Assembly (NCBI GenBank): GCA_005223035.1
Contig: NJBK01000003.1
Span: 62,001 to 126,000 of the forward strand
Reading direction: 5' to 3'
Origin: Chloroflexi bacterium B3_Chlor
Lineage (GTDB): Bacteria > Chloroflexota > Anaerolineae > UBA7937 > B3-Chlor
Length of the DNA stretch: 64,000 nt
Both the position numbers and the translations under genes were made by a program. Of the stretch, positions 1 to 64,000 are shown piece after piece. The notes under the pieces were generated by a model, which saw only the letters and a list, made by a program, of their open reading frames with translations, had not been told where the DNA came from and made no database searches. Position 1 is the first letter of the stretch. Each line of letters starts with the position of its first letter.

Positions 1-437
1 AGATCAATGGCATAGTCCCTGGCCTCTACCGGGACGAGGTCACCGCCAAACATCTCGGTGTATATCCTGTACATGGGGAAAGTAGAGTGACAGGCGATAC
101 TGTCGCCGCCATCATGCAGGAAAGCAAGGCACACCATGCGGAGAACATCGCACGAGCCGTTGCCGACAATGACGTTGTCTTCGTCGAAATCTGGGTCTAT
201 GAGCTCCGCGACCTTCGAGCGTAGTGCCGTATCGCACGTGCCAGGATAGCGATGGGCGTCGGCGAGAGCCTCTTTGATAGCTGCCGTGGCCAGAGGCGAG
301 GGGCCGAAGGGGTTTTCATTGGAAGCCAACTTGATGATCGTCTCCAGGCCGTACTCCCTCTGTACCTCCTCTATAGGCCTGCCTCCCACATAGAGGGGCA
401 CTCCCAGCAGATTCTCGTTAAGGGTGAGCTTTTCCAT
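1..437 (-). CDS. HisC-like class I/II aminotransferase, N-terminal part (cut by window edge)
   Basis: About 145 N-terminal residues of a PLP-dependent fold-type I aminotransferase are present; the rest lies left of the window. The segment KLASNENPFGPSP near residue 36 and the following IVGNGSCDVLRM stretch are typical of histidinol-phosphate/aromatic aminotransferases. The start is fixed by ATG at 437, preceded by GAGGTGACG. The gene lies 32 nt after the CoA-transferase gene and is probably the last visible member of a long minus-strand operon. HisC-family enzymes include true histidinol-phosphate aminotransferases and aromatic amino acid transaminases. Next to indolepyruvate oxidoreductase genes and with no his genes in sight, a tryptophan transaminase making indolepyruvate is my preferred inference. 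The PLP lysine is not visible in the window. Confidence 0.85.
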   Translation of the reverse strand, partial: MEKLTLNENLLGVPLYVGGRPIEEVQREYGLETIIKLASNENPFGPSPLATAAIKEALADAHRYPGTCDTALRSKVAELIDPDFDEDNVIVGNGSCDVLRMVCLAFLHDGGDSIACHSTFPMYRIYTEMFGGDLVPVEARDYAID

Positions 438-469
438 CGTCACCTCTACTCCTCATCAAGGAAGGGCCG

Positions 470-1663
470 TCAAATCACCCCTGCCTCTTTCAAGTCCTTC
501 ATCTTCTGTGCATCGTACCCGAGCAACTCGCCGTAGGTCTCCTGGTTGTGCTCCCCCATCCGAGGGGGAAAAGACATCTGCATATCCACGGATTCCAGAT
601 AGGGTGTAATCACCGGTGTTGGTGGCAAGAATACCGCTGTGCCAGTGCGAGGATCCCTGGAGGTTATCAACCTATCCTTGACCAGCGGATCCTCCACCAC
701 CTCCTTCACGGTGTTGACCGTGGATATGGGAACGCCTATGCTGTTGAACAGTTGAATCAGTTCCTCTGTCGTCCTGGTCTTGGTTATCTCGCTTATCTCT
801 TCATTCAGCTGCTTCACATCCGCTATCCGCCCGGCGTTCACCTTGCGCTCTTCGCGGTGCAACGAGTCGAACCCCGGCAGTTTAGTTATGGCCTGCCACT
901 GCCTGTCGTTTCCGACGGCGACATACACGTAGCCGTCCTCAGTCTCATACACGGAAACTGGGGCGAAGAATTCATGGGTGTTTCCTCTGCGCTTGATCTC
1001 CGCGCCGAAGCTCTTGGTAAGCATGACCGGATTTACCTGCCAGGAGACTGCACTCTGAAACATGGAGATGTCTATACGAGACCCCTCGCCGGTCGCCTGC
1101 CGCCTGTACAGAGCTCTCATGATCTGACCGTAGGCATGCTCGCTTGCGCCCAGGTCGGCCATGGGCAGTCCAAAGACCTGCGGCGGCCCGTCCGCCTCGC
1201 CCGTCAAACCCATAAACCCACAGCGTGCCTGTAGGATGGGGTCATAGGCCGCCTCGTTACTCTCGGGCCCAAAGCCAGTGATACCTACCCAGATTATGTC
1301 TTCTCTAATGGCTTTCAGTTGTTCGTATTCTATGCCCAACTTGGCATAGTTGCGCGGCAGCTGGTTGGAAGCAAACATATCCACATCCAACTTGAGGATC
1401 AGGTCCCGCAGGACGGCCTGGCCCTCTTCCCCCCTCAGATTCAGGGTGATCGCTTTCTTGCCTACGTTGTTGGGGAGGAAATAGCTGTCCATCGCCTCTT
1501 CCCCAAGGACGTTGCTTCCCACGAGGCGGTTGGGATCGCCCCGCTGGGGGTGCTCGACCCTGATCACCCTCATGCCTTCCGCAGCCAATCTGTAGGTGAG
1601 GTAAGGCAGGACTGTCGCCTGCTCCATGCTCAGTACAGTAAGGTCAGTGAATAGCTCCTTCAT
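470..1663 (-). CDS. Class III CoA-transferase (CaiB/BaiF family)
   Basis: A 397-residue protein, the usual length for the family. It has the N-terminal region with RVEHPQRGDPNR, the LNLRGEEGQ segment, and the central DPILQARCGFMGLTGE region followed by GLPMADLGAS, whose Asp aligns with the catalytic aspartate that carries the acyl-anhydride/CoA-thioester intermediates. Members move CoA between acyl-CoA donors and carboxylic acids. The ATG overlaps the stop of the molybdenum hydroxylase gene (ATGA), so translation is coupled. By analogy with the phenylsuccinyl-CoA transferase of anaerobic indoleacetate degradation it could activate a ring-opened aryl-succinate, but the substrate cannot be read from the sequence. 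Confidence 0.9.
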   Translation of the reverse strand: MKELFTDLTVLSMEQATVLPYLTYRLAAEGMRVIRVEHPQRGDPNRLVGSNVLGEEAMDSYFLPNNVGKKAITLNLRGEEGQAVLRDLILKLDVDMFASNQLPRNYAKLGIEYEQLKAIREDIIWVGITGFGPESNEAAYDPILQARCGFMGLTGEADGPPQVFGLPMADLGASEHAYGQIMRALYRRQATGEGSRIDISMFQSAVSWQVNPVMLTKSFGAEIKRRGNTHEFFAPVSVYETEDGYVYVAVGNDRQWQAITKLPGFDSLHREERKVNAGRIADVKQLNEEISEITKTRTTEELIQLFNSIGVPISTVNTVKEVVEDPLVKDRLITSRDPRTGTAVFLPPTPVITPYLESVDMQMSFPPRMGEHNQETYGELLGYDAQKMKDLKEAGVI

Positions 1664-3948
1664 TTCCCCTCCTGCGCTTTCTCTGCCTTTTCTCTCAAGG
1701 CTCTCAACACCTTCTCGGGGGTGATAGGCAAGTCTCGAATCCTTACCCCTACCGCATCGTAGACAGCATTGGCGATGGCTGGAGCGGTGGGGATATTGGC
1801 CGGCTCTGCCATGCCTTTGGCGCCAAAGGGACCGGCGGGGTCATCGGTCTCGATCAGGATCGTTTCGATCGGGGGCATCTCCAGTGCTGTAGGCAGAGCG
1901 TAGTCGGCGAAGTTGGGGTTGAGCATCTTTCCCTCCTCTAGCAGCACTTCCTCGTAGAGGGCATATCCCAGGCCCATGGACACCCCGCCATGGATTTGCC
2001 CCTCCACCGCCATGGGGTTGATGGCGCGCCCCACATCGTGGGCGGCCCCTATCTTCAATACCGTTACCTCTCCTGTCTCCGTGTCCACCTCGACCTCAAC
2101 GGCTTGAGTGGCGAAACTGTAGGTGGCAGAGATGTTGCCTCGAAACTCCTTGTCCTGCTTTTCAGTGGGGGGTTCGTACCAACCCCTGGTCAAGATCACA
2201 TCCCCGTCCGGCCGAAAATGCTTGCTGCGCACCATCTTGGCGAAGGGGACCCATTCCTCAGGCTCGCCCTTGAGAAATACCTTGCCGTCCTTCATGTCGA
2301 GATTCTCCACCTTATCGCCCAAGGTCTGGGCAGCCGCTTCCAGTATCTGCCGCTTGGCATCAGCTGCGGCCAGACGGGCCGAGTTGCCGGCGATGAAAGT
2401 GGTACGGCTCGCGTGGGCTCCCACGTCCCAGGGAGTGATATTGGTGTCGGTGTTGACCACGGTGATGTTCTCCACGGGGACTCCCAACTCTTCTGCCACA
2501 ATCTGGGCCAACACTGTGTCGGACCCTTGCCCCATATCGGTCGAGCCAGTTATCAGAGTCACCTTACCGAAGTCATCCACTTTCACCGTGCTTCCGCATC
2601 CATCGGAGGGATAGATTCGCGCCCCACCACCTACGTGAAACACCGAAGCCATACCTACACCCCGGTTCCCCGGCTTAGCCCGTTTCTGCTTCCAACCTAT
2701 GCTCTGGGCCGCGCTCTCGATGCATTCGGTCAGGCCACAGGTACTTATCTTCACACCCTGGCCGGTTACGTCTCCAGGCCGGTTGGCATTCTTCAACCGA
2801 AACTCCATAGGGTCCATACCAAGCTCGTGGGCCAGCATATCCATGTGCGATTCCAGGACGAAGGTGGCCTGGGGATTCCCGTACCCTCTCATCGCTCCGC
2901 TGTACGGGTTGTTTGTATAGGCCACAGTGACATCGTACTTGACGTTGGGAACGCGATAGAGGGAAGAGATGGTCAGCATCATCACGAGCGGAGTGGTAGA
3001 CCCCCAGGAACTATAAGCTCCGTTGTCCAGAATCATCCTGACTTCCCGGGCCAACAGAGTGCCATCCTTCTTGGCCCCGCTCTTTATGTCGCAGATCACC
3101 GGCTGCCGGGTGGGAGAGGCCATGAACTCCTCCTCCCTGGTGAAGGTTATCTTCACTGGGCAACCCGCCTTCTGAGCGAGGAAGACACAAATAGGCTCGA
3201 ATGGATACATGTCCAGTTTGCTTCCAAACCCACCGCCGATGACTGCCTTGATCACTCTAATCTTCGTGGCCGGAATCCCTAGAGCCATGCTCAAGTCACG
3301 CTGATACAAGAAGGGCATTTGCGTAGAACTCCAGACCGTAAGCTCGCCGGATGAGCTGAAACTGGCCAAACAAAAGCAAGTGCCCATGCAGCAATGGGTC
3401 ACGAAAGGAAGCTTGAAACGATCCTCAATGACTACATCCGAATCGGCGAAACTCTCTTGCACATCGCCATGATAGTAGGATTGGCGCATCTTCTCTTGGA
3501 TGTTATTCGGAGCTTCTTCATGAATGACGGGTGCGCCCGGCCTCATCGCCTCCTCAGGATCAAAGACCGCAGGTAGCTCTTCGTACTCGACCGTGATCAA
3601 CTCCAATGCCTCCCGGGCCGTATCCTCGTCAACGGCTGCCACGGCCGCGATCTCGTCACGTGTGGAACGAACCTTACCTGATTTGAGGACAGGATGATCC
3701 CGGGCCCAGCCGATCTTGACCTCAGGAATATCTTCAGCGGTGATCACGGCCTTCACCCCAGACAGCGCCCTGGCCCTGCTAGTGTCAACGCTCAGTATGC
3801 GGGCATGGGCGTGCTCGCTTCTGAGGATCTTGCCGTAAAGCATCCGCGGTACCTTCATATCGTGGCCGTATACGAGCTGACCCGTGACCTTGCCCGGTGC
3901 ATCCAATTTGGGCACCCGTTTTCCAACAAAGGAGAACTCCTCCGACAT
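1660..3948 (-). CDS. Xanthine dehydrogenase-family hydroxylase, molybdopterin-binding large subunit
   Basis: About 762 residues. It has the family hallmarks: QMPFLYQRDL, the GGGFGSK loop near residue 260, AMRGYGNPQ near residue 355, MGQGSDTVLAQI, and near the C terminus GAKGMAEP, which contains the catalytic glutamate. The CO-dehydrogenase loop AYRCSFR is absent, so this is an organic-substrate hydroxylase. ATG 3948 is preferred over upstream in-frame starts because GGAGGG precedes it at good spacing. It forms a molybdo-FeS-flavin complex with the two following subunits (small 3973-4431, medium 4471-5346). The family hydroxylates N-heterocycles with water as the oxygen source, which fits a pyrrole-ring hydroxylation of indoleacetate; that substrate is inferred from context. 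Confidence 0.92.
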   Translation of the reverse strand: MSEEFSFVGKRVPKLDAPGKVTGQLVYGHDMKVPRMLYGKILRSEHAHARILSVDTSRARALSGVKAVITAEDIPEVKIGWARDHPVLKSGKVRSTRDEIAAVAAVDEDTAREALELITVEYEELPAVFDPEEAMRPGAPVIHEEAPNNIQEKMRQSYYHGDVQESFADSDVVIEDRFKLPFVTHCCMGTCFCLASFSSSGELTVWSSTQMPFLYQRDLSMALGIPATKIRVIKAVIGGGFGSKLDMYPFEPICVFLAQKAGCPVKITFTREEEFMASPTRQPVICDIKSGAKKDGTLLAREVRMILDNGAYSSWGSTTPLVMMLTISSLYRVPNVKYDVTVAYTNNPYSGAMRGYGNPQATFVLESHMDMLAHELGMDPMEFRLKNANRPGDVTGQGVKISTCGLTECIESAAQSIGWKQKRAKPGNRGVGMASVFHVGGGARIYPSDGCGSTVKVDDFGKVTLITGSTDMGQGSDTVLAQIVAEELGVPVENITVVNTDTNITPWDVGAHASRTTFIAGNSARLAAADAKRQILEAAAQTLGDKVENLDMKDGKVFLKGEPEEWVPFAKMVRSKHFRPDGDVILTRGWYEPPTEKQDKEFRGNISATYSFATQAVEVEVDTETGEVTVLKIGAAHDVGRAINPMAVEGQIHGGVSMGLGYALYEEVLLEEGKMLNPNFADYALPTALEMPPIETILIETDDPAGPFGAKGMAEPANIPTAPAIANAVYDAVGVRIRDLPITPEKVLRALREKAEKAQEGK

Positions 3949-3972
3949 ACTTGCTCCCTCCGTCGCCACTGG

Positions 3973-4431
3973 TCACTCTTCACTGGCCGCCTTGATGGCA
4001 TCAACAATCTTGATGTAGCCCGTGCACCGACAGAGGTTTCCAGAGATCGCCTGCCTGATCTCTTCCTCGGTGGGCTGAGGGTTTCTATCAAGAAGGGCCT
4101 TGGCTGACATCAGCATCCCAGGCGTGCAGTATCCGCACTGCACAGCACCATACTCAATGAAAGCCTTCTGGAGAAGGTGTAGGTCCCCGCCGGAGGCCAG
4201 CCCCTCTACGGTCATGACCTCTTGGCCTCGAGCCTTGAGGGCCGGTACGAGGCAAGACGTGACTGGCTCACCGTCCAGCAGCACCGTGCACGCTCCGCAC
4301 TCACCTTCGCCGCAGGCCTCCTTGGTGCCCGTGAGTTCCAGCTGATCGCGGAGCACGTCTACCAACATGGCGTCAGGTTTGACCTCCACCGTCACCTGCT
4401 CGCCATTCAGCTTCATGGTTAGCACTTCCAT
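3973..4431 (-). CDS. Molybdenum hydroxylase small subunit, two [2Fe-2S] clusters
   Basis: A 152-residue protein with the plant-ferredoxin-type N-terminal cluster motif CGEGECGAC (residues about 40-48) plus a further Cys, and the C-terminal four-helix cluster domain with CGYCTPGM (about 99) and CRCTGY (about 134). These are all eight cysteines expected of CoxS/XdhC-like subunits. It passes electrons from the molybdenum centre to the FAD subunit. It sits between the medium and large subunit genes with short spacers. The start at 4431 has a modest AAGGGA upstream; an internal Met at residue 6 is an alternative. Confidence 0.93.
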   Translation of the reverse strand: MEVLTMKLNGEQVTVEVKPDAMLVDVLRDQLELTGTKEACGEGECGACTVLLDGEPVTSCLVPALKARGQEVMTVEGLASGGDLHLLQKAFIEYGAVQCGYCTPGMLMSAKALLDRNPQPTEEEIRQAISGNLCRCTGYIKIVDAIKAASEE

Positions 4432-4470
4432 AGTCCTTAGTCCCTTGAACTCACCTTTCCCTTTCTGTGT

Positions 4471-5346
4471 TCACCCTTCAGCAGCCCGCACAGCCCGTTC
4501 CAGGGCTCGCCTGAGCAAGACCTTGACCATCTCTTCACGATACTCCCGTGAGGCCCGCAACGGGTTGCTCCGCGGCTGTGCCTCTTGAGCAGCCACCTCC
4601 AATGCGCGCTCGACGGCCTCTCCCTCAACTGCTTTTCCCCGCAGCGCTTCCTCGGCCTTCCGGGCCCTGAAAGGCGTGAGCGCCACAGGGCCAAGGGCCA
4701 ATCTGACGTCCTCAAAAGCGGTACCGTCACCGTTCAAAGTGGTCACCACGGCCGCGTTCAGGATCGGCAGCGACAAGGCTCTTCGCTTCGCCAAGCGACC
4801 GAACGATGAGCCCTCGTTGCCATCCAGGGCTCGAAAACGCAGGGCCACGAGGATCTCAGCACTGGCGTTCACAGTCGATTCTCCCGGCCTTACATATAGG
4901 CTCTCCAAGAGCTCTAGTCGGGTTCCCTGGCTCCCGACGATCTCCGCCTGTGCATCCAGCGCCGTCAGGGGAATCGCTGTGTCCGCGGCGGGCTGCGCGT
5001 TGACTATGTTGCCACCCACCGTCCCCATGTAGCGTATCTGTGGAGAACCCACCGCTGATGCGCCCTCGGCCAACGCAGCGGCCTTTTCCCGGATCAGATC
5101 AGATGAGGACAGGTGCTGATGAGTGACGCCAGCACCGACTCTGATCACGTCTCCTTGGAGCTCGATCCCCTTTAGCTCATCCAGGCGGCTGATGTCCACC
5201 AGGCACTCAACCTTTCGCTCCCTCTTCTTCAACTGGGGAATCAGGTCCGTCCCGCCGGCGATCACCCTCGCCTGGCCTTGGTACTCCGCCAGCATCTCCA
5301 GAGCCTCCTCAATCGACGCCGGGAGGAGGTACTTCTTCCACTTCAT
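4471..5346 (-). CDS. Molybdenum hydroxylase medium subunit, FAD-binding
   Basis: A 291-residue CoxM-type protein. The N-terminal FAD-binding loop reads IAGGTDLIPQ (about residue 30) and the second, pyrophosphate-binding stretch reads MGTVGGNIVNAQPAADT (about 107), followed by the CO-dehydrogenase flavoprotein C-terminal domain. The start ATG overlaps the iorB stop codon (ATGA), so the Mo-hydroxylase genes are translationally coupled to the indolepyruvate oxidoreductase genes. That strongly suggests the two enzymes work in the same pathway. It accepts electrons from the [2Fe-2S] subunit and delivers them to an unknown acceptor. Confidence 0.92.
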   Translation of the reverse strand: MKWKKYLLPASIEEALEMLAEYQGQARVIAGGTDLIPQLKKRERKVECLVDISRLDELKGIELQGDVIRVGAGVTHQHLSSSDLIREKAAALAEGASAVGSPQIRYMGTVGGNIVNAQPAADTAIPLTALDAQAEIVGSQGTRLELLESLYVRPGESTVNASAEILVALRFRALDGNEGSSFGRLAKRRALSLPILNAAVVTTLNGDGTAFEDVRLALGPVALTPFRARKAEEALRGKAVEGEAVERALEVAAQEAQPRSNPLRASREYREEMVKVLLRRALERAVRAAEG

Positions 5347-5894
5347 TGTTCCCTCCGATAACCAGCTTCAAAGGCTTCCAGATTCACCACCCTGAATCTT
5401 GATGGAGTAATGCGTTCAATGGTAGCCTTGATCTCATCGTGGCCGAAGGGCAGCTGAGGCACGCTCACAGCATAGCCGATGAGAGCCAGGTTGGAGGAGC
5501 GCGGAGAGCCGAGTTCCAGGGCTATCTTGTCGGCTCCGAAGCTATGAGCGGTGATTTCATTCCTGGCCAAGTATGCCTCCACCCCCGCGTCCCAGAAATC
5601 GCCCCGAGAACTGTTGACGAAGCAAAGGCCGCCACGCCTGACAAAGGCCAAAGTACGGTACACTTCGTCCTCGTCGAAGGAGATTAGGACGTCAGCCGTG
5701 CCGTGGCGAATCAAGGGGCTCGCGTACACGCCAATCTTCAGGTGTGAGATAACTGAGCCTCCTCGCTGGCTCATCCCGTGGGTCTCGGAACCCAAGATGT
5801 CGCACCCCAGGGCCAAGGCGCTCTCCGAGAATATCCTGGTCGCGAAGAGGACACCTTGACCTCCCACACCGGAAAGGATCAGTTTCAAGTCCAT
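5343..5894 (-). CDS. iorB: Indolepyruvate:ferredoxin oxidoreductase, beta (gamma-domain) subunit
   Basis: A 183-residue protein beginning MDLKLILSGVGGQGVLF, the glycine-rich signature of the pyruvate/ketoisovalerate oxidoreductase gamma domain, followed by ETHGMSQRGGSV. I chose ATG 5894, 7 nt after the iorA stop, over an upstream in-frame start inside iorA. With IorA it oxidatively decarboxylates aryl pyruvates to aryl-acetyl-CoA and reduces ferredoxin. No strong ribosome site is visible, which fits coupling to iorA. It overlaps the next gene by ATGA. Confidence 0.92.
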   Translation of the reverse strand: MDLKLILSGVGGQGVLFATRIFSESALALGCDILGSETHGMSQRGGSVISHLKIGVYASPLIRHGTADVLISFDEDEVYRTLAFVRRGGLCFVNSSRGDFWDAGVEAYLARNEITAHSFGADKIALELGSPRSSNLALIGYAVSVPQLPFGHDEIKATIERITPSRFRVVNLEAFEAGYRREQ

Positions 5895-5901
5895 CTCATT
5901 G

Positions 5902-7764
5902 CTAGGCTTCAACGATGCACTCCTTGGGACACGCTTCAATGCAGACTCCGCAATTGACACAGATCCGCCGATCAATAACCACCCGGTCCAGAGCCTCGTT
6001 GAGTACGAGAGCCGGGCATTCGAAGGCCAGCTGACAGTACTGGCAACCATCGCACTCCTCGGTGACGGCTACCCGCACCGGATTCTCTTGCAAGGGAGTA
6101 GGGTCGTAGAGCACGCACGGACGCTTGGCGATAAGGACGGCGATTCCGCCATCCGGCTGTCGGGAGTACTCTCGCGCTCGCTTGACCAGCGCCTCGAAGT
6201 CTCTCACGCGATAGGGATCCATCTCCTCAATGAAACCTACGCCACAGGCTCGCACGAGGTCCTTGATAGCCACCCTCTGGCCCTGACGACCGTCGGCCAA
6301 GATGCCCGAATCGGCCGTGGGCTGCATTCCGGTCATGGCCGTGATGCTGTTGTCCAAGATGATCAGGATAAAGCGGGCCTGGTTGTGAACGGCGTTAGCC
6401 AGAGCAGGGACTCCTGCATGCAGGAAGGTCGAATCACCGATGGTCGCGGCGATGGGCACATCCTTGCCGTCTTGATGGTAGGCTTGATACAAGCCACTGG
6501 CGATGGTAACTGCCCCTCCCATGTCGAGACACGTATCCACCGCTTTCAGGTTCAGGCCCAAGGTGTAGCATCCGATGTCACTGGGATAGATGGCGTTCGA
6601 ACCTAGAACTCTCTTCATGGCGAAGAAAGCAGCGCGGTGCATACAGCCCGGGCACAGCCGTGGTCGCCGGACGGGAAGATCCAAATCGGCGACCAGCGTC
6701 GCCAACTCCCGGGTATCAGTCTCAGGAGGCAACTCCAAGCCTAGCTTGTCCATCTCCGCAGTCACGATCTGACTTATCACTTCGGGTGTCAGCTCGCCCG
6801 CTGATGGCACTACGCCGTTGTGTCGGCCCAGCACCTTGTGCTTGTCCAGAACCTGCAACTCGATGACGGCGTCCGGTTCCTCAAGGATCAGTACCTGGTT
6901 GCACCCTGCCACAAAGTCAGCCACCAGCTTCTGCGGCAGGGGGTGAGGCGTTCCAATCTTGAGAATGGGGAACCGTCCGTCCAGTCCTAGCTCTCGGAGC
7001 GTGTCAGTCAAGACGGAATAGCTGGTTCCTCCAGCTATGAAACCCAGCGTGTGGTCTTGACCTTCGTCACATGCATTGAGCTCCGACTTCTCAAACTCCT
7101 CCTCGATGCTTGCCAACTTCTTGTTCAGTTCTTTGTGCAAGATGTATCGGAAGGGAGGCGTCGCCGCCCAGCGCCCGGGGTCCTTCTCGAAGTCGGCAGG
7201 GCGCTCGAGTTCCTGGACTGGCAGGAATGTGATGTTCTGTCTGGCATGGGAGACACGGATGGCGGGGCGAAGGATGACCGGCATACGGTGTTTCTCCGAT
7301 AGCTCGAAGGCAGCCTTGACCATCTCCTTGGCTTCCCGCGGGCTTGAGGGATCAAGAGCTGGCACCTTGGCGAACATGGCGAAGAACCGGGTATCCTGCT
7401 CCGTCTGGGAGGAATGAGGCCCGGGGTCGTCGCAGCAGATGATCACAAAGCCGCCCTTGACCCCGGTGTAGGCCGAACTCATCAGTGGGTCGGCGGCCAC
7501 ATTCAGACCGACCTGCTTCATAATCACCGCGCCCCGCTTGCCGGTGTAGCTGGCCGCCAGGGCCACCTCGTAGGCCACCTTCTCGTTGATACTCCACTCA
7601 ACATGGGTGGCTAGGCCCAATTCCTTCTTGAACCGTACCACCGCTGGCAAAATCTCAGAACTTGGCGTACCAGGATAAGAGGCCACCACATGGCATCCAC
7701 TCTCTACGATGCCTCGTGCGATGGCCTCGTTACCCAGGAGCACCTCTTGTCTCAGTTCACCCAA
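5902..7764 (-). CDS. iorA: Indolepyruvate:ferredoxin oxidoreductase, alpha subunit
   Basis: About 620 residues. It has the N-terminal pyrimidine domain (LLGNEAIARG, ASYPGTPSSEI), the C-terminal ThDP domain with RLCPGCMH and the Mg/ThDP motif GDSTFLHAG...LDNS, and two terminal [4Fe-4S] motifs (CDGCQYC and CVNCGVCIEAC), as in bacterial and archaeal IorA. The enzyme converts indolepyruvate (or other aryl pyruvates) plus CoA to the aryl-acetyl-CoA, CO2 and reduced ferredoxin. The start is uncertain. TTG 7764 has AAGGA 8 nt upstream and gives a family-like N terminus; GTG 7830 and GTG 7743 are alternatives. This is an oxygen-sensitive enzyme type, so it points to an anaerobe. Confidence 0.92.
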   Translation of the reverse strand: MGELRQEVLLGNEAIARGIVESGCHVVASYPGTPSSEILPAVVRFKKELGLATHVEWSINEKVAYEVALAASYTGKRGAVIMKQVGLNVAADPLMSSAYTGVKGGFVIICCDDPGPHSSQTEQDTRFFAMFAKVPALDPSSPREAKEMVKAAFELSEKHRMPVILRPAIRVSHARQNITFLPVQELERPADFEKDPGRWAATPPFRYILHKELNKKLASIEEEFEKSELNACDEGQDHTLGFIAGGTSYSVLTDTLRELGLDGRFPILKIGTPHPLPQKLVADFVAGCNQVLILEEPDAVIELQVLDKHKVLGRHNGVVPSAGELTPEVISQIVTAEMDKLGLELPPETDTRELATLVADLDLPVRRPRLCPGCMHRAAFFAMKRVLGSNAIYPSDIGCYTLGLNLKAVDTCLDMGGAVTIASGLYQAYHQDGKDVPIAATIGDSTFLHAGVPALANAVHNQARFILIILDNSITAMTGMQPTADSGILADGRQGQRVAIKDLVRACGVGFIEEMDPYRVRDFEALVKRAREYSRQPDGGIAVLIAKRPCVLYDPTPLQENPVRVAVTEECDGCQYCQLAFECPALVLNEALDRVVIDRRICVNCGVCIEACPKECIVEA

Positions 7765-7868
7765 TAGATGATTCCTTGCGGCGAGTGCTCCAATGGCGAA
7801 GCAGCGGCGGACACAGCCAAAAGCGTCCACGGTTGCATCGCTCAGCAGCGGCGCGATCCGCCACCACG

Positions 7869-8693
7869 CTACTCGTCAAATCTGAAAACCGGCTCCTGAT
7901 AGAACCTCACGCGGTTGTCCTTGATCTTCCTCTTGATCGAACTGTCGAGCCAGATGTTTTTCTGCTCTAGGGGTAAGTCAGAATCGAGCATCACCATATC
8001 CACGTTGAGCCCCAACGCTCTGCCAGAGATCGTGTGTCGGGTCACACCCATCGGCACCTTCGCCCCGTTAAGTGATGTCCTCATAATCTCACCACGACTA
8101 TAAGAAGGAAAGACCACCACCGCGGTGAGATCCGGGTACTCCTCCAGCAAACCTTCCAGTTCGTCGGTCGCGGCCCGGTATACGTCCGCCTGGCCTTTGT
8201 ATGCGTCGACCACGTCATTCAGAAGGGTAACCTGCGCTTCCAGGTTCATCCCTCCCTTGACGCCCAAGACAGTGCCATCCTGCAACACCACATAGCAGAG
8301 AATCGTCCTGAGGCACAGCGCCCTGCGGGCCAGACCCAGGTCCATGGCCTTGACCTCCACCCCTTCAATGTCTTCCAGGCCCTTCACCAGCTTGTCCCTC
8401 GATACGTTGACCACGGCATGACACCAGGCGAACAACTGGATGCTGGGCGCATGGTAATCCACTATCTGGACCAGGACGTCCCGGATGCCGAGCTCCCTCA
8501 AAGCCGCTACCCTTGTGGCCCCGTCCAGGACCACAAATTGATCTCCTGCTTCCGTCACCACAGGCGGGTTCTTGAGGATGCCGTCACTTTGCAGGCGCCG
8601 AGCGAGCCTTTCAACCCGCTTCGGATCTACTTCCTCGTGACCGATCACGTCTGTGGAATGAACGATGCGCAGGACAACGTCGCCGATTTTCAT
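7869..8693 (-). CDS. ParB/sulfiredoxin-fold protein, SerK/SbnI-like free-serine kinase candidate
   Basis: A 274-residue protein with an N-terminal ParB-like domain: HSTDVIGHEEVDPKRVERL, SDGILKNPPVV and VVLDGATRVAALRELGI. The HE pair and the DG(A/T)xR loop correspond to the catalytic and nucleotide-binding segments of archaeal ADP-dependent serine kinase SerK and staphylococcal SbnI, which make O-phosphoserine from free serine. There is no HTH or DNA-binding C-terminal domain as in partition ParB; a roughly 150-residue C-terminal domain follows, as in SbnI. ATG 8693 is chosen because AAAGGGAG lies just upstream. It sits directly downstream of a TrpB2 gene, whose family can use O-phosphoserine, so the pair makes biochemical sense. 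Activity is inferred. Confidence 0.7.
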   Translation of the reverse strand: MKIGDVVLRIVHSTDVIGHEEVDPKRVERLARRLQSDGILKNPPVVTEAGDQFVVLDGATRVAALRELGIRDVLVQIVDYHAPSIQLFAWCHAVVNVSRDKLVKGLEDIEGVEVKAMDLGLARRALCLRTILCYVVLQDGTVLGVKGGMNLEAQVTLLNDVVDAYKGQADVYRAATDELEGLLEEYPDLTAVVVFPSYSRGEIMRTSLNGAKVPMGVTRHTISGRALGLNVDMVMLDSDLPLEQKNIWLDSSIKRKIKDNRVRFYQEPVFRFDE

Positions 8694-8720
8694 AAGCTCC
8701 CTTTTGCCTCGCAGGCTAGA

Positions 8721-8796
8721 AGGGAAGGACAAGGAACTTGCTCCTCGCCCTTCCCTGACTCATCTAGCGGCGTCTGCATAGAGGCGTCCGCCTCTA
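8721..8796 (-). other. Two stem-loops between trpB2 and the serine-kinase-like gene
   Basis: Positions 8779-8796 form a perfect inverted repeat (TAGAGGCG/CGCCTCTA) that includes the trpB2 stop codon. Positions 8721-8728 and 8749-8756 pair as AGGGAAGG/CCTTCCCT. Neither is followed by a T-run, so they look like mRNA-processing or stability elements rather than a terminator. Confidence 0.5.
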
Positions 8797-10164
8797 CTGA
8801 TACTCTGGTGCAACCTCGGGTAGCTCGGCCTGCGCCGCTTTGATCTTGTCCTCGGGGTACTCGTAGTTGACCAGCTCCCCTGCAAAGTACGCGTCATAGG
8901 CCCCCATATCGAAGTGACCGTGCCCACAGAGGTTGAAGGCGATGACCTTCTCCTCACCGGTCTCCTTGCACTTCAGAGCCTCGTCCATAGCCACCTTGAT
9001 GGCATGAGCCGGCTCCGGCGCTGATATGATGCCCTCTGCCAGGGCGAAGCTCGCCGCAGCCTCGAAGGTAGGAACCTGGTGCTCAGCGCGAGTCTCCATG
9101 ATCCCAAGCTCATTTAGCAGGCAGATGATGGGCGCCATGCCGTGGTACCGCAGCCCTCCGGCGTGGATGGGGGCAGGTATGAAGCTGTGGCCGAGGGTGT
9201 ACATCTTCGCCACAGGCCCCGTCTTGGCCGCATCGCCGAAGTCATGCCTGTAGAGGCCCTTGGTTACGGAAGGAGAGGCCATGGGCTCCACGCAGATGAT
9301 TTGGATGTCTTTGCCATCCTTGATCTTGTCTGGGACCCAAGGAAGACTGAAACCACCCATGCTGCTGCCGCCACCGATGCAGCCGATCAGCATATCCGGG
9401 TAGTCGTCCGCCATCTCGAACTGCTTCTTCATCTCCTGCCCGATGACCGTCTGGTGCAACAAGACATGGTTAAGTACGCTGCCCAACGAGTACTTCGTGC
9501 CCTCGGTGGTGACGGCGTCCTCAACCCCCTCGCTGATGGCTAGCCCGAGGCTGCCTGTGTGCTCAGGATCTTCTTCCAGGTACTTCCTCCCGACGGAAGT
9601 GTCTGCGCTCGGGCTGGGCACGATTGTGGCGCCCCAGGCCTCCATCATGCTCTTGCGATAGGGCTTCTGCCGGTAGCTGATCGCCACCATGTACACCTTG
9701 CACTCCAGGTCGAAGAGATTGCAGGCAAAGGCCATAGCGCTACCCCACTGCCCAGCACCCGTCTCGGTGCTTATGCGCGTCTGCCCCTCCATCTTGTTGT
9801 AGTAGGCTTGCGCCACTGCCGTGTTGGGCTTGTGGCTACCGGGCGGGCTTACCCCTTCCCACTTGTAATAGATACGGGCGGGCGTGTCCAGGGCCTTCTC
9901 CCAACGATAGGCTCGATACAGGGGTGTGGGGCGCCACAGCTTGTAGACCTCGCGCACCGGCTCCGGGATCTCTATCCACCGCTCCTGACTCACTTCCTGC
10001 ATGATCAACTCCATGGGGAAGAGAGGAAGCAGATCATCCGGTGTCACAGGGTCCAACCTGCCGGGGTGAAGCACTGGTGGCAAGGGCTCGGGCAGGTCCG
10101 GCTGAACGTTGTACCAGTGGGTCGGGATATCTTTTTCGCCTAGAAGAAACTTAGTCTGTTCCAT
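8794..10164 (-). CDS. trpB2: TrpB2-type tryptophan synthase beta-like enzyme (PLP)
   Basis: A 456-residue protein, longer than the roughly 400 of canonical TrpB, with the N-terminal extension and RPTPLYRA segment of the TrpB2 group. The PLP lysine lies in GSHKPNTA (about residue 118), [10 protein letters not shown] provides the catalytic-loop region, and [10 protein letters not shown] is the phosphate-binding glycine loop. No trpA is nearby. TrpB2 enzymes work without TrpA, condensing free indole with a serine donor; at least some archaeal ones prefer O-phosphoserine. ATG 10164 is fixed by AAAGGAG upstream. It is the first gene of the unit read from the promoter at 10362-10390, followed by the serine-kinase-like gene and iorAB. 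It could instead salvage indole or run another beta-replacement. Confidence 0.9.
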
Positions 10165-10361
10165 GTCTTCGCTCTCCTTTGGGTTAGACTTGGAGACTCC
10201 AAGAGGGCCTGGATCTTTCCTGAGGATCATCTACGGATGCGGACCCCCTGAAGCTCGGGCTGAGGTTCGATGAAAAGAAGCCTCCATCATCGTTCCTACG
10301 ATAGACATCACCCCCTTTCATCCACTCCGATGGACAGCACCCGACCGGCAAGACAATCGTA

Positions 10362-10390
10362 AGTATAGCACCAAGAGCGGCGTTGAGCAA
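10362..10390 (-). promoter_or_regulatory. Promoter of the trpB2-iorAB-Mo hydroxylase unit
   Basis: On the minus strand a -35 TTGCTC (10385-10390) is separated by 17 bp from a -10 TATACT (10362-10367), placing a leader of about 190 nt before trpB2. I see no T-box sequence and no run of Trp codons in that leader. Confidence 0.65.
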
Positions 10391-10405
10391 CCCTCAACGC
10401 TCTTG
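10372..10405 (-). repeat. Inverted repeat overlapping the -35 box
   Basis: Arms CGTTGAG (10381-10387) and CTCAACG (10393-10399), extended by an outer CAAGA/TCTTG pairing, form a long imperfect palindrome that covers the -35 region of the trpB2 promoter. It lies 33 nt after the V4R gene. It could be a terminator-like hairpin of the upstream unit (no T-run follows) or a repressor operator; the overlap with the promoter favours an operator. Confidence 0.5.
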
Positions 10406-10437
10406 GCGGCTTCGCCGCAGTCACGATTCGCAGGAAC

Positions 10438-10941
10438 TCACCCTTGCAGCACGAAGCGGCACAGTTCGTCTCCCCTGGCCCGGCACAGAGTCTCCTCTGA
10501 CCTAACCTCCGTCCCGAAGATGCCGGCAGCCATGCCTGCCATCACGCCGCGTATCATGTGGCACACGCCCCGGTCCGCGGTGCCGTAGGCCTCGGCAAAG
10601 GGCGAATTCCTCACCACGACTATCAGTTCTTTGCCCTCTGTATCAAGCTTCTCAACCTCGAACTTGCCCCAACCAATCTCTCCCCCCATTGTGCACATGA
10701 AGGCTACTATCTCCTCGTCGGAGTAGTTGAAGACCTCCTTGTACCTGGTCGAGGAGCGTGACCCACCCGTGTAACCGCCAGCCATCATCATCTCGGCCAC
10801 TCTGTCGCCGACCTCCACCTCTACCGCCTTCTGGAAGTCCACCACAGTGTCTGGCCGCATGACCATGTACCGCACGTCTTGGAAGGAGATGCACCCGCTG
10901 TCCGCGTCGTAGTCCAGGTTGTCCAAGATAGAGTTCTCCAT
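10438..10941 (-). CDS. V4R-domain protein
   Basis: A 167-residue protein whose C-terminal half matches the V4R (4-vinyl reductase) small-molecule-binding domain: a hydrophobic NSPFAEAYG segment, the GVMAGMAAGIFG helix and the closing ETLCRARGDELCRFVL, where paired cysteines and the RGDxxC pattern are typical. The start is preceded by GGGTGAGGG. It lies 6 nt after hyuB, so it is cotranslated with the HyuAB hydrolase. V4R domains bind hydrocarbons or other ligands as sensors or accessory subunits. Here it may be a third subunit or chaperone of the ring-opening enzyme; its function is not established. Confidence 0.75.
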   Translation of the reverse strand: MENSILDNLDYDADSGCISFQDVRYMVMRPDTVVDFQKAVEVEVGDRVAEMMMAGGYTGGSRSSTRYKEVFNYSDEEIVAFMCTMGGEIGWGKFEVEKLDTEGKELIVVVRNSPFAEAYGTADRGVCHMIRGVMAGMAAGIFGTEVRSEETLCRARGDELCRFVLQG

Positions 10942-10947
10942 TCGCCC

Positions 10948-12669
10948 TCACCCTCTGAGCTTTCTTGTCGCATCCTCGTCTACTTGCAGAGCCTGAGGAT
11001 CAATCACCACCTTGTAGTCGTCTAGCGCGCTCTCCACAGTTACCTTGCCGTCTCTCACGTCCTCCAACAGCAGTTCTCGATCGCGCTCCAAGGGATCACC
11101 ATAGCCACCTGCACCAGGTAGTCGTAGGCTGACCACGTCCCCTTTCTCGAGCACATCTAGTCCTTTGGACTTGAGCTGCCTCTCCTCCGGGGTGTCAGGG
11201 TTGAGGATGAATTTACCTTTGCTGCCTTCCTTGCCCCCAAAGAGGCCAAAGGCGCCGAAGCGTTGGCGGTCGCCGTATCGGGCCAAGGATACGTTGTCGG
11301 TCAGCACCTCGATGTCGCGCCGCACCGTCAGTCCACCTCGGTACTTGCCCGCGCCGCCAGAATCGGGAATGAACTCGTATCTCAGGATACGCACCGGATA
11401 TTCTAGTTCAACCGCCTCGATAGGTGTGTTCTTGAAACGGGCCAGATGTGAGTCCTGACCATCTCGACCATCCTTGGTCGGTCGCGCACCCGCGCCGCCC
11501 CCCTGGATGTCAATGAAGACGAAACGTTTGCCCGTAGTGGGATGGTATCCACTGAACCCACAGTTCGTGATCTGGCCGTGGCAACCAGCCTGTACCCGAT
11601 TGGGTACCACCTTGGACAGCGCCAGCATCATCGCCTCAGCGATCTTTTGCGAGGTATTGGTTCGGGCACCTACCGCCGCAGGCATCTTTGGGTTGACAAT
11701 AAGCCCTTCCTCAGCCTCCACGGTGAAGGGGCGATAGCAGCCCGAGTTTGGAGGGACATGGGGATCAATCACTGCGATCAGGGCGTAGTAGACGGCTGCG
11801 TGGACAGTGGCTATCGGGCAGTTGATATTCCCCTTCACCTGCTTGGCGCTGCCGTCGAAATCAACAACCACTTCATCGCCCCTCTTGTGGATGTTGACTT
11901 GCAGCTTGATCGGCTCGTCGGTCTGGCCATCATCATCAATCCAGTCAACGCCCGTATAAGTCCCGTCGGCAATCTTCCTCAACCCAGCGCGGATGCGACT
12001 TTCCGAATAGTCCAGTAGCATCTCCTTGCACTTCCGCACGACTTCGACCCCGTACTTGTCGTGAATGTCCCGGAGCCTCTGCACCCCGACGAAGTCGGCC
12101 GAGGCCTGGGCGCGTACATCACCAAGGGTCTTATCCGGCACCCGAATGTTGTTCTGCAAGATGCCGAATAGCTCCGGATCCTCCTTGCCTTTCTTGTACA
12201 GCTTGACCATCGGGAAGCGCAAGCCTTCCATGTAGATCTCCGTCAACCCGCCGGCTGTTCCGCCAGGCACCGCACCTCCCATGTCTGAGTGATGTGCGAT
12301 GCTTCCTGTGAAACCCACCAACTCACCGTTGTAGTGCGCCGGCGCGAAGGTCACCATGTCCATGACGTGTTGGCCGCCCGCATAAGGGTCATTGAACATG
12401 ATCAAGTCTCCCTCGTCGAGGTCCTCAGGCTTGTACTTTGTAACAAGAGCACGCATCCCGAGTTCGAAGCCTGTAAGGAGCATCGGCGCATGGTGAGCCT
12501 GGGCTATAGTATTACCATGACGGTCGAACACAGAGCAGGTCATGTCCTCGATTTCCTTGATAACCGTGGAGCGGGCAGTGCGGACCAGCGTCCGGCCCAT
12601 CTCGTCGGCCGCCTGTTCCATGGCATAGCGGATGACCTGCATAGTGATGGAATCAGCCTTGTAGGGCAT
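10948..12669 (-). CDS. Hydantoinase B/oxoprolinase-family subunit
   Basis: A 573-residue HyuB-family protein. Recognisable stretches are the N-terminal ADEMGRTLVRTARS, DITM-like segment DMTCSVFDRHG, NDPYAGGQHVMDM, HHSDMGGAVPGG, and the C-terminal GGAGKYRGGLTVRRD and LPGAGGYGDPLERD. The start has AGGAGGT 5 nt upstream. With HyuA it forms an ATP-dependent amide/lactam hydrolase or carboxylase. Relatives include N-methylhydantoinase, 5-oxoprolinase, acetone carboxylase and the hydantoinase-like enzyme of anaerobic indoleacetate degradation. With a Mo hydroxylase in the next operon, opening of a 2-oxo-indole lactam is the favoured inference. Confidence 0.9.
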   Translation of the reverse strand: MPYKADSITMQVIRYAMEQAADEMGRTLVRTARSTVIKEIEDMTCSVFDRHGNTIAQAHHAPMLLTGFELGMRALVTKYKPEDLDEGDLIMFNDPYAGGQHVMDMVTFAPAHYNGELVGFTGSIAHHSDMGGAVPGGTAGGLTEIYMEGLRFPMVKLYKKGKEDPELFGILQNNIRVPDKTLGDVRAQASADFVGVQRLRDIHDKYGVEVVRKCKEMLLDYSESRIRAGLRKIADGTYTGVDWIDDDGQTDEPIKLQVNIHKRGDEVVVDFDGSAKQVKGNINCPIATVHAAVYYALIAVIDPHVPPNSGCYRPFTVEAEEGLIVNPKMPAAVGARTNTSQKIAEAMMLALSKVVPNRVQAGCHGQITNCGFSGYHPTTGKRFVFIDIQGGGAGARPTKDGRDGQDSHLARFKNTPIEAVELEYPVRILRYEFIPDSGGAGKYRGGLTVRRDIEVLTDNVSLARYGDRQRFGAFGLFGGKEGSKGKFILNPDTPEERQLKSKGLDVLEKGDVVSLRLPGAGGYGDPLERDRELLLEDVRDGKVTVESALDDYKVVIDPQALQVDEDATRKLRG

Positions 12670-12710
12670 CTAGTACCTCCTGAGCTCAAAAGTGACTACA
12701 TCTCACCCTA

Positions 12711-14762
12711 TCACAGAGGGACGATGATGTTGCCATACTCGTCGACCGTTCCCTTGACGTCTGGTGTAAGCACCGTTGTCGAGGCCATCTCCTCGACCAA
12801 GGCAGGGCCACTGACGACATGCCCAGGGCGTAGGAGAGCACGGTCATAGATCGCCGTGTCGATGAAGCCCTCGGTAGGAAAATGAACCGGACGAGTACCC
12901 TTACGTGCTATCTCAGCATCGCCATCTCCGGCGCCGCTGTGGGCAAGCGATACCTCGGGCACCTTCCCGATGGCCGCCACCCGCACGTTGATGAACTCGA
13001 CCATCTCGTCAACAGAGCCGTAGGCATAGATGCGGTAGTGCAAGTCATGGAAAAGATCCACAATCTCTTTGATGTCAGCCTGCGTGAGAGGCTCTTTCCG
13101 CGTCACTGGGGTGCTGAGCTCATACGATTGCCCTTGGTACCGCAAGTCCGCTGACCATAGAATCTCGATCTCAGCTTCGGGAACGCTCTGTCCCTTCAGC
13201 TGGTCTCGGCCCTGCGTCTCCAGCTCCTTGAACGCTGCCAACAGTTCTTCAGGCGTGAGTTCCTTCTCGTTCTTGGCGACAGTGGAAGCATAATCATAAC
13301 GTGTGTTAGCTACCAGCAAACCCACCGCGGAGAAAGTCCCGGCATAAGGGGGCACGACCACCCTTTTCATGTCCAAGTCCTGTGCGAGTTCGACCGCATG
13401 CAGCGGCCCTGCGCCTCCGAAAGGTAGCAGGGCGAACTCTCGGACGTCGAACCCCTTCTCCGTTGAGTTCACGCTAATGGCGCGCTCCATGTTTGCGTTG
13501 ACCACGCGGATTATCCCACTGGCGGCCTCTTCGAGGGACACCACCAGGGGCTCAGCCACATGCTGCTTGATGGCCTTTTCAGCCAACTCCGGATACAGCT
13601 TCATCTCCCCGCCCAGGAAGTAGTCGGGGTTGAGGCGGCCCAATACCAGATTGGCGTCGGTGACCGTCGGTCGTTCCCCACCCAGTCCGTAGCAGGCTGG
13701 GCCTGGCTCGGAGCCGGCGCTCTCAGGGCCCACGTTCAGCGCTCCCCCTTCATCAATCCAGGCCAGGCTCCCGCCTCCAGCGCCGATCGCCTGTACATCC
13801 AAGATGGGAATCTTGACCGGGAAGCCCTCGAACTGACTCTCGGGGGCCACTCGAGGTTCACCATGATCTATCACACCAACATCGAAGCTGGTACCGCCCA
13901 TGTCTACGCTGACGACCTGTTGGTCGCCCGTCAGCCGCCCCACGTACGCAGCCGCCAGTGCCCCTCCAGCCGGGCCTGAGTTGACTATGTTGACCGCTCG
14001 ATACTTGGCCATCTCGGTAGTCATGGAGCCGCCGCTGGCCTGCATGATTCGCAGGTCCACATCACCGTACCGGTCACTCAGCTGTCCTTCCAGATTGTCG
14101 ATGTACCGCTCCACGACTGGGGCCAGATATGCGTTGATGACCGTGGTCGAAGTGCGCTCGAACTCACGAAATTCGGGGGCGAGTTCAGAGGAGATGGAAA
14201 CAACAGCCTCGGGAAACATACTCTGGCAGATTTCCTGTAGCCTTTTCTCGTGTGTGGGGTTGCAGAAGCTGAAGAGGAAGGTAACAGCTATCGACTCCAC
14301 ACCCTGGTCCTTGAGGAAGCTCACCGCCTCGCGAGCCGATTCCTCGTCAAGGGGGACCACCACCTGACCATCTGCACCGACTCGCTCTTTGACATCCAGT
14401 CGCAGATACCGGGGCACGAGAGGCAGTGGCGTATCAACGAAGATGTCGTACAGGCCGGCGGCTGGCCGCTCGATGCGACCTATCCCCAGCACGTCCCTCA
14501 TACCTTGAGTGGTTATCAGGCCCGTTCGCGCTCCCTTGCGCTCGATGAGGGCGTTGGTGCCTATTGTCGTGCCGTGCACCATGTAGTCTACCTGGTCAAA
14601 GCCAGCGCCGACCATGCCCAATATCCTATCAATGCCTCCGATGACCCCTTTCGCCAAATCGTCATGAGTGGTCAGCACTTTGGTATAACGAATCTGACCG
14701 CTGACATCGTCAATCAGTACAATGTCAGTGAACGTCCCTCCGACATCAATGCCAATACGCAT
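12711..14762 (-). CDS. Hydantoinase A/oxoprolinase-family ATP-binding subunit
   Basis: A 683-residue HyuA-family protein with the N-terminal phosphate loop MRIGIDVGGTFTDIVLID, the VDYMVHGTTIGTNALIERKG segment, VNSGPAGGALAA, the SVDMGGTSFDVGVI second phosphate motif and FGGAGPLHAVELAQ of the actin/hexokinase-like fold. It is of usual length and carries no fusion to HyuB, so the two subunits are separate here. It uses ATP to activate the substrate amide or ketone for its partner HyuB, 41 nt downstream. It lies between the acyl-CoA mutase and hyuB genes, which ties lactam opening to a CoA-ester rearrangement. Confidence 0.92.
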   Translation of the reverse strand: MRIGIDVGGTFTDIVLIDDVSGQIRYTKVLTTHDDLAKGVIGGIDRILGMVGAGFDQVDYMVHGTTIGTNALIERKGARTGLITTQGMRDVLGIGRIERPAAGLYDIFVDTPLPLVPRYLRLDVKERVGADGQVVVPLDEESAREAVSFLKDQGVESIAVTFLFSFCNPTHEKRLQEICQSMFPEAVVSISSELAPEFREFERTSTTVINAYLAPVVERYIDNLEGQLSDRYGDVDLRIMQASGGSMTTEMAKYRAVNIVNSGPAGGALAAAYVGRLTGDQQVVSVDMGGTSFDVGVIDHGEPRVAPESQFEGFPVKIPILDVQAIGAGGGSLAWIDEGGALNVGPESAGSEPGPACYGLGGERPTVTDANLVLGRLNPDYFLGGEMKLYPELAEKAIKQHVAEPLVVSLEEAASGIIRVVNANMERAISVNSTEKGFDVREFALLPFGGAGPLHAVELAQDLDMKRVVVPPYAGTFSAVGLLVANTRYDYASTVAKNEKELTPEELLAAFKELETQGRDQLKGQSVPEAEIEILWSADLRYQGQSYELSTPVTRKEPLTQADIKEIVDLFHDLHYRIYAYGSVDEMVEFINVRVAAIGKVPEVSLAHSGAGDGDAEIARKGTRPVHFPTEGFIDTAIYDRALLRPGHVVSGPALVEEMASTTVLTPDVKGTVDEYGNIIVPL

Positions 14763-14894
14763 ACTCTCTTGTCCCCCACTCCGAGTCTTCGTCCCTCTCT
14801 GCAGACGAGAGGGCGACCAAGCATCACATCATCAGGAGCGCAGGTCGGGCTGGCTCTCTATGCGATCACGCCTTGCTCACGCAGTCTGGCGGAT

Positions 14895-16496
14895 CTATAG
14901 CCCAACTGGTTCCTTGAACTCGCCAAAAACGTCTTTGAGCACCTGAGTCATCTCGCCGACCGTGGCATAGGCTCGCACAGCCTCCATGACGTACGGCATG
15001 AGGTTCTCCGTCCCCTGGGCTGCACGACGCAGATTCTCCAAAGTCTCACTCACTTTGGCGCCATCGCGCTCGGCCCTCAACTCGTTTAGTCGCCGAATCT
15101 GCTCCTCGGCTCGTTCTGGTTCATACTCATGCAGCTCGACGTCCCGCTCCTCTGCCTCGATGCGGTATTTGTTCACACCAACCTTGACGATCTCGCCTCT
15201 CTGGATGCCCTGCTCATAGAGGTACGCCTGGCCCGCTACCTCGCGCTGGATGTGGCCCTCGCTGACGGCCTTGACAATGCCCCCCATTTTCTCCACCTTC
15301 TCCATCTCTTCTGCGATCTTCTCCTCCAGATCGGTGGTCAGGCGCTCAATGTAGTATGAGCCAGCGAGGGGATCCACCGTGTCACACAGCCCCATTTCCT
15401 CGACCAGGATCTGCATGGTGCGCAGGCCGATCAGGGCTGCCTTCTCCGTGGGTATGGTGTAGGCCTCGTCATAGGTGCACAGGGCCATCGTTTGGGTGCC
15501 GCTGAGGGCCGAGACGAGGGCGTAGTAGGCGCCACGCACCACATTGTTCTCCGGTTGCTCGATGGTCAGCCCGCCGCCACCACCGCCAGCGATCATCTTC
15601 ATCTGCATCGCCTTGGGACTGGTGGCTCCGAACTTCTCCCGAACTATCTTCGCCCAGAGACGACGCGCGGCGCGGAACTTGGCTACTTGCTCGAATAGAT
15701 TGCCCCAGATGTCAAAATTGAAGGAAAGTCGAGCCACGAAGTCGTCAACGTCCACACCCCGCTCACGCACGTGGTCGACATATGCCGAAGCGATGGCGTA
15801 GGCATAGGCGATCTCCTGCACAGGATTGGCTCCCGACTCACGGATGTGATAGCCGCATACGCTTACAGGATAGTAGTAAGGCACGTTCTGCGCGCAGAAC
15901 TCGATAGTGTCTCCGATCTGGCGAATGGAGGGCTCCACCGGAAAGATCCAGGTTCCCCGCCCGATGTACTCCTTGAGGATGTCATTCTGAGCCGTACCCC
16001 GAAGTTCCTGCAGAGGCACTCCCTGTTTCTCAGCCACGACGAAGTACATAGACATCATGATCGCCGCCACACCGTTGATCGTCAGGCTGGTGCTGATCTC
16101 GTCCAGAGGGATACCCTCAAAGGCCTCCTCCATGTCGCGCAAGCTGTCAACCGCCATGCCCACGCGCCCCACCTCACCCCAGGCAAGAGGATTGTCGGAA
16201 TCCAGTCCCATCTGTGAAGGCAGATCGAAAGCCACGTTGAGGGCATTCTGTCCGTGGGAAATGAGGTACTTGAAACGCTGGTTGCTCTCCTGGGGTGTGC
16301 CGAAGCCAGCGTATTGCCGCATGGTCCAGGGCCGGTACCTGTACATGTACTTGTGGATGCCCCGCGTGAAAGGATAGGCACCCGGCTCGCCGATATCCTC
16401 GTCGTGATCTATGTCAGCCACATCCTCGGGTCCATATATTGGCTTGACGCTGATGCCCGATTCCAGAACTACATCTCGCAGTTTCTTCTCTTTCAT
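14895..16496 (-). CDS. Methylmalonyl-CoA mutase-family acyl-CoA mutase, large (catalytic) subunit
   Basis: A 533-residue TIM-barrel domain of the B12-dependent acyl-CoA mutase family without the C-terminal cobalamin-binding domain, so a separate small subunit is needed; none is in the window. Family stretches are RPWTMRQYAGFG, NVAFDLPSQMGLDSD, SLTINGVAA, GTAQNDILKEYIGRGTWI, SVCGYHIRESGA and AYDEAY-like TYDEAYTIPTEKAALIGLRT. Near residue 47 the segment that reads YPTMY in methylmalonyl-CoA mutases is HKYMY, altering two residues near the acyl group. ATG 16496 has AAAGGG upstream, and a strong promoter lies at 16688-16716. In the indoleacetate pathway a mutase of this family rearranges aryl-succinyl-CoA to benzylmalonyl-CoA; ordinary methylmalonyl-CoA activity cannot be excluded. 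Confidence 0.88.
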   Translation of the reverse strand: MKEKKLRDVVLESGISVKPIYGPEDVADIDHDEDIGEPGAYPFTRGIHKYMYRYRPWTMRQYAGFGTPQESNQRFKYLISHGQNALNVAFDLPSQMGLDSDNPLAWGEVGRVGMAVDSLRDMEEAFEGIPLDEISTSLTINGVAAIMMSMYFVVAEKQGVPLQELRGTAQNDILKEYIGRGTWIFPVEPSIRQIGDTIEFCAQNVPYYYPVSVCGYHIRESGANPVQEIAYAYAIASAYVDHVRERGVDVDDFVARLSFNFDIWGNLFEQVAKFRAARRLWAKIVREKFGATSPKAMQMKMIAGGGGGGLTIEQPENNVVRGAYYALVSALSGTQTMALCTYDEAYTIPTEKAALIGLRTMQILVEEMGLCDTVDPLAGSYYIERLTTDLEEKIAEEMEKVEKMGGIVKAVSEGHIQREVAGQAYLYEQGIQRGEIVKVGVNKYRIEAEERDVELHEYEPERAEEQIRRLNELRAERDGAKVSETLENLRRAAQGTENLMPYVMEAVRAYATVGEMTQVLKDVFGEFKEPVGL

Positions 16497-16687
16497 AGCC
16501 AAGCCCTTTCACTATTTCCGTCGGCTGTGTGCTACGAGTCATGTGATCCCGAACACCCAGACGCATCCGAGATTTGCAGCGCCTATTCCAAGGATTGAAG
16601 CAGCTTCCGCCATGCCAGGTTGCTTAGGTCGGCTTTGTCGCTCCAAGGCTTGGGGGGAGACCTTCAAGCACGCGGGCGAGCTTTGCT

Positions 16688-16716
16688 ATTATAAAGCACT
16701 GTTTCACACCAGTCAA
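16688..16716 (-). promoter_or_regulatory. Promoter of the mutase-hyuAB-V4R unit
   Basis: On the minus strand TTGACT (16711-16716) and TATAAT (16688-16693) are spaced by 17 bp, giving a leader of about 185 nt before the mutase ATG. The region 16503-16940 otherwise holds only this promoter and the divergent corA promoter; I see no gene in it. Confidence 0.75.
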
Positions 16717-16839
16717 GTACTACAATACTCTGTTCAACCTCCTTGGCAGACTCGTCTCAACGTGACATGGGGACCGATGAGCGGTGAGTGGCAGCCCAAA
16801 GAGAATCCCACGGCACACGCTCGTATTCAGTCAAATCGC

Positions 16840-16868
16840 TTGCTAACGCCCAACTGCGTGAGTATAAT
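16840..16868 (+). promoter_or_regulatory. Promoter of corA
   Basis: TTGCTA (16840-16845), 17 bp, TATAAT (16863-16868). Its position downstream of earlier in-frame starts supports ATG 16941 as the corA start. Confidence 0.7.
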
Positions 16869-16940
16869 CCAGCGGAAGTGATCCATCATCAGAGAAGACC
16901 TTTGAGCATCCCAGTCACCGTGGGCGGAGAGGAGGTCGTG

Positions 16941-17861
16941 ATGAGCAGCCGAACTGTCTCTTGTGAGGGCATAACTTGGACCGACATCAGGAGTCCTACA
17001 GCCCAGGACATAGAAGATCTGCGGGAGCAGTTCCCCTTCTTCCACCCGCTGGACTTGGAAGACCTTGTAAGCAAGACTGAGAGGCCCAAGATTGATGAGT
17101 ATGAAAACTACCTGTTCACCGTCATGCACTTCCCTGTCTTCAAGAAGGCGACCAGACGGCTCGGGCGCAGCGAAGTCGACATCTTTGTCGGGCGGGGCTT
17201 CTTGGTCACGGCGAGCGATGGGGACCTAAAGCCCTTGGTCGAGGACTTTGACGAAGCCGAGAAAGACGAAGGCATCAGGCGACAGCTCATGGGCCGCGGC
17301 TCGTACTACCTGCTCTACCTGCTCATTGACGACCTTGTTGACTACTGTTTCCCTATTCTGGACAAAGTGAACCACAACATCGAAGGCATTGAGCAGACGA
17401 TCTTCGATGGCGACGCCAAGGAGATTGTGAAGGAAATCGCCATCGTGAGGCGGAATCTGATCAACTATCGGCGTACGATCAAACCCCAAATGAGAGTCAT
17501 AGCCAGTCTGGAGCGGAAAGACTGGGAGTTCCTGAGGGGAGATTTGGACGTATACTGGGGAGACGTCTCCGACCACACAGTGCAGATCTGGGAACGCCTA
17601 GAGGACCTAGGGGATGTCATCGAGGGACTGAACGACACCCTGGAGTCGCTTACGTCCCACCGCCTCAACGAGGTAATCAAGATCCTCACCATCTTCTCCG
17701 TCATCATGCTGCCCCTCTCGGTGATTTCCGGCATCTACGGCATGAACATCCTCCAACTTCCCCTGGCTAGCCATCCGATGTCCTTCATCCTCATCATGGC
17801 TGTGATGGCTGCCCTTGTTGTCGGGATGCTGGTGTACTTCAAGCGGGAGGGCTGGCTCTAG
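16941..17861 (+). CDS. corA: CorA-family divalent cation (Mg2+/Co2+) transporter
   Basis: A 306-residue protein with a large cytoplasmic N-terminal domain, a long helix and two C-terminal membrane segments. The selectivity-filter motif GIYGMN lies between TM1 (SVIMLPLSVISGIYGMN) and TM2. ATG 16941 is chosen because GGAGG lies 6 nt upstream and the promoter -10 at 16863-16868 leaves no room for the longer in-frame start. CorA homopentamers mediate Mg2+ (or Co2+/Ni2+) influx across the cytoplasmic membrane. The next gene starts at the base after its stop codon. Confidence 0.93.
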   Translation: MSSRTVSCEGITWTDIRSPTAQDIEDLREQFPFFHPLDLEDLVSKTERPKIDEYENYLFTVMHFPVFKKATRRLGRSEVDIFVGRGFLVTASDGDLKPLVEDFDEAEKDEGIRRQLMGRGSYYLLYLLIDDLVDYCFPILDKVNHNIEGIEQTIFDGDAKEIVKEIAIVRRNLINYRRTIKPQMRVIASLERKDWEFLRGDLDVYWGDVSDHTVQIWERLEDLGDVIEGLNDTLESLTSHRLNEVIKILTIFSVIMLPLSVISGIYGMNILQLPLASHPMSFILIMAVMAALVVGMLVYFKREGWL

Positions 17862-18932
17862 GTGCAAACCGCCGTCGACGGAGCGCCAACCGATAGCGAG
17901 GAGTTGGAAGTACGCCTTAGAATAGACTACAAGAAGCTACTCCTCATGCTCATCGTCGGCGTGGGTGTAGCCTTCCTCCTGATTAGACTCGTCGGAGAGC
18001 GAGAGGTACTGGCGCTGCTAGCCACGGCGAAAACCGAGTTCGTCATCCTGGCCGTGATAGCTGAAGGACTGCGCTACCTCGCCGTCAGCCTGTACACCCA
18101 GAAACTGCTCCACTTCCTCGGACACCACATCCCGCTATGGCCCTTCGTTGAACTCATGTTCGCTGGCGGCTCTGCGAATCGCATCGTCTCAGCGGGAGGC
18201 GCGGCCGGTATCTACATCCGGTACCGCTTCTTCGACAAGCACGGCCTCTCCCTGGGCAGCCTGGCCATAGTTCTCATCTTGCAGAACCTGATGACTGGCG
18301 TCATACTGTTGAGCACGTTTCTGCTGGGTCTTCTCTACCTGTTAACTCATCAGATGATGGGCACAACCCAGCTCTTGGTCGCCGCGGCCATGATCTGCGT
18401 GATGCTGGGACTCCTGGGATCCTTCCTCGCCTCCTTGTACAGGCGCCCCCGAACGCTCAAGCGCTTCTTGGCTAGCCTTGGAAAGCTCGTTGATGCCCCC
18501 ATCAGAAGAGTCCGGAAAGAGAGCGTATACAACCCAAGAGGCATATTGGTCAGCACAAACAACTTCTATCGGGCCGTAGAGGTAGCTCGAAGTAAGCCCT
18601 TGGAGACAACCAAGGCCCTCGTCTACGGCGTTATGACCCTCTTCTCCGACATCATGTGCCTGTACTTCGTTTTTCACGCTCTGGGTTTCCCTATCAGGCT
18701 GGACGTCTTGGTGGTAGGCTATGTGGTCACCAACTACATAATGAGCCTTCTGCTCATGCCGGAGGGCATCGGGGTGACCGAACTCTCGCTCACCGCGGTG
18801 TACGCCAGCCTCGCGGTGCCCTCGGGTATTGTGGTGGCGGCTACGTTGCTGTTCCGTTTCATCGCCTTCTGGTTACCCATTGGTGTAGGTCTGTTGGCCA
18901 TGTGGCATTTGCGTCGCAAAGCGCTGCTCTAG
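17862..18932 (+). CDS. Lysylphosphatidylglycerol synthase-type (UPF0104) membrane protein
   Basis: A 356-residue polytopic membrane protein with about eight hydrophobic segments. It includes the ANRIVSAGGAAGIYIRY stretch and the NYIMSLLLMPEGIGVTELSL segment typical of the LPG_synthase_TM (MprF N-terminal/UPF0104) family. The soluble aminoacyl-transferase domain of MprF is absent, so it is a flippase-like or lipid-transport module. It begins with GTG immediately after the corA stop and so is surely cotranslated. Substrate unknown. Confidence 0.8.
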   Translation: MQTAVDGAPTDSEELEVRLRIDYKKLLLMLIVGVGVAFLLIRLVGEREVLALLATAKTEFVILAVIAEGLRYLAVSLYTQKLLHFLGHHIPLWPFVELMFAGGSANRIVSAGGAAGIYIRYRFFDKHGLSLGSLAIVLILQNLMTGVILLSTFLLGLLYLLTHQMMGTTQLLVAAAMICVMLGLLGSFLASLYRRPRTLKRFLASLGKLVDAPIRRVRKESVYNPRGILVSTNNFYRAVEVARSKPLETTKALVYGVMTLFSDIMCLYFVFHALGFPIRLDVLVVGYVVTNYIMSLLLMPEGIGVTELSLTAVYASLAVPSGIVVAATLLFRFIAFWLPIGVGLLAMWHLRRKALL

Positions 18933-19009
18933 ATCCGAAGAACACCGGGCGTTTGCACAGGGAAAGCTTCGCTGCACGACAGGGATTTAACCTCTCCTCA
19001 GCGCTTTTG

Positions 19010-19018
19010 TGGTATAAT
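19010..19018 (+). promoter_or_regulatory. Extended -10 promoter of the PDZ/htrA pair
   Basis: TGG followed by TATAAT (19013-19018) forms an extended -10; no good -35 hexamer is seen. It is 45 nt upstream of the first start codon, which itself has AAAGGAG. Confidence 0.65.
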
Positions 19019-19062
19019 TACAGTAAGAGTGGCATAGCTACAGGCGCAAAGGAGTATGTGAG

Positions 19063-19653
19063 ATGAAGAAACCTCTCATCGGGTTGGGTATCGCTTTGGC
19101 CGTGCTGGCGGCATGCCTGCTCTCATTGATCGCGGGAGGCATGGCTGGCGGCATCATCGGCTACGTGAGCGGCCGCCGGGCCACGCGAGCCGCTCTTCCG
19201 AGACTGTGGCAAGAATTCGCCCTGCCACGCGAGCCCTTCGACGAGGGACAAGAGCGGTGGCGGCAACCGCCTCAACCCTGGGAAGCGCCGCCCGAGGAGA
19301 TGCTTCGACCCTTCGCGGACCAACTTGGTGCTGCTCTGGTCACTGAGGTAGTGCCAGACGGCCCTGCTGACGAGGCAGGTGTGCGAGAGGGCGATGTCAT
19401 CATCGCCGTGGACAACAAGGCGCTGGGTGAACTTCCCGATCTCTCAGAAGTGATGCGTCGCCGCGAGCCCGGAGACGAGGTAACCCTGACCGTGCTGCGG
19501 CGAGGAGATGAGATCGAGGTATTTGAGATAGAGGTCACGTTGGGTAGACAACGGGACGAGGAAGGCGAAATAGTCGCGTACTTGGGCATCTGGTACCAGC
19601 CGATGGAGGCCATGATCCACATCATACCGCGCAGTAGAGGTCCTTGGGACTAA
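19063..19653 (+). CDS. Membrane-anchored PDZ-domain protein
   Basis: A 196-residue protein. One N-terminal membrane helix (residues 5-35, ending GGIIGYVSGRRA) is followed by a Pro-rich linker and a single PDZ domain (about 85-165; ALVTEVVPDGPADEAGVREGDVIIAVD). No protease domain is present. The following gene is an HtrA protease whose N terminus has a very similar GGG-rich helix, so the two appear related by partial duplication. It may act as a substrate adaptor or regulator for that protease outside the membrane. No signal-peptidase site is evident. Confidence 0.8.
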   Translation: MKKPLIGLGIALAVLAACLLSLIAGGMAGGIIGYVSGRRATRAALPRLWQEFALPREPFDEGQERWRQPPQPWEAPPEEMLRPFADQLGAALVTEVVPDGPADEAGVREGDVIIAVDNKALGELPDLSEVMRRREPGDEVTLTVLRRGDEIEVFEIEVTLGRQRDEEGEIVAYLGIWYQPMEAMIHIIPRSRGPWD

Positions 19654-19724
19654 TCGCTTGCCCCCACAGAAGGGCGCGATACTCCCACGCGAAAGGCAGA
19701 TATCGGAATCAGGTGAGGTCGTGC

Positions 19725-20864
19725 ATGAACGAAAAGGGAAGTGGTATCAGGCCTGCGCTCAGCATCCTGGTGTTGATTGTCGCTGTCTTGCTCGGAACCG
19801 GGGGCGGCGCTGTCGTTGGTGGGCTGGCGGGTTACACGGTGGCGAGAGATCGAATACCCTCCGCCTTGGTCACGCCTGAGGTCCAAGTAGCGCCGGGGAC
19901 AACTTATCTCACCTTAACAGAGGACTCAGCGATTATTTCCGCCGTGGCGAAGGTCAAGCCTGCTGTCGTGACAGTAATCAACACTCTCCCACCCCAAGTG
20001 GGGTTCTTTGGGCAAATCCTAGAGCCTCAAGCTTCCGGGTCAGGGGTGATAATCCACGACCAAGGATACATAGTCACCAACAACCACGTCGTGGAGAACA
20101 GTGGCAGCCTTGAAGTCATCTTCGCCGATGACACAAAGGTTCCAGCTACGCTTGTCGGCGCCGATGCCTTCTCCGACTTGGCGGTCATGCGCGTTGAGGG
20201 AGAAGTTCCCGCAACCGCAGAGCTGGGAGACTCAGCAGCCCTGCAGCCAGGGGAGCCCGTCATAGCCATCGGCAGCCCTCTGGGGGACTTCAAGGGCACT
20301 GTCACCGTCGGTGTGATCAGCGCTTTAGATCGCCGCCTCGAGGTTGGACGAGGGCTGACCATGGAAGGCTTGATCCAAACTGATGCAGCCATCAATCAGG
20401 GGAACAGCGGGGGCCCTTTGGTCAGTGCACTGGGCCAAGTCATTGGAATCAACACCGCTATCGTGCGAGGTAGTGGAGCCGGCGGTCCGGTAGCGGAGGG
20501 ACTAGGCTTTGCCATTCCCAGCAGTGTCGTCGAAGAAGTAGTTGAGCAACTGATCCAATATGGACAGGTACGAAGGCCCTACCTCGGAGTTGACTGGGTG
20601 CCCATCACGCCCCGGATAGCATCAGCGTACGACCTGCCCGTGCAGTTTGGGGCCTACATACAGCAGGTACAACCGCGTAGTCCGGCCGACAGGGGAGGTT
20701 TACGTCAGGGCGATATCATTACCGCTATCGAGGATCAGGCCATCGACGAACAGATGAACTTGGTCACGATAATGATGCGCTTCAATCCGGGGCAGCAGGT
20801 TCAGATCACCGTCATCAGAGAAGGAAACGAGATCACTCTGGATGTAACCTTGGGTACCCGCTAG
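19725..20864 (+). CDS. HtrA/DegP-family serine protease with PDZ domain
   Basis: A 379-residue protein with an N-terminal membrane anchor, a trypsin-like domain and one C-terminal PDZ domain. The catalytic triad is visible: His in VTNNHVV, Asp in SDLAVMRV and Ser in INQGNSGGP. The oxyanion-region AIGSPLG is intact. The PDZ domain spans about residues 285-375 (YLGVDWVPITP, RSPADRGGLRQGDIITAIE). ATG 19725 is preceded by GGTGAGG. It degrades misfolded extracytoplasmic proteins; one PDZ domain makes it DegS/HtrA-like rather than DegP. It is cotranscribed with the PDZ-only gene 71 nt upstream. Confidence 0.95.
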   Translation: MNEKGSGIRPALSILVLIVAVLLGTGGGAVVGGLAGYTVARDRIPSALVTPEVQVAPGTTYLTLTEDSAIISAVAKVKPAVVTVINTLPPQVGFFGQILEPQASGSGVIIHDQGYIVTNNHVVENSGSLEVIFADDTKVPATLVGADAFSDLAVMRVEGEVPATAELGDSAALQPGEPVIAIGSPLGDFKGTVTVGVISALDRRLEVGRGLTMEGLIQTDAAINQGNSGGPLVSALGQVIGINTAIVRGSGAGGPVAEGLGFAIPSSVVEEVVEQLIQYGQVRRPYLGVDWVPITPRIASAYDLPVQFGAYIQQVQPRSPADRGGLRQGDIITAIEDQAIDEQMNLVTIMMRFNPGQQVQITVIREGNEITLDVTLGTR

Positions 20865-20906
20865 TCGGAGAACACCCCCGTGTGCGGCCCAAGTCGACCG
20901 CTATCT

Positions 20907-20937
20907 GTCGCTGATCGTCAGCCCTCAGCTCAGCGAC
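20907..20937. terminator. Convergent stem-loop between htrA and the antiporter gene
   Basis: GTCGCTGA (20907-20914) pairs with TCAGCGAC (20930-20937) in the 90-bp gap between two convergent genes. It lacks a clear T-run on either side, so terminator function is plausible but weak. Confidence 0.4.
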
Positions 20938-20954
20938 GCGATGTGCCTTCTGGG

Positions 20955-21998
20955 TCACCCGACCAGGAAGAAGAACCCCAAGGCCACGATGAAGTAGACG
21001 GCCAGGAGTTGCGCCCCCTCCAGCCAGTTGGATTCCCCGTCCAAGGATACCAGCGCTGCGATCCCCACGGCAGCCCCCAAGGCCAGCAGCTCGAACTGGT
21101 TGAAAATCAGAGTGAGAGGGTTCCCCAGAGCTAGACTGAGGAACACGAGCAAAGGGGCAACGAAAAGGGCTATCTGCATGCTGGAGCCGACGGATATCGC
21201 CAGGCTCAGATCCATTTCGTTCTTCCAAGAGGCCTGCACGGCAACCAGATGCTCGGCCACGTTGCCCACCAGGGGGATTATGATCACTCCGAGGAAGAAC
21301 TCCGTGATGCCCAGAGATTCAATCACCGGCTCCACGGAAGATACCAGGAGTTCGCTGAGCCAAGCCACGAAGATCGTAGCTCCCAAGAGGATGATCACGG
21401 CCTTCCGCGCAGACGAGGGTGCCTTGGCTTCCCCCTCAGCCACCCGGTCTCCGCCAAAGGAAATGAAGCAGTAAACCAGGCTCAGTACATAGATGACGAT
21501 CATCACCCCAGCCACCCCCAGGCTGAGCCATTCCACTGCTGCCTGATTCTGGTTTTCGATTGCGTGCCCGAAGATGGAAGGGATCAGCAATGCGATCACA
21601 GCAAGGGTCATTGTCGTGGCGTTGACACCTGCCTCGGCGCGGTCAAAGCGCTGCAAGCCGTTCCGGAGCCCACCCAGAACTATGCTGAGCCCCAAGACCA
21701 GCAAGATGTTGCCCAGAATCGAGCCGGTGATGGAAGCCTTGGCCAACTCCAAGAGTCCCTCACGGATGGCGAATATCGTGATAATCAACTCGGCGGCATT
21801 ACCCAATGTGGCATTAAGGAGTCCTCCCACCCGGGGGCCAGCATGAGCAGCCAAATGCTCGGTAGCTTTCCCCAGGATCCAGGCCAGAGGCACTATGCCC
21901 AACGAGGAGGAGAAGAAGATCAGTCGTTGATCCCAGTTCAAGAAAGCACCTACGATGCTGACAGGAACGAAGATGAGGAGAACGTTGATGTATTTCAT
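20955..21998 (-). CDS. Ca2+/H+ antiporter (CaCA/Cax family)
   Basis: A 347-residue protein with about eleven membrane segments and the duplicated cation-binding repeats of the family: LNATLGNAAELIITIFA (first alpha repeat) and IIPLVGNVAEHLVAVQ (second), each with the key acidic residue. A short acidic loop near residue 205 separates the halves. It expels Ca2+ in exchange for protons across the cytoplasmic membrane. It lies 13 nt after the P-loop kinase gene and is likely cotranscribed from the promoter at 22619-22646. Confidence 0.92.
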   Translation of the reverse strand: MKYINVLLIFVPVSIVGAFLNWDQRLIFFSSSLGIVPLAWILGKATEHLAAHAGPRVGGLLNATLGNAAELIITIFAIREGLLELAKASITGSILGNILLVLGLSIVLGGLRNGLQRFDRAEAGVNATTMTLAVIALLIPSIFGHAIENQNQAAVEWLSLGVAGVMIVIYVLSLVYCFISFGGDRVAEGEAKAPSSARKAVIILLGATIFVAWLSELLVSSVEPVIESLGITEFFLGVIIIPLVGNVAEHLVAVQASWKNEMDLSLAISVGSSMQIALFVAPLLVFLSLALGNPLTLIFNQFELLALGAAVGIAALVSLDGESNWLEGAQLLAVYFIVALGFFFLVG

Positions 21999-22011
21999 GG
22001 CAAGAGCCTTG

Positions 22012-22599
22012 CTATGTCCTTATCAGCCGCAGGATTTTGGTGATAGCCAAGTCCAAGTCCTTGCCAGGGTCAACTACAACGTAGTTGCGGCCGATGGGTT
22101 CTGCATTCCGAGCCATACGTTGATACACGCTCTGATCGGCGTCAGAGATGTCGTGACCATCTCCGCCTTCTTCATGTCTCCTATGCAAGCGTTCCGAAGC
22201 AACCTCTCCGGGCGCCACTACCTTGACAGTTATCAGCTTGACGCCCTCACTGTCGGCCAGACGATACACCAACTCTCGATGCCGCTCGTAGAGGTTGGTC
22301 GCATCGTAGATGACACGCACGCCCTTGCGCAAGAGCTTGGCCATCAAAGCGTGACAGGTCCGGTGCACCCAGTGACTCTCCTCCCCCGTGTAGTCACACT
22401 GGGGAAAAAGTATCTTTCGCACCTGATCGCTTTCGATGATGACGAAAGGCAGTATCTCGACCAAGCGGCGCGCCAGGTAGGACTTGCCAGCGCCGGGCAG
22501 CCCGCTGAGCATGATGAGAACCGGCTTGCCGGTGGTCTCATCAGTATTGGTCAGTTGACCTTCCACCTTGGCGACAAAATCGTCCAACCTGTCAGTCAT
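22012..22599 (-). CDS. P-loop kinase of the AAA_33/zeta-like family
   Basis: A 195-residue protein with a Walker A motif GLPGAGKS (about residue 35), ESDQVRK following strand 2, VIYDATNLYERHR in the lid/substrate region and RLHRR near residue 140, as in small ATP-dependent kinases of the AAA_33 group (chloramphenicol phosphotransferase and zeta-toxin relatives). The substrate is unknown. No antitoxin-like gene adjoins it, so a toxin role is unlikely. The -10 box lies about 20 nt before the ATG and no ribosome site is seen, so the mRNA is close to leaderless. Confidence 0.8.
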   Translation of the reverse strand: MTDRLDDFVAKVEGQLTNTDETTGKPVLIMLSGLPGAGKSYLARRLVEILPFVIIESDQVRKILFPQCDYTGEESHWVHRTCHALMAKLLRKGVRVIYDATNLYERHRELVYRLADSEGVKLITVKVVAPGEVASERLHRRHEEGGDGHDISDADQSVYQRMARNAEPIGRNYVVVDPGKDLDLAITKILRLIRT

Positions 22600-22618
22600 C
22601 ACGCAAGCATCCCAGAAG

Positions 22619-22646
22619 ATTATATCAAATATGCCTCGTTTGACAA
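22619..22646 (-). promoter_or_regulatory. Promoter of the P-loop kinase/antiporter unit
   Basis: On the minus strand TTGTCA (22641-22646), 16 bp, TATAAT (22619-22624). The predicted transcript start is only about 10-13 nt from the start codon. Confidence 0.7.
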
Positions 22647-22666
22647 GGCCAACGTTGCCACGAGCG

Positions 22667-22695
22667 TTGACAGGCAGGAACGGATGATGTAGAAT
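22667..22695 (+). promoter_or_regulatory. Promoter of the pseudokinase gene
   Basis: TTGACA (22667-22672), 17 bp, TAGAAT (22690-22695), directed at the gene starting at 22731. It is back-to-back with the promoter of the divergent P-loop kinase gene. Confidence 0.7.
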
Positions 22696-22730
22696 TCGGT
22701 TGCCTCACTTGACTCCGTTGGCGGCGAGAC

Positions 22731-23789
22731 ATGGATGAGATTCTGTTGAAGGGTCGCTATCGTCAACTGGCGGAAATAGGTCGTGGCGAAAGAACCGTGA
22801 CCTACAAAGCCCAGGACACCTCGTTGAACCGAGCCATCGTGGTGAAGGTACTTCGAGAGCGTTTTGCCACTGAGCAGGATTCTGTGGATCGCTTCCAGAA
22901 CGCAGCTCGGGCTATGGCGGGGTTATCCCATCCCAACATCGTCGCCATTCACGACATCGGCAGCGATAGAGATCTCCACTACGTCGTCACCGAGTATGTC
23001 GAGGGACAGAACCTTGAGTCTCTGCTTGCCTCGCAGGCTCCGCTGACCCCAGAAGAAGCCCTCGACATAGCCATCCCGGTCTGCGCCGCACTGGACACCA
23101 CTCATCGCGCGGGCCATGTCCATGGCCAGCTGACTCCTCGCAACATCCTGCTAACGAGGGACCAACAAGTGAAAGTATCTGATTTCGGTGTGGTGGACGC
23201 GCCTTTGTCCGCGCGCGAGCAATCCCCTTCCCTCTATGCAGCTCACTATCTCTCCCCAGAGCAGGCGATGGGGCGAAGAGCAATTCCAGCTTCCGATGTC
23301 TACACTCTCGGGGTGATCTTGTACGAGATGCTCGCGGGACGACCTCCCTTCACAGGCGACGGCTTCTCAGCTATAGCTGAGAAGCACATCCGAGAAGAGC
23401 CTGATCCACTTAGCCAAGCCAATCCACAGGTGCCCGGCTCTCTGAGCGCATTGGTGCATCGGGCCCTGGCTAAGACCTCGACAGCTCGCTACAAAACAGC
23501 CAGCGATTTGGAAGAAGCGTTGAATGGTTACCGTCGTCAGAGGGGCAAGATCGAACTACTGGAACGCATTGGGCCCGAGGAGCGCCCGGCAAGCTCAGGG
23601 CGCCACCAGATGGATAGGGAGATCAGGGCCCATCCGCGCGGCGTGGCTGAGGAGAAGGTCCCCTCCAGTAGGGCAATGCAGCGCTCAGGCCTCGACTGGG
23701 TGGGCTGTATCATGGGCGCGGTGGCCCTTGTGGCCATCTTGGGACTGATACCTTTGTGGCTATCGGTTTTCTTGCGGTACTTCGCATAA
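22731..23789 (+). CDS. Ser/Thr protein kinase-fold protein, predicted pseudokinase, C-terminal membrane helix
   Basis: A 352-residue protein with the Hanks-type kinase fold (residues 8-265) and one C-terminal membrane helix (about 322-348). The VAIK-type lysine (IVVKVL), the DFG (VSDFGVV) and the SPE of the P+1 loop are kept. The catalytic loop, normally HRDLKPxN, reads HGQLTPRN and so lacks the catalytic Asp and Lys. The helix-C Glu position is Ala (QNAARAMAG), and the glycine loop is GRGERT. This combination predicts little or no phosphotransfer and a role as a binding or scaffold protein at the membrane. The C-terminal helix lacks any PASTA or other extracellular domain. Confidence 0.85.
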   Translation: MDEILLKGRYRQLAEIGRGERTVTYKAQDTSLNRAIVVKVLRERFATEQDSVDRFQNAARAMAGLSHPNIVAIHDIGSDRDLHYVVTEYVEGQNLESLLASQAPLTPEEALDIAIPVCAALDTTHRAGHVHGQLTPRNILLTRDQQVKVSDFGVVDAPLSAREQSPSLYAAHYLSPEQAMGRRAIPASDVYTLGVILYEMLAGRPPFTGDGFSAIAEKHIREEPDPLSQANPQVPGSLSALVHRALAKTSTARYKTASDLEEALNGYRRQRGKIELLERIGPEERPASSGRHQMDREIRAHPRGVAEEKVPSSRAMQRSGLDWVGCIMGAVALVAILGLIPLWLSVFLRYFA

Positions 23790-23950
23790 GTCAAAGAGAC
23801 CTCTGGCAGGAAACAGCAAGTGGGCCGCCTGGCCTCCCGCTTTCTCGCGTCACCGAACTGATGAGCTGTTCGTCCAGCGACGATGCAGGTTAACCCCGTC
23901 CGTCATCGAGGGACGAGCGGTCAAACCCACTAGCTTTTTGCCAGATTCTC

Positions 23951-23959
23951 TGGTATAAT
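23951..23959 (+). promoter_or_regulatory. Extended -10 promoter of ftsH
   Basis: TGG plus TATAAT (23954-23959) is an extended -10 motif about 90 nt before the ftsH GTG start. Confidence 0.65.
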
Positions 23960-24049
23960 AATGTACATGTAGCTAGGTACGAAGTGAGGACCTGGCGAAG
24001 TACCAAACACAGGTACCCCGCCAAAGGCTCCTCGTGTGGAGGATCAAGA

Positions 24050-25858
24050 GTGAGTTCAAGATGGATCAGAAATGGGCTGATATACTTGATCATCGTCGTG
24101 ATCGCCGTCGCCCTTTTCTACAATGTGTATAGTGCTTCCAGTAGTCCGAGCTCGGTGTTCATCAGTAGCGTGGCCGAGGACGCCAGGGAGGGCAGGATCA
24201 GCAAGATTGTCGTCTCTGGCGATGATTTGCGAATCACACGCACAAGTGGTGTGGAGGTAGTGTCGCGCAAAGAGCCAGGAGCTGACCTCACGGAGGTTCT
24301 CAGCAACCTTGGTGTGACGCAGGAAATGCTCAACGGGATAAGCATAGAGGTGCAAACGCCAAGCGAATGGGGTAGCTGGCTAGCTATCCTATCGTCATTC
24401 CTGCCTCTTCTTCTGATCGGTGGCCTCTTGCTCTTCATGATGCGGCAGGCTCAGAGCGGCAATAGTCAGGCTATGTCCTTCGGAAAGAGCCGTGCTCGGA
24501 TGCTTGACGGGGATCAGCCCACGGTCACTTTCGAGGACGTTGCCGGGGTCGTGGAGGCAAAGCAGGAACTCCAGGAAGTAGTCGAGTTCCTGGAGGAGCC
24601 GGAGAAGTTCAGCGCACTGGGAGCCCGCATCCCCAAAGGGGTGCTGATGGTGGGGCCACCTGGCTGCGGAAAGACCTTGATGGCCCGGGCGGTGGCTGGT
24701 GAGGCGGAGGTGCCTTTCTTCTCCATCAGTGGTTCTGAGTTTGTGGAGATGTTCGTTGGTGTTGGCGCCTCACGAGTAAGAGACCTCTTCGAGCAGGCCA
24801 AGCGCAACTCTCCATGCATAGTATTCGTGGATGAGATAGACGCTGTGGGACGCCACCGCGGGGCGGGCCTGGGTGGCAGTCACGACGAGCGAGAGCAGAC
24901 TCTGAACCAGATACTGGTAGAGATGGATGGCTTTGACACCGACACGAATGTCATCGTCATGGCCGCGACCAACCGCCCAGACATTCTGGATCCCGCGTTG
25001 CTGCGGCCCGGCCGTTTCGACCGCAGGGTGGTATTGGATCTTCCGGATATGAACGGCCGCAAGGCTATTCTGGACATTCACGCCAGGGGTAAGCCCCTCG
25101 CCGAGGAAGTGGACCTCAAGGTGATCGCCAAGCAGACTGCCGGTTTCTCGGGAGCTGACATTGAGAGTCTGCTCAACGAGGCGGCCATTCTTGCCGCGCG
25201 AGGGGACAAGAAATCCATCGACATGGAGGACTTGCAGGAGGCGGTGGAGAGGGTCATCGCCGGCCCCGAACGGAAGAGCCGCATCATCAGCGACGACGAG
25301 AGAGAGATCATAGCCCATCACGAGGCGGGGCACGCTCTGGTGATGAACTTGCTGCCGGGCTGCGATCCCGTGCACAAGGTCTCCATCGTGTCGCGCGGGA
25401 TGGCTCTGGGTTACACAATGCCCCTGCCTGAGGATGATCGATATCTGAAGCAGCGCTCAAAGTTCGAAGACGAGTTGGCGGGCTTGCTAGGGGGACGAGC
25501 GGCCGAGGAACTGATCTTCAACGACGTGACCACGGGAGCGAGCAACGACCTTGAGCGGGCCACATTATTAGCCAGAAAAATGGTCACCGAGTATGGTATG
25601 AGCGAGAAGCTGGGACCATTGACCTTTGGCCGCAAACAGGAGTTGGTCTTCCTGGGCCGGGAGATCGGAGAACAACGCAATTACAGCGAGGAAGTGGCCC
25701 GCGCCATAGACGAAGAGGTACGTCGCCTGATCAACGAGGCCCACGAGACAGCGTTGCGCCTACTGCGTGAGAAGAAGGACAAGCTCGTCGATGTGGCCAA
25801 GAAGTTGATGGAGGTCGAGACCCTCGAGGGGCCCGACCTGGAGGCCATGTTTGCCTAG
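24050..25858 (+). CDS. ftsH: ATP-dependent zinc metalloprotease FtsH
   Basis: A 602-residue protein. It has an N-terminal membrane helix (about 7-27), an extracytoplasmic domain, a second helix (about 105-128), an AAA+ domain with Walker A GPPGCGKT (about 200), Walker [10 protein letters not shown] and the SRH ([18 protein letters not shown]), and an M41 peptidase domain with zinc motif HEAGH. GTG 24050 is chosen because GGAGG precedes it by 8 nt; the longer in-frame start has no such site. It is a hexameric membrane protease that degrades misassembled membrane and regulatory proteins. Confidence 0.97.
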
Positions 25859-25919
25859 TTCAGTCTGCCGCTCAAATCCAAGTCCATCAGAACCCATCAA
25901 CGCTCCCGAGTCGACTGCG

Positions 25920-26543
25920 CTAGGCCACGATCCTCTCTAGGAACTCTGCAAGCTTCTCAGGAATAACAGCAGGCTGTCCCCCCAGTAGGCGGCACACGAC
26001 CACGGTCCGAGCTGCAAACTCCAACTGCTGAGCTTTGTTGGCCGCCTCCCGTAGGTCCTTGCCGACAGTTAGCAAGCCATGATTTTGCAGAAGCGCAGCT
26101 GAACCGTCGCCCAGGGCATCCACCACCGCCTGCGACTGTTCCCTGGTCCCTGAGAGCATGAATGGAACCACCGGGGCTGCGGCCAGAGCGATCGTCTCGA
26201 TCGTCAGCGGTGGTATGGCCTCTTCGAACAATCCCACTATCGTCGCCATCGGAGCGTGGGTATGGATCACGGCGTCCACGTCCTGCCTGGTGCGATGGAT
26301 CAACAAGTGCATTGGCAATTCCACTGAGGGCCTGTCTCGCCCCCCCAGCTTCTTGCCCTGCAGGTCAACCCTGATCAGCGTCTCCTCAGTCAACCCGCCC
26401 TTGTAGAGCTGCGTGGGTGTGATCCAAAGTTCGTCGCTCTCGGGGATGCGGGCGCTGACGTTGCCCCCTTTCGGAGTGATCAAACCCGCATCATAGAGTT
26501 CGTCGACGATCGAGATTATCTGATCTTCAATATCTTGAACCAT
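25920..26543 (-). CDS. Class II aldolase/adducin-family protein
   Basis: A 207-residue protein like L-fuculose-phosphate aldolase. It has GLITPKGGNVSARI near the N terminus, the catalytic Glu region SVELPMHLLIH, zinc ligands in HTHAP and the third His in LQNHGLLTVG. ATG 26543 has GGGGAGG upstream. It cleaves or epimerises a phosphorylated sugar or sugar acid using Zn2+. It is the last gene of a five-gene operon with an FGGY kinase just upstream, so a kinase-then-aldolase sugar catabolic step is likely. The actual sugar is not deducible. Confidence 0.9.
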   Translation of the reverse strand: MVQDIEDQIISIVDELYDAGLITPKGGNVSARIPESDELWITPTQLYKGGLTEETLIRVDLQGKKLGGRDRPSVELPMHLLIHRTRQDVDAVIHTHAPMATIVGLFEEAIPPLTIETIALAAAPVVPFMLSGTREQSQAVVDALGDGSAALLQNHGLLTVGKDLREAANKAQQLEFAARTVVVCRLLGGQPAVIPEKLAEFLERIVA

Positions 26544-26616
26544 GAAAGAGCCTCCCCCTTGCAGCGGCCTCAGGCTCCCGCCAGCCATCTCGAAGATCGC
26601 TTTCGCCAGCTCGACC

Positions 26617-28116
26617 CTAGCGCCCCATTAGCTTGTGATATGTCTTGAGCCATCGCTTGTATAGAGTTCGATACCTACTGCGCATGGTGGGGTCAGCTTC
26701 CACAACCTCTACCGGACCGGCCATGTGCTCCACCGCACATGCTAGATCCTTGTAGATACCAGCGCCCACCGCAGCGCACATCGCCGCTCCCAACCCTGAG
26801 GACTCCTTGACCGTTGGCACCCGCACAGGCATCTCACAGACATCGGCCACGATCTGATTGAAGAGTCCAGCTCTGGTGAGACCCCCACAGACGGTGAGGG
26901 ACTCCGTCCTTCTGCCTGAGATCTCCTCCAATTGGGCAAGATTGCCCAGCACTGCAAACGCGATGTTCTCCAGAATCGCGCGGGCCATCTTTGGCCTCGT
27001 CAACGGCGGTGCTAGCATCATGGGGAAGGGCGCCAGAAAGCCCACCTGCGACGGGAACTCCAGGCGACCGTGGTCTGCTATCCAAGGACCCATCACGGCC
27101 ATCGCTGACCCAGGCGGCTCATTTTCCGCCTCGGCGCACAGCGACACGTAGGCCTGCTCCTCGGTCTCGTCGCCACCGAATGCCTGCCACAACCACTGGT
27201 ACGCAATTCCCGCCAGGCCAGCACTGGATTCCAGGCTCCAGAGATCAGCAAGGGCGTGGGCTCCGGTCCACGTCCGGTGTCTGTCGTCCAGCAAAGGTTC
27301 CGTCAAGGTCATCTGCAGGGGCATGGTCGTGCCAGCGATAGCCACTGTATCACCATCATTCACAGCGCCGCACGCCAGACACGCCGCCTGGCTGTCAGCA
27401 AGCCCCACCACCACGGGAGTTCCGCCAGGCACGCCCAGGACCTCAGCAGCCTCCTGGCTGAGTCCATCAGCAACCTGGCCGGGAGAGTAGAGTGGCGGAA
27501 AAATGTCAGGGGATAGCTCCAAGAGCTCGGCGATCTCAGGGGACCATTCCCTCTCTGTAATGTCGAATAGCAGAGATGACGAAGCGCTGGTTGCCTCAGA
27601 GGAATACGAACCGCACAACTGATACACCAACCAGTCGCTCACCATCAGTACCTTGGCAATACGCTCGTACACCTCGGGCCTGAACTGACGCATCCAGAGT
27701 AGATGCGCCGCCCCGTCAATGCCCAACGGCCAGCGCCCTGTCAATGCATAGATCGTTTCGCCGTGTCTTTGAGCCATATCGAAACCCTGGGCGACGGAAC
27801 GAGCATCCCGGTTGGTGCCACCGTAGAGCACTTCCCCATCATCATCCAAGAAGACTATGCCATCGCGGAAGCTCGTAGTGCTCAGGGCAAGAACCTGGCC
27901 GGAGGGTAGGTTCGTCAGGGCCTCCCTGGTCAACTCCCCAAACGTACGCCACATCTCCTCAGGATGAAATATCAGGCTTGAAGGCAAGGCCTCCTCACGA
28001 GCAAACCGCCCGTCACGCCGGCTGAGGCCCACCTGGCGACCTTGTGTATCCACAATCAAACACCGCCAACTGCCGCTCCCGGCATCCCAGGTCAGCAGAT
28101 AGCCTTCAGTGGCCAC
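26617..28116 (-). CDS. FGGY-family carbohydrate kinase
   Basis: A 499-residue protein of the xylulokinase/gluconokinase/AI-2 kinase superfamily. It has the N-terminal phosphate-1 segment LTWDAGSGSWRCLIVD, LALSTTSFRDGIVFLD, GLADSQAACLACGA (phosphate 2) and the C-terminal SLTVCGGLTRAGLFNQIVADV (adenosine motif). It phosphorylates a sugar, polyol or sugar acid with ATP in the cytoplasm. The GTG start follows directly on the TAA of the SCP2 gene, with no spacer. It is paired with a class II aldolase gene. The substrate is unknown. Confidence 0.9.
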   Translation of the reverse strand: MATEGYLLTWDAGSGSWRCLIVDTQGRQVGLSRRDGRFAREEALPSSLIFHPEEMWRTFGELTREALTNLPSGQVLALSTTSFRDGIVFLDDDGEVLYGGTNRDARSVAQGFDMAQRHGETIYALTGRWPLGIDGAAHLLWMRQFRPEVYERIAKVLMVSDWLVYQLCGSYSSEATSASSSLLFDITEREWSPEIAELLELSPDIFPPLYSPGQVADGLSQEAAEVLGVPGGTPVVVGLADSQAACLACGAVNDGDTVAIAGTTMPLQMTLTEPLLDDRHRTWTGAHALADLWSLESSAGLAGIAYQWLWQAFGGDETEEQAYVSLCAEAENEPPGSAMAVMGPWIADHGRLEFPSQVGFLAPFPMMLAPPLTRPKMARAILENIAFAVLGNLAQLEEISGRRTESLTVCGGLTRAGLFNQIVADVCEMPVRVPTVKESSGLGAAMCAAVGAGIYKDLACAVEHMAGPVEVVEADPTMRSRYRTLYKRWLKTYHKLMGR

Positions 28117-28509
28117 TTACGCAGACTCTCCTCGAGCTATCAGATAGATGCGGTTCAAATCATCTTGCAAGCTTTGCAGCCCCATGGCCGCCGACACATC
28201 GCCAGAGAACGCCAGTTCGCCTGACATCGCAGCAGACGTCGAATCCAACTCAGCACTGAACATCCCGTCGAAGATCTCGCTGGACATACACAGTTCAACC
28301 ATGGCCTCGCCTGGGAATTCGCCCAGTCCGCCTGCGAACTCACCATCGTGGAAATGTGTGTGGAAGAAGAGGTCCAAATCCTCTATCTCAAACTCCACCG
28401 ACACGTCGTATCCCTTGCAGCCTTCCTTGACGGCCTCATCTTCCGACAACAACTCCAGCCACCGGGAGATTATCTTTCCCATTTCCGCGCTGGACTCATA
28501 ACCCGCCAT
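28117..28509 (-). CDS. SCP2-like sterol/lipid-binding domain protein
   Basis: A 130-residue single-domain protein. The C-terminal part GELAFSGDVSAAMGLQSLQDDLNRIY has the SCP2 pattern of a strand followed by a terminal amphipathic helix lining a hydrophobic cavity, and the N-terminal helix includes EDEAVKEGCKG. The start has GGAGG 7 nt upstream. Such small SCP2 proteins bind hydrophobic ligands or acyl-CoA. Its place between a dehydrogenase and a carbohydrate kinase is odd and suggests that the pathway substrate or product is hydrophobic or aromatic. Confidence 0.7.
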   Translation of the reverse strand: MAGYESSAEMGKIISRWLELLSEDEAVKEGCKGYDVSVEFEIEDLDLFFHTHFHDGEFAGGLGEFPGEAMVELCMSSEIFDGMFSAELDSTSAAMSGELAFSGDVSAAMGLQSLQDDLNRIYLIARGESA

Positions 28510-28590
28510 GTTTCGACCTCCGTCTCCGTGGTATCATTCGTCGTAGGCAACTTCTAATCGGCGAAGCTGATCGCGGGGAAAGATGTGCAG

Positions 28591-29607
28591 CTAGGGACGC
28601 CACTGAAAACCCTGCAGGATCTCCGGGTTTGCAGCGTGAAGCGGCTCCTCTCCCTGAAACAGACGCTCCAAGTCGGACACCACGATGCGAGATTGATGAG
28701 CAGGTATCTCGTGTGTATTGCCGCCGATGTGAGGGGTGGCAATGACATTGGGGAGCTGTAGAAATGGATCGTCTGGAGGCAGTGGCTCCTGGCTGAATAC
28801 GTCCAAGGCCGCTCCAGCGATCTTGCCCTCCTTCAGCGCCTCATACAGCGCCTCCTCATCCGTGAGTTCGGCCCTTGCGGTATTGACAAAGTGAGCGGTT
28901 GGCTTCATCATGCCGAACTCCCGTCGGCCCAACATGCCCTTCGTCTCGCCCGTTAGCGCAGCGTGAACAGTCACCACGTCCGACTCAAGCAGAAGGGTAT
29001 CCAGGTCAACGCATTGCGCACCCCATCCCACCGCCACATCTTCTGAAACATAGGGATCGTGGACTATCAACCTTGTGTCGAAACCCCTGAGTCGCTTTGC
29101 CACCTCGCGTCCCACAGCTCCCAGGCCGATGATACCCACCGTCTTGTCCCACAACTCGTTGCCCTTCAACTCGAAGAACGTAACCGCCATCTTGACCATA
29201 CCCTGCGGGCCGCCTTCTTGCCGCAGAATGTCCATCGCCTGTGGGATGTGCCGCAAGCTCATCACCATCAGCGCCAGCGTCAAGTCCGCGACAGCCTGCG
29301 CGTTCCGACCTGGCGCACGGAGCACCGGAATCCCCATCTCGGTGGCCGTCGCCACGTCTATGTTAGCCGGGTCCGCCCGACAACAAGCGATTACCTGAAG
29401 CCGGTCTACCTGTGCCAACACCTTGGCCCGGACCTGATCCACCTCGGTGACGAAGACATCAAACCCTTCGAGCGCGCGCACCAGTTTCCTGCCGGCGAGC
29501 AGCCGCTTCTTATCGGCAAAGCCTTCGTACGACAACTCTCCGAATCTACCCAACCTCTCGATGCCCCACTCGTCGAGAGCCGCCGTTACGAGGATCCTCA
29601 CTTGCAT
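28591..29607 (-). CDS. D-isomer-specific 2-hydroxyacid dehydrogenase (NAD-dependent)
   Basis: A 338-residue protein with the D-2-hydroxyacid dehydrogenase fold. The Rossmann motif is GIIGLGAVGREVA (about residue 160), and the catalytic Arg (NTARAEL), Glu (DVFSQEPL) and His (ATPHIGGNTHE) are all present. It reduces 2-oxoacids or oxidises 2-hydroxyacids with NAD(H); phosphoglycerate, hydroxypyruvate and formate-like members share this pattern. The start overlaps the end of the SRPBCC gene by 10 nt, so they are coupled. The specific substrate is unknown. Confidence 0.92.
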   Translation of the reverse strand: MQVRILVTAALDEWGIERLGRFGELSYEGFADKKRLLAGRKLVRALEGFDVFVTEVDQVRAKVLAQVDRLQVIACCRADPANIDVATATEMGIPVLRAPGRNAQAVADLTLALMVMSLRHIPQAMDILRQEGGPQGMVKMAVTFFELKGNELWDKTVGIIGLGAVGREVAKRLRGFDTRLIVHDPYVSEDVAVGWGAQCVDLDTLLLESDVVTVHAALTGETKGMLGRREFGMMKPTAHFVNTARAELTDEEALYEALKEGKIAGAALDVFSQEPLPPDDPFLQLPNVIATPHIGGNTHEIPAHQSRIVVSDLERLFQGEEPLHAANPEILQGFQWRP

Positions 29608-30104
29608 CCCTCGGTGGAACTGACTGATTCTCCACGCCCGCCCTTCGCCGAGGATGCCTGGGCACTCCCTGGCGACTTCTCTACGACCTCCTTGATACGA
29701 GCGAGTTCCTGGGCCAGGATATCGGTCACCTGCTTTGCCAGCTTGTCACTGACGAACCCAAGCAGGCCAGCAGGAGTGGCGAACTCGTTGCTCATGGTCA
29801 GAAGTGTTCCCCCGGCTTGAGCCTCGCAGGTCTGGGTAAGTATGGACTCCGCTCCCTTGACAACTTTGGTCACCATTCTGTGAGGCGGGTCCCACTCCAT
29901 TATCTCATGCTCTGTTGTGATCTTGCTGGCCGCGAATTTACTAACGGAACGGTAGGTGCACCCCACCCCGGGCGGTCCTTCGGAAGTGATCTCGCATCGC
30001 AGGGTGACCACGCTCCACTCCGGCCCCCTTTCCAAATCGCTGATCAGAGCCCACACCTTCTCTGGCGAAGCAGCAATCAATATCTCACTTTGCGCCAGAG
30101 GCAC
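29598..30104 (-). CDS. SRPBCC (START-like) ligand-binding protein
   Basis: A 168-residue protein with the N-terminal SEILIAASPEKVWALISDLERGPEW signature of the polyketide cyclase/START-like SRPBCC superfamily and the matching C-terminal helix. It has a low-complexity Ser/Gly/Lys tail. The start is read as GTG 30104 because GGGAGG is 8 nt upstream; an in-frame TTG at 30122 would place the ribosome site inside the gene. It is first in the operon, directly behind the promoter at 30152-30180. It probably binds a hydrophobic ligand; no catalytic function can be assigned. Confidence 0.8.
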   Translation of the reverse strand: MPLAQSEILIAASPEKVWALISDLERGPEWSVVTLRCEITSEGPPGVGCTYRSVSKFAASKITTEHEIMEWDPPHRMVTKVVKGAESILTQTCEAQAGGTLLTMSNEFATPAGLLGFVSDKLAKQVTDILAQELARIKEVVEKSPGSAQASSAKGGRGESVSSTEGCK

Positions 30105-30151
30105 AGGGTACTCCTCCCTCAACTCACTCAGTCCAGGTCAAAGCGGCACTC

Positions 30152-30180
30152 ATTATACCACACGTCCTGCAGCGTAACAA
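30152..30180 (-). promoter_or_regulatory. Promoter of the SRPBCC-dehydrogenase-SCP2-kinase-aldolase operon
   Basis: On the minus strand TTGTTA (30175-30180), 17 bp, TATAAT (30152-30157) with a TGG extension. Confidence 0.75.
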
Positions 30181-30194
30181 TGATCGGCCACTGT

Positions 30195-30224
30195 TTGCTA
30201 GACACAACTGGTGAGAAGTATAAT
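30195..30224 (+). promoter_or_regulatory. Promoter upstream of the PPC lipoprotein
   Basis: TTGCTA (30195-30200), 18 bp, TATAAT (30219-30224). The roughly 320 nt between it and the lipoprotein start hold no convincing gene; short open frames there lack ribosome sites. Confidence 0.55.
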
Positions 30225-30547
30225 GAGAATAGCTGCTATCATTGTCGACGCGGGAACTCGATGTGCGGTCCCAGTTCCGATATGGAATCGGCGAGAAAAG
30301 TGGGTCGTCAAGTACCCACTTCTCTCACGTTATGGGCCCTGTGAGATTCCGAACTTAGCACGGGGTATTCTCGCGCAGCTCTTTCAACAGCTGCGACATT
30401 CCAACGAAAGAAGGCCATCGTGAACAGCAAGCGCGTGCCACTTGCAGGTGGACCACGCGCGGCCATCGCCCGGTTCTTGGGACACGGCTGTCCGGTTCGC
30501 GCTCCAGGGACAGCAACAAAGGAATCCCGTCATTGGGACACAGAGCC

Positions 30548-32062
30548 ATGCTGGGCCACAGACTCAGAAGCGGTTCGCGGAGAGCGGTCGTGCTAGGATC
30601 AATACCTGCAAGCCGGGTTGGAAGACTCAGGCGAGTAGGTTTGCTTGTCTCGCTGCTCCACCTGCTTGCCCAGTCCACCTTCTTTGTGGGCTGCCTGGAC
30701 TCGCCAGCCTCACCACCTACTCCCACTCCAGTTCCCTCTGGGCCCGGCCCATCGGCCCCCACGCTCACCCCTACCCCCTCGCTGCCCGTGCCCACGTCGA
30801 CGCCAACTGCTCTTGCCACTGAGGGACCAACTCAGTCCTATTTCAACGCGACCCTGGGGATCTCGCTGGCCTACCCTATGGAGTGGCTTGTCAGAGAAAC
30901 AGAGGGAGGAGTCGTCTTTGGCACCTCGCAGCAGGTGATCGCGGGTGGGGAGTTCATGGCCGGTGCGGGGCTGGCCGTCTCGGTTGCCCCCCTGCCGAAT
31001 GCGGAGTGGCAAAGTGTGGAGGAGTTGTGCGCAAGCCAGGCCTCTGTCTTCAACTCTGAGGAGATGGAGATTGGTGAACCACAACTGCGCAACATTGGAG
31101 GGCAAGTTGGAGCGTTGATCAGCTTGCAGGGGATACCTGGCCTGGGCCAGACACAAACCAAGGGGTTGGTGGCAGCCGCCATCTGGGACGACTGGGCATA
31201 CACTTTCGTGGCGTTGTCGGTCGCTCGTGAGTGGGCCACGCACGGAGCCTCCCTGGGAAGGATGATAGAGAGTGTCGAGTTCACACCCAGGGAGCGTCCC
31301 GAATATGTACCCGATCCTTGGGAACCCGACGACACTCTGAGTGACGCCACCGAGATAGAGATGAGTTCTGCTCAGGCTCATGACCTGCACACTCTGGGCG
31401 ATCGAGATTATGTCCGTTTCGAAGCCACAAGGGGACACGTCTACACCATTGAGACCGCCAATCTGGGACAGGACATAGACACAAGGATTTTCTTGTACGA
31501 CGCCGAAGGCAGACTACTGACTCACAACGACGACGGCCGCGGTCTTGAAGAACCCTGGGCCTCCCGTTTGAGATGGACCGCAGAAAGAACCGACTCCCTT
31601 TATCTCATGGTCAAGGACGTCGGCGATGACGATGCGGGTCCGGGCACCTCTTATGAGATCAGAGTCTGGGAGGAGATTCATTTTGTGGAGGACGAGTATG
31701 AGCCGGATGGTTCCCCAGATCTAGCCACCTTGCTCAAACCAGGAAAACCCCAGGTCCACAACCTGCACGTCCCTGGGGATCAAGACTGGATCCGCTTCGA
31801 AGCGAGAGCCGGCAACATCTTCGTCATCGAGACCTTCAATCTCGGGTCCAGTGTAGATACCGTGCTCCATCTTCTCGATGAGCAAGGAAATGAGCTGGCC
31901 TGGGACGACGATGGGCGCGCAGAGGAAGAGGCCCTTGCCTCACGCATTCAGTGGAGGGCACAAGGGGACACTTCTCTATACGTCATGATCCATGATTCGG
32001 GCGATGACGATGGGGGACCAGAGACCGAATACCGAGTCAGGCTTCTGGAGACGTGGCCGTAA
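30548..32062 (+). CDS. Lipoprotein with two PPC (pre-peptidase C-terminal-like) domains
   Basis: About 504 residues. A hydrophobic signal segment ends in FFVGC, a lipobox, so the mature protein starts at that Cys. A Thr/Pro/Ser linker follows, then a beta-rich domain (about 95-260), then two PPC repeats: the first around DPWEPDDTLSDATEIE...DYVRFEA and the second around EDEYEPDGSPDLAT...DWIRFEA, each ending in an acidic GDDD loop. PPC domains usually accompany secreted peptidases; here no peptidase domain is present, so it is a surface-anchored binding protein. The start is uncertain because no strong ribosome site precedes ATG 30548. Confidence 0.8.
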   Translation: MLGHRLRSGSRRAVVLGSIPASRVGRLRRVGLLVSLLHLLAQSTFFVGCLDSPASPPTPTPVPSGPGPSAPTLTPTPSLPVPTSTPTALATEGPTQSYFNATLGISLAYPMEWLVRETEGGVVFGTSQQVIAGGEFMAGAGLAVSVAPLPNAEWQSVEELCASQASVFNSEEMEIGEPQLRNIGGQVGALISLQGIPGLGQTQTKGLVAAAIWDDWAYTFVALSVAREWATHGASLGRMIESVEFTPRERPEYVPDPWEPDDTLSDATEIEMSSAQAHDLHTLGDRDYVRFEATRGHVYTIETANLGQDIDTRIFLYDAEGRLLTHNDDGRGLEEPWASRLRWTAERTDSLYLMVKDVGDDDAGPGTSYEIRVWEEIHFVEDEYEPDGSPDLATLLKPGKPQVHNLHVPGDQDWIRFEARAGNIFVIETFNLGSSVDTVLHLLDEQGNELAWDDDGRAEEEALASRIQWRAQGDTSLYVMIHDSGDDDGGPETEYRVRLLETWP

Positions 32063-32101
32063 CGCATCTATAGCATCATGATGTTCTCAGTAGCCGCGCC
32101 C

Positions 32102-32950
32102 CTACACATGCTGTAGCAGCTCCCTCAACAGGCGAGCCGCCTCTGTTGGTTGTCCCTCGTGGAACAAAGCTACTCCATCAAGGACCAAATCCTCGCGACC
32201 TTCCAGCACAGCCTGTCCCAGAGGCGACTCTTTCAATATCCTGAGATCCTCAGTGTAAGGATCCTTAATGATATCCTCCCGCACGATGCGCCCGTCCCCC
32301 ATGATCAGGATACGATCTGTACGCCGGGCCACCGCTGGGTCATGAGTTACTACGAGGAAGGTGGTGCCCAGCCGATGATTCATGTCATGCATCAAGTCAA
32401 CGATCTCTTTCGAGTTCTCCGAATCCAACTCGCCTGTAGGCTCGTCAGCCAGCACCAGCGAGGGTTGGTTTACCAGGGACCGAGCGACGGCGACCCTCTG
32501 GCATTGCCCGCCGGACAACTGATTGGGCAGGTGGGGCAACCGATCACCCAAGCCCACCAATTCCAGTACATCTCGCGCGCGGCCACGCCTCTCCTTGCCG
32601 CTCATCTTCTGCTCGTGCAACGGAACCTCGACATTCTCCAGGGCCGTCATGGTAGGGATAAGATTGTGAAGCTGAAAGACAAAGCCCATCGTCTCGTTGC
32701 GGAAGCGGTCCAGGTTCTTGACCTTGGCCAAGTCTTGGTCGTTGACCAGGACCTGCCCGCTGGTGGGACGAGCCAGAGCCCCCAGCACGTACAGCAGGGT
32801 GGACTTGCCGCTGCCTGAAGGCCCCATGATGGACACGAACTCCCCGCGCCTCACGGTCAGACTCACACCATCCAGGGCCCGTATCTCCTCACCGTCCCCG
32901 TATATCTTCACCAAATCGCGCGTCTCGACGATAACATCATTCTCGGACAT
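32102..32950 (-). CDS. ABC transporter ATP-binding protein, MacB/LolD type
   Basis: A 282-residue ATPase with Walker A GPSGSGKST (about 46), Q-loop FQLHNLIP, signature LSGGQCQR (about 150), Walker B LVLADEPTGELDS and the H-loop VVTHD. The LolD/MacB-type features fit the adjacent FtsX-like permease. About 50 extra residues after the ATPase core end in a helical, TPR-like tail (LFHEGQPTEAARLLRELL). ATG 32950 has GGGGAG upstream. It is the last gene of a four-gene operon starting at the promoter 37609-37637. Confidence 0.93.
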   Translation of the reverse strand: MSENDVIVETRDLVKIYGDGEEIRALDGVSLTVRRGEFVSIMGPSGSGKSTLLYVLGALARPTSGQVLVNDQDLAKVKNLDRFRNETMGFVFQLHNLIPTMTALENVEVPLHEQKMSGKERRGRARDVLELVGLGDRLPHLPNQLSGGQCQRVAVARSLVNQPSLVLADEPTGELDSENSKEIVDLMHDMNHRLGTTFLVVTHDPAVARRTDRILIMGDGRIVREDIIKDPYTEDLRILKESPLGQAVLEGREDLVLDGVALFHEGQPTEAARLLRELLQHV

Positions 32951-32971
32951 CACTGACTCCCCACATCGTTT

Positions 32972-34144
32972 CTATCTGGCCCACGAGATGACCCTCTCGC
33001 CGACACCACGGTACGTGATAGTCAAACGATCTGTAACGCCTCCCAGGATCTTCCTCTGATTGCTGCCGTCCGCGTTCATCACGTAGAATTCCCAATCGCC
33101 ACCCCGATCGGAGAGGAATGCTATCTGCTCCCCATCGGGACTCCACGCCGGAGACACGTTGTTCGGTCGCCTCTCCAGCAGGGCCGAACTGCTCGTCAAG
33201 GGCCAACGCCCACTCCCATCGGCGTTCATGATGTAGATCTCCCAATGGTCATGTTGCCAGTGCATGAATGCGATGCGAGTCCCGTCGGGAGACCACGCTG
33301 GGAAGTGGTCATGCACATTATGGGTCAACACACTGTTGTTCGGACCTTCCACCGTAGTCATGCTCAACCCATGGAGCTCGGATGGGGTTGCGCCGCTATC
33401 ACCTCCATCATAGACTATCCATTTTCCATCGGGGGACCAAGAGGGGGAAAACGAGAAACGATCGCAATAAGGTTGACGGAAATAGCCATCAGCCACGTCC
33501 ACTACCCCGATATGCCACTCCTGCTGAGGCATAGGAGGAACGATCACTATGCAACCATATCCCTCGATACACTCTCTCCAGGGCGCTGTTAGCCCCTCCG
33601 TCTCGAAATAGAAGGCTATCTGGCTGCCATCCGGTGACCACACGGGACTGCGGGCCACATCAGAACTGAACACCAGCCTTTCGTTGCTGCCGTCTCCATT
33701 CATGGTATAGATGCCCCACGGAGTTGTCCAGCGGGAAAAGGCTATCTGAGTACCATCGGCCGACCAACTGGGGTCCAGCCCGTCGGTCAAACGAGTCAGC
33801 CCGCTCCCATCGGCCTTCACCCTGTATAAGTCTCCCCCACTAGCCACCTGAAAGACGAAACTACCTTGCAGCGCGGGTGTCGGCGTAGGGGTCGGAGGCA
33901 ATGGCCTCGGGGTCGCAGTGGCCGTCGGCGTGTTGGTCGGCGGCACGGCAGTGGCCGTTGGCGTGTTAGTCGGCGGTATCGCCGTGGGTGTCGGCGTATA
34001 GGTTGGGACAGCGGTGGGCGTCGCAGTGGGCGGAACTGGAGTAGCGGTCGGCGAAGGCTCCTCACCAACCCCTGAAGGTAGTATACCCACACAACCGCTC
34101 AACAAGACCGTGAGCACGCACAGTGACAGTATCTTGCGCTTCAT
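32972..34144 (-). CDS. TolB-like beta-propeller lipoprotein
   Basis: About 390 residues. A signal peptide with lipobox LLSGC is followed by a roughly 70-residue Thr-Pro-rich linker made of imperfect repeats (PPTNTPTAT), then at least six WD40-like/PD40 blades, each with the WSPDGxxIAF pattern and often YxMNADGS. ATG 34144 is two bases after the membrane-fusion gene stop, with GGAG upstream. The propeller probably sits outside the membrane and binds peptides or cell-wall material. Its place between the adaptor and ATPase genes of an ABC exporter is unusual and suggests a dedicated partner of that transporter. Confidence 0.85.
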   Translation of the reverse strand: MKRKILSLCVLTVLLSGCVGILPSGVGEEPSPTATPVPPTATPTAVPTYTPTPTAIPPTNTPTATAVPPTNTPTATATPRPLPPTPTPTPALQGSFVFQVASGGDLYRVKADGSGLTRLTDGLDPSWSADGTQIAFSRWTTPWGIYTMNGDGSNERLVFSSDVARSPVWSPDGSQIAFYFETEGLTAPWRECIEGYGCIVIVPPMPQQEWHIGVVDVADGYFRQPYCDRFSFSPSWSPDGKWIVYDGGDSGATPSELHGLSMTTVEGPNNSVLTHNVHDHFPAWSPDGTRIAFMHWQHDHWEIYIMNADGSGRWPLTSSSALLERRPNNVSPAWSPDGEQIAFLSDRGGDWEFYVMNADGSNQRKILGGVTDRLTITYRGVGERVISWAR

Positions 34145-34145
34145 C

Positions 34146-35294
34146 TTATTCAACTCCCATAAAGATGTCTACGAAGGCAGTCATCCCCCAGCGCAAACCG
34201 GGGTCCTGTTCCTCGAGCTCTATCGTGACGGTATAGTTGGTACCCCCTTGCTCCAGACTGGCCATGGGCGCCATACGCGTCACAACACCCCGCATGCTTC
34301 GCTCCGGCAGGGCATCAAAGGTCAATTCCACTTCCTGCCCCACCTGCACCAGGTATATGTCTATCTCATTGAGGTCCGTAGTCTCTACCTTGAACTCGCT
34401 CACATCACCGAGTACAACAGCCGGCGCGCCCGGACTCACCATCTCTCCTTCTCTCACGCGAAGCGCACCGATGGTTCCTGCGAACGGTGCGCTCAAGCCC
34501 GCGTCCTCAACGGCAGAAAGAGCCTGTGACAGAGCCAGTTCCGCTTGGGCCACTTGTGCGTCCGCCACGGCCACATCTTCCGGCCTGGCGCCGGCCCTCA
34601 GCAATGCCAGGGATGCACGCGCCCTGTCCACCCCCGCCTGCGCGACGGCCACATCCTCAGCCGATGGCCCCCGCACGAGTGCCTCGTAGTTGGCTCTGGC
34701 TATCTCGTACTCCACTGTAGCCTGCTGCAAGGCCAGCGCCTGAGGCATCTCTCCGATTTCCTCCAGCCACGATACCTCGTCATACGCCGCCTGAGCCTGC
34801 TGCAGCGCAAGGGAAGCTGTCTCCAGCGCGCCCCTAGCAGCCGTGATCTCTTCCGCGCTGGCTCCTGACCTCAGCTTGCCCAACTCTGCCTGTGCTGCGG
34901 CAACACTAGCCTGCGCTACGGCCAGTTCTTCAGCTCTGGACGCCGCCTCCACTTGGCCCAGTGAAGCCTGAGCTGTGCCCAGAGCTGCCTCGGCCTGAGC
35001 GACCGCCTCTCCCAAGTCGCTTTTGTCCAATTGGACCAACAACTGTCCTTCTTGGACTTGATCTCCCTCCTCTACGAGCACCTCTTCCACCACGCCACCC
35101 ATCTTGAAGCTTAGAGTGGCGAAGCGGAAAGGTAGGACCACACCGATCGCAGAGACAACTCTCGTCACTTCCTCTTCCGGCTCGTCGACAGTATCCGCCT
35201 CCGGTTGAGGGGCCAAGTAGGCGGTGTAGATCCAGGCGGCAGCGGCCAGGACGGCAACTGCCAAGACTACTCCAATGACGACCTTCTTCACCAT
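34146..35294 (-). CDS. HlyD/MacA-type membrane-fusion (adaptor) protein
   Basis: A 382-residue protein. It has an N-terminal membrane helix (about 4-27), a split lipoyl/biotinyl-like domain (GQLLVQLDKSDLGEA), a very long Ala-rich coiled-coil hairpin with repeated AVAQA/ASLALLRAGA heptads (about 95-270), and a beta-barrel domain (VGQEVELTFDALPERSMRGVV). It links the inner-membrane permease to the outside in MacAB-type exporters. In a probably monoderm or atypical envelope it would form a periplasm-free funnel. It is part of the operon with the duplicated permease 42 nt upstream. Confidence 0.92.
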   Translation of the reverse strand: MVKKVVIGVVLAVAVLAAAAWIYTAYLAPQPEADTVDEPEEEVTRVVSAIGVVLPFRFATLSFKMGGVVEEVLVEEGDQVQEGQLLVQLDKSDLGEAVAQAEAALGTAQASLGQVEAASRAEELAVAQASVAAAQAELGKLRSGASAEEITAARGALETASLALQQAQAAYDEVSWLEEIGEMPQALALQQATVEYEIARANYEALVRGPSAEDVAVAQAGVDRARASLALLRAGARPEDVAVADAQVAQAELALSQALSAVEDAGLSAPFAGTIGALRVREGEMVSPGAPAVVLGDVSEFKVETTDLNEIDIYLVQVGQEVELTFDALPERSMRGVVTRMAPMASLEQGGTNYTVTIELEEQDPGLRWGMTAFVDIFMGVE

Positions 35295-35336
35295 GAATGC
35301 CTCCTCATCAGTACACCCTCATCGTCAAGCTTCCCG

Positions 35337-37565
35337 CTATTCATATCTCAGCGCCTCCAAGGGATCCAAACGCGAAGCCCACCAGGCGGGATAGAGGCTG
35401 GCAATTGCGCCCAGGACCAAAGCCAGCACCAAGGCCCTCAGCATGAGTTCCGGCGAATAGCGCGGCTCCAGCATGGCACCGAACAAAGGTATTGTCATCA
35501 GCAACCTACCGAATCCCACGCCCAGCAAGATACCCGCCAGGCCTCCGAGTCCACCAAGGAGGATCGCCTCCCGCACAATCATGCCCAACACCCTCGCCTT
35601 CCGCCACCCAAGGGCCCTGAGCACCCCTATCTCCCTCGTCCGCTCGAAGACGGACATGAACACTGTATTCATCATCCCTACGCCACCCACCAATACAGCC
35701 AGGAAGGATATCGCTCCTACCATGGCGTCGGTGGTGCGCAGATCCGGCACGCTCTCCGTGAATTCGGCTGTCTTGGAGACTGAGATCTCAGGAAAGCGCT
35801 CCTCCATCTCTCTCAACACGCTGTCCGCCTGTCTGGGGTCCCGCAGCTCGATGCCCAGGAAGCCAACCTGACGAGGACGCCCAAGCAGAGCTTGCGCCTC
35901 CCGCAGGGAGATGACGATCGCTATGTCTTCGAAGGGCACCCCCGTTTCGTAGACGCCCACGATGCGGTAGCGACTTCCTGCCAGGCTGATGGTCTGGCCC
36001 ACCTCCGTGTTCAAGCTGTCGGCCAACAGACGGCCCATGATGGCCTGCCGGTTGGCGCTCAACCCCTCCCCCTCCACGATTCTGAAACGCCTGATAGCAT
36101 ATCCGTGGGGATTATGCCCGTAGAGAATCAACATCGGCGTGTCCTCAGTAGCCATCACGCCGAGCAGAAACCCTGACACACTCTCCACTTCGGGCATGGC
36201 CGCGATCTTCTTGGCAACCCGCTCGTCTATGGCAGTGTACTGCATATCTGAGATATTGGCCTCAATGGCCATCAGATCAACTTGCCCCCCTCCGATCATT
36301 CCGGTGATCTGTTCGCCCAGTCCCTCAGCCAACCCGCCCAGCGCCACTATTGCTGCTATGGCAATTCCTATGCCCACGAGGGTAAGCACGCTGCGCGTCC
36401 TGCGTCGCATCAGGTTCCTGACGATCATCCCGCCTGGCCACCGCCTCGACCCACTACCTCCTCTGTCGGCATCATACTGCATGGCCAGTAGAGGGTCGAG
36501 TTGCGAGGCGCGCCAGGCCGGATAGAGCCCACCTATCGCCCCCAGCCCGACAGCTACCACAAAGGCTTGCACGAAGAGGCTCACCGAGAACTTGCCCTGC
36601 ATCAACCCTGCCGTAGCTGGGATGCTCCCAAAGAGCTTGACCACGCCAATGCCCAGCACGGCTCCCAGCAACCCACCCATCACGCTGAGGACGATCGACT
36701 CCATGAGGATCATGCGCAGCACCCTGCCCCGGCGCCAACCCAACGCTCGCAGGAGCCCTATCTCCCGTGTGCGCTCGAAGATGGACATCAGCACTGTATT
36801 CATCATCGTCAAGCCGCCGATGAGGATGGCCAGCAAGGAGATGCCCCAGGCGAAGCCGCCGACCGTCTGTATCAGCAACTCCTGATTGGCATATTCGCCC
36901 GACTTAGTGACCGCCAGATCGGGAAAGCGTCGCTCGATCCTCTCTCTCACCTCATCTGCATCTTCACCCTGATCCAACTGAACCTGCAAGATGTTAACCT
37001 GGCGAGACTTCTTCAGCATCGCCTGCGCATCGCGCAAGGTGATGGCCCCTCCTGCGTCCTCCAGGCCAGCCCCCGTTTCGTAGATGCCCACGATGCGATA
37101 GGCGCTGTCGTACATGATTATCGTGTCACCGATTCCTCTGTTGAGGCTGTCGGCGGCCGCCTTACCGATGATTATCTCATGCCTCGATCTGGAGGACAGG
37201 CCTTCGCCCTCGATCAGCTTGAAATGTTCGATGCTGAATTCGTTTGGATCATGCCCGAAGACCAGGAAGTAAGGAACGCTCTCGGTAGTGACCTCCCCAT
37301 AGACCATACCTGAAACGCTGTCCACGCCTGGCAGGTTGGCTAGCTCTTCCCCCAAACTCTCGTCAAGGACGCTGACCTGCGGGTCTATGGCGTCCGCTTG
37401 TGACACCGTCAAGTCGGCCCCACTGCTCGACCATAGCTCGGTATAACCTGCTATCAGTCCGTTGCCGATAGCTACCAGCGACACGATGGCAGCGACCCCT
37501 AGGCTGACAGCCACCAACGTGAGGATTGTCCGAGTTCTTCTCCGCCACAAGTTCCTGAGAATCAT
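35337..37565 (-). CDS. FtsX/MacB-family ABC permease, internally duplicated
   Basis: A 742-residue protein consisting of two tandem copies (residues about 1-375 and 378-742) of the MacB permease unit: a TM helix, a MacB periplasmic-core domain, then three TM helices. Each copy begins with a similar motif (ILRNLWRRRTRTILTL and IVRNLMRRRTRSVLTL), has ERTREIGLLRALGWR or ERTREIGVLRALGWR, and ends in a LYPAWxASxLDPL segment. So what is usually a homodimer is encoded as one polypeptide. A strong promoter lies 44 nt upstream. With the adaptor and ATPase it should form a mechanotransmission-type exporter. Confidence 0.93.
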   Translation of the reverse strand: MILRNLWRRRTRTILTLVAVSLGVAAIVSLVAIGNGLIAGYTELWSSSGADLTVSQADAIDPQVSVLDESLGEELANLPGVDSVSGMVYGEVTTESVPYFLVFGHDPNEFSIEHFKLIEGEGLSSRSRHEIIIGKAAADSLNRGIGDTIIMYDSAYRIVGIYETGAGLEDAGGAITLRDAQAMLKKSRQVNILQVQLDQGEDADEVRERIERRFPDLAVTKSGEYANQELLIQTVGGFAWGISLLAILIGGLTMMNTVLMSIFERTREIGLLRALGWRRGRVLRMILMESIVLSVMGGLLGAVLGIGVVKLFGSIPATAGLMQGKFSVSLFVQAFVVAVGLGAIGGLYPAWRASQLDPLLAMQYDADRGGSGSRRWPGGMIVRNLMRRRTRSVLTLVGIGIAIAAIVALGGLAEGLGEQITGMIGGGQVDLMAIEANISDMQYTAIDERVAKKIAAMPEVESVSGFLLGVMATEDTPMLILYGHNPHGYAIRRFRIVEGEGLSANRQAIMGRLLADSLNTEVGQTISLAGSRYRIVGVYETGVPFEDIAIVISLREAQALLGRPRQVGFLGIELRDPRQADSVLREMEERFPEISVSKTAEFTESVPDLRTTDAMVGAISFLAVLVGGVGMMNTVFMSVFERTREIGVLRALGWRKARVLGMIVREAILLGGLGGLAGILLGVGFGRLLMTIPLFGAMLEPRYSPELMLRALVLALVLGAIASLYPAWWASRLDPLEALRYE

Positions 37566-37608
37566 CTATCGCGTTTCCTAGTTGCAAGTGGGTTGCATTA
37601 CTATCTAT

Positions 37609-37637
37609 AGTATAACACCAGTTCGTTGGATTGTCAA
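37609..37637 (-). promoter_or_regulatory. Promoter of the ABC exporter operon
   Basis: On the minus strand a perfect -35 TTGACA (37632-37637), 17 bp and TATACT (37609-37614). It is the same box combination as the two rRNA promoters in this window. Confidence 0.85.
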
Positions 37638-38180
37638 GACGCCAGATCAGGTGGTGAAGATGCGGAGGTGACCTTGGCCGTCCCAAATCACGTGAAATCG
37701 CACGACATGAATGTTGTACTATCTTACCAGGTCCCGTGGTGCGCAAGCAACCCTGTCTGTGACAACGGCGATCTCACCCATAGCTACTCCCTCTCTTGGC
37801 GGGACCTATGCCATAGGATACCATACTTGATTCGCTTTTGTCTCAACCCCACCTACAGCGGCGTCAAACAACCCTCCAACGCTGACCGTTGGATTTGCAT
37901 CCTCGTCCAGCACCATCAACCCCTGTCGTTGTTCCAGACATCCGCGGAACGCCACCCGTCGGCGGCCCTCGCCAATCAGCTGGGAAACCGTGATTCCATA
38001 CCGCCTCATGGCCTAGCCTTCCCAACCTCTTCTGATTCCAGTATACATCAGTCCTCCTCTGGAGGCATCGGCCACTTGGGGGATTCCGTCATTGGCCAGG
38101 TGGCTAATCTTCTTCTCGGTCACGTGACCAACGGCCCTTTGCCCGTGGTGCCTCCCATGGTTGCCGTGTCCCATGACAGC
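37638..38180. other. Intergenic region without a recognised gene
   Basis: About 540 bases between the exporter promoter and the terminator of the AAA-regulator gene. A 67-codon frame (37806-38009, minus) has a GGAAGG-like site but no recognisable product. No repeat or RNA element was recognised. Confidence 0.5.
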
Positions 38181-38213
38181 AAGAGAAAAAGGAGAGGCAC
38201 TGCACCTCTCCTT
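38181..38213 (-). terminator. Intrinsic terminator of the AAA/winged-helix gene
   Basis: A perfect 9-bp stem (AAGGAGAGG 38189-38197 with CCTCTCCTT 38205-38213, 7-nt loop) is followed on the minus strand by TTTTCTCTT. It lies 28 nt beyond the gene end. Confidence 0.85.
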
Positions 38214-38240
38214 CGATATGTTGCCACAGTGCGGCAGTGA

Positions 38241-39614
38241 CTACTCTGGCACCTCCAACCGGTAACCTTCCCCAGGCACAGTCACCACGTAACAGGGATC
38301 CCTCCAATCCGGCTCTACTTTCTGCCGCACGCGTTTCGCCAACTCGTAGATTGCGCCAGGACTGACACCTTCACCCACACCCCAGACCTCTTCGGCGATC
38401 TCGTTGTAGGTGCAAACCGCGCCTTCTCTTTGGTACAAGAACCGCAGCAACTTGCGCTGCGCTTCGCTCAACTCCAGGGTAACCTCTCGATCATCCGACC
38501 ATACTTGGCCTGTTTTCGAGTCACAGCGCACACCCTTGGTTTGGGCCAGGTAACGACGCGTCAGCTCTCCTCTCAGGAACGCCTCGAAGATCGGACTGAA
38601 GACCACCGCACTTCCACGGTCCCCGGCCACGACCAAGCCCTTGGTCTGCAAGGCTCCACGCTTGTCGGCATCGAGCGCTGGCTCACCACCTCCGACAAGG
38701 GCCAGCAGCCCCTCCTGTTCCTCCTCCTCCAACTCGTCCCATAAGCGCTGACACTCTGCTTGGATGGGCCTTTGAACACTGAGTTCGGCCGCCGCGGCCT
38801 CCAATGGTGTCTCAGGGTCAGGCCCGATGCTCCTGAGCGTGCTGTAGATGCATTCTAGCAAACCCGGATGACCACCAGAGAATTCGATGGCCAGTAGGAC
38901 ATGCTCGTCACGCTGGAGCGGACCTTGCCTCCTGGTCAGGTAGGCGACAAACCGCTGAGCGTCCTCCTCTGACAGGGGACGTAGCACCAGGGTATAAAGA
39001 TGGAACAACTCTCGGAACTCGTAGGTATCGGCATCCGAGCGTAGCCTCTCCAGGCGGCGAGACGTGCCCGTGATGTACGATAGCCTCGCACCGACGGCGT
39101 CACGCAGCGCCCTCAGCTGCCGGAAGGGCCAAGGTGGCAGCGTGGAGAACACATCGTCGAACTCATCAAGGATCAACACCAGCGGGGTTTCTCCCCACCG
39201 GCCGAGCTCACGCATGCTCGTGGCGAACAGGGAGCGCACGGACAAGTCTGTAGTGGTGCGCAGCACTTCGCTGTGTATGGCTCTGAGGGTCCTAATAGTG
39301 GCCGCCGCCACACCTGAGCCCTCCAGTTCATCCACCATGCGGCGGAGCAGTAGCTCGTAGAAGGCTTGCTCACTGTCACCAGCTTCGAGACAGTCCACGA
39401 AGACGATCACCGGTGGCGGCGCCCCATCCTGCGCACAGCCTTCCCGCACGCTCTCCATTGGCAAGGACTTCAAGAGAAGTGACTTCCCGATGTTGCTTGG
39501 ACCCACAACTGCGCAACACTGCCCCTGGCGGACGCAGCCAATGATGTATCGCAAATCCTCTTCCCGTACCGGAGCCTCTGGAAAGGATGCAAGGGGCAAA
39601 TCTATCTCAAACAC
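38241..39614 (-). CDS. AAA/STAND-like ATPase fused to a C-terminal OmpR-type winged helix
   Basis: A 457-residue protein. The N-terminal NTPase has Walker A VGPSNIGKSLL (about 38-48), Walker B LVLILDEFDDVF (about 145-156) and a sensor-like YITGTSRRLERL. A helical region follows, and the last 95 residues form a PhoB/OmpR-type winged helix (LSEAQRKLLRFLYQREGAVCTYNEIAEEVWG, ending YVVTVPGEGYRLE). This suggests a nucleotide-controlled transcription factor or signalling ATPase. It starts with GTG at 39614, far from a good ribosome site, and is preceded by a 220-nt leader with a short ORF. A terminator follows. Target genes and ligand are unknown. Confidence 0.85.
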   Translation of the reverse strand: MFEIDLPLASFPEAPVREEDLRYIIGCVRQGQCCAVVGPSNIGKSLLLKSLPMESVREGCAQDGAPPPVIVFVDCLEAGDSEQAFYELLLRRMVDELEGSGVAAATIRTLRAIHSEVLRTTTDLSVRSLFATSMRELGRWGETPLVLILDEFDDVFSTLPPWPFRQLRALRDAVGARLSYITGTSRRLERLRSDADTYEFRELFHLYTLVLRPLSEEDAQRFVAYLTRRQGPLQRDEHVLLAIEFSGGHPGLLECIYSTLRSIGPDPETPLEAAAAELSVQRPIQAECQRLWDELEEEEQEGLLALVGGGEPALDADKRGALQTKGLVVAGDRGSAVVFSPIFEAFLRGELTRRYLAQTKGVRCDSKTGQVWSDDREVTLELSEAQRKLLRFLYQREGAVCTYNEIAEEVWGVGEGVSPGAIYELAKRVRQKVEPDWRDPCYVVTVPGEGYRLEVPE

Positions 39615-39623
39615 TAGCTCTGC

Positions 39624-39677
39624 TCATTCTCCTTCGAGTTCACTTACCCAGACAGCAGGCGGCGTCGGCTGAGCCAT
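39624..39677 (-). CDS. Possible 17-codon leader peptide
   Basis: An ATG at 39677 preceded by AGGAG opens a 17-codon frame (MAQPTPPAVWVSELEGE) that ends 9 nt before the GTG of the AAA/winged-helix gene. It carries the best ribosome site in the leader, so the downstream gene may be translated by coupling. The peptide itself matches nothing I know. Confidence 0.3.
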   Translation of the reverse strand: MAQPTPPAVWVSELEGE

Positions 39678-39733
39678 GATGCACGTCTCCTATAAACACC
39701 GAGGACAAAAGGGGTTCCAGACCTTCAGAGATT

Positions 39734-39753
39734 CGGCGCCCTCTCAGGCGCCG
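39734..39753 (-). other. GC-rich stem-loop in the AAA-regulator leader
   Basis: CGGCGCC and GGCGCCG pair perfectly around a 6-nt loop, about 90 nt after the predicted transcript start. No T-run follows. It may be part of a structured leader. Confidence 0.5.
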
Positions 39754-39840
39754 ACGATCCCCTTCTCCCCGTCCGATCAGCGCATTTGTGTGTTGCCGGC
39801 CGCCATCTCCACGCGAAAAGGTCTGCTCACTGGTGCGTAT

Positions 39841-39869
39841 AGCCTAGCATAGGTATTGATGCTTGTCAA
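39841..39869 (-). promoter_or_regulatory. Promoter of the AAA/winged-helix gene
   Basis: On the minus strand TTGACA (39864-39869), 17 bp, TAGGCT (39841-39846), giving a 5' leader of roughly 220 nt. Confidence 0.65.
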
Positions 39870-40213
39870 GGCTGGTGGGACAGGTAGGGAGTCCATATGG
39901 AGTATCTTGGCGATGCAAGCGCGCCCACCGCCGCCTTGTGCCCGGCACCGAAATGCCCGGCATCCACGCACGGGTGAGTCAGGGCCAGTGAACATGAAGT
40001 GGCTGGCCCGTGTGCCAGCGACCAAGTGGGGCAGATGCGGGTTCCATCCCTTGAGGGGCAGCACCGCAGACCGAACGACTCCGATTGAGGGAAAGCCTCA
40101 TTAGTGCACGCTTCGGGCAGGCGAAAGCCGGTTGCTGTCGGCGGTGCAGAGCAAGTTGAGGCTCACGGCGGACCGGACAACTCCATTGACTAGAGTGTCT
40201 ACGGGCAGAAGAG
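39870..40213. other. Intergenic region downstream of the rRNA operon
   Basis: About 340 bases with no recognisable gene, repeat or RNA motif. Confidence 0.5.
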
Positions 40214-40240
40214 AACAAAAAGATCCCCAGGCGACGACCT
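40214..40240 (-). terminator. Probable rRNA operon terminator
   Basis: On the minus strand the 3' side of 5S rRNA is followed by GATCTTTTTGTT; the terminal 5S helix plus this T-run (40217-40221) can act as an intrinsic terminator. Confidence 0.5.
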
Positions 40241-40344
40241 ACTCTCCCGCACCGTTACCAGTGCAGTACCATCGGCGCTGGGGGGCTTAACTTCCAGGTT
40301 CGGTATGGAGCTGGGTGTTTCCCCTCCGCTAGCGTCACCTGAGG
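40227..40344 (-). rRNA. rrf: 5S ribosomal RNA
   Basis: The minus strand shows the conserved 5S core (GAACCTGGAAGTTAAG and the closing GGAGAGTAGGTCG). Length is about 117 nt; the ends are approximate. It is the last gene of the rRNA operon. Confidence 0.93.
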
Positions 40345-40452
40345 AATAATACTCTTGCGATAGCAAACTGCAGGGCTTCTCCCCCCTACAAGGATCAGCA
40401 CCCTAAGAACTGAACAGAATGCTTAAGTCAAAACCGCCGAGTCGTGTTGTAG

Positions 40453-43516
<3,064 letters not shown>

Positions 43517-43862
43517 ATACGATCGGCGGAATTGAATCTCTCGCATTCTGTTCAGTTGTTAAGGTGCTAATCTCGTGTCTTGCGACACAAAACGACCTGG
43601 GACATCGCCCAGGCCGCAATACACTCCCCGGGATTGATAATCCCTCTACTTACCTCTTCCTTTCTGTGCAGCTATCATTCATGATTCCTGTCTCTATCAC
43701 AAAACCAACTTACAGTATACAACATTATCGGAACTTTGTCAAGTGACGATTTCTTAAACTTCGGATCGCGACCAGCCTTTCCCAACTCGCCCCATCACGA
43801 CCCATCCTCTTGTGCTCTTAGACTGGCTTCTGGCCGAACCACGCTCGCCCACTTCGGCTGAG

Positions 43863-43936
43863 TGGAGCTGAGGGGATTTGAACCCCTGACCCCCTCCGTG
43901 CAAAGGAGGTACTCTCCCAGACTGAGCTACAGCCCC
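43863..43936 (-). tRNA. tRNA-Ala (anticodon TGC)
   Basis: A 74-nt cloverleaf with acceptor GGGGCTG/CAGCTCC, anticodon loop TTTGCAC and T-loop GGTTCAAATCC. The 3' CCA is not encoded. It lies in the 16S-23S spacer. Confidence 0.96.
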
Positions 43937-44037
43937 ATTCAACTGCCTCATTATAGCACCAAATGGGGGAACAGGGCAATCCGATCAAAACAACAGGCCC
44001 CAATCGCCATCGGGACTGGGGCCTGAACACGCATCAG

Positions 44038-44111
44038 TGGGCCATTCTGGACTTGAACCAGAGACCTCTCCCTTATCAGAGGAGTGCTCTAGCCAACTGA
44101 GCTAATGGCCC
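44038..44111 (-). tRNA. tRNA-Ile (anticodon GAT)
   Basis: A 74-nt cloverleaf with acceptor GGGCCAT/ATGGCCC, anticodon loop CTGATAA and T-loop GGTTCAAGTCC. CCA is not encoded. It lies 12 nt after the small spacer ORF. Confidence 0.96.
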
Positions 44112-44123
44112 GCAACAGTCTCG

Positions 44124-44492
44124 TCACTGCGCCGGCGGCGCAGGGCCAGGATGACCTCTTTGGCCCAAACGCCTCGCCATCTCCCTGGTGTTCTCCTCGA
44201 TGTCCAGGAAAACGGAGATCGCTTCCGCGGCCGCGATCAGAATCAGAGCGTACAACCCGACCGTTAGCAACATAATCAGAAAGCTAGCGACGGCACCGAC
44301 GAGACCCCACAACAGGCCCGCCTGGCCGGCCCCACGGCCGGGCTCTATCATTCCGGGCACACTTGCCCCGCGTACGAGTATCAGGCCAGAGGTCCCGCAC
44401 GCGCTCAGAATGCCGAGGATCAGGGTTACCCAACCGAGGACTTTGAATACGGTCGCTATCGTGCGCAGGACACGATACTTCTGCTTCTCCAT
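44124..44492 (-). CDS. Small membrane protein encoded inside the rRNA operon spacer
   Basis: A 122-residue protein with two hydrophobic regions (about residues 10-38 and 58-92) separated by a Gly-rich loop, then a conserved-looking tail SVFLDIEENTREMARRLGQ. The N-terminal RTIATVFKVLGWVTLILGIL and the DIEENTR tail resemble small uncharacterised bacterial membrane proteins I have seen in other contexts. The ATG has a near-perfect AAGGAGGT ribosome site 6 nt upstream. The gene lies between 16S rRNA (ends near 44640) and tRNA-Ile (44111) on the same strand, so it must be transcribed with the rRNA operon unless it has a private promoter; I see none. Function unknown. Confidence 0.8.
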   Translation of the reverse strand: MEKQKYRVLRTIATVFKVLGWVTLILGILSACGTSGLILVRGASVPGMIEPGRGAGQAGLLWGLVGAVASFLIMLLTVGLYALILIAAAEAISVFLDIEENTREMARRLGQRGHPGPAPPAQ

Positions 44493-44637
44493 CGAAACCT
44501 CCTTGTCGGAACCCGTTATCTAACAAACAGACCTTAACCACCGAGGAGTGGCAGGAAGCGAGAGCTTGGGGCGGCACAGGCCAATGGCCTGTGATTGACC
44601 TGGGATTAGTCTCGATCTCCCGACCGAGCAATCTCCC

Positions 44638-46175
<1,538 letters not shown>

Positions 46176-46250
46176 CTTTTCTCAAAATTTGGAGCCCCTA
46201 GCCCTATAGGCTTCCTACCACTCTTCGGTTGTTAAGGTCCAGTATTCCTT

Positions 46251-46279
46251 AGTATAACACAATTAAGGAACGGTGTCAA
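46251..46279 (-). promoter_or_regulatory. rRNA operon promoter P2
   Basis: On the minus strand TTGACA (46274-46279), 17 bp, TATACT (46251-46256), about 75 nt before mature 16S. Confidence 0.88.
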
Positions 46280-46314
46280 ATGTGACAAAGCACAGCACAC
46301 TCGACCACAACACC

Positions 46315-46343
46315 AGTATAGCACATATTCTCTAACTTGTCAA
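46315..46343 (-). promoter_or_regulatory. rRNA operon promoter P1
   Basis: On the minus strand TTGACA (46338-46343), 17 bp, TATACT (46315-46320), 64 bp upstream of P2 with identical boxes and spacing. The stretch 46344-46578 to the next gene holds nothing else I recognise. Confidence 0.88.
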
Positions 46344-46578
46344 GTCCCAAACCTCTGGCGTTTCCCATTGGACGTGAGCTGCGCTCGAATACCTCCTACC
46401 GAGCCACAAAGGAGATATCCCCAGGAGCCAAGCGATGGATCGTAGCTCGATCGATCTATACCCCGGCTTGGACGTGCCAGGGCCGACGGGCGATCCCAAG
46501 CTGGCATAGTCGACACTGATGCCAAACTGCAGCACGATGTGGCCCGCTGGAAAGCCGTGGCCAAACTCCCAGCCCGGG

Positions 46579-47196
46579 TCAGGCCCATGCGGCGGCAAGA
46601 ACCATCATTAAGTAGATCGCCCAATGGATGACGACAGAGGGGAAAACGGACCTGCTCTCCAAGTCGATGTAACCGAAGGCAGCTCCGCCAAATACGGTGC
46701 TCAGCGTTTCCAGTTCCGGTTTGCCCAGATGCATGATGGCGAAGGGAATGGCCTGTATCCAAATGGCCAGAGAACCGAAGCGCTCCTTTAGACCAAAGAG
46801 CATGAAACCACGGAATATGAACTCCCAACTGAACATGTAGACCCCCTGCCGCAGGGCGAACTCAACCCATCTCGCCAGGTCGGGCTGTTCCAGGATGCCC
46901 AATGTGTAGTATTGACGGAACTCCTCCAATTGCACTAGCGCAACAATCACCACCGCCATGAGGGCGATGCCCACTGTGCTGGAGATAGCGCCGCTTTTCC
47001 AGTCCCCCAGCGTCAATCCAAACCTTCGAGGATCCTCTCTGAAAACGAGCACAATGATCCCGAGGGGGATCAGGAAATAGAGGATGAACGACGAAAGGGT
47101 AGCATCCCCCAGGAGTGTATGGTAGTGACTGATAATCAGAAGTGATGTGGAAGAGATCAGAATAGTCGTCACCCTCAGGCTTGAGCTCGGTCGCAT
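46579..47196 (-). CDS. CPBP-family intramembrane metalloprotease
   Basis: A 205-residue membrane protein with about six hydrophobic segments. Motif 1 reads FSWEFIFRGFML (EExxxR-type, here with only the second Glu and the Arg), motif 2 reads AIPFAIMHLGKPE, and a third His lies in FPSVVIHWAIY. ATG 47196 is chosen for its AAGGGAG upstream. These CAAX-protease/bacteriocin-processing relatives cleave within or near the membrane; in bacteria the substrate is mostly unknown. It lies downstream of the glycosyltransferase gene on the same strand. Confidence 0.85.
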   Translation of the reverse strand: MRPSSSLRVTTILISSTSLLIISHYHTLLGDATLSSFILYFLIPLGIIVLVFREDPRRFGLTLGDWKSGAISSTVGIALMAVVIVALVQLEEFRQYYTLGILEQPDLARWVEFALRQGVYMFSWEFIFRGFMLFGLKERFGSLAIWIQAIPFAIMHLGKPELETLSTVFGGAAFGYIDLESRSVFPSVVIHWAIYLMMVLAAAWA

Positions 47197-47281
47197 CACG
47201 TTTGTCTCCCTTTCCTTGGCTACGTCAACGCCCCTCACCGGCTCGAGGCCCATCCCTACCCCAGCGGACCACGCGCAGGCG

Positions 47282-48697
47282 TCAATATGTGAAGCGCGCC
47301 AGATTCCCTCCTGGGGCGAACAGCCTGCGCAGATTGTCCAAGTCCACATTCAACTCATAGATCCAATTCAGCACCAGCAGCACCATTACTACCAAGCACA
47401 AAGCCAACCGCCACCTCGTCGCTCGCCTCGACTCCATATCACTGGTGCCCAGGTTGTCTTTCACCTGAGTGAGGGCCATCGCCCCACGAGCTGCAAAGAC
47501 GGCGAGGAAGGGCACCAGAACGAGATGAAAGCGGGGTTCCGCGATGATCAGCACGTGGATGCCCACCAAGTACGTGGACAGAAGGTAGATCAGCACCTTG
47601 TCTCCGTTCACATCGGTGAAGGTCATGCCTATCACGCTCAGCAGCAGCATCACGACCCATGGCAGACAGACAACCAGGAAAGCGAGCAAGAGAATGAATG
47701 GCGGCAACTCCCCCAGAAAGTTGTTGGAGTAGAAGTACAAAGCTGCCCTCTTCTCCAAGCGCAAGAAATGGGAAAGCCTGCCTACAAGGAGCCTTGCCTC
47801 CCTACCCGGGTCCGCCAGTATGAACCCCAGCCCCCTCTCCATGCCCAGGTTGTGCGCCACTATCTCAGTCTCCAGGTTCGGCTCATCCAAGGCACCTATC
47901 TCTTCGAGAAAGCCTACCGCTGTGTCCGAATCGAAGGTGCCTGTGCCATCGGGGTGATGTCCCAAATAGAAATGGAAGCCCAGAGTGGATTCCACAAACA
48001 CGAACTGGCCATGAAGCAAGGAGTTTCTGATGCTCCAGGGCACCGTGAGCGCGGCCACACACAACACAATCACAATCCAGTTCTTGAGCGCTTCTGTCCT
48101 GCTGGAGCCATAGTACCAGAGCCAAGGCAGGATCGGCACTACGAACCCAGCCATAACCGAACGAGTAAGAATTGACAGGCCCAGCAGTACGCCCGCTAGC
48201 AGATAGTATGCACGGCGAGAGGTATCCATGGCCCTCAGCAAACAAAGGACCATCAACGGCACCAGCAAGAAGAAAAGGTTCTCGGTAGCCAGCGCCAGGG
48301 GATAGACGAGGAACAGCGGGTAGACCACCATCACCCAGGACGCTATTCTGGCTACCCTCTCATCAAACATTCCTCGGCCCAGAACATAGACCACCACCGG
48401 CAATAAGGACCCCACGATGGCTTGCACAATCCTCGCGGCCATGAACTGATGGCCAAAGAGAGAATAGATGATGGCTAAGAAGAGGGGGTATAGGGGAGCT
48501 CGCGCAGCGGTGGGTATACCTCCGTACCAGGTGTAGCCCTGACCCAGCCTGATGCTTTCCGCCAGTGCGTCATACTGGAACATGTCATCCAGGGCGATCC
48601 CCAGGTCCCGAGTGAGCAAGACGGGGATAAGACGTAGGGTAAGAGCCGCCCCAAACAGAACAGCCAGAAGCCTCATGCGATGAGTTCCGCGCCCCAT
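47282..48697 (-). CDS. GT39/ArnT-like membrane glycosyltransferase
   Basis: A 471-residue protein with about eleven to twelve membrane segments. The first extracytoplasmic loop has the acidic pair DDMFQYDALAESIRLGQGY expected for GT-C dolichyl/polyprenyl-phosphate-sugar transferases of the PMT_2 type, and RAPLYPLFLA follows. A C-terminal YELNVDLDNLRR tail lies outside the membrane. It probably transfers a sugar from a polyprenyl-phosphate donor to a lipid or protein. It is divergent from the inositol-lipid operon. A -10 box ends only 8 nt before its ATG, so the mRNA is probably leaderless. Confidence 0.85.
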   Translation of the reverse strand: MGRGTHRMRLLAVLFGAALTLRLIPVLLTRDLGIALDDMFQYDALAESIRLGQGYTWYGGIPTAARAPLYPLFLAIIYSLFGHQFMAARIVQAIVGSLLPVVVYVLGRGMFDERVARIASWVMVVYPLFLVYPLALATENLFFLLVPLMVLCLLRAMDTSRRAYYLLAGVLLGLSILTRSVMAGFVVPILPWLWYYGSSRTEALKNWIVIVLCVAALTVPWSIRNSLLHGQFVFVESTLGFHFYLGHHPDGTGTFDSDTAVGFLEEIGALDEPNLETEIVAHNLGMERGLGFILADPGREARLLVGRLSHFLRLEKRAALYFYSNNFLGELPPFILLLAFLVVCLPWVVMLLLSVIGMTFTDVNGDKVLIYLLSTYLVGIHVLIIAEPRFHLVLVPFLAVFAARGAMALTQVKDNLGTSDMESRRATRWRLALCLVVMVLLVLNWIYELNVDLDNLRRLFAPGGNLARFTY

Positions 48698-48705
48698 TGG
48701 ACAGG

Positions 48706-48734
48706 ATTATAACACACGGGGCGCGCGCCGCCAA
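48706..48734 (-). promoter_or_regulatory. Promoter of the GT39 gene (leaderless start)
   Basis: On the minus strand TTGGCG (48729-48734), 17 bp, TATAAT (48706-48711), with the start codon at 48697. Confidence 0.7.
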
Positions 48735-48829
48735 TACACCAACGCCCGGTTGTGACCGGCAGACTGCTCCTCGGCCGTCAAGAAGCGTTCCTCCCCAAGA
48801 CTAGCACATTCGTCATTGTTGTTGTATCC

Positions 48830-48859
48830 TTGACACACAGGCCCATTTGGGAGTACGAT
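48830..48859 (+). promoter_or_regulatory. Promoter of the inositol-lipid operon
   Basis: TTGACA (48830-48835), 18 bp, TACGAT (48854-48859), about 70 nt before the ino1 ATG. Confidence 0.65.
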
Positions 48860-48930
48860 TATTGGTTGTCAAGGAAGGAGGGCTGTACTCGAGGCGGAGC
48901 ACAGTTCGCTCTGAAAGGTGACTCTACAGA

Positions 48931-50073
48931 ATGCAGGGGGTACAAGGTAAATTGGAAGAAGAAAAAGTACAAAAGGAAAAAGCCAAGAAGACGACGAAGA
49001 ATGACAAGAAGGTCAGAGTGGCGATCATCGGAGTGGGAAACTGCGCCTCCTCTTTTGTGCAGGGTGTCTTCTACTACAAAGGCGCCAAACAGAAAGACGT
49101 GGTGCCAGGGATCATGCATGTGAACCTGGGAGGCTATCACATTCGGGATATCGAGTTTACTGCTGCTTTCGACATTGACGCCAACAAGGTTGGCAAGGAC
49201 CTCTCGGAGGCGATCTTCACCTATCCTAACAATACTTACCGTTTCTGTGAGGTCCCCAACCTCGGCGTCCCGGTCCACAGAGGAATGACCCACGATGGCC
49301 TCGGCAAGTATCTCAAGCAGATCATCAAGAAAGCTCCAGGCAAGACCTCGGACATCGTGGGCATTCTACAGGAGACGAAGACCGACGTGGTGGTCAGTTA
49401 CCTGCCGGTCGGCAGCGAGAGCGCCACCAAATGGTACGTGGAACACGTGCTGACCGCTGGCTGCGGTTTCGTTAACTGCATCCCTGTATTCATCGGCCGC
49501 GAGGCGTATTGGCAGAGCCGCTTCAAAGAACTGAATCTGCCTATGATCGGCGATGACATCAAGTCGCAAGTGGGCGCCACCATCGTACACCGCGTCCTGA
49601 CTAGGCTCTTCCGTGACCGGGGCGTCAGGTTGGAGCGCACGAGCCAGCTGAACGTGGGCGGCAATATGGACTTCTGGAACATGCTGGAGCGCGCTCGCCT
49701 GGAGTCGAAGAAGATCTCCAAGACTGGGGCAGTCACCTCACAATTGGATTATGACATAGGTGAAGACAACATCCACATCGGCCCGAGCGACTACGTGTCG
49801 TGGCTAACCGACAGAAAATGGGCTCATATACGCCTAGAGGGGCGCAGCTTCGGCGATGTCCCTTTGAACATCGAGCTGAAACTGGAGGTCTGGGACTCAC
49901 CCAATTCGGCCGGTGTCGTGATTGATGCAGTGAGATGCTGCAAGCTGGGTCTGGATCGAGGCCTGGGTGGGACCCTGGAAGGGCCGTCGGCCTATTTCAT
50001 GAAGACTCCGCCCGTGCAGTACACCGATGACGAGGCCCGCAGGATGGTGGAGGAGTTCATCCAGGGCAAGTAG
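48931..50073 (+). CDS. ino1: Inositol-1-phosphate synthase
   Basis: A 380-residue protein of the bacterial/archaeal Ino1 type. It has a Lys-rich N-terminal tail, then the NAD motif [44 protein letters not shown], the catalytic-domain [15 protein letters not shown], and LNVGGNMDF. It converts glucose-6-phosphate to inositol-1-phosphate using NAD as a recycled cofactor. It is the first gene behind the promoter at 48830-48859, with AAAGGTGA before the ATG. It supplies the head group for the phosphatidylinositol-type lipids made by the rest of the operon. Confidence 0.95.
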
Positions 50074-50123
50074 CTCCTACGCTGAGCAAAGACTGATGAG
50101 GGATAGCTCACATAGGCAAACCC

Positions 50124-51002
50124 ATGATCGTTTACTGGCTGCTGATCCCCTTGCTCTCCCTTGCGCAGCGCCTACCATTGAGGCTTTGCTACTCAATAGC
50201 CACCGTCCTCGGTGATTTGGTATACATCTTCTGGCCCGGGGGGAGGAGGAACGTTCTCGACAACATGCGCCATGTGCTTGGTCCCGAGGCCAAGGAGAAA
50301 GAAATCAGGCACACGGCGAGGAACTCGTTCCGCAACTACATGAAGCTGCTGGTGGACTTTGCCCGCACCAGCACCACGGATCCGACAACTCTCGAGAACA
50401 GAGTAAAGGGCGAGGGTTGGGAGAACCTAGACAATGCCCTTCAATACGGGAAGGGAGTCCTACTCGTAGGGAGCCACCTGGGAAATTGGGAAGTGGCGGC
50501 TGCAATCCTGGCCGGTCGCGGCTATCCCGTCAGCGGCGTGTCCGAATCCGTTGGCTACGAGGGGATCAACCGCCTGGCTATCGAATCTCGAGCAAAATTG
50601 GGCATAGAGCTCATCCCCATGGAGTACGCACTGAAACGTGTTTACAAGGCCCTTCGGCGCAACGAAGCCGTGGCCCTGGTCACCGACCGACCGTTGTCCG
50701 CAGATGAAGGAGTACCCGTGGAGTTCTTCGGTCAGCGCATAGCCTGGCCTACTGGGCCAGCGACTCTAGCAATCAGGACAGGCGCCAAAATCGTTACCGG
50801 CTACCTTGTTCGTAACGCTGATGACAACTATGTAGGTGAGATACACCCGCCCCTGGAGTTCGAGGCCACCGGCGACCGTGATCTAGACGCCCAGCTCATC
50901 ACCCAGCGAATAGTGAGCATCCAGGAGGATCTGATCCGGCGCTTCCCGGACCAATGGTACATGTTCCGCCGCATGTGGCCCCCAGAGCCTGAAGAATCAT
51001 GA
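50124..51002 (+). CDS. LpxL/PatA-family lipid acyltransferase (copy 1)
   Basis: A 292-residue protein with an N-terminal hydrophobic segment, RRNVLDNMRHVLG, the catalytic HxxxxE motif in GSHLGNWE (about residue 119), VALVTDRPLS and PTGPATLAIRTGAKI, the pattern of the lipid A lauroyltransferase/PatA family. In mycobacteria PatA acylates mannosylated phosphatidylinositol; with ino1, a PimA-like transferase and a phosphatidyltransferase in the same operon, a similar glycolipid role is likely. It overlaps the next gene by ATGA. Confidence 0.88.
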   Translation: MIVYWLLIPLLSLAQRLPLRLCYSIATVLGDLVYIFWPGGRRNVLDNMRHVLGPEAKEKEIRHTARNSFRNYMKLLVDFARTSTTDPTTLENRVKGEGWENLDNALQYGKGVLLVGSHLGNWEVAAAILAGRGYPVSGVSESVGYEGINRLAIESRAKLGIELIPMEYALKRVYKALRRNEAVALVTDRPLSADEGVPVEFFGQRIAWPTGPATLAIRTGAKIVTGYLVRNADDNYVGEIHPPLEFEATGDRDLDAQLITQRIVSIQEDLIRRFPDQWYMFRRMWPPEPEES

Positions 51003-51886
51003 ATCAGCCTTTCCTCGGCTACTACCTGTATCGAGTGTTGGGTTCTCTCGCTCCCCTCGTTCCTCGGCGTTTGGGCTACTGGCTGGCCGGCCAGCTGGGC
51101 CTCGTGGCTTTCCTTCTCAACCCCAGAGGTGCGGCAGCGCTCAAGGAGAACCTATCCCATGTGCTGGGCGAGGAGGCGGACGAAACCGCTATCCAGGCCA
51201 CGGCGCGAGAAGTGTTCCGCAACCTGTCCAAGAACTACTACGACCTTTTCCACAGGCACGCGCTCAGCGATCAAGAGTCAGGGGCATCGGTCACCATCCG
51301 AGGACAGCACCACGTGAAGGAAGCCCTCAAAGAGGGCCAGGGCCTGATCCTCGCCTCGGGGCATTTTGGTCCATTCGACGCTTCCTGGCAAATCGGTCGA
51401 ATTCTAAACGTCACCATCACGGCTCCGGCTGAGCATCTGAAGCCGGAGAAGCTGTACGAGTATGTCTGCAGGCTTCGAGCCAATGATTGGATCAGACTCC
51501 TGCCGATTGACGGACCCCTCCTAGGTTTGGTCCGAGCCCTGCGGAAGGGCGAGGTCGTAGCGGTGGCTGCGGATCGGGATATCACGCGCAGCGGCACCCT
51601 CGTCGACTTCTTCGACGCCCCTGCACGCCTTCCGGACGGACATGTACAGCTGGCGCTGCGGACCGGAGCCAAGCTCGTCACCTGTTTCGCCGTGCGGCAG
51701 CCCGACAATAGCTGCCTGATACAGGTAGAGCCGCCGCTGAACCTGGAGATTACCGGAGACCTCAAGCGAGATGTGCAGGCCAACGTGCCCAAAGTCGTTG
51801 CCCGCCTGGAAGAGTGGATCGGCCGCCACCCGGATCAATGGCTAATGCTGCAGCCCCTCTGGCGAGATGCCAAGCATGGAGATTGA
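50999..51886 (+). CDS. LpxL/PatA-family lipid acyltransferase (copy 2)
   Basis: A 295-residue paralogue of the preceding protein. It has the same layout: N-terminal hydrophobic segment, AALKENLSHVLG, catalytic motif ASGHFGPFD (H-x4-D, with Asp for the usual Glu), VAVAADRDITRSG and LPDGHVQLALRTGAKL. H-x4-D is an accepted variant in glycerolipid acyltransferases. The tandem copies probably acylate different positions of the same lipid or use different acyl donors. It overlaps the preceding gene by ATGA and the following one by about 20 nt. Confidence 0.86.
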   Translation: MNQPFLGYYLYRVLGSLAPLVPRRLGYWLAGQLGLVAFLLNPRGAAALKENLSHVLGEEADETAIQATAREVFRNLSKNYYDLFHRHALSDQESGASVTIRGQHHVKEALKEGQGLILASGHFGPFDASWQIGRILNVTITAPAEHLKPEKLYEYVCRLRANDWIRLLPIDGPLLGLVRALRKGEVVAVAADRDITRSGTLVDFFDAPARLPDGHVQLALRTGAKLVTCFAVRQPDNSCLIQVEPPLNLEITGDLKRDVQANVPKVVARLEEWIGRHPDQWLMLQPLWRDAKHGD

Positions 51887-52646
51887 TACTACGCTCGGCA
51901 GGGCAGACTTGCATATTCACAGCGGGGCGGGCGACGGTGTTGCCAGCGTGGCTGAGATACTTGACTACGTCGAGCACGAGACGGACCTCGATCTCATCGC
52001 CATCACTGATCACGACTTGATACACGGCTCTCTGGACGCCAGAGACTTGGTAGCCAAAGGGAACTACCGTTTTGAGTTCATCGTCGGTATGGAGATCACC
52101 ACTCTAGAGGGGCACTTGCTGGCCTACGACCTGGAGAAGCCCATCCGCATGCTCCTGCCCCTGGCTCGAACGATCCAGCAGGTCCGCCAACAGGGAGGGT
52201 TCTGCGTGGTCCCTCACCCGACCAGTTGGCTCACTCGGAGCGTGGGATACCGCGGGCTGCGAAGAGTCATGGAAGACGAGCGCTCGGATGTGACTCTCGA
52301 GGGTCTCGAAATCGTGAACCCAACTTTGGCTGGTCGGGTCATCTATGAGAAAGTGTTATCCCTAAATCGAGAACAGTGGCACCTCGCCGAGTTGGGAGGC
52401 AGTGACGCCCATTCTCTGGAGTTCATAGGTTCAGGACACACCCTCTTCCCGGGTGAGAGCGCGGCCGATTTCCGGCGCGCCCTGAAGGAAAAGACCACGC
52501 AAGCTGGAGGACGGTTCCTGGATCTCCAAGATCATCGACGCTTGATGTCTATCGCGGGGGAGCAGATGCTGAAGAGTCTAGTGGTCATGCCTAGCCAGCA
52601 TCTTAAGCGCGCAATAGACTCCCTGATAAAAGGCGAGCAACGATGA
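51867..52646 (+). CDS. PHP-domain phosphoesterase
   Basis: A 259-residue protein with the metal-binding motifs of the PHP family: ADLHIHSGAGDG (residues about 12-23), IAITDHD (about 47-53), a Glu in VGMEITT, PHPT, and LGGSDAHS near residue 176. ATG 51867 or 51876 could both be used. Homologues hydrolyse phosphomonoesters of nucleotides, histidinol and other small molecules. It is coupled on both sides (a 20-nt overlap upstream, ATGA overlap downstream) within the inositol-lipid operon, so its substrate is probably a lipid-pathway phosphate such as inositol-1-phosphate or phosphatidylinositol-phosphate. Confidence 0.88.
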   Translation: MPSMEIDTTLGRADLHIHSGAGDGVASVAEILDYVEHETDLDLIAITDHDLIHGSLDARDLVAKGNYRFEFIVGMEITTLEGHLLAYDLEKPIRMLLPLARTIQQVRQQGGFCVVPHPTSWLTRSVGYRGLRRVMEDERSDVTLEGLEIVNPTLAGRVIYEKVLSLNREQWHLAELGGSDAHSLEFIGSGHTLFPGESAADFRRALKEKTTQAGGRFLDLQDHRRLMSIAGEQMLKSLVVMPSQHLKRAIDSLIKGEQR

Positions 52647-53782
52647 AAATTGCCCTGGTATCACCATATGACTTTCCCTTCCCTGGGGGTGTAACTCAGC
52701 ACATCTCCTACCTGGATAAGCACTTCAGAGAATTGGGACATCAGGTCAAGATCATCGCTCCTTGTGGCGGCGAATCGCCGGAGAAGCTGCCTGAAAATGT
52801 CTCGGTGACGACTACCAGAGTGATCTCCATACCCTTCAGCGGATCGAAAGCTCGCATCCCTTACTCGCCTGCCGTCTACTGGCGAGTAAGGAGAACGCTG
52901 CAAGAGGAGGATTTCGACATCGTTCACGCCCACGAACCCATGACTCTACCTGTGCCTGTCGTCGCGCTTAGACATTCCCAAGCGGTCAACGTGGGCACCT
53001 TTCACGCCTACCGCGACAGGCACCTCTTCTACCAATATTGCAGGGGGGTATTCCAACCCTTCTTCGACAAACTGGACGGCAAGATTGCGGTATCCGAGGC
53101 CGCCAGGGATACGGTGGCTCGATACTTCGGTGGTGAGTACGTTATCATCCCCAACGGCATAGATGCGAACCGTTTTGGGGGTGACCATGTGCGTCCTCTG
53201 GAACAGTACTCGGACGGTAGGCCGAACATCCTCTTTGTGGGCCGCCTCGAACCAAGAAAGGGGTTCCGCTACCTGCTACGGGCTTTCCGCTACGTAACGG
53301 AGGAGTTCCCGCAAGCGCGCCTCTTAGTGGTGGGAGCCTATCAAAAAAAAGAGATGTCTCGCCATCTGCGGTACGCGCGCAGGCATCATCTCACTGGCGT
53401 CAAGTTCGTGGGAAACGTCTCCGACGAGGAACTGCCGCGCTACTATCGGAGTTGTCACGTCTTCTGCGCCCCCTCCACCGGCTTCGAAAGCTTCGGGATC
53501 GTTCTGCTCGAGGCCATGGCCGCTGGCAAACCGACTGTGGCCTCCAATATTCCCGGCTATCGAGACCTCATAGATGATGGAAAGGATGGTTTGCTGGTAG
53601 AGCCGAAAGACGAAAAGGCGCTAGGCGAGGCCATTATTCGCGTCCTGAAGGATCCTGCCATGCAACGCACGATGGGAGAAAACGGCCGCAGAAAGGCCCT
53701 GGAGTACTCCTGGAGCGAGGTGGCCGAGCGGGTCCTAGACTACTATCGGGAATTGCTGGGTAGAAGCAAAGGAACGGCTTGA
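52643..53782 (+). CDS. GT4 glycosyltransferase, PimA-like
   Basis: A 379-residue GT-B protein. It starts MKIALVSPYDFPFPGGVTQH, the substrate-loop sequence typical of PimA and relatives, has HAHEPMTLP, the donor-side FVGRLEPRKGFRYLLRAF and the EX7E motif ESFGIVLLE near residue 277. In actinobacteria PimA transfers the first mannose from GDP-mannose to phosphatidylinositol on the cytoplasmic face. The neighbours (acyltransferases upstream, phosphatidyltransferase 1 nt downstream) support the same role here. The sugar donor is inferred. Confidence 0.9.
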   Translation: MKIALVSPYDFPFPGGVTQHISYLDKHFRELGHQVKIIAPCGGESPEKLPENVSVTTTRVISIPFSGSKARIPYSPAVYWRVRRTLQEEDFDIVHAHEPMTLPVPVVALRHSQAVNVGTFHAYRDRHLFYQYCRGVFQPFFDKLDGKIAVSEAARDTVARYFGGEYVIIPNGIDANRFGGDHVRPLEQYSDGRPNILFVGRLEPRKGFRYLLRAFRYVTEEFPQARLLVVGAYQKKEMSRHLRYARRHHLTGVKFVGNVSDEELPRYYRSCHVFCAPSTGFESFGIVLLEAMAAGKPTVASNIPGYRDLIDDGKDGLLVEPKDEKALGEAIIRVLKDPAMQRTMGENGRRKALEYSWSEVAERVLDYYRELLGRSKGTA

Positions 53783-53783
53783 C

Positions 53784-54407
53784 GTGAGCCGAAAACCGTT
53801 CATCGAAGGGCCCAACCACGTCAGAGCAGCTCTTCGCCAAAGAACGAAAGGTTTGTTGGACTCCCTAGCTACTCCCTTGGCTCGGGCAGGGGTGTCCCCG
53901 AACCTCCTGACCTTGTGTGGTCTTCTGGCTATGCTCGGCGTGGCCTACGTATTGGCTCTGGGTCACCAGAGGGTTGCTGGACTGCTCCTGATCCCCGTGG
54001 CCCTCTTCGATGCCTTGGACGGTGCCCTGGCCCGGTTGACGGGCAAAGCTACGTCCTTTGGCGCCTTCTTCGATTCGACGCTGGATCGCTTCGCCGAGAT
54101 AGCCCTTTATCTGGGACTCCTGTATCTGCACCGGGGACTGACGCTGGAATCGGTGCTGGTCTATTTGGCCATCACCGGCTCGCTGATGGTGAGCTACACT
54201 AGGGCCCGGGCCGAGGGGTTGGGCGTGCAGTGCAAAGTCGGCCTCTTCACCCGAATGGAGCGACTGGCGGTCCTGGTGGTGGGCTTGCTCTTAGAGCAAA
54301 CTCTCTTAGCCTTGATCATACTAGCCATCTTCAGCAATCTGACCGTCCTGCAACGAGTGTGGCACGTGCGGCGGGCCACATCCCAAGAGCCCACCCGGGA
54401 TCAATAA
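53784..54407 (+). CDS. CDP-alcohol phosphatidyltransferase, phosphatidylinositol(-phosphate) synthase type
   Basis: A 207-residue protein with about six membrane helices and the complete CDP-alcohol motif D-x2-DG-x2-AR-x8-G-x3-D-x3-D (FDALDGALARLTGKATSFG followed by AFFDSTLDRF). It starts with GTG one base after the stop of the PimA-like gene. In actinobacteria this enzyme joins CDP-diacylglycerol with inositol-1-phosphate to give phosphatidylinositol-phosphate. With ino1 in the same operon that reaction is favoured over phosphatidylglycerol-phosphate synthesis. Its last 7 bases overlap the convergent gene. Confidence 0.9.
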   Translation: MSRKPFIEGPNHVRAALRQRTKGLLDSLATPLARAGVSPNLLTLCGLLAMLGVAYVLALGHQRVAGLLLIPVALFDALDGALARLTGKATSFGAFFDSTLDRFAEIALYLGLLYLHRGLTLESVLVYLAITGSLMVSYTRARAEGLGVQCKVGLFTRMERLAVLVVGLLLEQTLLALIILAIFSNLTVLQRVWHVRRATSQEPTRDQ

Positions 54408-54769
54408 GTCTGCGGCCGCTCTGACAGCCTGCGGGATAGTATCCACTGCCCTTTCCGCTTTCGCCCCTTCGGACCTCGGTCATAGTAGATGTCGAACACC
54501 TCACCACTCTCGGTTCGCACTCGATAGTAGTCCCGACCCACGCCCCACGAGCCCCGTCTCTGACTGCTCGTGACCCAGTAGCTTCCTCTCTCCTTCTTGT
54601 AGAACGCCTTGCTCTTCCCCCGCTTGCAGTAGTCGTGCCATTCCTTGACCAGCTCCACGATGACGTACTCGCGATCCCGCCAGGTGAAGGCAGCAGGCAA
54701 GCCGGGCCTCTTTTCCAGCGTCGGTTCCTTGTGGAAGCGAACCTCTATCTCATCAGCGTGGAAGTCCAT
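54401..54769 (-). CDS. DUF6504-like small protein
   Basis: A 122-residue basic protein. The pattern EIEVRFHKEPTLEKRPGLPAAFTWRDREYVIVELVKEWHD and RDYYRVRTESGEVFDIYYDR recalls the DUF6504 family of unknown function. It overlaps the end of the convergent phosphatidyltransferase gene by 7 bp. No strong ribosome site precedes the ATG. The gene upstream on the same strand seems to be a remnant (54860-54976). Confidence 0.7.
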   Translation of the reverse strand: MDFHADEIEVRFHKEPTLEKRPGLPAAFTWRDREYVIVELVKEWHDYCKRGKSKAFYKKERGSYWVTSSQRRGSWGVGRDYYRVRTESGEVFDIYYDRGPKGRKRKGQWILSRRLSERPQTY

Positions 54770-54859
54770 CTGGCACAGCCAAGTAGATCAATTGTGTGAC
54801 GTGTCAGGCCGGGCGCAAAACCTTGATGGCGCTGGCAACACTGCGCTGCGACTTGGAAT

Positions 54860-54976
54860 TCACCGTCGCCAGCCAGCTCTCGTATCGTCTTCCCGCCATC
54901 CAGTGCCGTCGCCTGGAGTGCAGACGTCAAAGCGAGCATCCTCAGCGAGAGATCCCATCTTCTCCACAAGGTCCAT
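54860..54976 (-). pseudogene. Possible N-terminal remnant of a radical-SAM DNA-repair-type protein
   Basis: A reading frame starting at ATG 54976 (MDLVEKMGSLAEDARFDV) looks like the first residues of the putative DNA modification/repair radical SAM family, then stops after 38 codons with no cysteine motif in any frame nearby. The rest of 54770-55223 holds no recognisable gene. The resemblance is short and comes from memory, so this is tentative. Confidence 0.3.
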
Positions 54977-55223
54977 GGTCTTGCCCTGGTTCAAGCTCCA
55001 ATGTAAGGAAGATTCTGCAAGCGATCGATCGAACGGCTGTTCTACTGTAGCACAATTTCCAGGATCGGTCAAGCCGAAGGTGCGAGGGAAGCCAAGGCAA
55101 ACCAAAGCGTGCAGTATCAACCCTTCGTATGGCACCCGCGAGGCACGCCCTGAGACCAGTCAGCGAAGAGACCGACCACCGGGAGAGTCAGAAGCTGAGT
55201 CAGGAAGACGCCCTCAGAACTCG

Positions 55224-56957
55224 TCAGTTCGCTCTCTTCTCCTCGATAGCCTCCTGAGCCATGGCGATGAACTCCTCCACCGACCTAGCCCCCAGATCCT
55301 CCTCCGTGCGGAGACGGACAGCCAGCGCCCCGGCCTCTACCTCCCGATCACCGATGACCAGCATGTAGGGTATCTTCTGCAACTGGGCGTCGCGAATCTT
55401 GGCCTGCATCCTTTCGCTCCGCGCGTCCACTTCCGTGCGCAGCCCAGCGGCCCGGAGTTGGGTCTCCACCTGCCCGGCGTAGCCCACATGTCGGTCTGTG
55501 ATGGGAATCAACACCGCCTGGACCGGTGCCAACCAGACGGGGAAAGCCCCCGCATAGTGCTCAATGAGAATGCCAAAGAAGCGTTCGAGGGACCCCAGGA
55601 GCGCCCGGTGTACCATATAGGGGCGAGCTTCTTTTCCGTCCTCCCCGATGAAGGTCATGTCGAAGCGCTCAGGAAGGTTGAAGTCAAACTGGATGGTGGT
55701 GCACTGCCAGAGGCGACCCAGGGCATCCTTGATGCTGATATCTATCTTGGGCCCGTAGAAGGCGCCCGCCCCTTCATCGACCTCGTATGGCAATCCCTCC
55801 TTCTCAATCGCCCTACGTAGCGCCTGCTGAGCCTGATCCCACCTCTCTGGCTCACCAATGTACTCGTCCGGACGAGTGGAGAGGTAGATCTCGTATTCGT
55901 CGAAGCCGAAGCTACGCCAGATGAAGAGGCTGAAAGCCAAGACACGGCTTATCTCCTCGTCTATCTGGTCGGGCGGGCAGAAGATGTGAGCGTCGTCTTG
56001 AGTGAAGCCACGCACCCGCATCAGGCCATGGAGCACGCCGCTACGCTCAAAACGGTAGACGGTGCCCAACTCCGCCCAACGCAGTGGCAGCTCGCGATAG
56101 CTGTGCAGCCGGCTCTTGTAGATCATGATATGGAAGGGACAATTCATAGGCTTGATGTAGTACTCTTGCCCCTCGATGTCCATCGGCGAGTACATCAGAT
56201 CACGGTAGAGATCCAGGTGTCCGCTGTCCTGCCACAGCTGAGCTTTGCCGATGTGCGGCGTGTAGATGACATCGTAACCCGCCTTGTAATGCTCCTCCCT
56301 CCAGAAGTCCTCTATCACGGTGCGAATCAGAGCCCCCTTGGGATGCCAATGGACCAACCCCGCCCCAGCTTCCTCGTGGACACTGTACAAGTCCAGTTCC
56401 TTACCCAGGCGGCGATGATCCCGCTTCTCCATTTCCTTCAGCTTGTCCAGATAGGCCTCCAACTCGTCGGGGGTGGACCACGCGGTGCCGTAGATGCGCT
56501 GCAGCATGGGCCGACTCTCATCGCCTCGCCAATACGCTCCCGCCACCTTCAGCAGTTTGAAGGCTTCAGGGTTGACCTGGCTGGTGTCCTTGACGTGGGG
56601 ACCGCGACAGAGGTCCGTGAACTCGCCCTGAGTGTAGATGGAGATGATCTCGTTCTCAGGCATGTCGGCTATGAGCTCCAGCTTGTAGGGCTGGTCGGTG
56701 AACATCTCCCGCGCCTCTTCTTGCGCGATCTCCTTTCGTTCAAAAGGATGGCCAGCTTTGATGATCTCCCTCATGCGGGCCTCGATGACCTCCAGGTCCT
56801 CCGGCGTAAGGGGACGGGGCAGATCAAAGTCATAGTAGAAGCCCTCCTCGATAGATGGGCCGATGGCGAACCTAGCCGCCGGGAACAGGCGCAACACCGC
56901 CTCGGCCATGATGTGAGAGGTCGAATGACGCAACGCTTCCAGGTTCTTCTCAACCAT
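55224..56957 (-). CDS. thrS: Threonyl-tRNA synthetase lacking the TGS domain
   Basis: A 577-residue class II synthetase. It begins directly in the editing (N2) domain: HSTSHIMAEAVLRLFP and ARFAIGPSIEEGFYYDFD; the SAD zinc segment reads CRGPHV. The catalytic core has motif 2 (RWAELGTVYRFERSGVLHGLMRVRGFTQDDAHIFC), motif 3 and the C-terminal anticodon domain (PVWLAPVQAVLIPITDRH). ATG 56957 has AAGGAG 8 nt upstream, and no coding continuation lies before it, so the roughly 60-residue N-terminal TGS domain is truly absent. It is the second gene behind a T-box leader (57998-58250), 116 nt after the EamA gene. Confidence 0.95.
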   Translation of the reverse strand: MVEKNLEALRHSTSHIMAEAVLRLFPAARFAIGPSIEEGFYYDFDLPRPLTPEDLEVIEARMREIIKAGHPFERKEIAQEEAREMFTDQPYKLELIADMPENEIISIYTQGEFTDLCRGPHVKDTSQVNPEAFKLLKVAGAYWRGDESRPMLQRIYGTAWSTPDELEAYLDKLKEMEKRDHRRLGKELDLYSVHEEAGAGLVHWHPKGALIRTVIEDFWREEHYKAGYDVIYTPHIGKAQLWQDSGHLDLYRDLMYSPMDIEGQEYYIKPMNCPFHIMIYKSRLHSYRELPLRWAELGTVYRFERSGVLHGLMRVRGFTQDDAHIFCPPDQIDEEISRVLAFSLFIWRSFGFDEYEIYLSTRPDEYIGEPERWDQAQQALRRAIEKEGLPYEVDEGAGAFYGPKIDISIKDALGRLWQCTTIQFDFNLPERFDMTFIGEDGKEARPYMVHRALLGSLERFFGILIEHYAGAFPVWLAPVQAVLIPITDRHVGYAGQVETQLRAAGLRTEVDARSERMQAKIRDAQLQKIPYMLVIGDREVEAGALAVRLRTEEDLGARSVEEFIAMAQEAIEEKRAN

Positions 56958-57073
56958 GGTCACATCTCCTTCCTTGCCTGCATAGTAACCGCGTCTGGTA
57001 AGCCCCACAGACGGGCTTCCCCAGGCTAGCTGCACTCTCCATCACTCACCTGCCTTGTGCCCGGGCACAGGGC

Positions 57074-57979
57074 TTAGGATCCTCTACCGCCCCCAGTCGG
57101 CGCGAACCGCGTCAAAACCACGCCACCCAGTACCACTACAGCGCCCAGTGCCTGCAAAGGTGCCAGCCTCTCCCCTAAGGTGGTAAAGGCTATCACTATC
57201 GCCACTGGAGGTATGAGATTGTTGTAGATCGCGGTTCTGCTGGCGCCTATCTCACCGATACTCTTGAACCAAATCACGAACGCGATGCCCGCACCCAGGA
57301 CGGTGGTAAATGCCAGGGCGAGCCAACCAGTCAGTGACACACGAGCCCATTGCTGGGCCCGCATCTCCGGCCAGGCGAGGAGAACGAGGAACAAGCTTCC
57401 GCACACCATAGCCACGCTCATCACTCGGAGTGCCGAGTACCGCCGCAATGGCCTCTTCGAGATGACTCCGCTCGAAGCTGTCAACGCTGCAGCGATGAGA
57501 GTCAAGATGTCTCCCCGAACGTTCTCCCAGGTAAGGGCCACACGCCCCCCCGTACCCCACACCGTCATAGCCACGCCTCCAAAGGAGAGTAGAATGCCCA
57601 CAATTTGCAGGCGAGCGATTCTCTCCTGTCTCGATCCAGCAGCGAACATCGCGGTCCATGCCGGCACCGTGGCTAGGATCAGAGACGAGTTGGTAGCTGT
57701 GGTGTAGTGGAGTCCTAGGGTGAAGAACACCTGATAGACTCCTACGGCCGTCAAGCCCACCAGGAACACCCAGAACCAGTCCTCCCGCTTGATTATGGGC
57801 CTGCCTTCCGCCACCCATACCCAGACAAGCAGCAGCAGCGCCGCACCCGAGAAGCGCACGGCAGCGAATGCCAAGGGGGATATCTCTCTCAGCCCCACTT
57901 TGACAACACTGAAAGTAGCTGCCCAGATCACCACGACGCACAGCACCAACATGTCTGTTCGGGTCAACTGCAGTCTCAT
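57074..57979 (-). CDS. EamA/DMT-family transporter under T-box control
   Basis: A 301-residue protein with ten membrane helices in two EamA repeats (first repeat from VVIWAATFSVVKVGLREISP, second from NVRGDILTLIAAALTASSG; the ending TLGERLAPLQALGAVVVLGGVVL is typical). The start ATG 57979 has GGAAGG upstream and lies just behind the T-box terminator. The superfamily includes RhtA-type threonine/homoserine and other amino-acid exporters. The T-box and the thrS gene downstream suggest a threonine-linked substrate, though direction of transport is unknown. Confidence 0.88.
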   Translation of the reverse strand: MRLQLTRTDMLVLCVVVIWAATFSVVKVGLREISPLAFAAVRFSGAALLLLVWVWVAEGRPIIKREDWFWVFLVGLTAVGVYQVFFTLGLHYTTATNSSLILATVPAWTAMFAAGSRQERIARLQIVGILLSFGGVAMTVWGTGGRVALTWENVRGDILTLIAAALTASSGVISKRPLRRYSALRVMSVAMVCGSLFLVLLAWPEMRAQQWARVSLTGWLALAFTTVLGAGIAFVIWFKSIGEIGASRTAIYNNLIPPVAIVIAFTTLGERLAPLQALGAVVVLGGVVLTRFAPTGGGRGS

Positions 57980-57997
57980 CCACCTTCCCTTGTGAAT

Positions 57998-58029
57998 AAA
58001 CAACAAACTCTCGCCTTTTGGGGCGAGAG
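57998..58029 (-). terminator. T-box terminator hairpin
   Basis: CTCTCGCC (58008-58015) pairs with GGCGAGAG (58022-58029) and is followed on the minus strand by TTTGTTGTTT. Confidence 0.9.
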
Positions 58030-58250
58030 GCTTCCCGCGGTTCCACCCAATTCTGGCAACGGATTCCCGTTGCCCTCATCATGGCTGATAACGGACGCCT
58101 CCGCGACCCCATACTCAGGACCATCTCTCATCCCTTTCCGGAGCCAGGCTCCCGGGTGGTTTTCCCTGAGGCCCTTGCTGGGGGGCTTCCAGTCTTCGAC
58201 CCCTCCTCCCTGGTGGCGGCACCTCAGGTACTCGTCCCGCTCGTCGCCTT
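57998..58250 (-). ncRNA. T-box riboswitch, candidate Thr specifier
   Basis: The minus strand carries the T-box signature GGGTGGAACCGCGG (58034-58048), a Stem I with the GACGAGTACCTG/CCTCAGG pairing and the apical GAAGACTGGAAG loop, and a terminator hairpin. The internal-loop 3' side reads GAAAACCA; the canonical position gives ACC (58158-58160), a Thr codon. AAC is a register alternative. A Thr codon fits thrS downstream. Uncharged tRNA-Thr should stabilise the antiterminator and allow transcription of the EamA and thrS genes. Confidence 0.9.
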
Positions 58251-58292
58251 TCGGTTCATATTGGTCAGCATCCCCACGCTGACCCCTGTCAG

Positions 58293-58366
<74 letters not shown>

Positions 58367-58377
58367 AGATCAAACTC

Positions 58378-58406
58378 ATTATAGCACTGAAAAGCACAGG
58401 TGGCAA
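58378..58406 (-). promoter_or_regulatory. Promoter of tRNA-Val (and probably T-box-EamA-thrS)
   Basis: On the minus strand TTGCCA (58401-58406), 17 bp, TATAAT (58378-58383), 11 nt before the tRNA. Confidence 0.8.
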
Positions 58407-58455
58407 GTACTGCTCCCGAAACATGGCCGGCACGGCTCAACACCCACCCACGCGC

Positions 58456-58484
58456 TTGACATCCCGCTGTAGCTGTAGCATACT
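58456..58484 (+). promoter_or_regulatory. Promoter of the aminotransferase/cyclodeaminase pair
   Basis: TTGACA (58456-58461), 17 bp, CATACT (58479-58484), about 150 nt before the start codon. Confidence 0.65.
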
Positions 58485-58643
58485 ACTGCTTGACGGACCT
58501 GCGCCAGTGTTCCGGATCGTCGGCCGGGACTCTAACTCTAGCCCTCATTCCTGAGAGGGGGAACCCAATACGGCCGTGATTGGAGCTTGCTCGGGTCCGA
58601 GACAAAGCCTATGCCCTAGAACGCAAACTCTCGGGGGAGCCGA

Positions 58644-59798
58644 ATGGACGCCTTGGTCAGCCCAGACGTATTTCCAGCAGCGCGTCGATACGCCTACCTC
58701 AACGCCGCATCAGTTGCTCTGATGCCGAAGATGGCAGCCGACGCCGCCCTGGACTGGCAAGAGGACTTGGCCACCAGGGGGACCGTGCACTTCGACGAGG
58801 AGGCTGAGGCCAAAGTGTTCGACGACTTGCGTCAGGCGGCCGCTGGTCTCCTAGGGGCCCAACCCGACGAGATCGCCGGTGGCTCCAACGCCTCTGAGGC
58901 ACTGTGCTCTGTCGCTTGGGCTCTCAGCCCTGGCGCAGACCGAAACGTAGTCAGCGCGCGCGTCGACCACCCCACCACAGTCTATCCCTGGTCGAGGGTG
59001 GCGCGCCTGACCGGCTGTGACGTGCGGCTCGCTCCGGACAAGGACGGCATAATAGACCCCAACGAACTCATGGGCCTCATAGACGACCGCACATCTGCTG
59101 TTTGCGTCAGCCATGTGCAATACTCAACTGGGCAACGCCTGGATTTGGCCGCATTGGCCGAAGTGGCCCACAGTCATGGGGCGATCCTGGTGGTTGATGC
59201 CACCCAGTCAGCAGGGGCTGTGCCCATAGACGTTGTCGCTGAGGACATAGACGTCCTGGTGGCATCTGGATATAAGTGGCTCTGCGGGCCTTTCGGCGCA
59301 GCCATACTCTTCGTCCGGCGCGATCTCCACGACAAACTCGAGCCTGGCCTGGTGGGCTGGCGCAGCGCAGAGCAGGTATGGGACTTTCGAGCTGACCGCT
59401 TGGAGTGGGCGCCAAGCGCCAGACGCTTCGAATTCGGTACAATGGCCTATGGTTGTGCCATAGGGCTGGCTACAGCTACCGAATACCTGCTCGAGATAAG
59501 TATTGAGAGAATACATCGCTACAACCTGGCGCTGACTGATCGCCTCGTTGAGGGGCTTGCCGAACTGGGCGCGCAGTTGGTGTCTCTTCCTGTGGAGGAT
59601 CAGCAGACTTCGATCGTGACTGTGCGGTTCCCTGGACAGGACCAAGGTCGAGTCGCCCGACGTTTGAATGAAGAGGAAGTGGTAGTCTCGCCGCGCATCG
59701 GCGCTATTCGCCTTTCACCGCACCTGTACAACACCGCCGATGACATAGATCGAGCTCTGGAAACCCTGAAGGAGATACTCAAGGAAGACGAAACCTGA
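58644..59798 (+). CDS. Class V aminotransferase (cysteine desulfurase/isopenicillin epimerase-like)
   Basis: A 384-residue fold-type I PLP enzyme. It has the N-terminal YLNAASVALMP, GGSNASEALCSVAWAL for the cofactor phosphate, VDATQSAGAVPIDV with the PLP-contacting Asp, and the Schiff-base Lys in ASGYKWLCGPFG (about residue 212). There is no cysteine-desulfurase-type active-site Cys loop that I can recognise, so an amino-acid lyase or transaminase is possible. GGGGAG precedes the ATG. It is followed after 61 nt by an ornithine cyclodeaminase homologue, which suggests joint work on an amino acid or imine. Confidence 0.88.
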   Translation: MDALVSPDVFPAARRYAYLNAASVALMPKMAADAALDWQEDLATRGTVHFDEEAEAKVFDDLRQAAAGLLGAQPDEIAGGSNASEALCSVAWALSPGADRNVVSARVDHPTTVYPWSRVARLTGCDVRLAPDKDGIIDPNELMGLIDDRTSAVCVSHVQYSTGQRLDLAALAEVAHSHGAILVVDATQSAGAVPIDVVAEDIDVLVASGYKWLCGPFGAAILFVRRDLHDKLEPGLVGWRSAEQVWDFRADRLEWAPSARRFEFGTMAYGCAIGLATATEYLLEISIERIHRYNLALTDRLVEGLAELGAQLVSLPVEDQQTSIVTVRFPGQDQGRVARRLNEEEVVVSPRIGAIRLSPHLYNTADDIDRALETLKEILKEDET

Positions 59799-59859
59799 GA
59801 AATAACCGCATGGACTAGCCGCACCAATCTCTTAAATCAGATCGGCTGGGAGGACATAT

Positions 59860-60846
59860 ATGGAGATGTTGGTAGTTGGAGAGGCGGACATCCGCCGATC
59901 GGTAGATCTTGAGGAGGCCATATCAACCGTGGAGGAGGGCTTCACCCACCTCGCAGCTGGAGAGGTCAATCTACCACCGGTGATGAGCCTCGAGTTGCCC
60001 GAGCGCAGGGGGGAGTTACACGTTAAGGGCGCACATATTGCAGATGCCTCGAGCTTCGTTGTCAAGCTGGCCACCGGCTTCTATGATAATCCCCTCATCG
60101 GCCTGCCCAGCGGAGGCGGCATGATGCTGGTCTTCAGTGCTCGTACCGGGTTCCCTGAGGCCCTGCTGTTGGACAACGGCTATCTCACAGATCTTAGGAC
60201 GGCGGCGGCTGGTGCCATTGCCGCCAAGTACCTGGCAAAGCAGGAGCTGAGCACCGTGGGAGTCGTGGGGGCCGGAGCGCAAGGACGATACCAAGTCATG
60301 GCATTGGCCAAAGTGAGGCGGTTCGAGAAGTTGCTCGCATATGACATCGATCGAGAGAGGCTAGAGCGCTACGTCAAGGAGATGCCGGAAACCATCGGAG
60401 TCAACTGCCAGGCCGTCGAAAGCGTTCAGAAGGTCGTCACCGAAAGTGATCTCCTCGTGACCGCCACGCCTGCCACCGAGCCCTACGTGCGCGCCCGGTG
60501 GGTCCATCCCGGACTGCACATCACAGCGATGGGCTCGGATTCGCCGGACAAGCAAGAACTGGCAAGCGAGGTGTTGGCGCGGGCTGACCTTCTGGTCTGT
60601 GACCTTAGGGTCCAGTGCTTCGAGCGAGGAGAACTCCACCACGGGTTGCGGGAAGGGACCATTGCGGAGGAGGATGAAATAGTGGAACTGGGCGAGCTCA
60701 CCTCGGGGCGCCACCCTGGCCGCACCGACGATTCCCAGGTGACCATATGCGACCTAACCGGTGTTGGCGTTCAAGACGCTGGCATAGCAACGCTCGCCTA
60801 CGAAAAAGCGCTACAGAGCGGTCTGGGCTCTTCGCTCGAACTATGA
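59860..60846 (+). CDS. Ornithine cyclodeaminase/mu-crystallin-family protein
   Basis: A 328-residue protein of the family that includes ornithine cyclodeaminase, alanine dehydrogenase and ketimine reductase. It has ELHVKGAHIADASSFVVKLATGFYDN near the N terminus, DNGYLTDLRTAAAGAIAAKYLA, the Rossmann loop VGVVGAGAQGRYQV (about residue 130) and the C-terminal VTICDLTGVGVQDAGIATLAY. GGGAGG precedes the ATG. It binds NAD(P) and acts on an imino or amino acid; which of the family activities applies is not clear. Confidence 0.88.
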   Translation: MEMLVVGEADIRRSVDLEEAISTVEEGFTHLAAGEVNLPPVMSLELPERRGELHVKGAHIADASSFVVKLATGFYDNPLIGLPSGGGMMLVFSARTGFPEALLLDNGYLTDLRTAAAGAIAAKYLAKQELSTVGVVGAGAQGRYQVMALAKVRRFEKLLAYDIDRERLERYVKEMPETIGVNCQAVESVQKVVTESDLLVTATPATEPYVRARWVHPGLHITAMGSDSPDKQELASEVLARADLLVCDLRVQCFERGELHHGLREGTIAEEDEIVELGELTSGRHPGRTDDSQVTICDLTGVGVQDAGIATLAYEKALQSGLGSSLEL

Positions 60847-60930
60847 CGCTTCCCGCGCAACAGCGCGACTGCTAGATTACGGCTCTGTCCTGGCGCGCCG
60901 CCCCGCCCTGCCCGTGAATCAGATCCGTCT

Positions 60931-61145
60931 TCAGTCCCTCCTTTCAGGCCTGGATGAGACGTCGTGCATCAGATCCTTTAGACCAGGATAGCTCGCCACG
61001 TACTTCTGTAGGTAGAAGTCACGGACTTCCTTCTTCACCGGGTCCGGTCGGCTCCAGAGTACACATTCGGCGTGGAAAGAGACAGCACGTGCAGTGCACC
61101 AAGGTACTCTTCCGGGTAGAAGTGGGTATGCAAGTCTACTCTCAT
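60931..61145 (-). pseudogene. Decayed amidohydrolase, coupled to the ThDP enzyme gene
   Basis: ATG 61145 overlaps the stop of the ThDP-enzyme gene (ATGA). The frame starts MRVDLHTHFYPEEYLGALH, the metal-binding N terminus of the amidohydrolase (ACMSD-like) family, then jumps to VLSLSTPNVYSG, which in intact relatives lies some 40 or more residues later, and stops at 61035. A different frame further on stays open to 60931 (DPVKKEVRDFYLQKY, then a short tail) and may be another fragment. Deletions and frameshift have left about 215 nt of a gene that should exceed 900 nt. Confidence 0.6.
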
Positions 61146-62824
61146 CCCGCGCTCCCTCTCAGCCAGCGCTCAGGCGACGGAAATGGGAAGTCGTAGCCTG
61201 AAACGACATCCACGATCACCGGAGAATCCGCCGACAACGCCTTCTCGAAAGCACCCCTCAATTCCGAATCGTCCTCCACCCTGATGCCGACGGCACCGAA
61301 GCTCTCCGCCAACTTGGCGAAATCGGGGCTCCTCAATTGGGTCTGATAAGTCCGACCGAAGTCGAGCATCTGCAGCGCGTGTATCATGCCATACCTACTG
61401 TCGTTCAATATGACCATGATCACATTGGAGTCCATCTCAAGCGCAGTGCCGAAGTCGCTGCACGCCATCAAGAACGCCCCATCGCCAGTAATCCCTACCA
61501 CCTGTCTCTCTGGGTACACGAGCTTCGCAGCAATGGCGCCTGGCAGGGCGAATCCCATCGCACCCCAGGACCCAGGCTCTATCAACGTCTGCGTCCCGTG
61601 AACCTCGAGCCACTTCGAAGTCCATTCCCCATGGTTGCCAATGTCGCGCACGATCAGAGCATCCTCGTCGAGCAACGGCACGAGTTCCTTCAGAGCCAGC
61701 GCGAAGTGAAGGGGTTTGTGGCCTCGATACCTCTCCACGTCCTGATTCATGCCCTTCCGGAGGGTCTCCTTCATTTCGGCAATCCGTTTGGCGATGTTTC
61801 GGTCGGGCACCTTCTTCGCGGCCCCGGTGCGTGCTATCAACTCCTTCAGCATAGCTTTGCAGTCCACCGCCGCGCTGATGGACGCCTGACCTGCAACTTC
61901 ACTCTCTCCCTGCGGTGTCAGGAAGATGTAGTTGCGCGGAGCGCACTCGTCCAGGAGCTCCGCCGCAGTCGTGCCGGCACGCATACCGATGACCAGAAGG
62001 ACATCGGACTCCTCGACGAGTTGAAGAGGAAACGGATTGGGAAGAAAAGTGCCGATGGCACCGGCGTTGAGAGGATGTGTCGCGGGAAGCACATCAATAG
62101 CATCGCGAGGGAATACCACGGGCGCCTCCAGCAGCTCCGCCAGCGTCGCCAACTCCGCATTTGCGCCGGAGGCCCGCACGCCCTTGCCAGCACAGATAAC
62201 GGGATTCCGCACGGAAAGTAGCATCTCCGCCACCCGCTCAGCCAGGCCCGTGTCCGCTAGAATGCTCCCGCTAGGCTCCCTTTCATACGTCCGCACGTCT
62301 GTGGGTTGCTCTTTAAACAGATCTTCGGGTATATCCACATGTACCGGGCCCGGACGTCCACTGTTGGCAATAGAGAAGGCACGGGCCAGGATCCCGGGAA
62401 TGTCCTCCGTCTCATCTACACGCACTGACCATTTTGTGACCGGCCCGAAGACCTTGTGCAGAAACTCCGAGTCGTCAAGACCATGAAAGATCCCCTTTTT
62501 CGCGCGGCGCGGCACAGTTCCAGAAATGTGGACCACGGGAGAGGCAGCGCTATACGCCTGAGCCACCCCAGTCACCGAATTAGTCGCCCCGGGTCCTGCC
62601 GTCACTAGACAGACACCGGGGCGTTGGGTCAGCCTGCCGTACATGTCCGCCATCAGCGCGGCGTTGTTCTCGTGTTTGCTCGACACCCACCTTATGCTCC
62701 TGGCGTCGCGAAGGGAATCGCAGATGGCCAGAATGTGAGAACCTGCCAGCCCGAAGACGATCTCAACTTCCTCTGCCAATAGGGCATCTACAACGGCCTG
62801 GCCCGCTGTCCTTTTTTCCATCAT
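61142..62824 (-). CDS. Thiamine-diphosphate enzyme, acetolactate synthase large-subunit-like
   Basis: A 560-residue protein with the three-domain layout of the family: the catalytic Glu in SSKHENNAALMADMYGR (about residue 52), VTAGPGATNSVTGVAQAY, the central dehydrogenase-like domain, and the ThDP/Mg motif GDGAFLMACSDFGTALEM...LND near residue 425. No acetolactate synthase small subunit or ilv genes are near, so it may be an oxo-acid decarboxylase, sulfopyruvate-like or other carboligase rather than IlvB. It overlaps a decayed amidohydrolase gene by ATGA. Confidence 0.85.
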   Translation of the reverse strand: MMEKRTAGQAVVDALLAEEVEIVFGLAGSHILAICDSLRDARSIRWVSSKHENNAALMADMYGRLTQRPGVCLVTAGPGATNSVTGVAQAYSAASPVVHISGTVPRRAKKGIFHGLDDSEFLHKVFGPVTKWSVRVDETEDIPGILARAFSIANSGRPGPVHVDIPEDLFKEQPTDVRTYEREPSGSILADTGLAERVAEMLLSVRNPVICAGKGVRASGANAELATLAELLEAPVVFPRDAIDVLPATHPLNAGAIGTFLPNPFPLQLVEESDVLLVIGMRAGTTAAELLDECAPRNYIFLTPQGESEVAGQASISAAVDCKAMLKELIARTGAAKKVPDRNIAKRIAEMKETLRKGMNQDVERYRGHKPLHFALALKELVPLLDEDALIVRDIGNHGEWTSKWLEVHGTQTLIEPGSWGAMGFALPGAIAAKLVYPERQVVGITGDGAFLMACSDFGTALEMDSNVIMVILNDSRYGMIHALQMLDFGRTYQTQLRSPDFAKLAESFGAVGIRVEDDSELRGAFEKALSADSPVIVDVVSGYDFPFPSPERWLRGSAG

Positions 62825-62905
62825 CTTTTAGACCTCATCGTACGAAAAGGCTCCCCCAGAAGGATGTCCAACTCTGTGATAGTCCCAGCAGTGCCGTTCA
62901 ACATC

Positions 62906-63592
62906 TCAGGAATCATGTTCCTTGCGCACGAAGTAGATAGTTGGCAAACTCACAACCGTTACAGCTCCCTTGAGTAGTACATTGGCCTGGAAAATGGACC
63001 ATACGACACTGGTAGGGTAAACACCACCAAAGGCCGCCCAGCAGAAAATGAGACTGTCCAGGGGAATACTGATGCTATTACTAACCAATACACGCATCCA
63101 CTGAAAGCGTCGGGTTATCTTCGTTACCCAGAGATGATATGCCTCGGTATCTACAAGTTCTGCAAGAACTTCTGCGATGATGGAAGCGGTGACGATGCGC
63201 CACACCGGAGAGAGTACAGCATTCCAATCTGGCTGTGGAGCAGCGGCAGGGTCATAGGGTAGTTGGCTCACGAACCAGAATAGGCCAGCCATAAACAGGT
63301 TGATCAGGGCAGCAGCTATGATGATGACTCGTGCCCCACGTCGTCCGGTGACTTTGTGCACCAAATCACGCAGTGTGAACGTGATAGGATATATCAAGGT
63401 CCCAGCATCCATTGACATGCCAGCGAACAACACTATCTTCAGGCTCGCGATGTCTGCAAGCATCTGGGCTGCAATATACGCCGCTGTTACCAGGATTACA
63501 TCAATCATCTCTCCTCGTTCTACGGTCGCCATCGGCTCTAGTACGAGGCGATCACTCAGACCATTACCATCTTGCGCAGTAGATTCTGCCAC
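62906..63592 (-). CDS. VUT-family membrane protein (YhhQ/queuosine-precursor transporter-like)
   Basis: A 228-residue protein with about six membrane helices. Family marks are ILVTAAYIAAQMLADIASLKIV, the pattern YPITFTLRDLVHKVTGRRGAR, and the C-terminal SNSISIPLDSLIFCWAAFGG. Members import 7-cyano- or 7-aminomethyl-7-deazaguanine for queuosine. The reading frame begins with GTG 63592; internal ATGs at 63532 and 63508 are possible starts, and none has a convincing ribosome site at normal spacing. Confidence 0.82.
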   Translation of the reverse strand: MAESTAQDGNGLSDRLVLEPMATVERGEMIDVILVTAAYIAAQMLADIASLKIVLFAGMSMDAGTLIYPITFTLRDLVHKVTGRRGARVIIIAAALINLFMAGLFWFVSQLPYDPAAAPQPDWNAVLSPVWRIVTASIIAEVLAELVDTEAYHLWVTKITRRFQWMRVLVSNSISIPLDSLIFCWAAFGGVYPTSVVWSIFQANVLLKGAVTVVSLPTIYFVRKEHDS

Positions 63593-63861
63593 ATTTCGGA
63601 AAACTCATCAAGTCGCATCGCAACCAGGTTGGACCAATACAACACCCTGGCCCATGAAGCTGAGAGTGGACGCTAGCCATGATCCCACCCGCGTAAACGC
63701 CTGCGACCAGGCCAACCCCACGCCCAACACGGGTCTATACAACGACGCCGAACTGACGGTGGACGGCATCCCCAATCACGGGCGGGGTAGGCAAGACCAG
63801 CATGCCCTGCGTTGCCGGTGCTGTGGCTTTGGAAGCTCAACTACATAGAGTCGTACGCAAC

Positions 63862-63890
63862 TTGACAGGATTTCCTTTTTATGTTACAAT
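63862..63890 (+). promoter_or_regulatory. Promoter of the ArsR-type regulator
   Basis: TTGACA (63862-63867), 17 bp, TACAAT (63885-63890), about 40 nt before the start codon. The stretch 63593-63861 holds no convincing gene. Confidence 0.8.
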
Positions 63891-63891
63891 A

Positions 63892-63912
63892 TATCAGAAT
63901 TCGCGAATATAG
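63892..63912 (+). promoter_or_regulatory. Candidate operator for the ArsR-type regulator
   Basis: A palindrome centred on ATTCGCGAAT (63899-63908), flanked by ATAT on each side, sits right after the -10 box, where SmtB/ArsR repressors usually bind to control their own genes. Confidence 0.5.
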
Positions 63913-63930
63913 CAATAAGGTGAGTTAGGC

Positions 63931-64000
63931 ATGGACGAGGAGGGATACAGGTTACAGGCGCGTATGGTGAAAGCCCTGGCTCATCCGACACGGTTGAGGA
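63931..64000 (+). CDS. ArsR/SmtB-family regulator, N-terminal part (cut by window edge)
   Basis: Twenty-three codons are visible: MDEEGYRLQARMVKALAHPTRLR. The phrase KALAHPTRLR is the classic opening of ArsR/SmtB winged-helix repressors. AAGGTGAG precedes the ATG, and a promoter with a palindrome lies upstream. The rest, including any metal-binding cysteines, lies beyond the window. Confidence 0.8.
   Translation, partial: MDEEGYRLQARMVKALAHPTRLR

Follow-up and report, generated by a model that had tools for sequence, protein, structure and literature searches.

A predicted ligase-free variant of the indoleacetate pathway in a probable tryptophan-degrading operon of uncultured Anaerolineae

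Can members of the Anaerolineae degrade tryptophan without oxygen, and if so, by which route? This question is raised by an operon of 20 genes, all on the minus strand and spanning 24 kb, in the Anaerolineae (Chloroflexota) MAG B3_Chlor. The window, i.e., the whole stretch of 64,000 nucleotides that was analysed, holds the right part of the operon; the left end of the directon lies beyond it, at G000:C60:54332 (L003:12232). Intergenic gaps are mostly below 65 bp, with a maximum of 207 bp. The source genome, G000, is a single MAG of an uncultured Chloroflexota bacterium and is 85% complete. An earlier note on this DNA had named an aminotransferase, IorAB, a three-subunit Mo hydroxylase, HyuA and HyuB, a CoA-transferase and a B12-type mutase, and profile searches recovered all of them on the minus strand between positions 1 and 16502. 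Three further genes in the same interval, for TrpB2, a SerK/SbnI-like protein and a V4R-domain protein, do not appear in the note. The features are listed below.

1..443, minus strand, the gene running on to the left to window position -678 (L003:19222): HisC-like aminotransferase, putatively converting tryptophan to indolepyruvate; PF00155
470..1663, minus strand: class III CoA-transferase, IaaL-like, predicted to move CoA from one carboxyl of 2-aminophenylsuccinate to the other; PF02515 (CoA_transf_3), 270 bits
1660..3969, minus strand: Mo hydroxylase large subunit, putatively for C2 hydroxylation of indoleacetyl-CoA; MoCoBD domains
3973..4431, minus strand: Mo hydroxylase [2Fe-2S] subunit; Fer2 and Fer2_2, eight cysteines
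4471..5346, minus strand: Mo hydroxylase FAD subunit; FAD_binding_5 and CO_deh_flav_C, 4Fe-4S loop cysteines absent
5343..5891, minus strand: IorB, indolepyruvate:ferredoxin oxidoreductase beta subunit; POR domain PF01558, conserved beside IorA
5902..7830, minus strand: IorA, alpha subunit (indolepyruvate and CoA to indoleacetyl-CoA, CO2 and reduced ferredoxin); TIGR03336, 666 bits (cut-off 651)
7869..8732, minus strand: SerK/SbnI-like protein, possibly a free-serine kinase; closest to SbnI and SerK among the profiles, and to SbnI and free serine kinase in the PDB
8794..10230, minus strand: TrpB2, stand-alone tryptophan synthase beta (indole to tryptophan); TIGR01415, 617 bits (cut-off 519)
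10438..10941, minus strand: V4R-domain protein of the small-molecule-binding type; PF02830, 55 bits
10948..12669, minus strand: HyuB, ATP-dependent lactam hydrolase subunit, putatively for ring opening; PF02538, 575 bits, caprolactamase beta, 349 bits
12711..14762, minus strand: HyuA, ATP-dependent lactam hydrolase subunit; caprolactamase alpha, 628 bits, PDB matches N-methylhydantoinase and 5-oxoprolinase
14895..16502, minus strand: large subunit of a B12-dependent mutase, IaaG/H-like, putatively converting 2-aminophenylsuccinyl-CoA to 2-aminobenzylmalonyl-CoA; TIGR00641, 641 bits
L003:12232-12690, minus strand: B12-binding mutase small subunit; TIGR00640, 155 bits (cut-off 57)

To the left of the window, this small subunit is accompanied by a VOC epimerase-like protein, two acyl-CoA dehydrogenases and a Mo enzyme of the 4-hydroxybenzoyl-CoA reductase (4-HBCR) type. 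The earlier note had proposed a leftward extension of the contig in search of the small subunit, an acyl-CoA dehydrogenase and anthraniloyl-CoA genes; the first two are there, and the 4-HBCR-type enzyme is a candidate reductase at the level of anthraniloyl-CoA. A second MAG (G003) has the identical gene order, and the operon is found again, rearranged, in other genera, its linkage being conserved across six families of the class Anaerolineae. The shared order and this recurrence exclude an assembly accident; the layout is not unique to B3_Chlor.

Ebenau-Jehle in 2012 and Schuhle in 2016 are said to have described the iaa pathway of anaerobic indoleacetate degradation in Aromatoleum aromaticum EbN1 and A. 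evansii. Operons of this kind have been predicted in sulfate reducers and Ferroglobus as well (Schuhle 2021, PMC8360864). The B3_Chlor operon shares with them the GGG dehydrogenase, the class III CoA-transferase, the two-subunit B12 mutase, the hydantoinase-like pair and the Mo hydroxylase. However, it lacks the IaaB ligase and ETF genes, has an aminotransferase and IorAB at its entry, and adds the TrpB2/SerK-like pair and the 4-HBCR-like enzyme. Its HyuAB moreover belongs to another subfamily than that of the sulfate-reducer clusters, and is accompanied by the V4R protein. The gene set of a Desulfarculaceae locus (L102), in which a CoA-transferase, a GGG dehydrogenase, ETF beta and alpha, an ETF-QO-like protein, the mutase and HyuA lie together, matches the iaa operons described for sulfate reducers (Schuhle 2021, PMC8360864). 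Such operons of strict anaerobes have dedicated ETF genes, in contrast to the B3_Chlor directon; MeaB, hydratase and thiolase genes are likewise not found within its 20 genes. Four Desulfobacula-type loci (L067, L108, L111 and L120) share the CoA-transferase, both mutase subunits, HyuAB, the Mo genes and a nearby IorAB, but they retain a CoA ligase and show no aminotransferase or TrpB2 within the stretch seen. The reference set consisted of iaa-type clusters of sulfate reducers, so that orthology to the assayed enzymes is indirect. A scan of genome contigs did not return the A. aromaticum or Ferroglobus Iaa sequences, and plasmids, searched by tblastn for Proteobacterial iaa genes with ACD1, the mutase and the CoA-transferase as queries, gave background paralogues only. 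ThnP and ThnO from naphthalene degradation were considered as closer models and rejected, as ThnP is a family I CoA-transferase and hence not a relative.

The operon probably serves anaerobic tryptophan catabolism through a ligase-free variant of the iaa pathway; the locus is larger than the candidate first reported, and its left-flank genes and the mutase and Mo hydroxylase trees support that proposal. Gene content, motifs, conserved linkage, orthology to iaa-type clusters and the lack of a ligase gene in the operon are observed, and from them we infer every substrate, as well as the direction of flow. The aminotransferase would convert tryptophan to indolepyruvate, from which IorAB, with CoA, would form indoleacetyl-CoA, CO2 and reduced ferredoxin. 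The Mo hydroxylase would then yield 2-oxo-indoleacetyl-CoA, and HyuAB would open the lactam at the expense of ATP to give (2-aminophenyl)succinyl-CoA. After transfer of CoA to the other carboxyl by the class III enzyme, the two-subunit mutase would produce (2-aminobenzyl)malonyl-CoA, with the VOC protein as putative epimerase, and the GGG acyl-CoA dehydrogenase would form 2-aminocinnamoyl-CoA by oxidative decarboxylation. General beta-oxidation would lead to 2-aminobenzoyl-CoA and acetyl-CoA. The 4-HBCR-type enzyme, possibly by reductive deamination with electrons from ferredoxin, would provide benzoyl-CoA for a bzd-type benzoyl-CoA reductase.

Most likely, the pathway is a known one with a variant entry, in which two enzymes, in place of the usual activating one, would convert tryptophan directly to the activated intermediate. 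Searches of the literature returned neither published intermediates nor a tryptophan route in Chloroflexota, an absence that is no proof of novelty. Tryptophan is among the hardest amino acids to degrade without oxygen. If the reading is true, uncultured Anaerolineae, which are common in sediments and digesters, gain a route for its mineralisation, and a pathway of auxin degradation is entered without a ligase that costs ATP. Oxidative decarboxylation would yield the thioester along with reduced ferredoxin, presumably the reductant needed by class I benzoyl-CoA reductase.

A profile search detected no AMP-binding (CoA ligase, IaaB) gene in the 20-gene directon. In 15 loci of sulfate reducers, the gene of an AMP-binding ligase separates HyuB from the Mo genes; G000, G002, G003, G077, G107 and L086 have none, and every one of them has IorAB. 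The absence of the ligase indicates a variant with another entry rather than a standard iaa operon. As IorAB would itself make indoleacetyl-CoA, an ATP-dependent ligase would not be needed: aminotransferase and IorAB would yield this thioester directly from tryptophan, in line with the earlier suggestion that iaa chemistry is fed here by transamination and ferredoxin-linked decarboxylation of indolepyruvate. Like other IorAB systems, the operon has an IorA above the curated TIGR03336 cut-off, but known IorAB act in peptide fermentation, whereas this pair is embedded in a ring-degradation operon. The aminotransferase is the sole protein in the genome above the TIGR01141 cut-off (316.7 bits against 276.6). 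A plain role as HisC in histidine biosynthesis was judged unlikely in G000, G001 and G002, because hisD was not found in them; hisD is present in G003.

As a rule, IorAB enzymes accept more than indolepyruvate. With all substrates deduced, the same arylsuccinyl-CoA/arylmalonyl-CoA chemistry might naturally act on another aryl acid, derived from phenylpyruvate or hydroxyphenylpyruvate, or on a free aryl lactam, tryptophan being incidental. The HyuAB pair is in keeping with this alternative: it is of the lactam-hydrolase type, related to caprolactamase and 5-oxoprolinase, but has only about 40%/33% identity to the pairs of sulfate-reducer clusters and belongs to another subfamily. G107 has HyuAB of the sulfate-reducer type. 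In most clusters the V4R protein occurs with the Anaerolineae-type HyuAB, and it is absent with the other type. We nevertheless consider the alternative improbable, as a phenyl ring that lacks the indole nitrogen would offer a Mo hydroxylase and an ATP-dependent lactamase nothing to act on, and as the position of TrpB2 ahead of IorAB, seen in seven loci, links the module to indole. The Mo hydroxylase large subunit retains the catalytic Glu position (GAKGMAEP). In the tree, the 12 cluster rows, including those of sulfate-reducer iaa-type clusters, form one clade (100/100), and the remaining Mo hydroxylases encoded in these genomes fall outside it, against the kind of placement that the earlier note had named as counterevidence.

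The order TrpB2-SerK-IorA is conserved as well. The closest solved chain to TrpB2 is 6hul_B, and the SerK/SbnI-like protein is a fold-level relative only, scoring 73 and 53 bits against equivalog cut-offs of 350 and 380. Because trpC and trpA were not found in G000, and trpC is missing in six further cluster genomes, one could propose that the aminotransferase, IorAB, TrpB2 and SerK are anabolic, providing a tryptophan auxotroph with tryptophan from external indole or indoleacetate through a reversed IorAB, and that only the remainder is catabolic. This is also improbable. TrpB2 also adjoins IorAB in G098, G107 and G117, which have trpC, the first two having TrpB1 too; the reverse reaction requires indoleacetyl-CoA, for which the operon has no ligase; and G002, which has no TrpB whatever and lacks SerK, still has the aminotransferase, IorAB and the rest of the parts. 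Instead, the position of the pair ahead of IorAB, even alongside a normal trp pathway, hints at a side entry through which free indole may be fed into the catabolic route; the operon most likely degrades tryptophan, and perhaps indole too, without oxygen. Salvage of indole via tryptophan is known from TrpB2 in Thermococcus kodakarensis and from Bifidobacterium (PMC11085991). The operon has the predicted conversion of indole and a serine donor to tryptophan in common with these systems, but its TrpB2 sits in a catabolic operon, and the tryptophan formed may therefore be burned rather than kept.

The enzymes downstream of ring opening group with iaa-type clusters. The CoA-transferase, linked to the mutase and the GGG dehydrogenase, is 60-67% identical to members of these clusters versus about 33% to the CaiB-family background, and Asp170 is invariant in alignment A1. 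The mutase shares 57-65% identity with sulfate-reducer cluster mutases versus 49% with the methylmalonyl-CoA mutase (MCM) of its own genome, and scores below the MCM equivalog (528 bits versus 876 for PRK09426). The 24 cluster mutases, sulfate-reducer ones included, form one clade (100/100) outside MCM, so that a placement firmly among MCM, the other outcome held to speak against the locus, was not obtained either. Residues at MCM positions Tyr89, Gln197, Arg207 and His244 are kept, and Ser114 is replaced by Asn in 24/24. ACD1 of G000 bears LLLGGGTSEV, with GGG in every ACD1 found, and the ACD2 of the operon has a GAG motif; in a tree of 49 rows, the GGG/GAG dehydrogenases group in a single clade to the exclusion of the remaining enzymes (SH-aLRT 99). 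IaaF is characterised by GGG instead of YEG (Schuhle 2021, PMC8360864). That an MCM, a hydantoin utilisation pair and a purine-type Mo hydroxylase are unrelated neighbours by chance has a negligible likelihood and is already contradicted: taken singly, the genes agree with generic family names (XdhA, hydantoinase, MCM), but the linkage is conserved, with rearrangement, in six families, the trees separate the proteins from MCM and from other Mo hydroxylases, and a separate mutase is encoded on contig C9.

For the second Mo enzyme, the closest solved relative is 4-HBCR of Thauera aromatica (1rm6). Both have the four [4Fe-4S] loop cysteines of the beta subunit, which align with 1rm6_B, but the enzyme stays under the 4-HBCR equivalog cut-offs (698.6 versus 994.6 and 293 versus 404.6 bits) and lacks the catalytic Glu of the XO family, with Leu or Met in most members (GAKEAGL/M). 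Reductive deamination of 2-aminobenzoyl-CoA has been reported in Azoarcus evansii (PMC4539516), and the operon names candidates for this step and for the entry of free indole. A joint reading, in which the SerK-like protein activates serine, TrpB2 forms tryptophan from indole, aminotransferase and IorAB pass it on to iaa ring opening, and the Glu-less enzyme is the 2-aminobenzoyl-CoA reductive deaminase, is doubtful. A HGD-D pair on C31 was rejected as benzoyl-CoA reductase, because it is a generic activase set whose neighbours are threonine and D-Ala genes. Elsewhere in the genome, on C7 and C20, there are bzd-type genes matching BzdO (623 bits, cut-off 449), BzdQ (422, cut-off 380) and Had (470, cut-off 339). 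BzdN was not seen near them, where the contig ends, and a further ATPase subunit adjoins these genes.

Judged from its genes, the minus-strand operon at the left edge of the window would be a new variant of the anaerobic indoleacetate degradation (iaa) pathway with tryptophan entry, for which we infer substrates and flux. An earlier note had proposed tryptophan/indoleacetate degradation for window 1-16496, and this reading is supported by orthology, linkage, motifs and the contrast between ligase and indolepyruvate:ferredoxin oxidoreductase (IorAB). All genes that it named are found in the interval, which additionally encodes TrpB2, a SerK/SbnI-like protein and a V4R-domain protein. The directon runs on to the left with every gene on the minus strand and mostly <65 bp between genes; the note sought a B12 small subunit and an acyl-CoA dehydrogenase there, and genes for both are present. 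The whole unit comprises 20 genes in 24 kb, flanked by opposite-strand genes for a response regulator (left) and CorA (right).

Genes left of the window (contig C60 of the B3_Chlor genome, G000; L003 is the same stretch numbered separately)
60119-61258, minus strand, acyl-CoA dehydrogenase ACD1
58921-60066 (L003:16821-17966), minus strand, acyl-CoA dehydrogenase ACD2, GAG motif
57916-58905, minus strand, FAD subunit like that of 4-hydroxybenzoyl-CoA reductase (4-HBCR)
57445-57912, minus strand, 4-HBCR-like [2Fe-2S] subunit
55151-57502 (L003:13051-15402), minus strand, 4-HBCR-like large subunit
54711-55151, minus strand, VOC protein
54332-54790, minus strand, B12-binding subunit

The main new point is the pathway entry, where replacement of the ligase by aminotransferase and IorAB fits the chemistry, since indoleacetyl-CoA, the starting compound of the published pathway (Schuhle 2021, PMC8360864), is also the product of IorAB. 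In 15 sulfate-reducer or syntroph loci, the cluster includes an AMP-binding ligase that is a homologue (61-100% identity) of the one in public locus L105; where visible, it lies between HyuB and the Mo genes, i.e., at the IaaB position. No such ligase gene was found in the clusters of G000, its relatives G002, G003, G077 and G107, and public locus L086; all six contain IorAB, and an aminotransferase is visible in each except L086. A weaker ligase homologue (42-43%) lies beside the aminotransferase in G098, which also has IorAB, and in L057. The Desulfobacula-type loci L067, L108, L111 and L120 have IorAB in addition to the ligase.

Several genera share the order TrpB2-SerK-IorA, which G000 (TrpB2 and SerK-like at window 7869-10230), G003, G117, L054, L086 and G107 all show; G098 has TrpB2-IorA, and the G002 cluster has neither TrpB2 nor SerK. 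The SerK-like protein scores far below equivalog cut-offs. In the G000 assembly, a 2.8-Mb, 85%-complete MAG, trpA, trpC and hisD were not found. As trpC is present in G098, G107 and G117, and TrpB1 too in the first two, the TrpB2-SerK pair is not explained by lost tryptophan synthesis alone, which makes entry of free indole via TrpB2-made tryptophan a real possibility, though the low SerK-like scores and the lack of both genes in G002 keep it tentative.

For the Mo hydroxylase and the mutase, the tree check named in the earlier note came out in its favour. The 12 cluster Mo hydroxylases form a single clade (100/100), to which the group holding 4-HBCR-like enzymes is nearest. Likewise, 24 cluster mutases (Anaerolineae, Acidobacteriota-titled and Desulfobacterota-type) form one clade (100/100), which excludes methylmalonyl-CoA mutases (MCM) and the other mutases that these genomes encode. 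Of the residues at substrate positions of MCM (Propionibacterium enzyme, numbered by offset), those at Tyr89, Gln197, Arg207 and His244 are retained and Ser114 is Asn in 24/24; nearly forty positions are fixed differently from MCM. The cluster mutase is predicted to be of the dicarboxylate type with an altered pocket. The CoA-transferase shares 60-67% identity with other cluster members, versus 33% with the CaiB background.

The nearest relatives of HyuA and HyuB are enzymes of the caprolactamase, N-methylhydantoinase and 5-oxoprolinase types, and the pair would be suited to ATP-dependent lactam hydrolysis. The G000 pair differs from those of sulfate-reducer clusters; G107 combines sulfate-reducer-type HyuAB with an Anaerolineae-type mutase. 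The V4R protein (window 10438-10941), possibly a sensor or accessory subunit, accompanies only Anaerolineae-type HyuAB and is absent with the other subfamily, some contigs being too short to judge.

ACD1 carries the motif LLLGGGTSEV, and its GGG recurs in all ACD1 proteins seen in Anaerolineae clusters as well as in the cluster dehydrogenases of sulfate reducers; GGG is also the published motif of IaaF, an enzyme assayed by Schuhle (2021, PMC8360864). ACD2 (GAG; GGG in G003) is placed within a group of 49 GGG/GAG enzymes, which a branch with SH-aLRT 99 separates from the other rows, just eight, of a 57-row tree made by a quick method. Public loci L065, L060, L074 and L092 combine an IaaL-like CoA-transferase with a GGG dehydrogenase and show no mutase within the available stretch; downstream genes of the last three resemble the ETF set of Desulfarculaceae locus L102. 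These loci may represent a further pathway or merely a split cluster.

The second Mo enzyme of the operon resembles 4-HBCR, and its FAD (beta) subunit retains the four loop cysteines. The large subunit lacks Glu at the catalytic position of the XO family, and cluster relatives read GAKEAGL, GAKEAGM or GAKESGM. Relatives of this enzyme adjoin iaa-type genes in L102, and reductive deamination of 2-aminobenzoyl-CoA would be a fitting candidate role. Elsewhere in the genome, BzdO, BzdQ and another ATPase subunit are encoded on contig C7 and Had on C20. Six AOR-family proteins are also encoded.

A clade mutase (>=67% identity) occurs in G000 and 10 of 120 sampled relatives, spread over six families of the class. 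The nearest family relatives carrying the locus are CSMAG_2365 (G003) and CSMAG_1213 (G002), both titled 'Chloroflexota bacterium'; E26_bin7 (G054), titled 'Anaerolineales', belongs to the same class. The G041 cluster is only partly similar (IorA homologue 35%). Gene order is rearranged between families, several clusters ending at contig ends, yet aminotransferase, IorAB, Mo hydroxylase, CoA-transferase, ACD1, mutase subunits and HyuAB are kept together. Among public loci, the cluster occurs in Ardenticatenaceae and in a MAG titled 'Acidobacteria', as well as in many sulfate-reducing and syntrophic organisms. In the literature no description of a tryptophan-fed iaa operon in Chloroflexota was found, and the two founding papers may already note part of it. 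Elsewhere in the window, bacterial rRNA genes form a 16S-Ile-Ala-23S-5S operon (40226-46174), and a T-box leader adjoins tRNA-Val (58016-58253).
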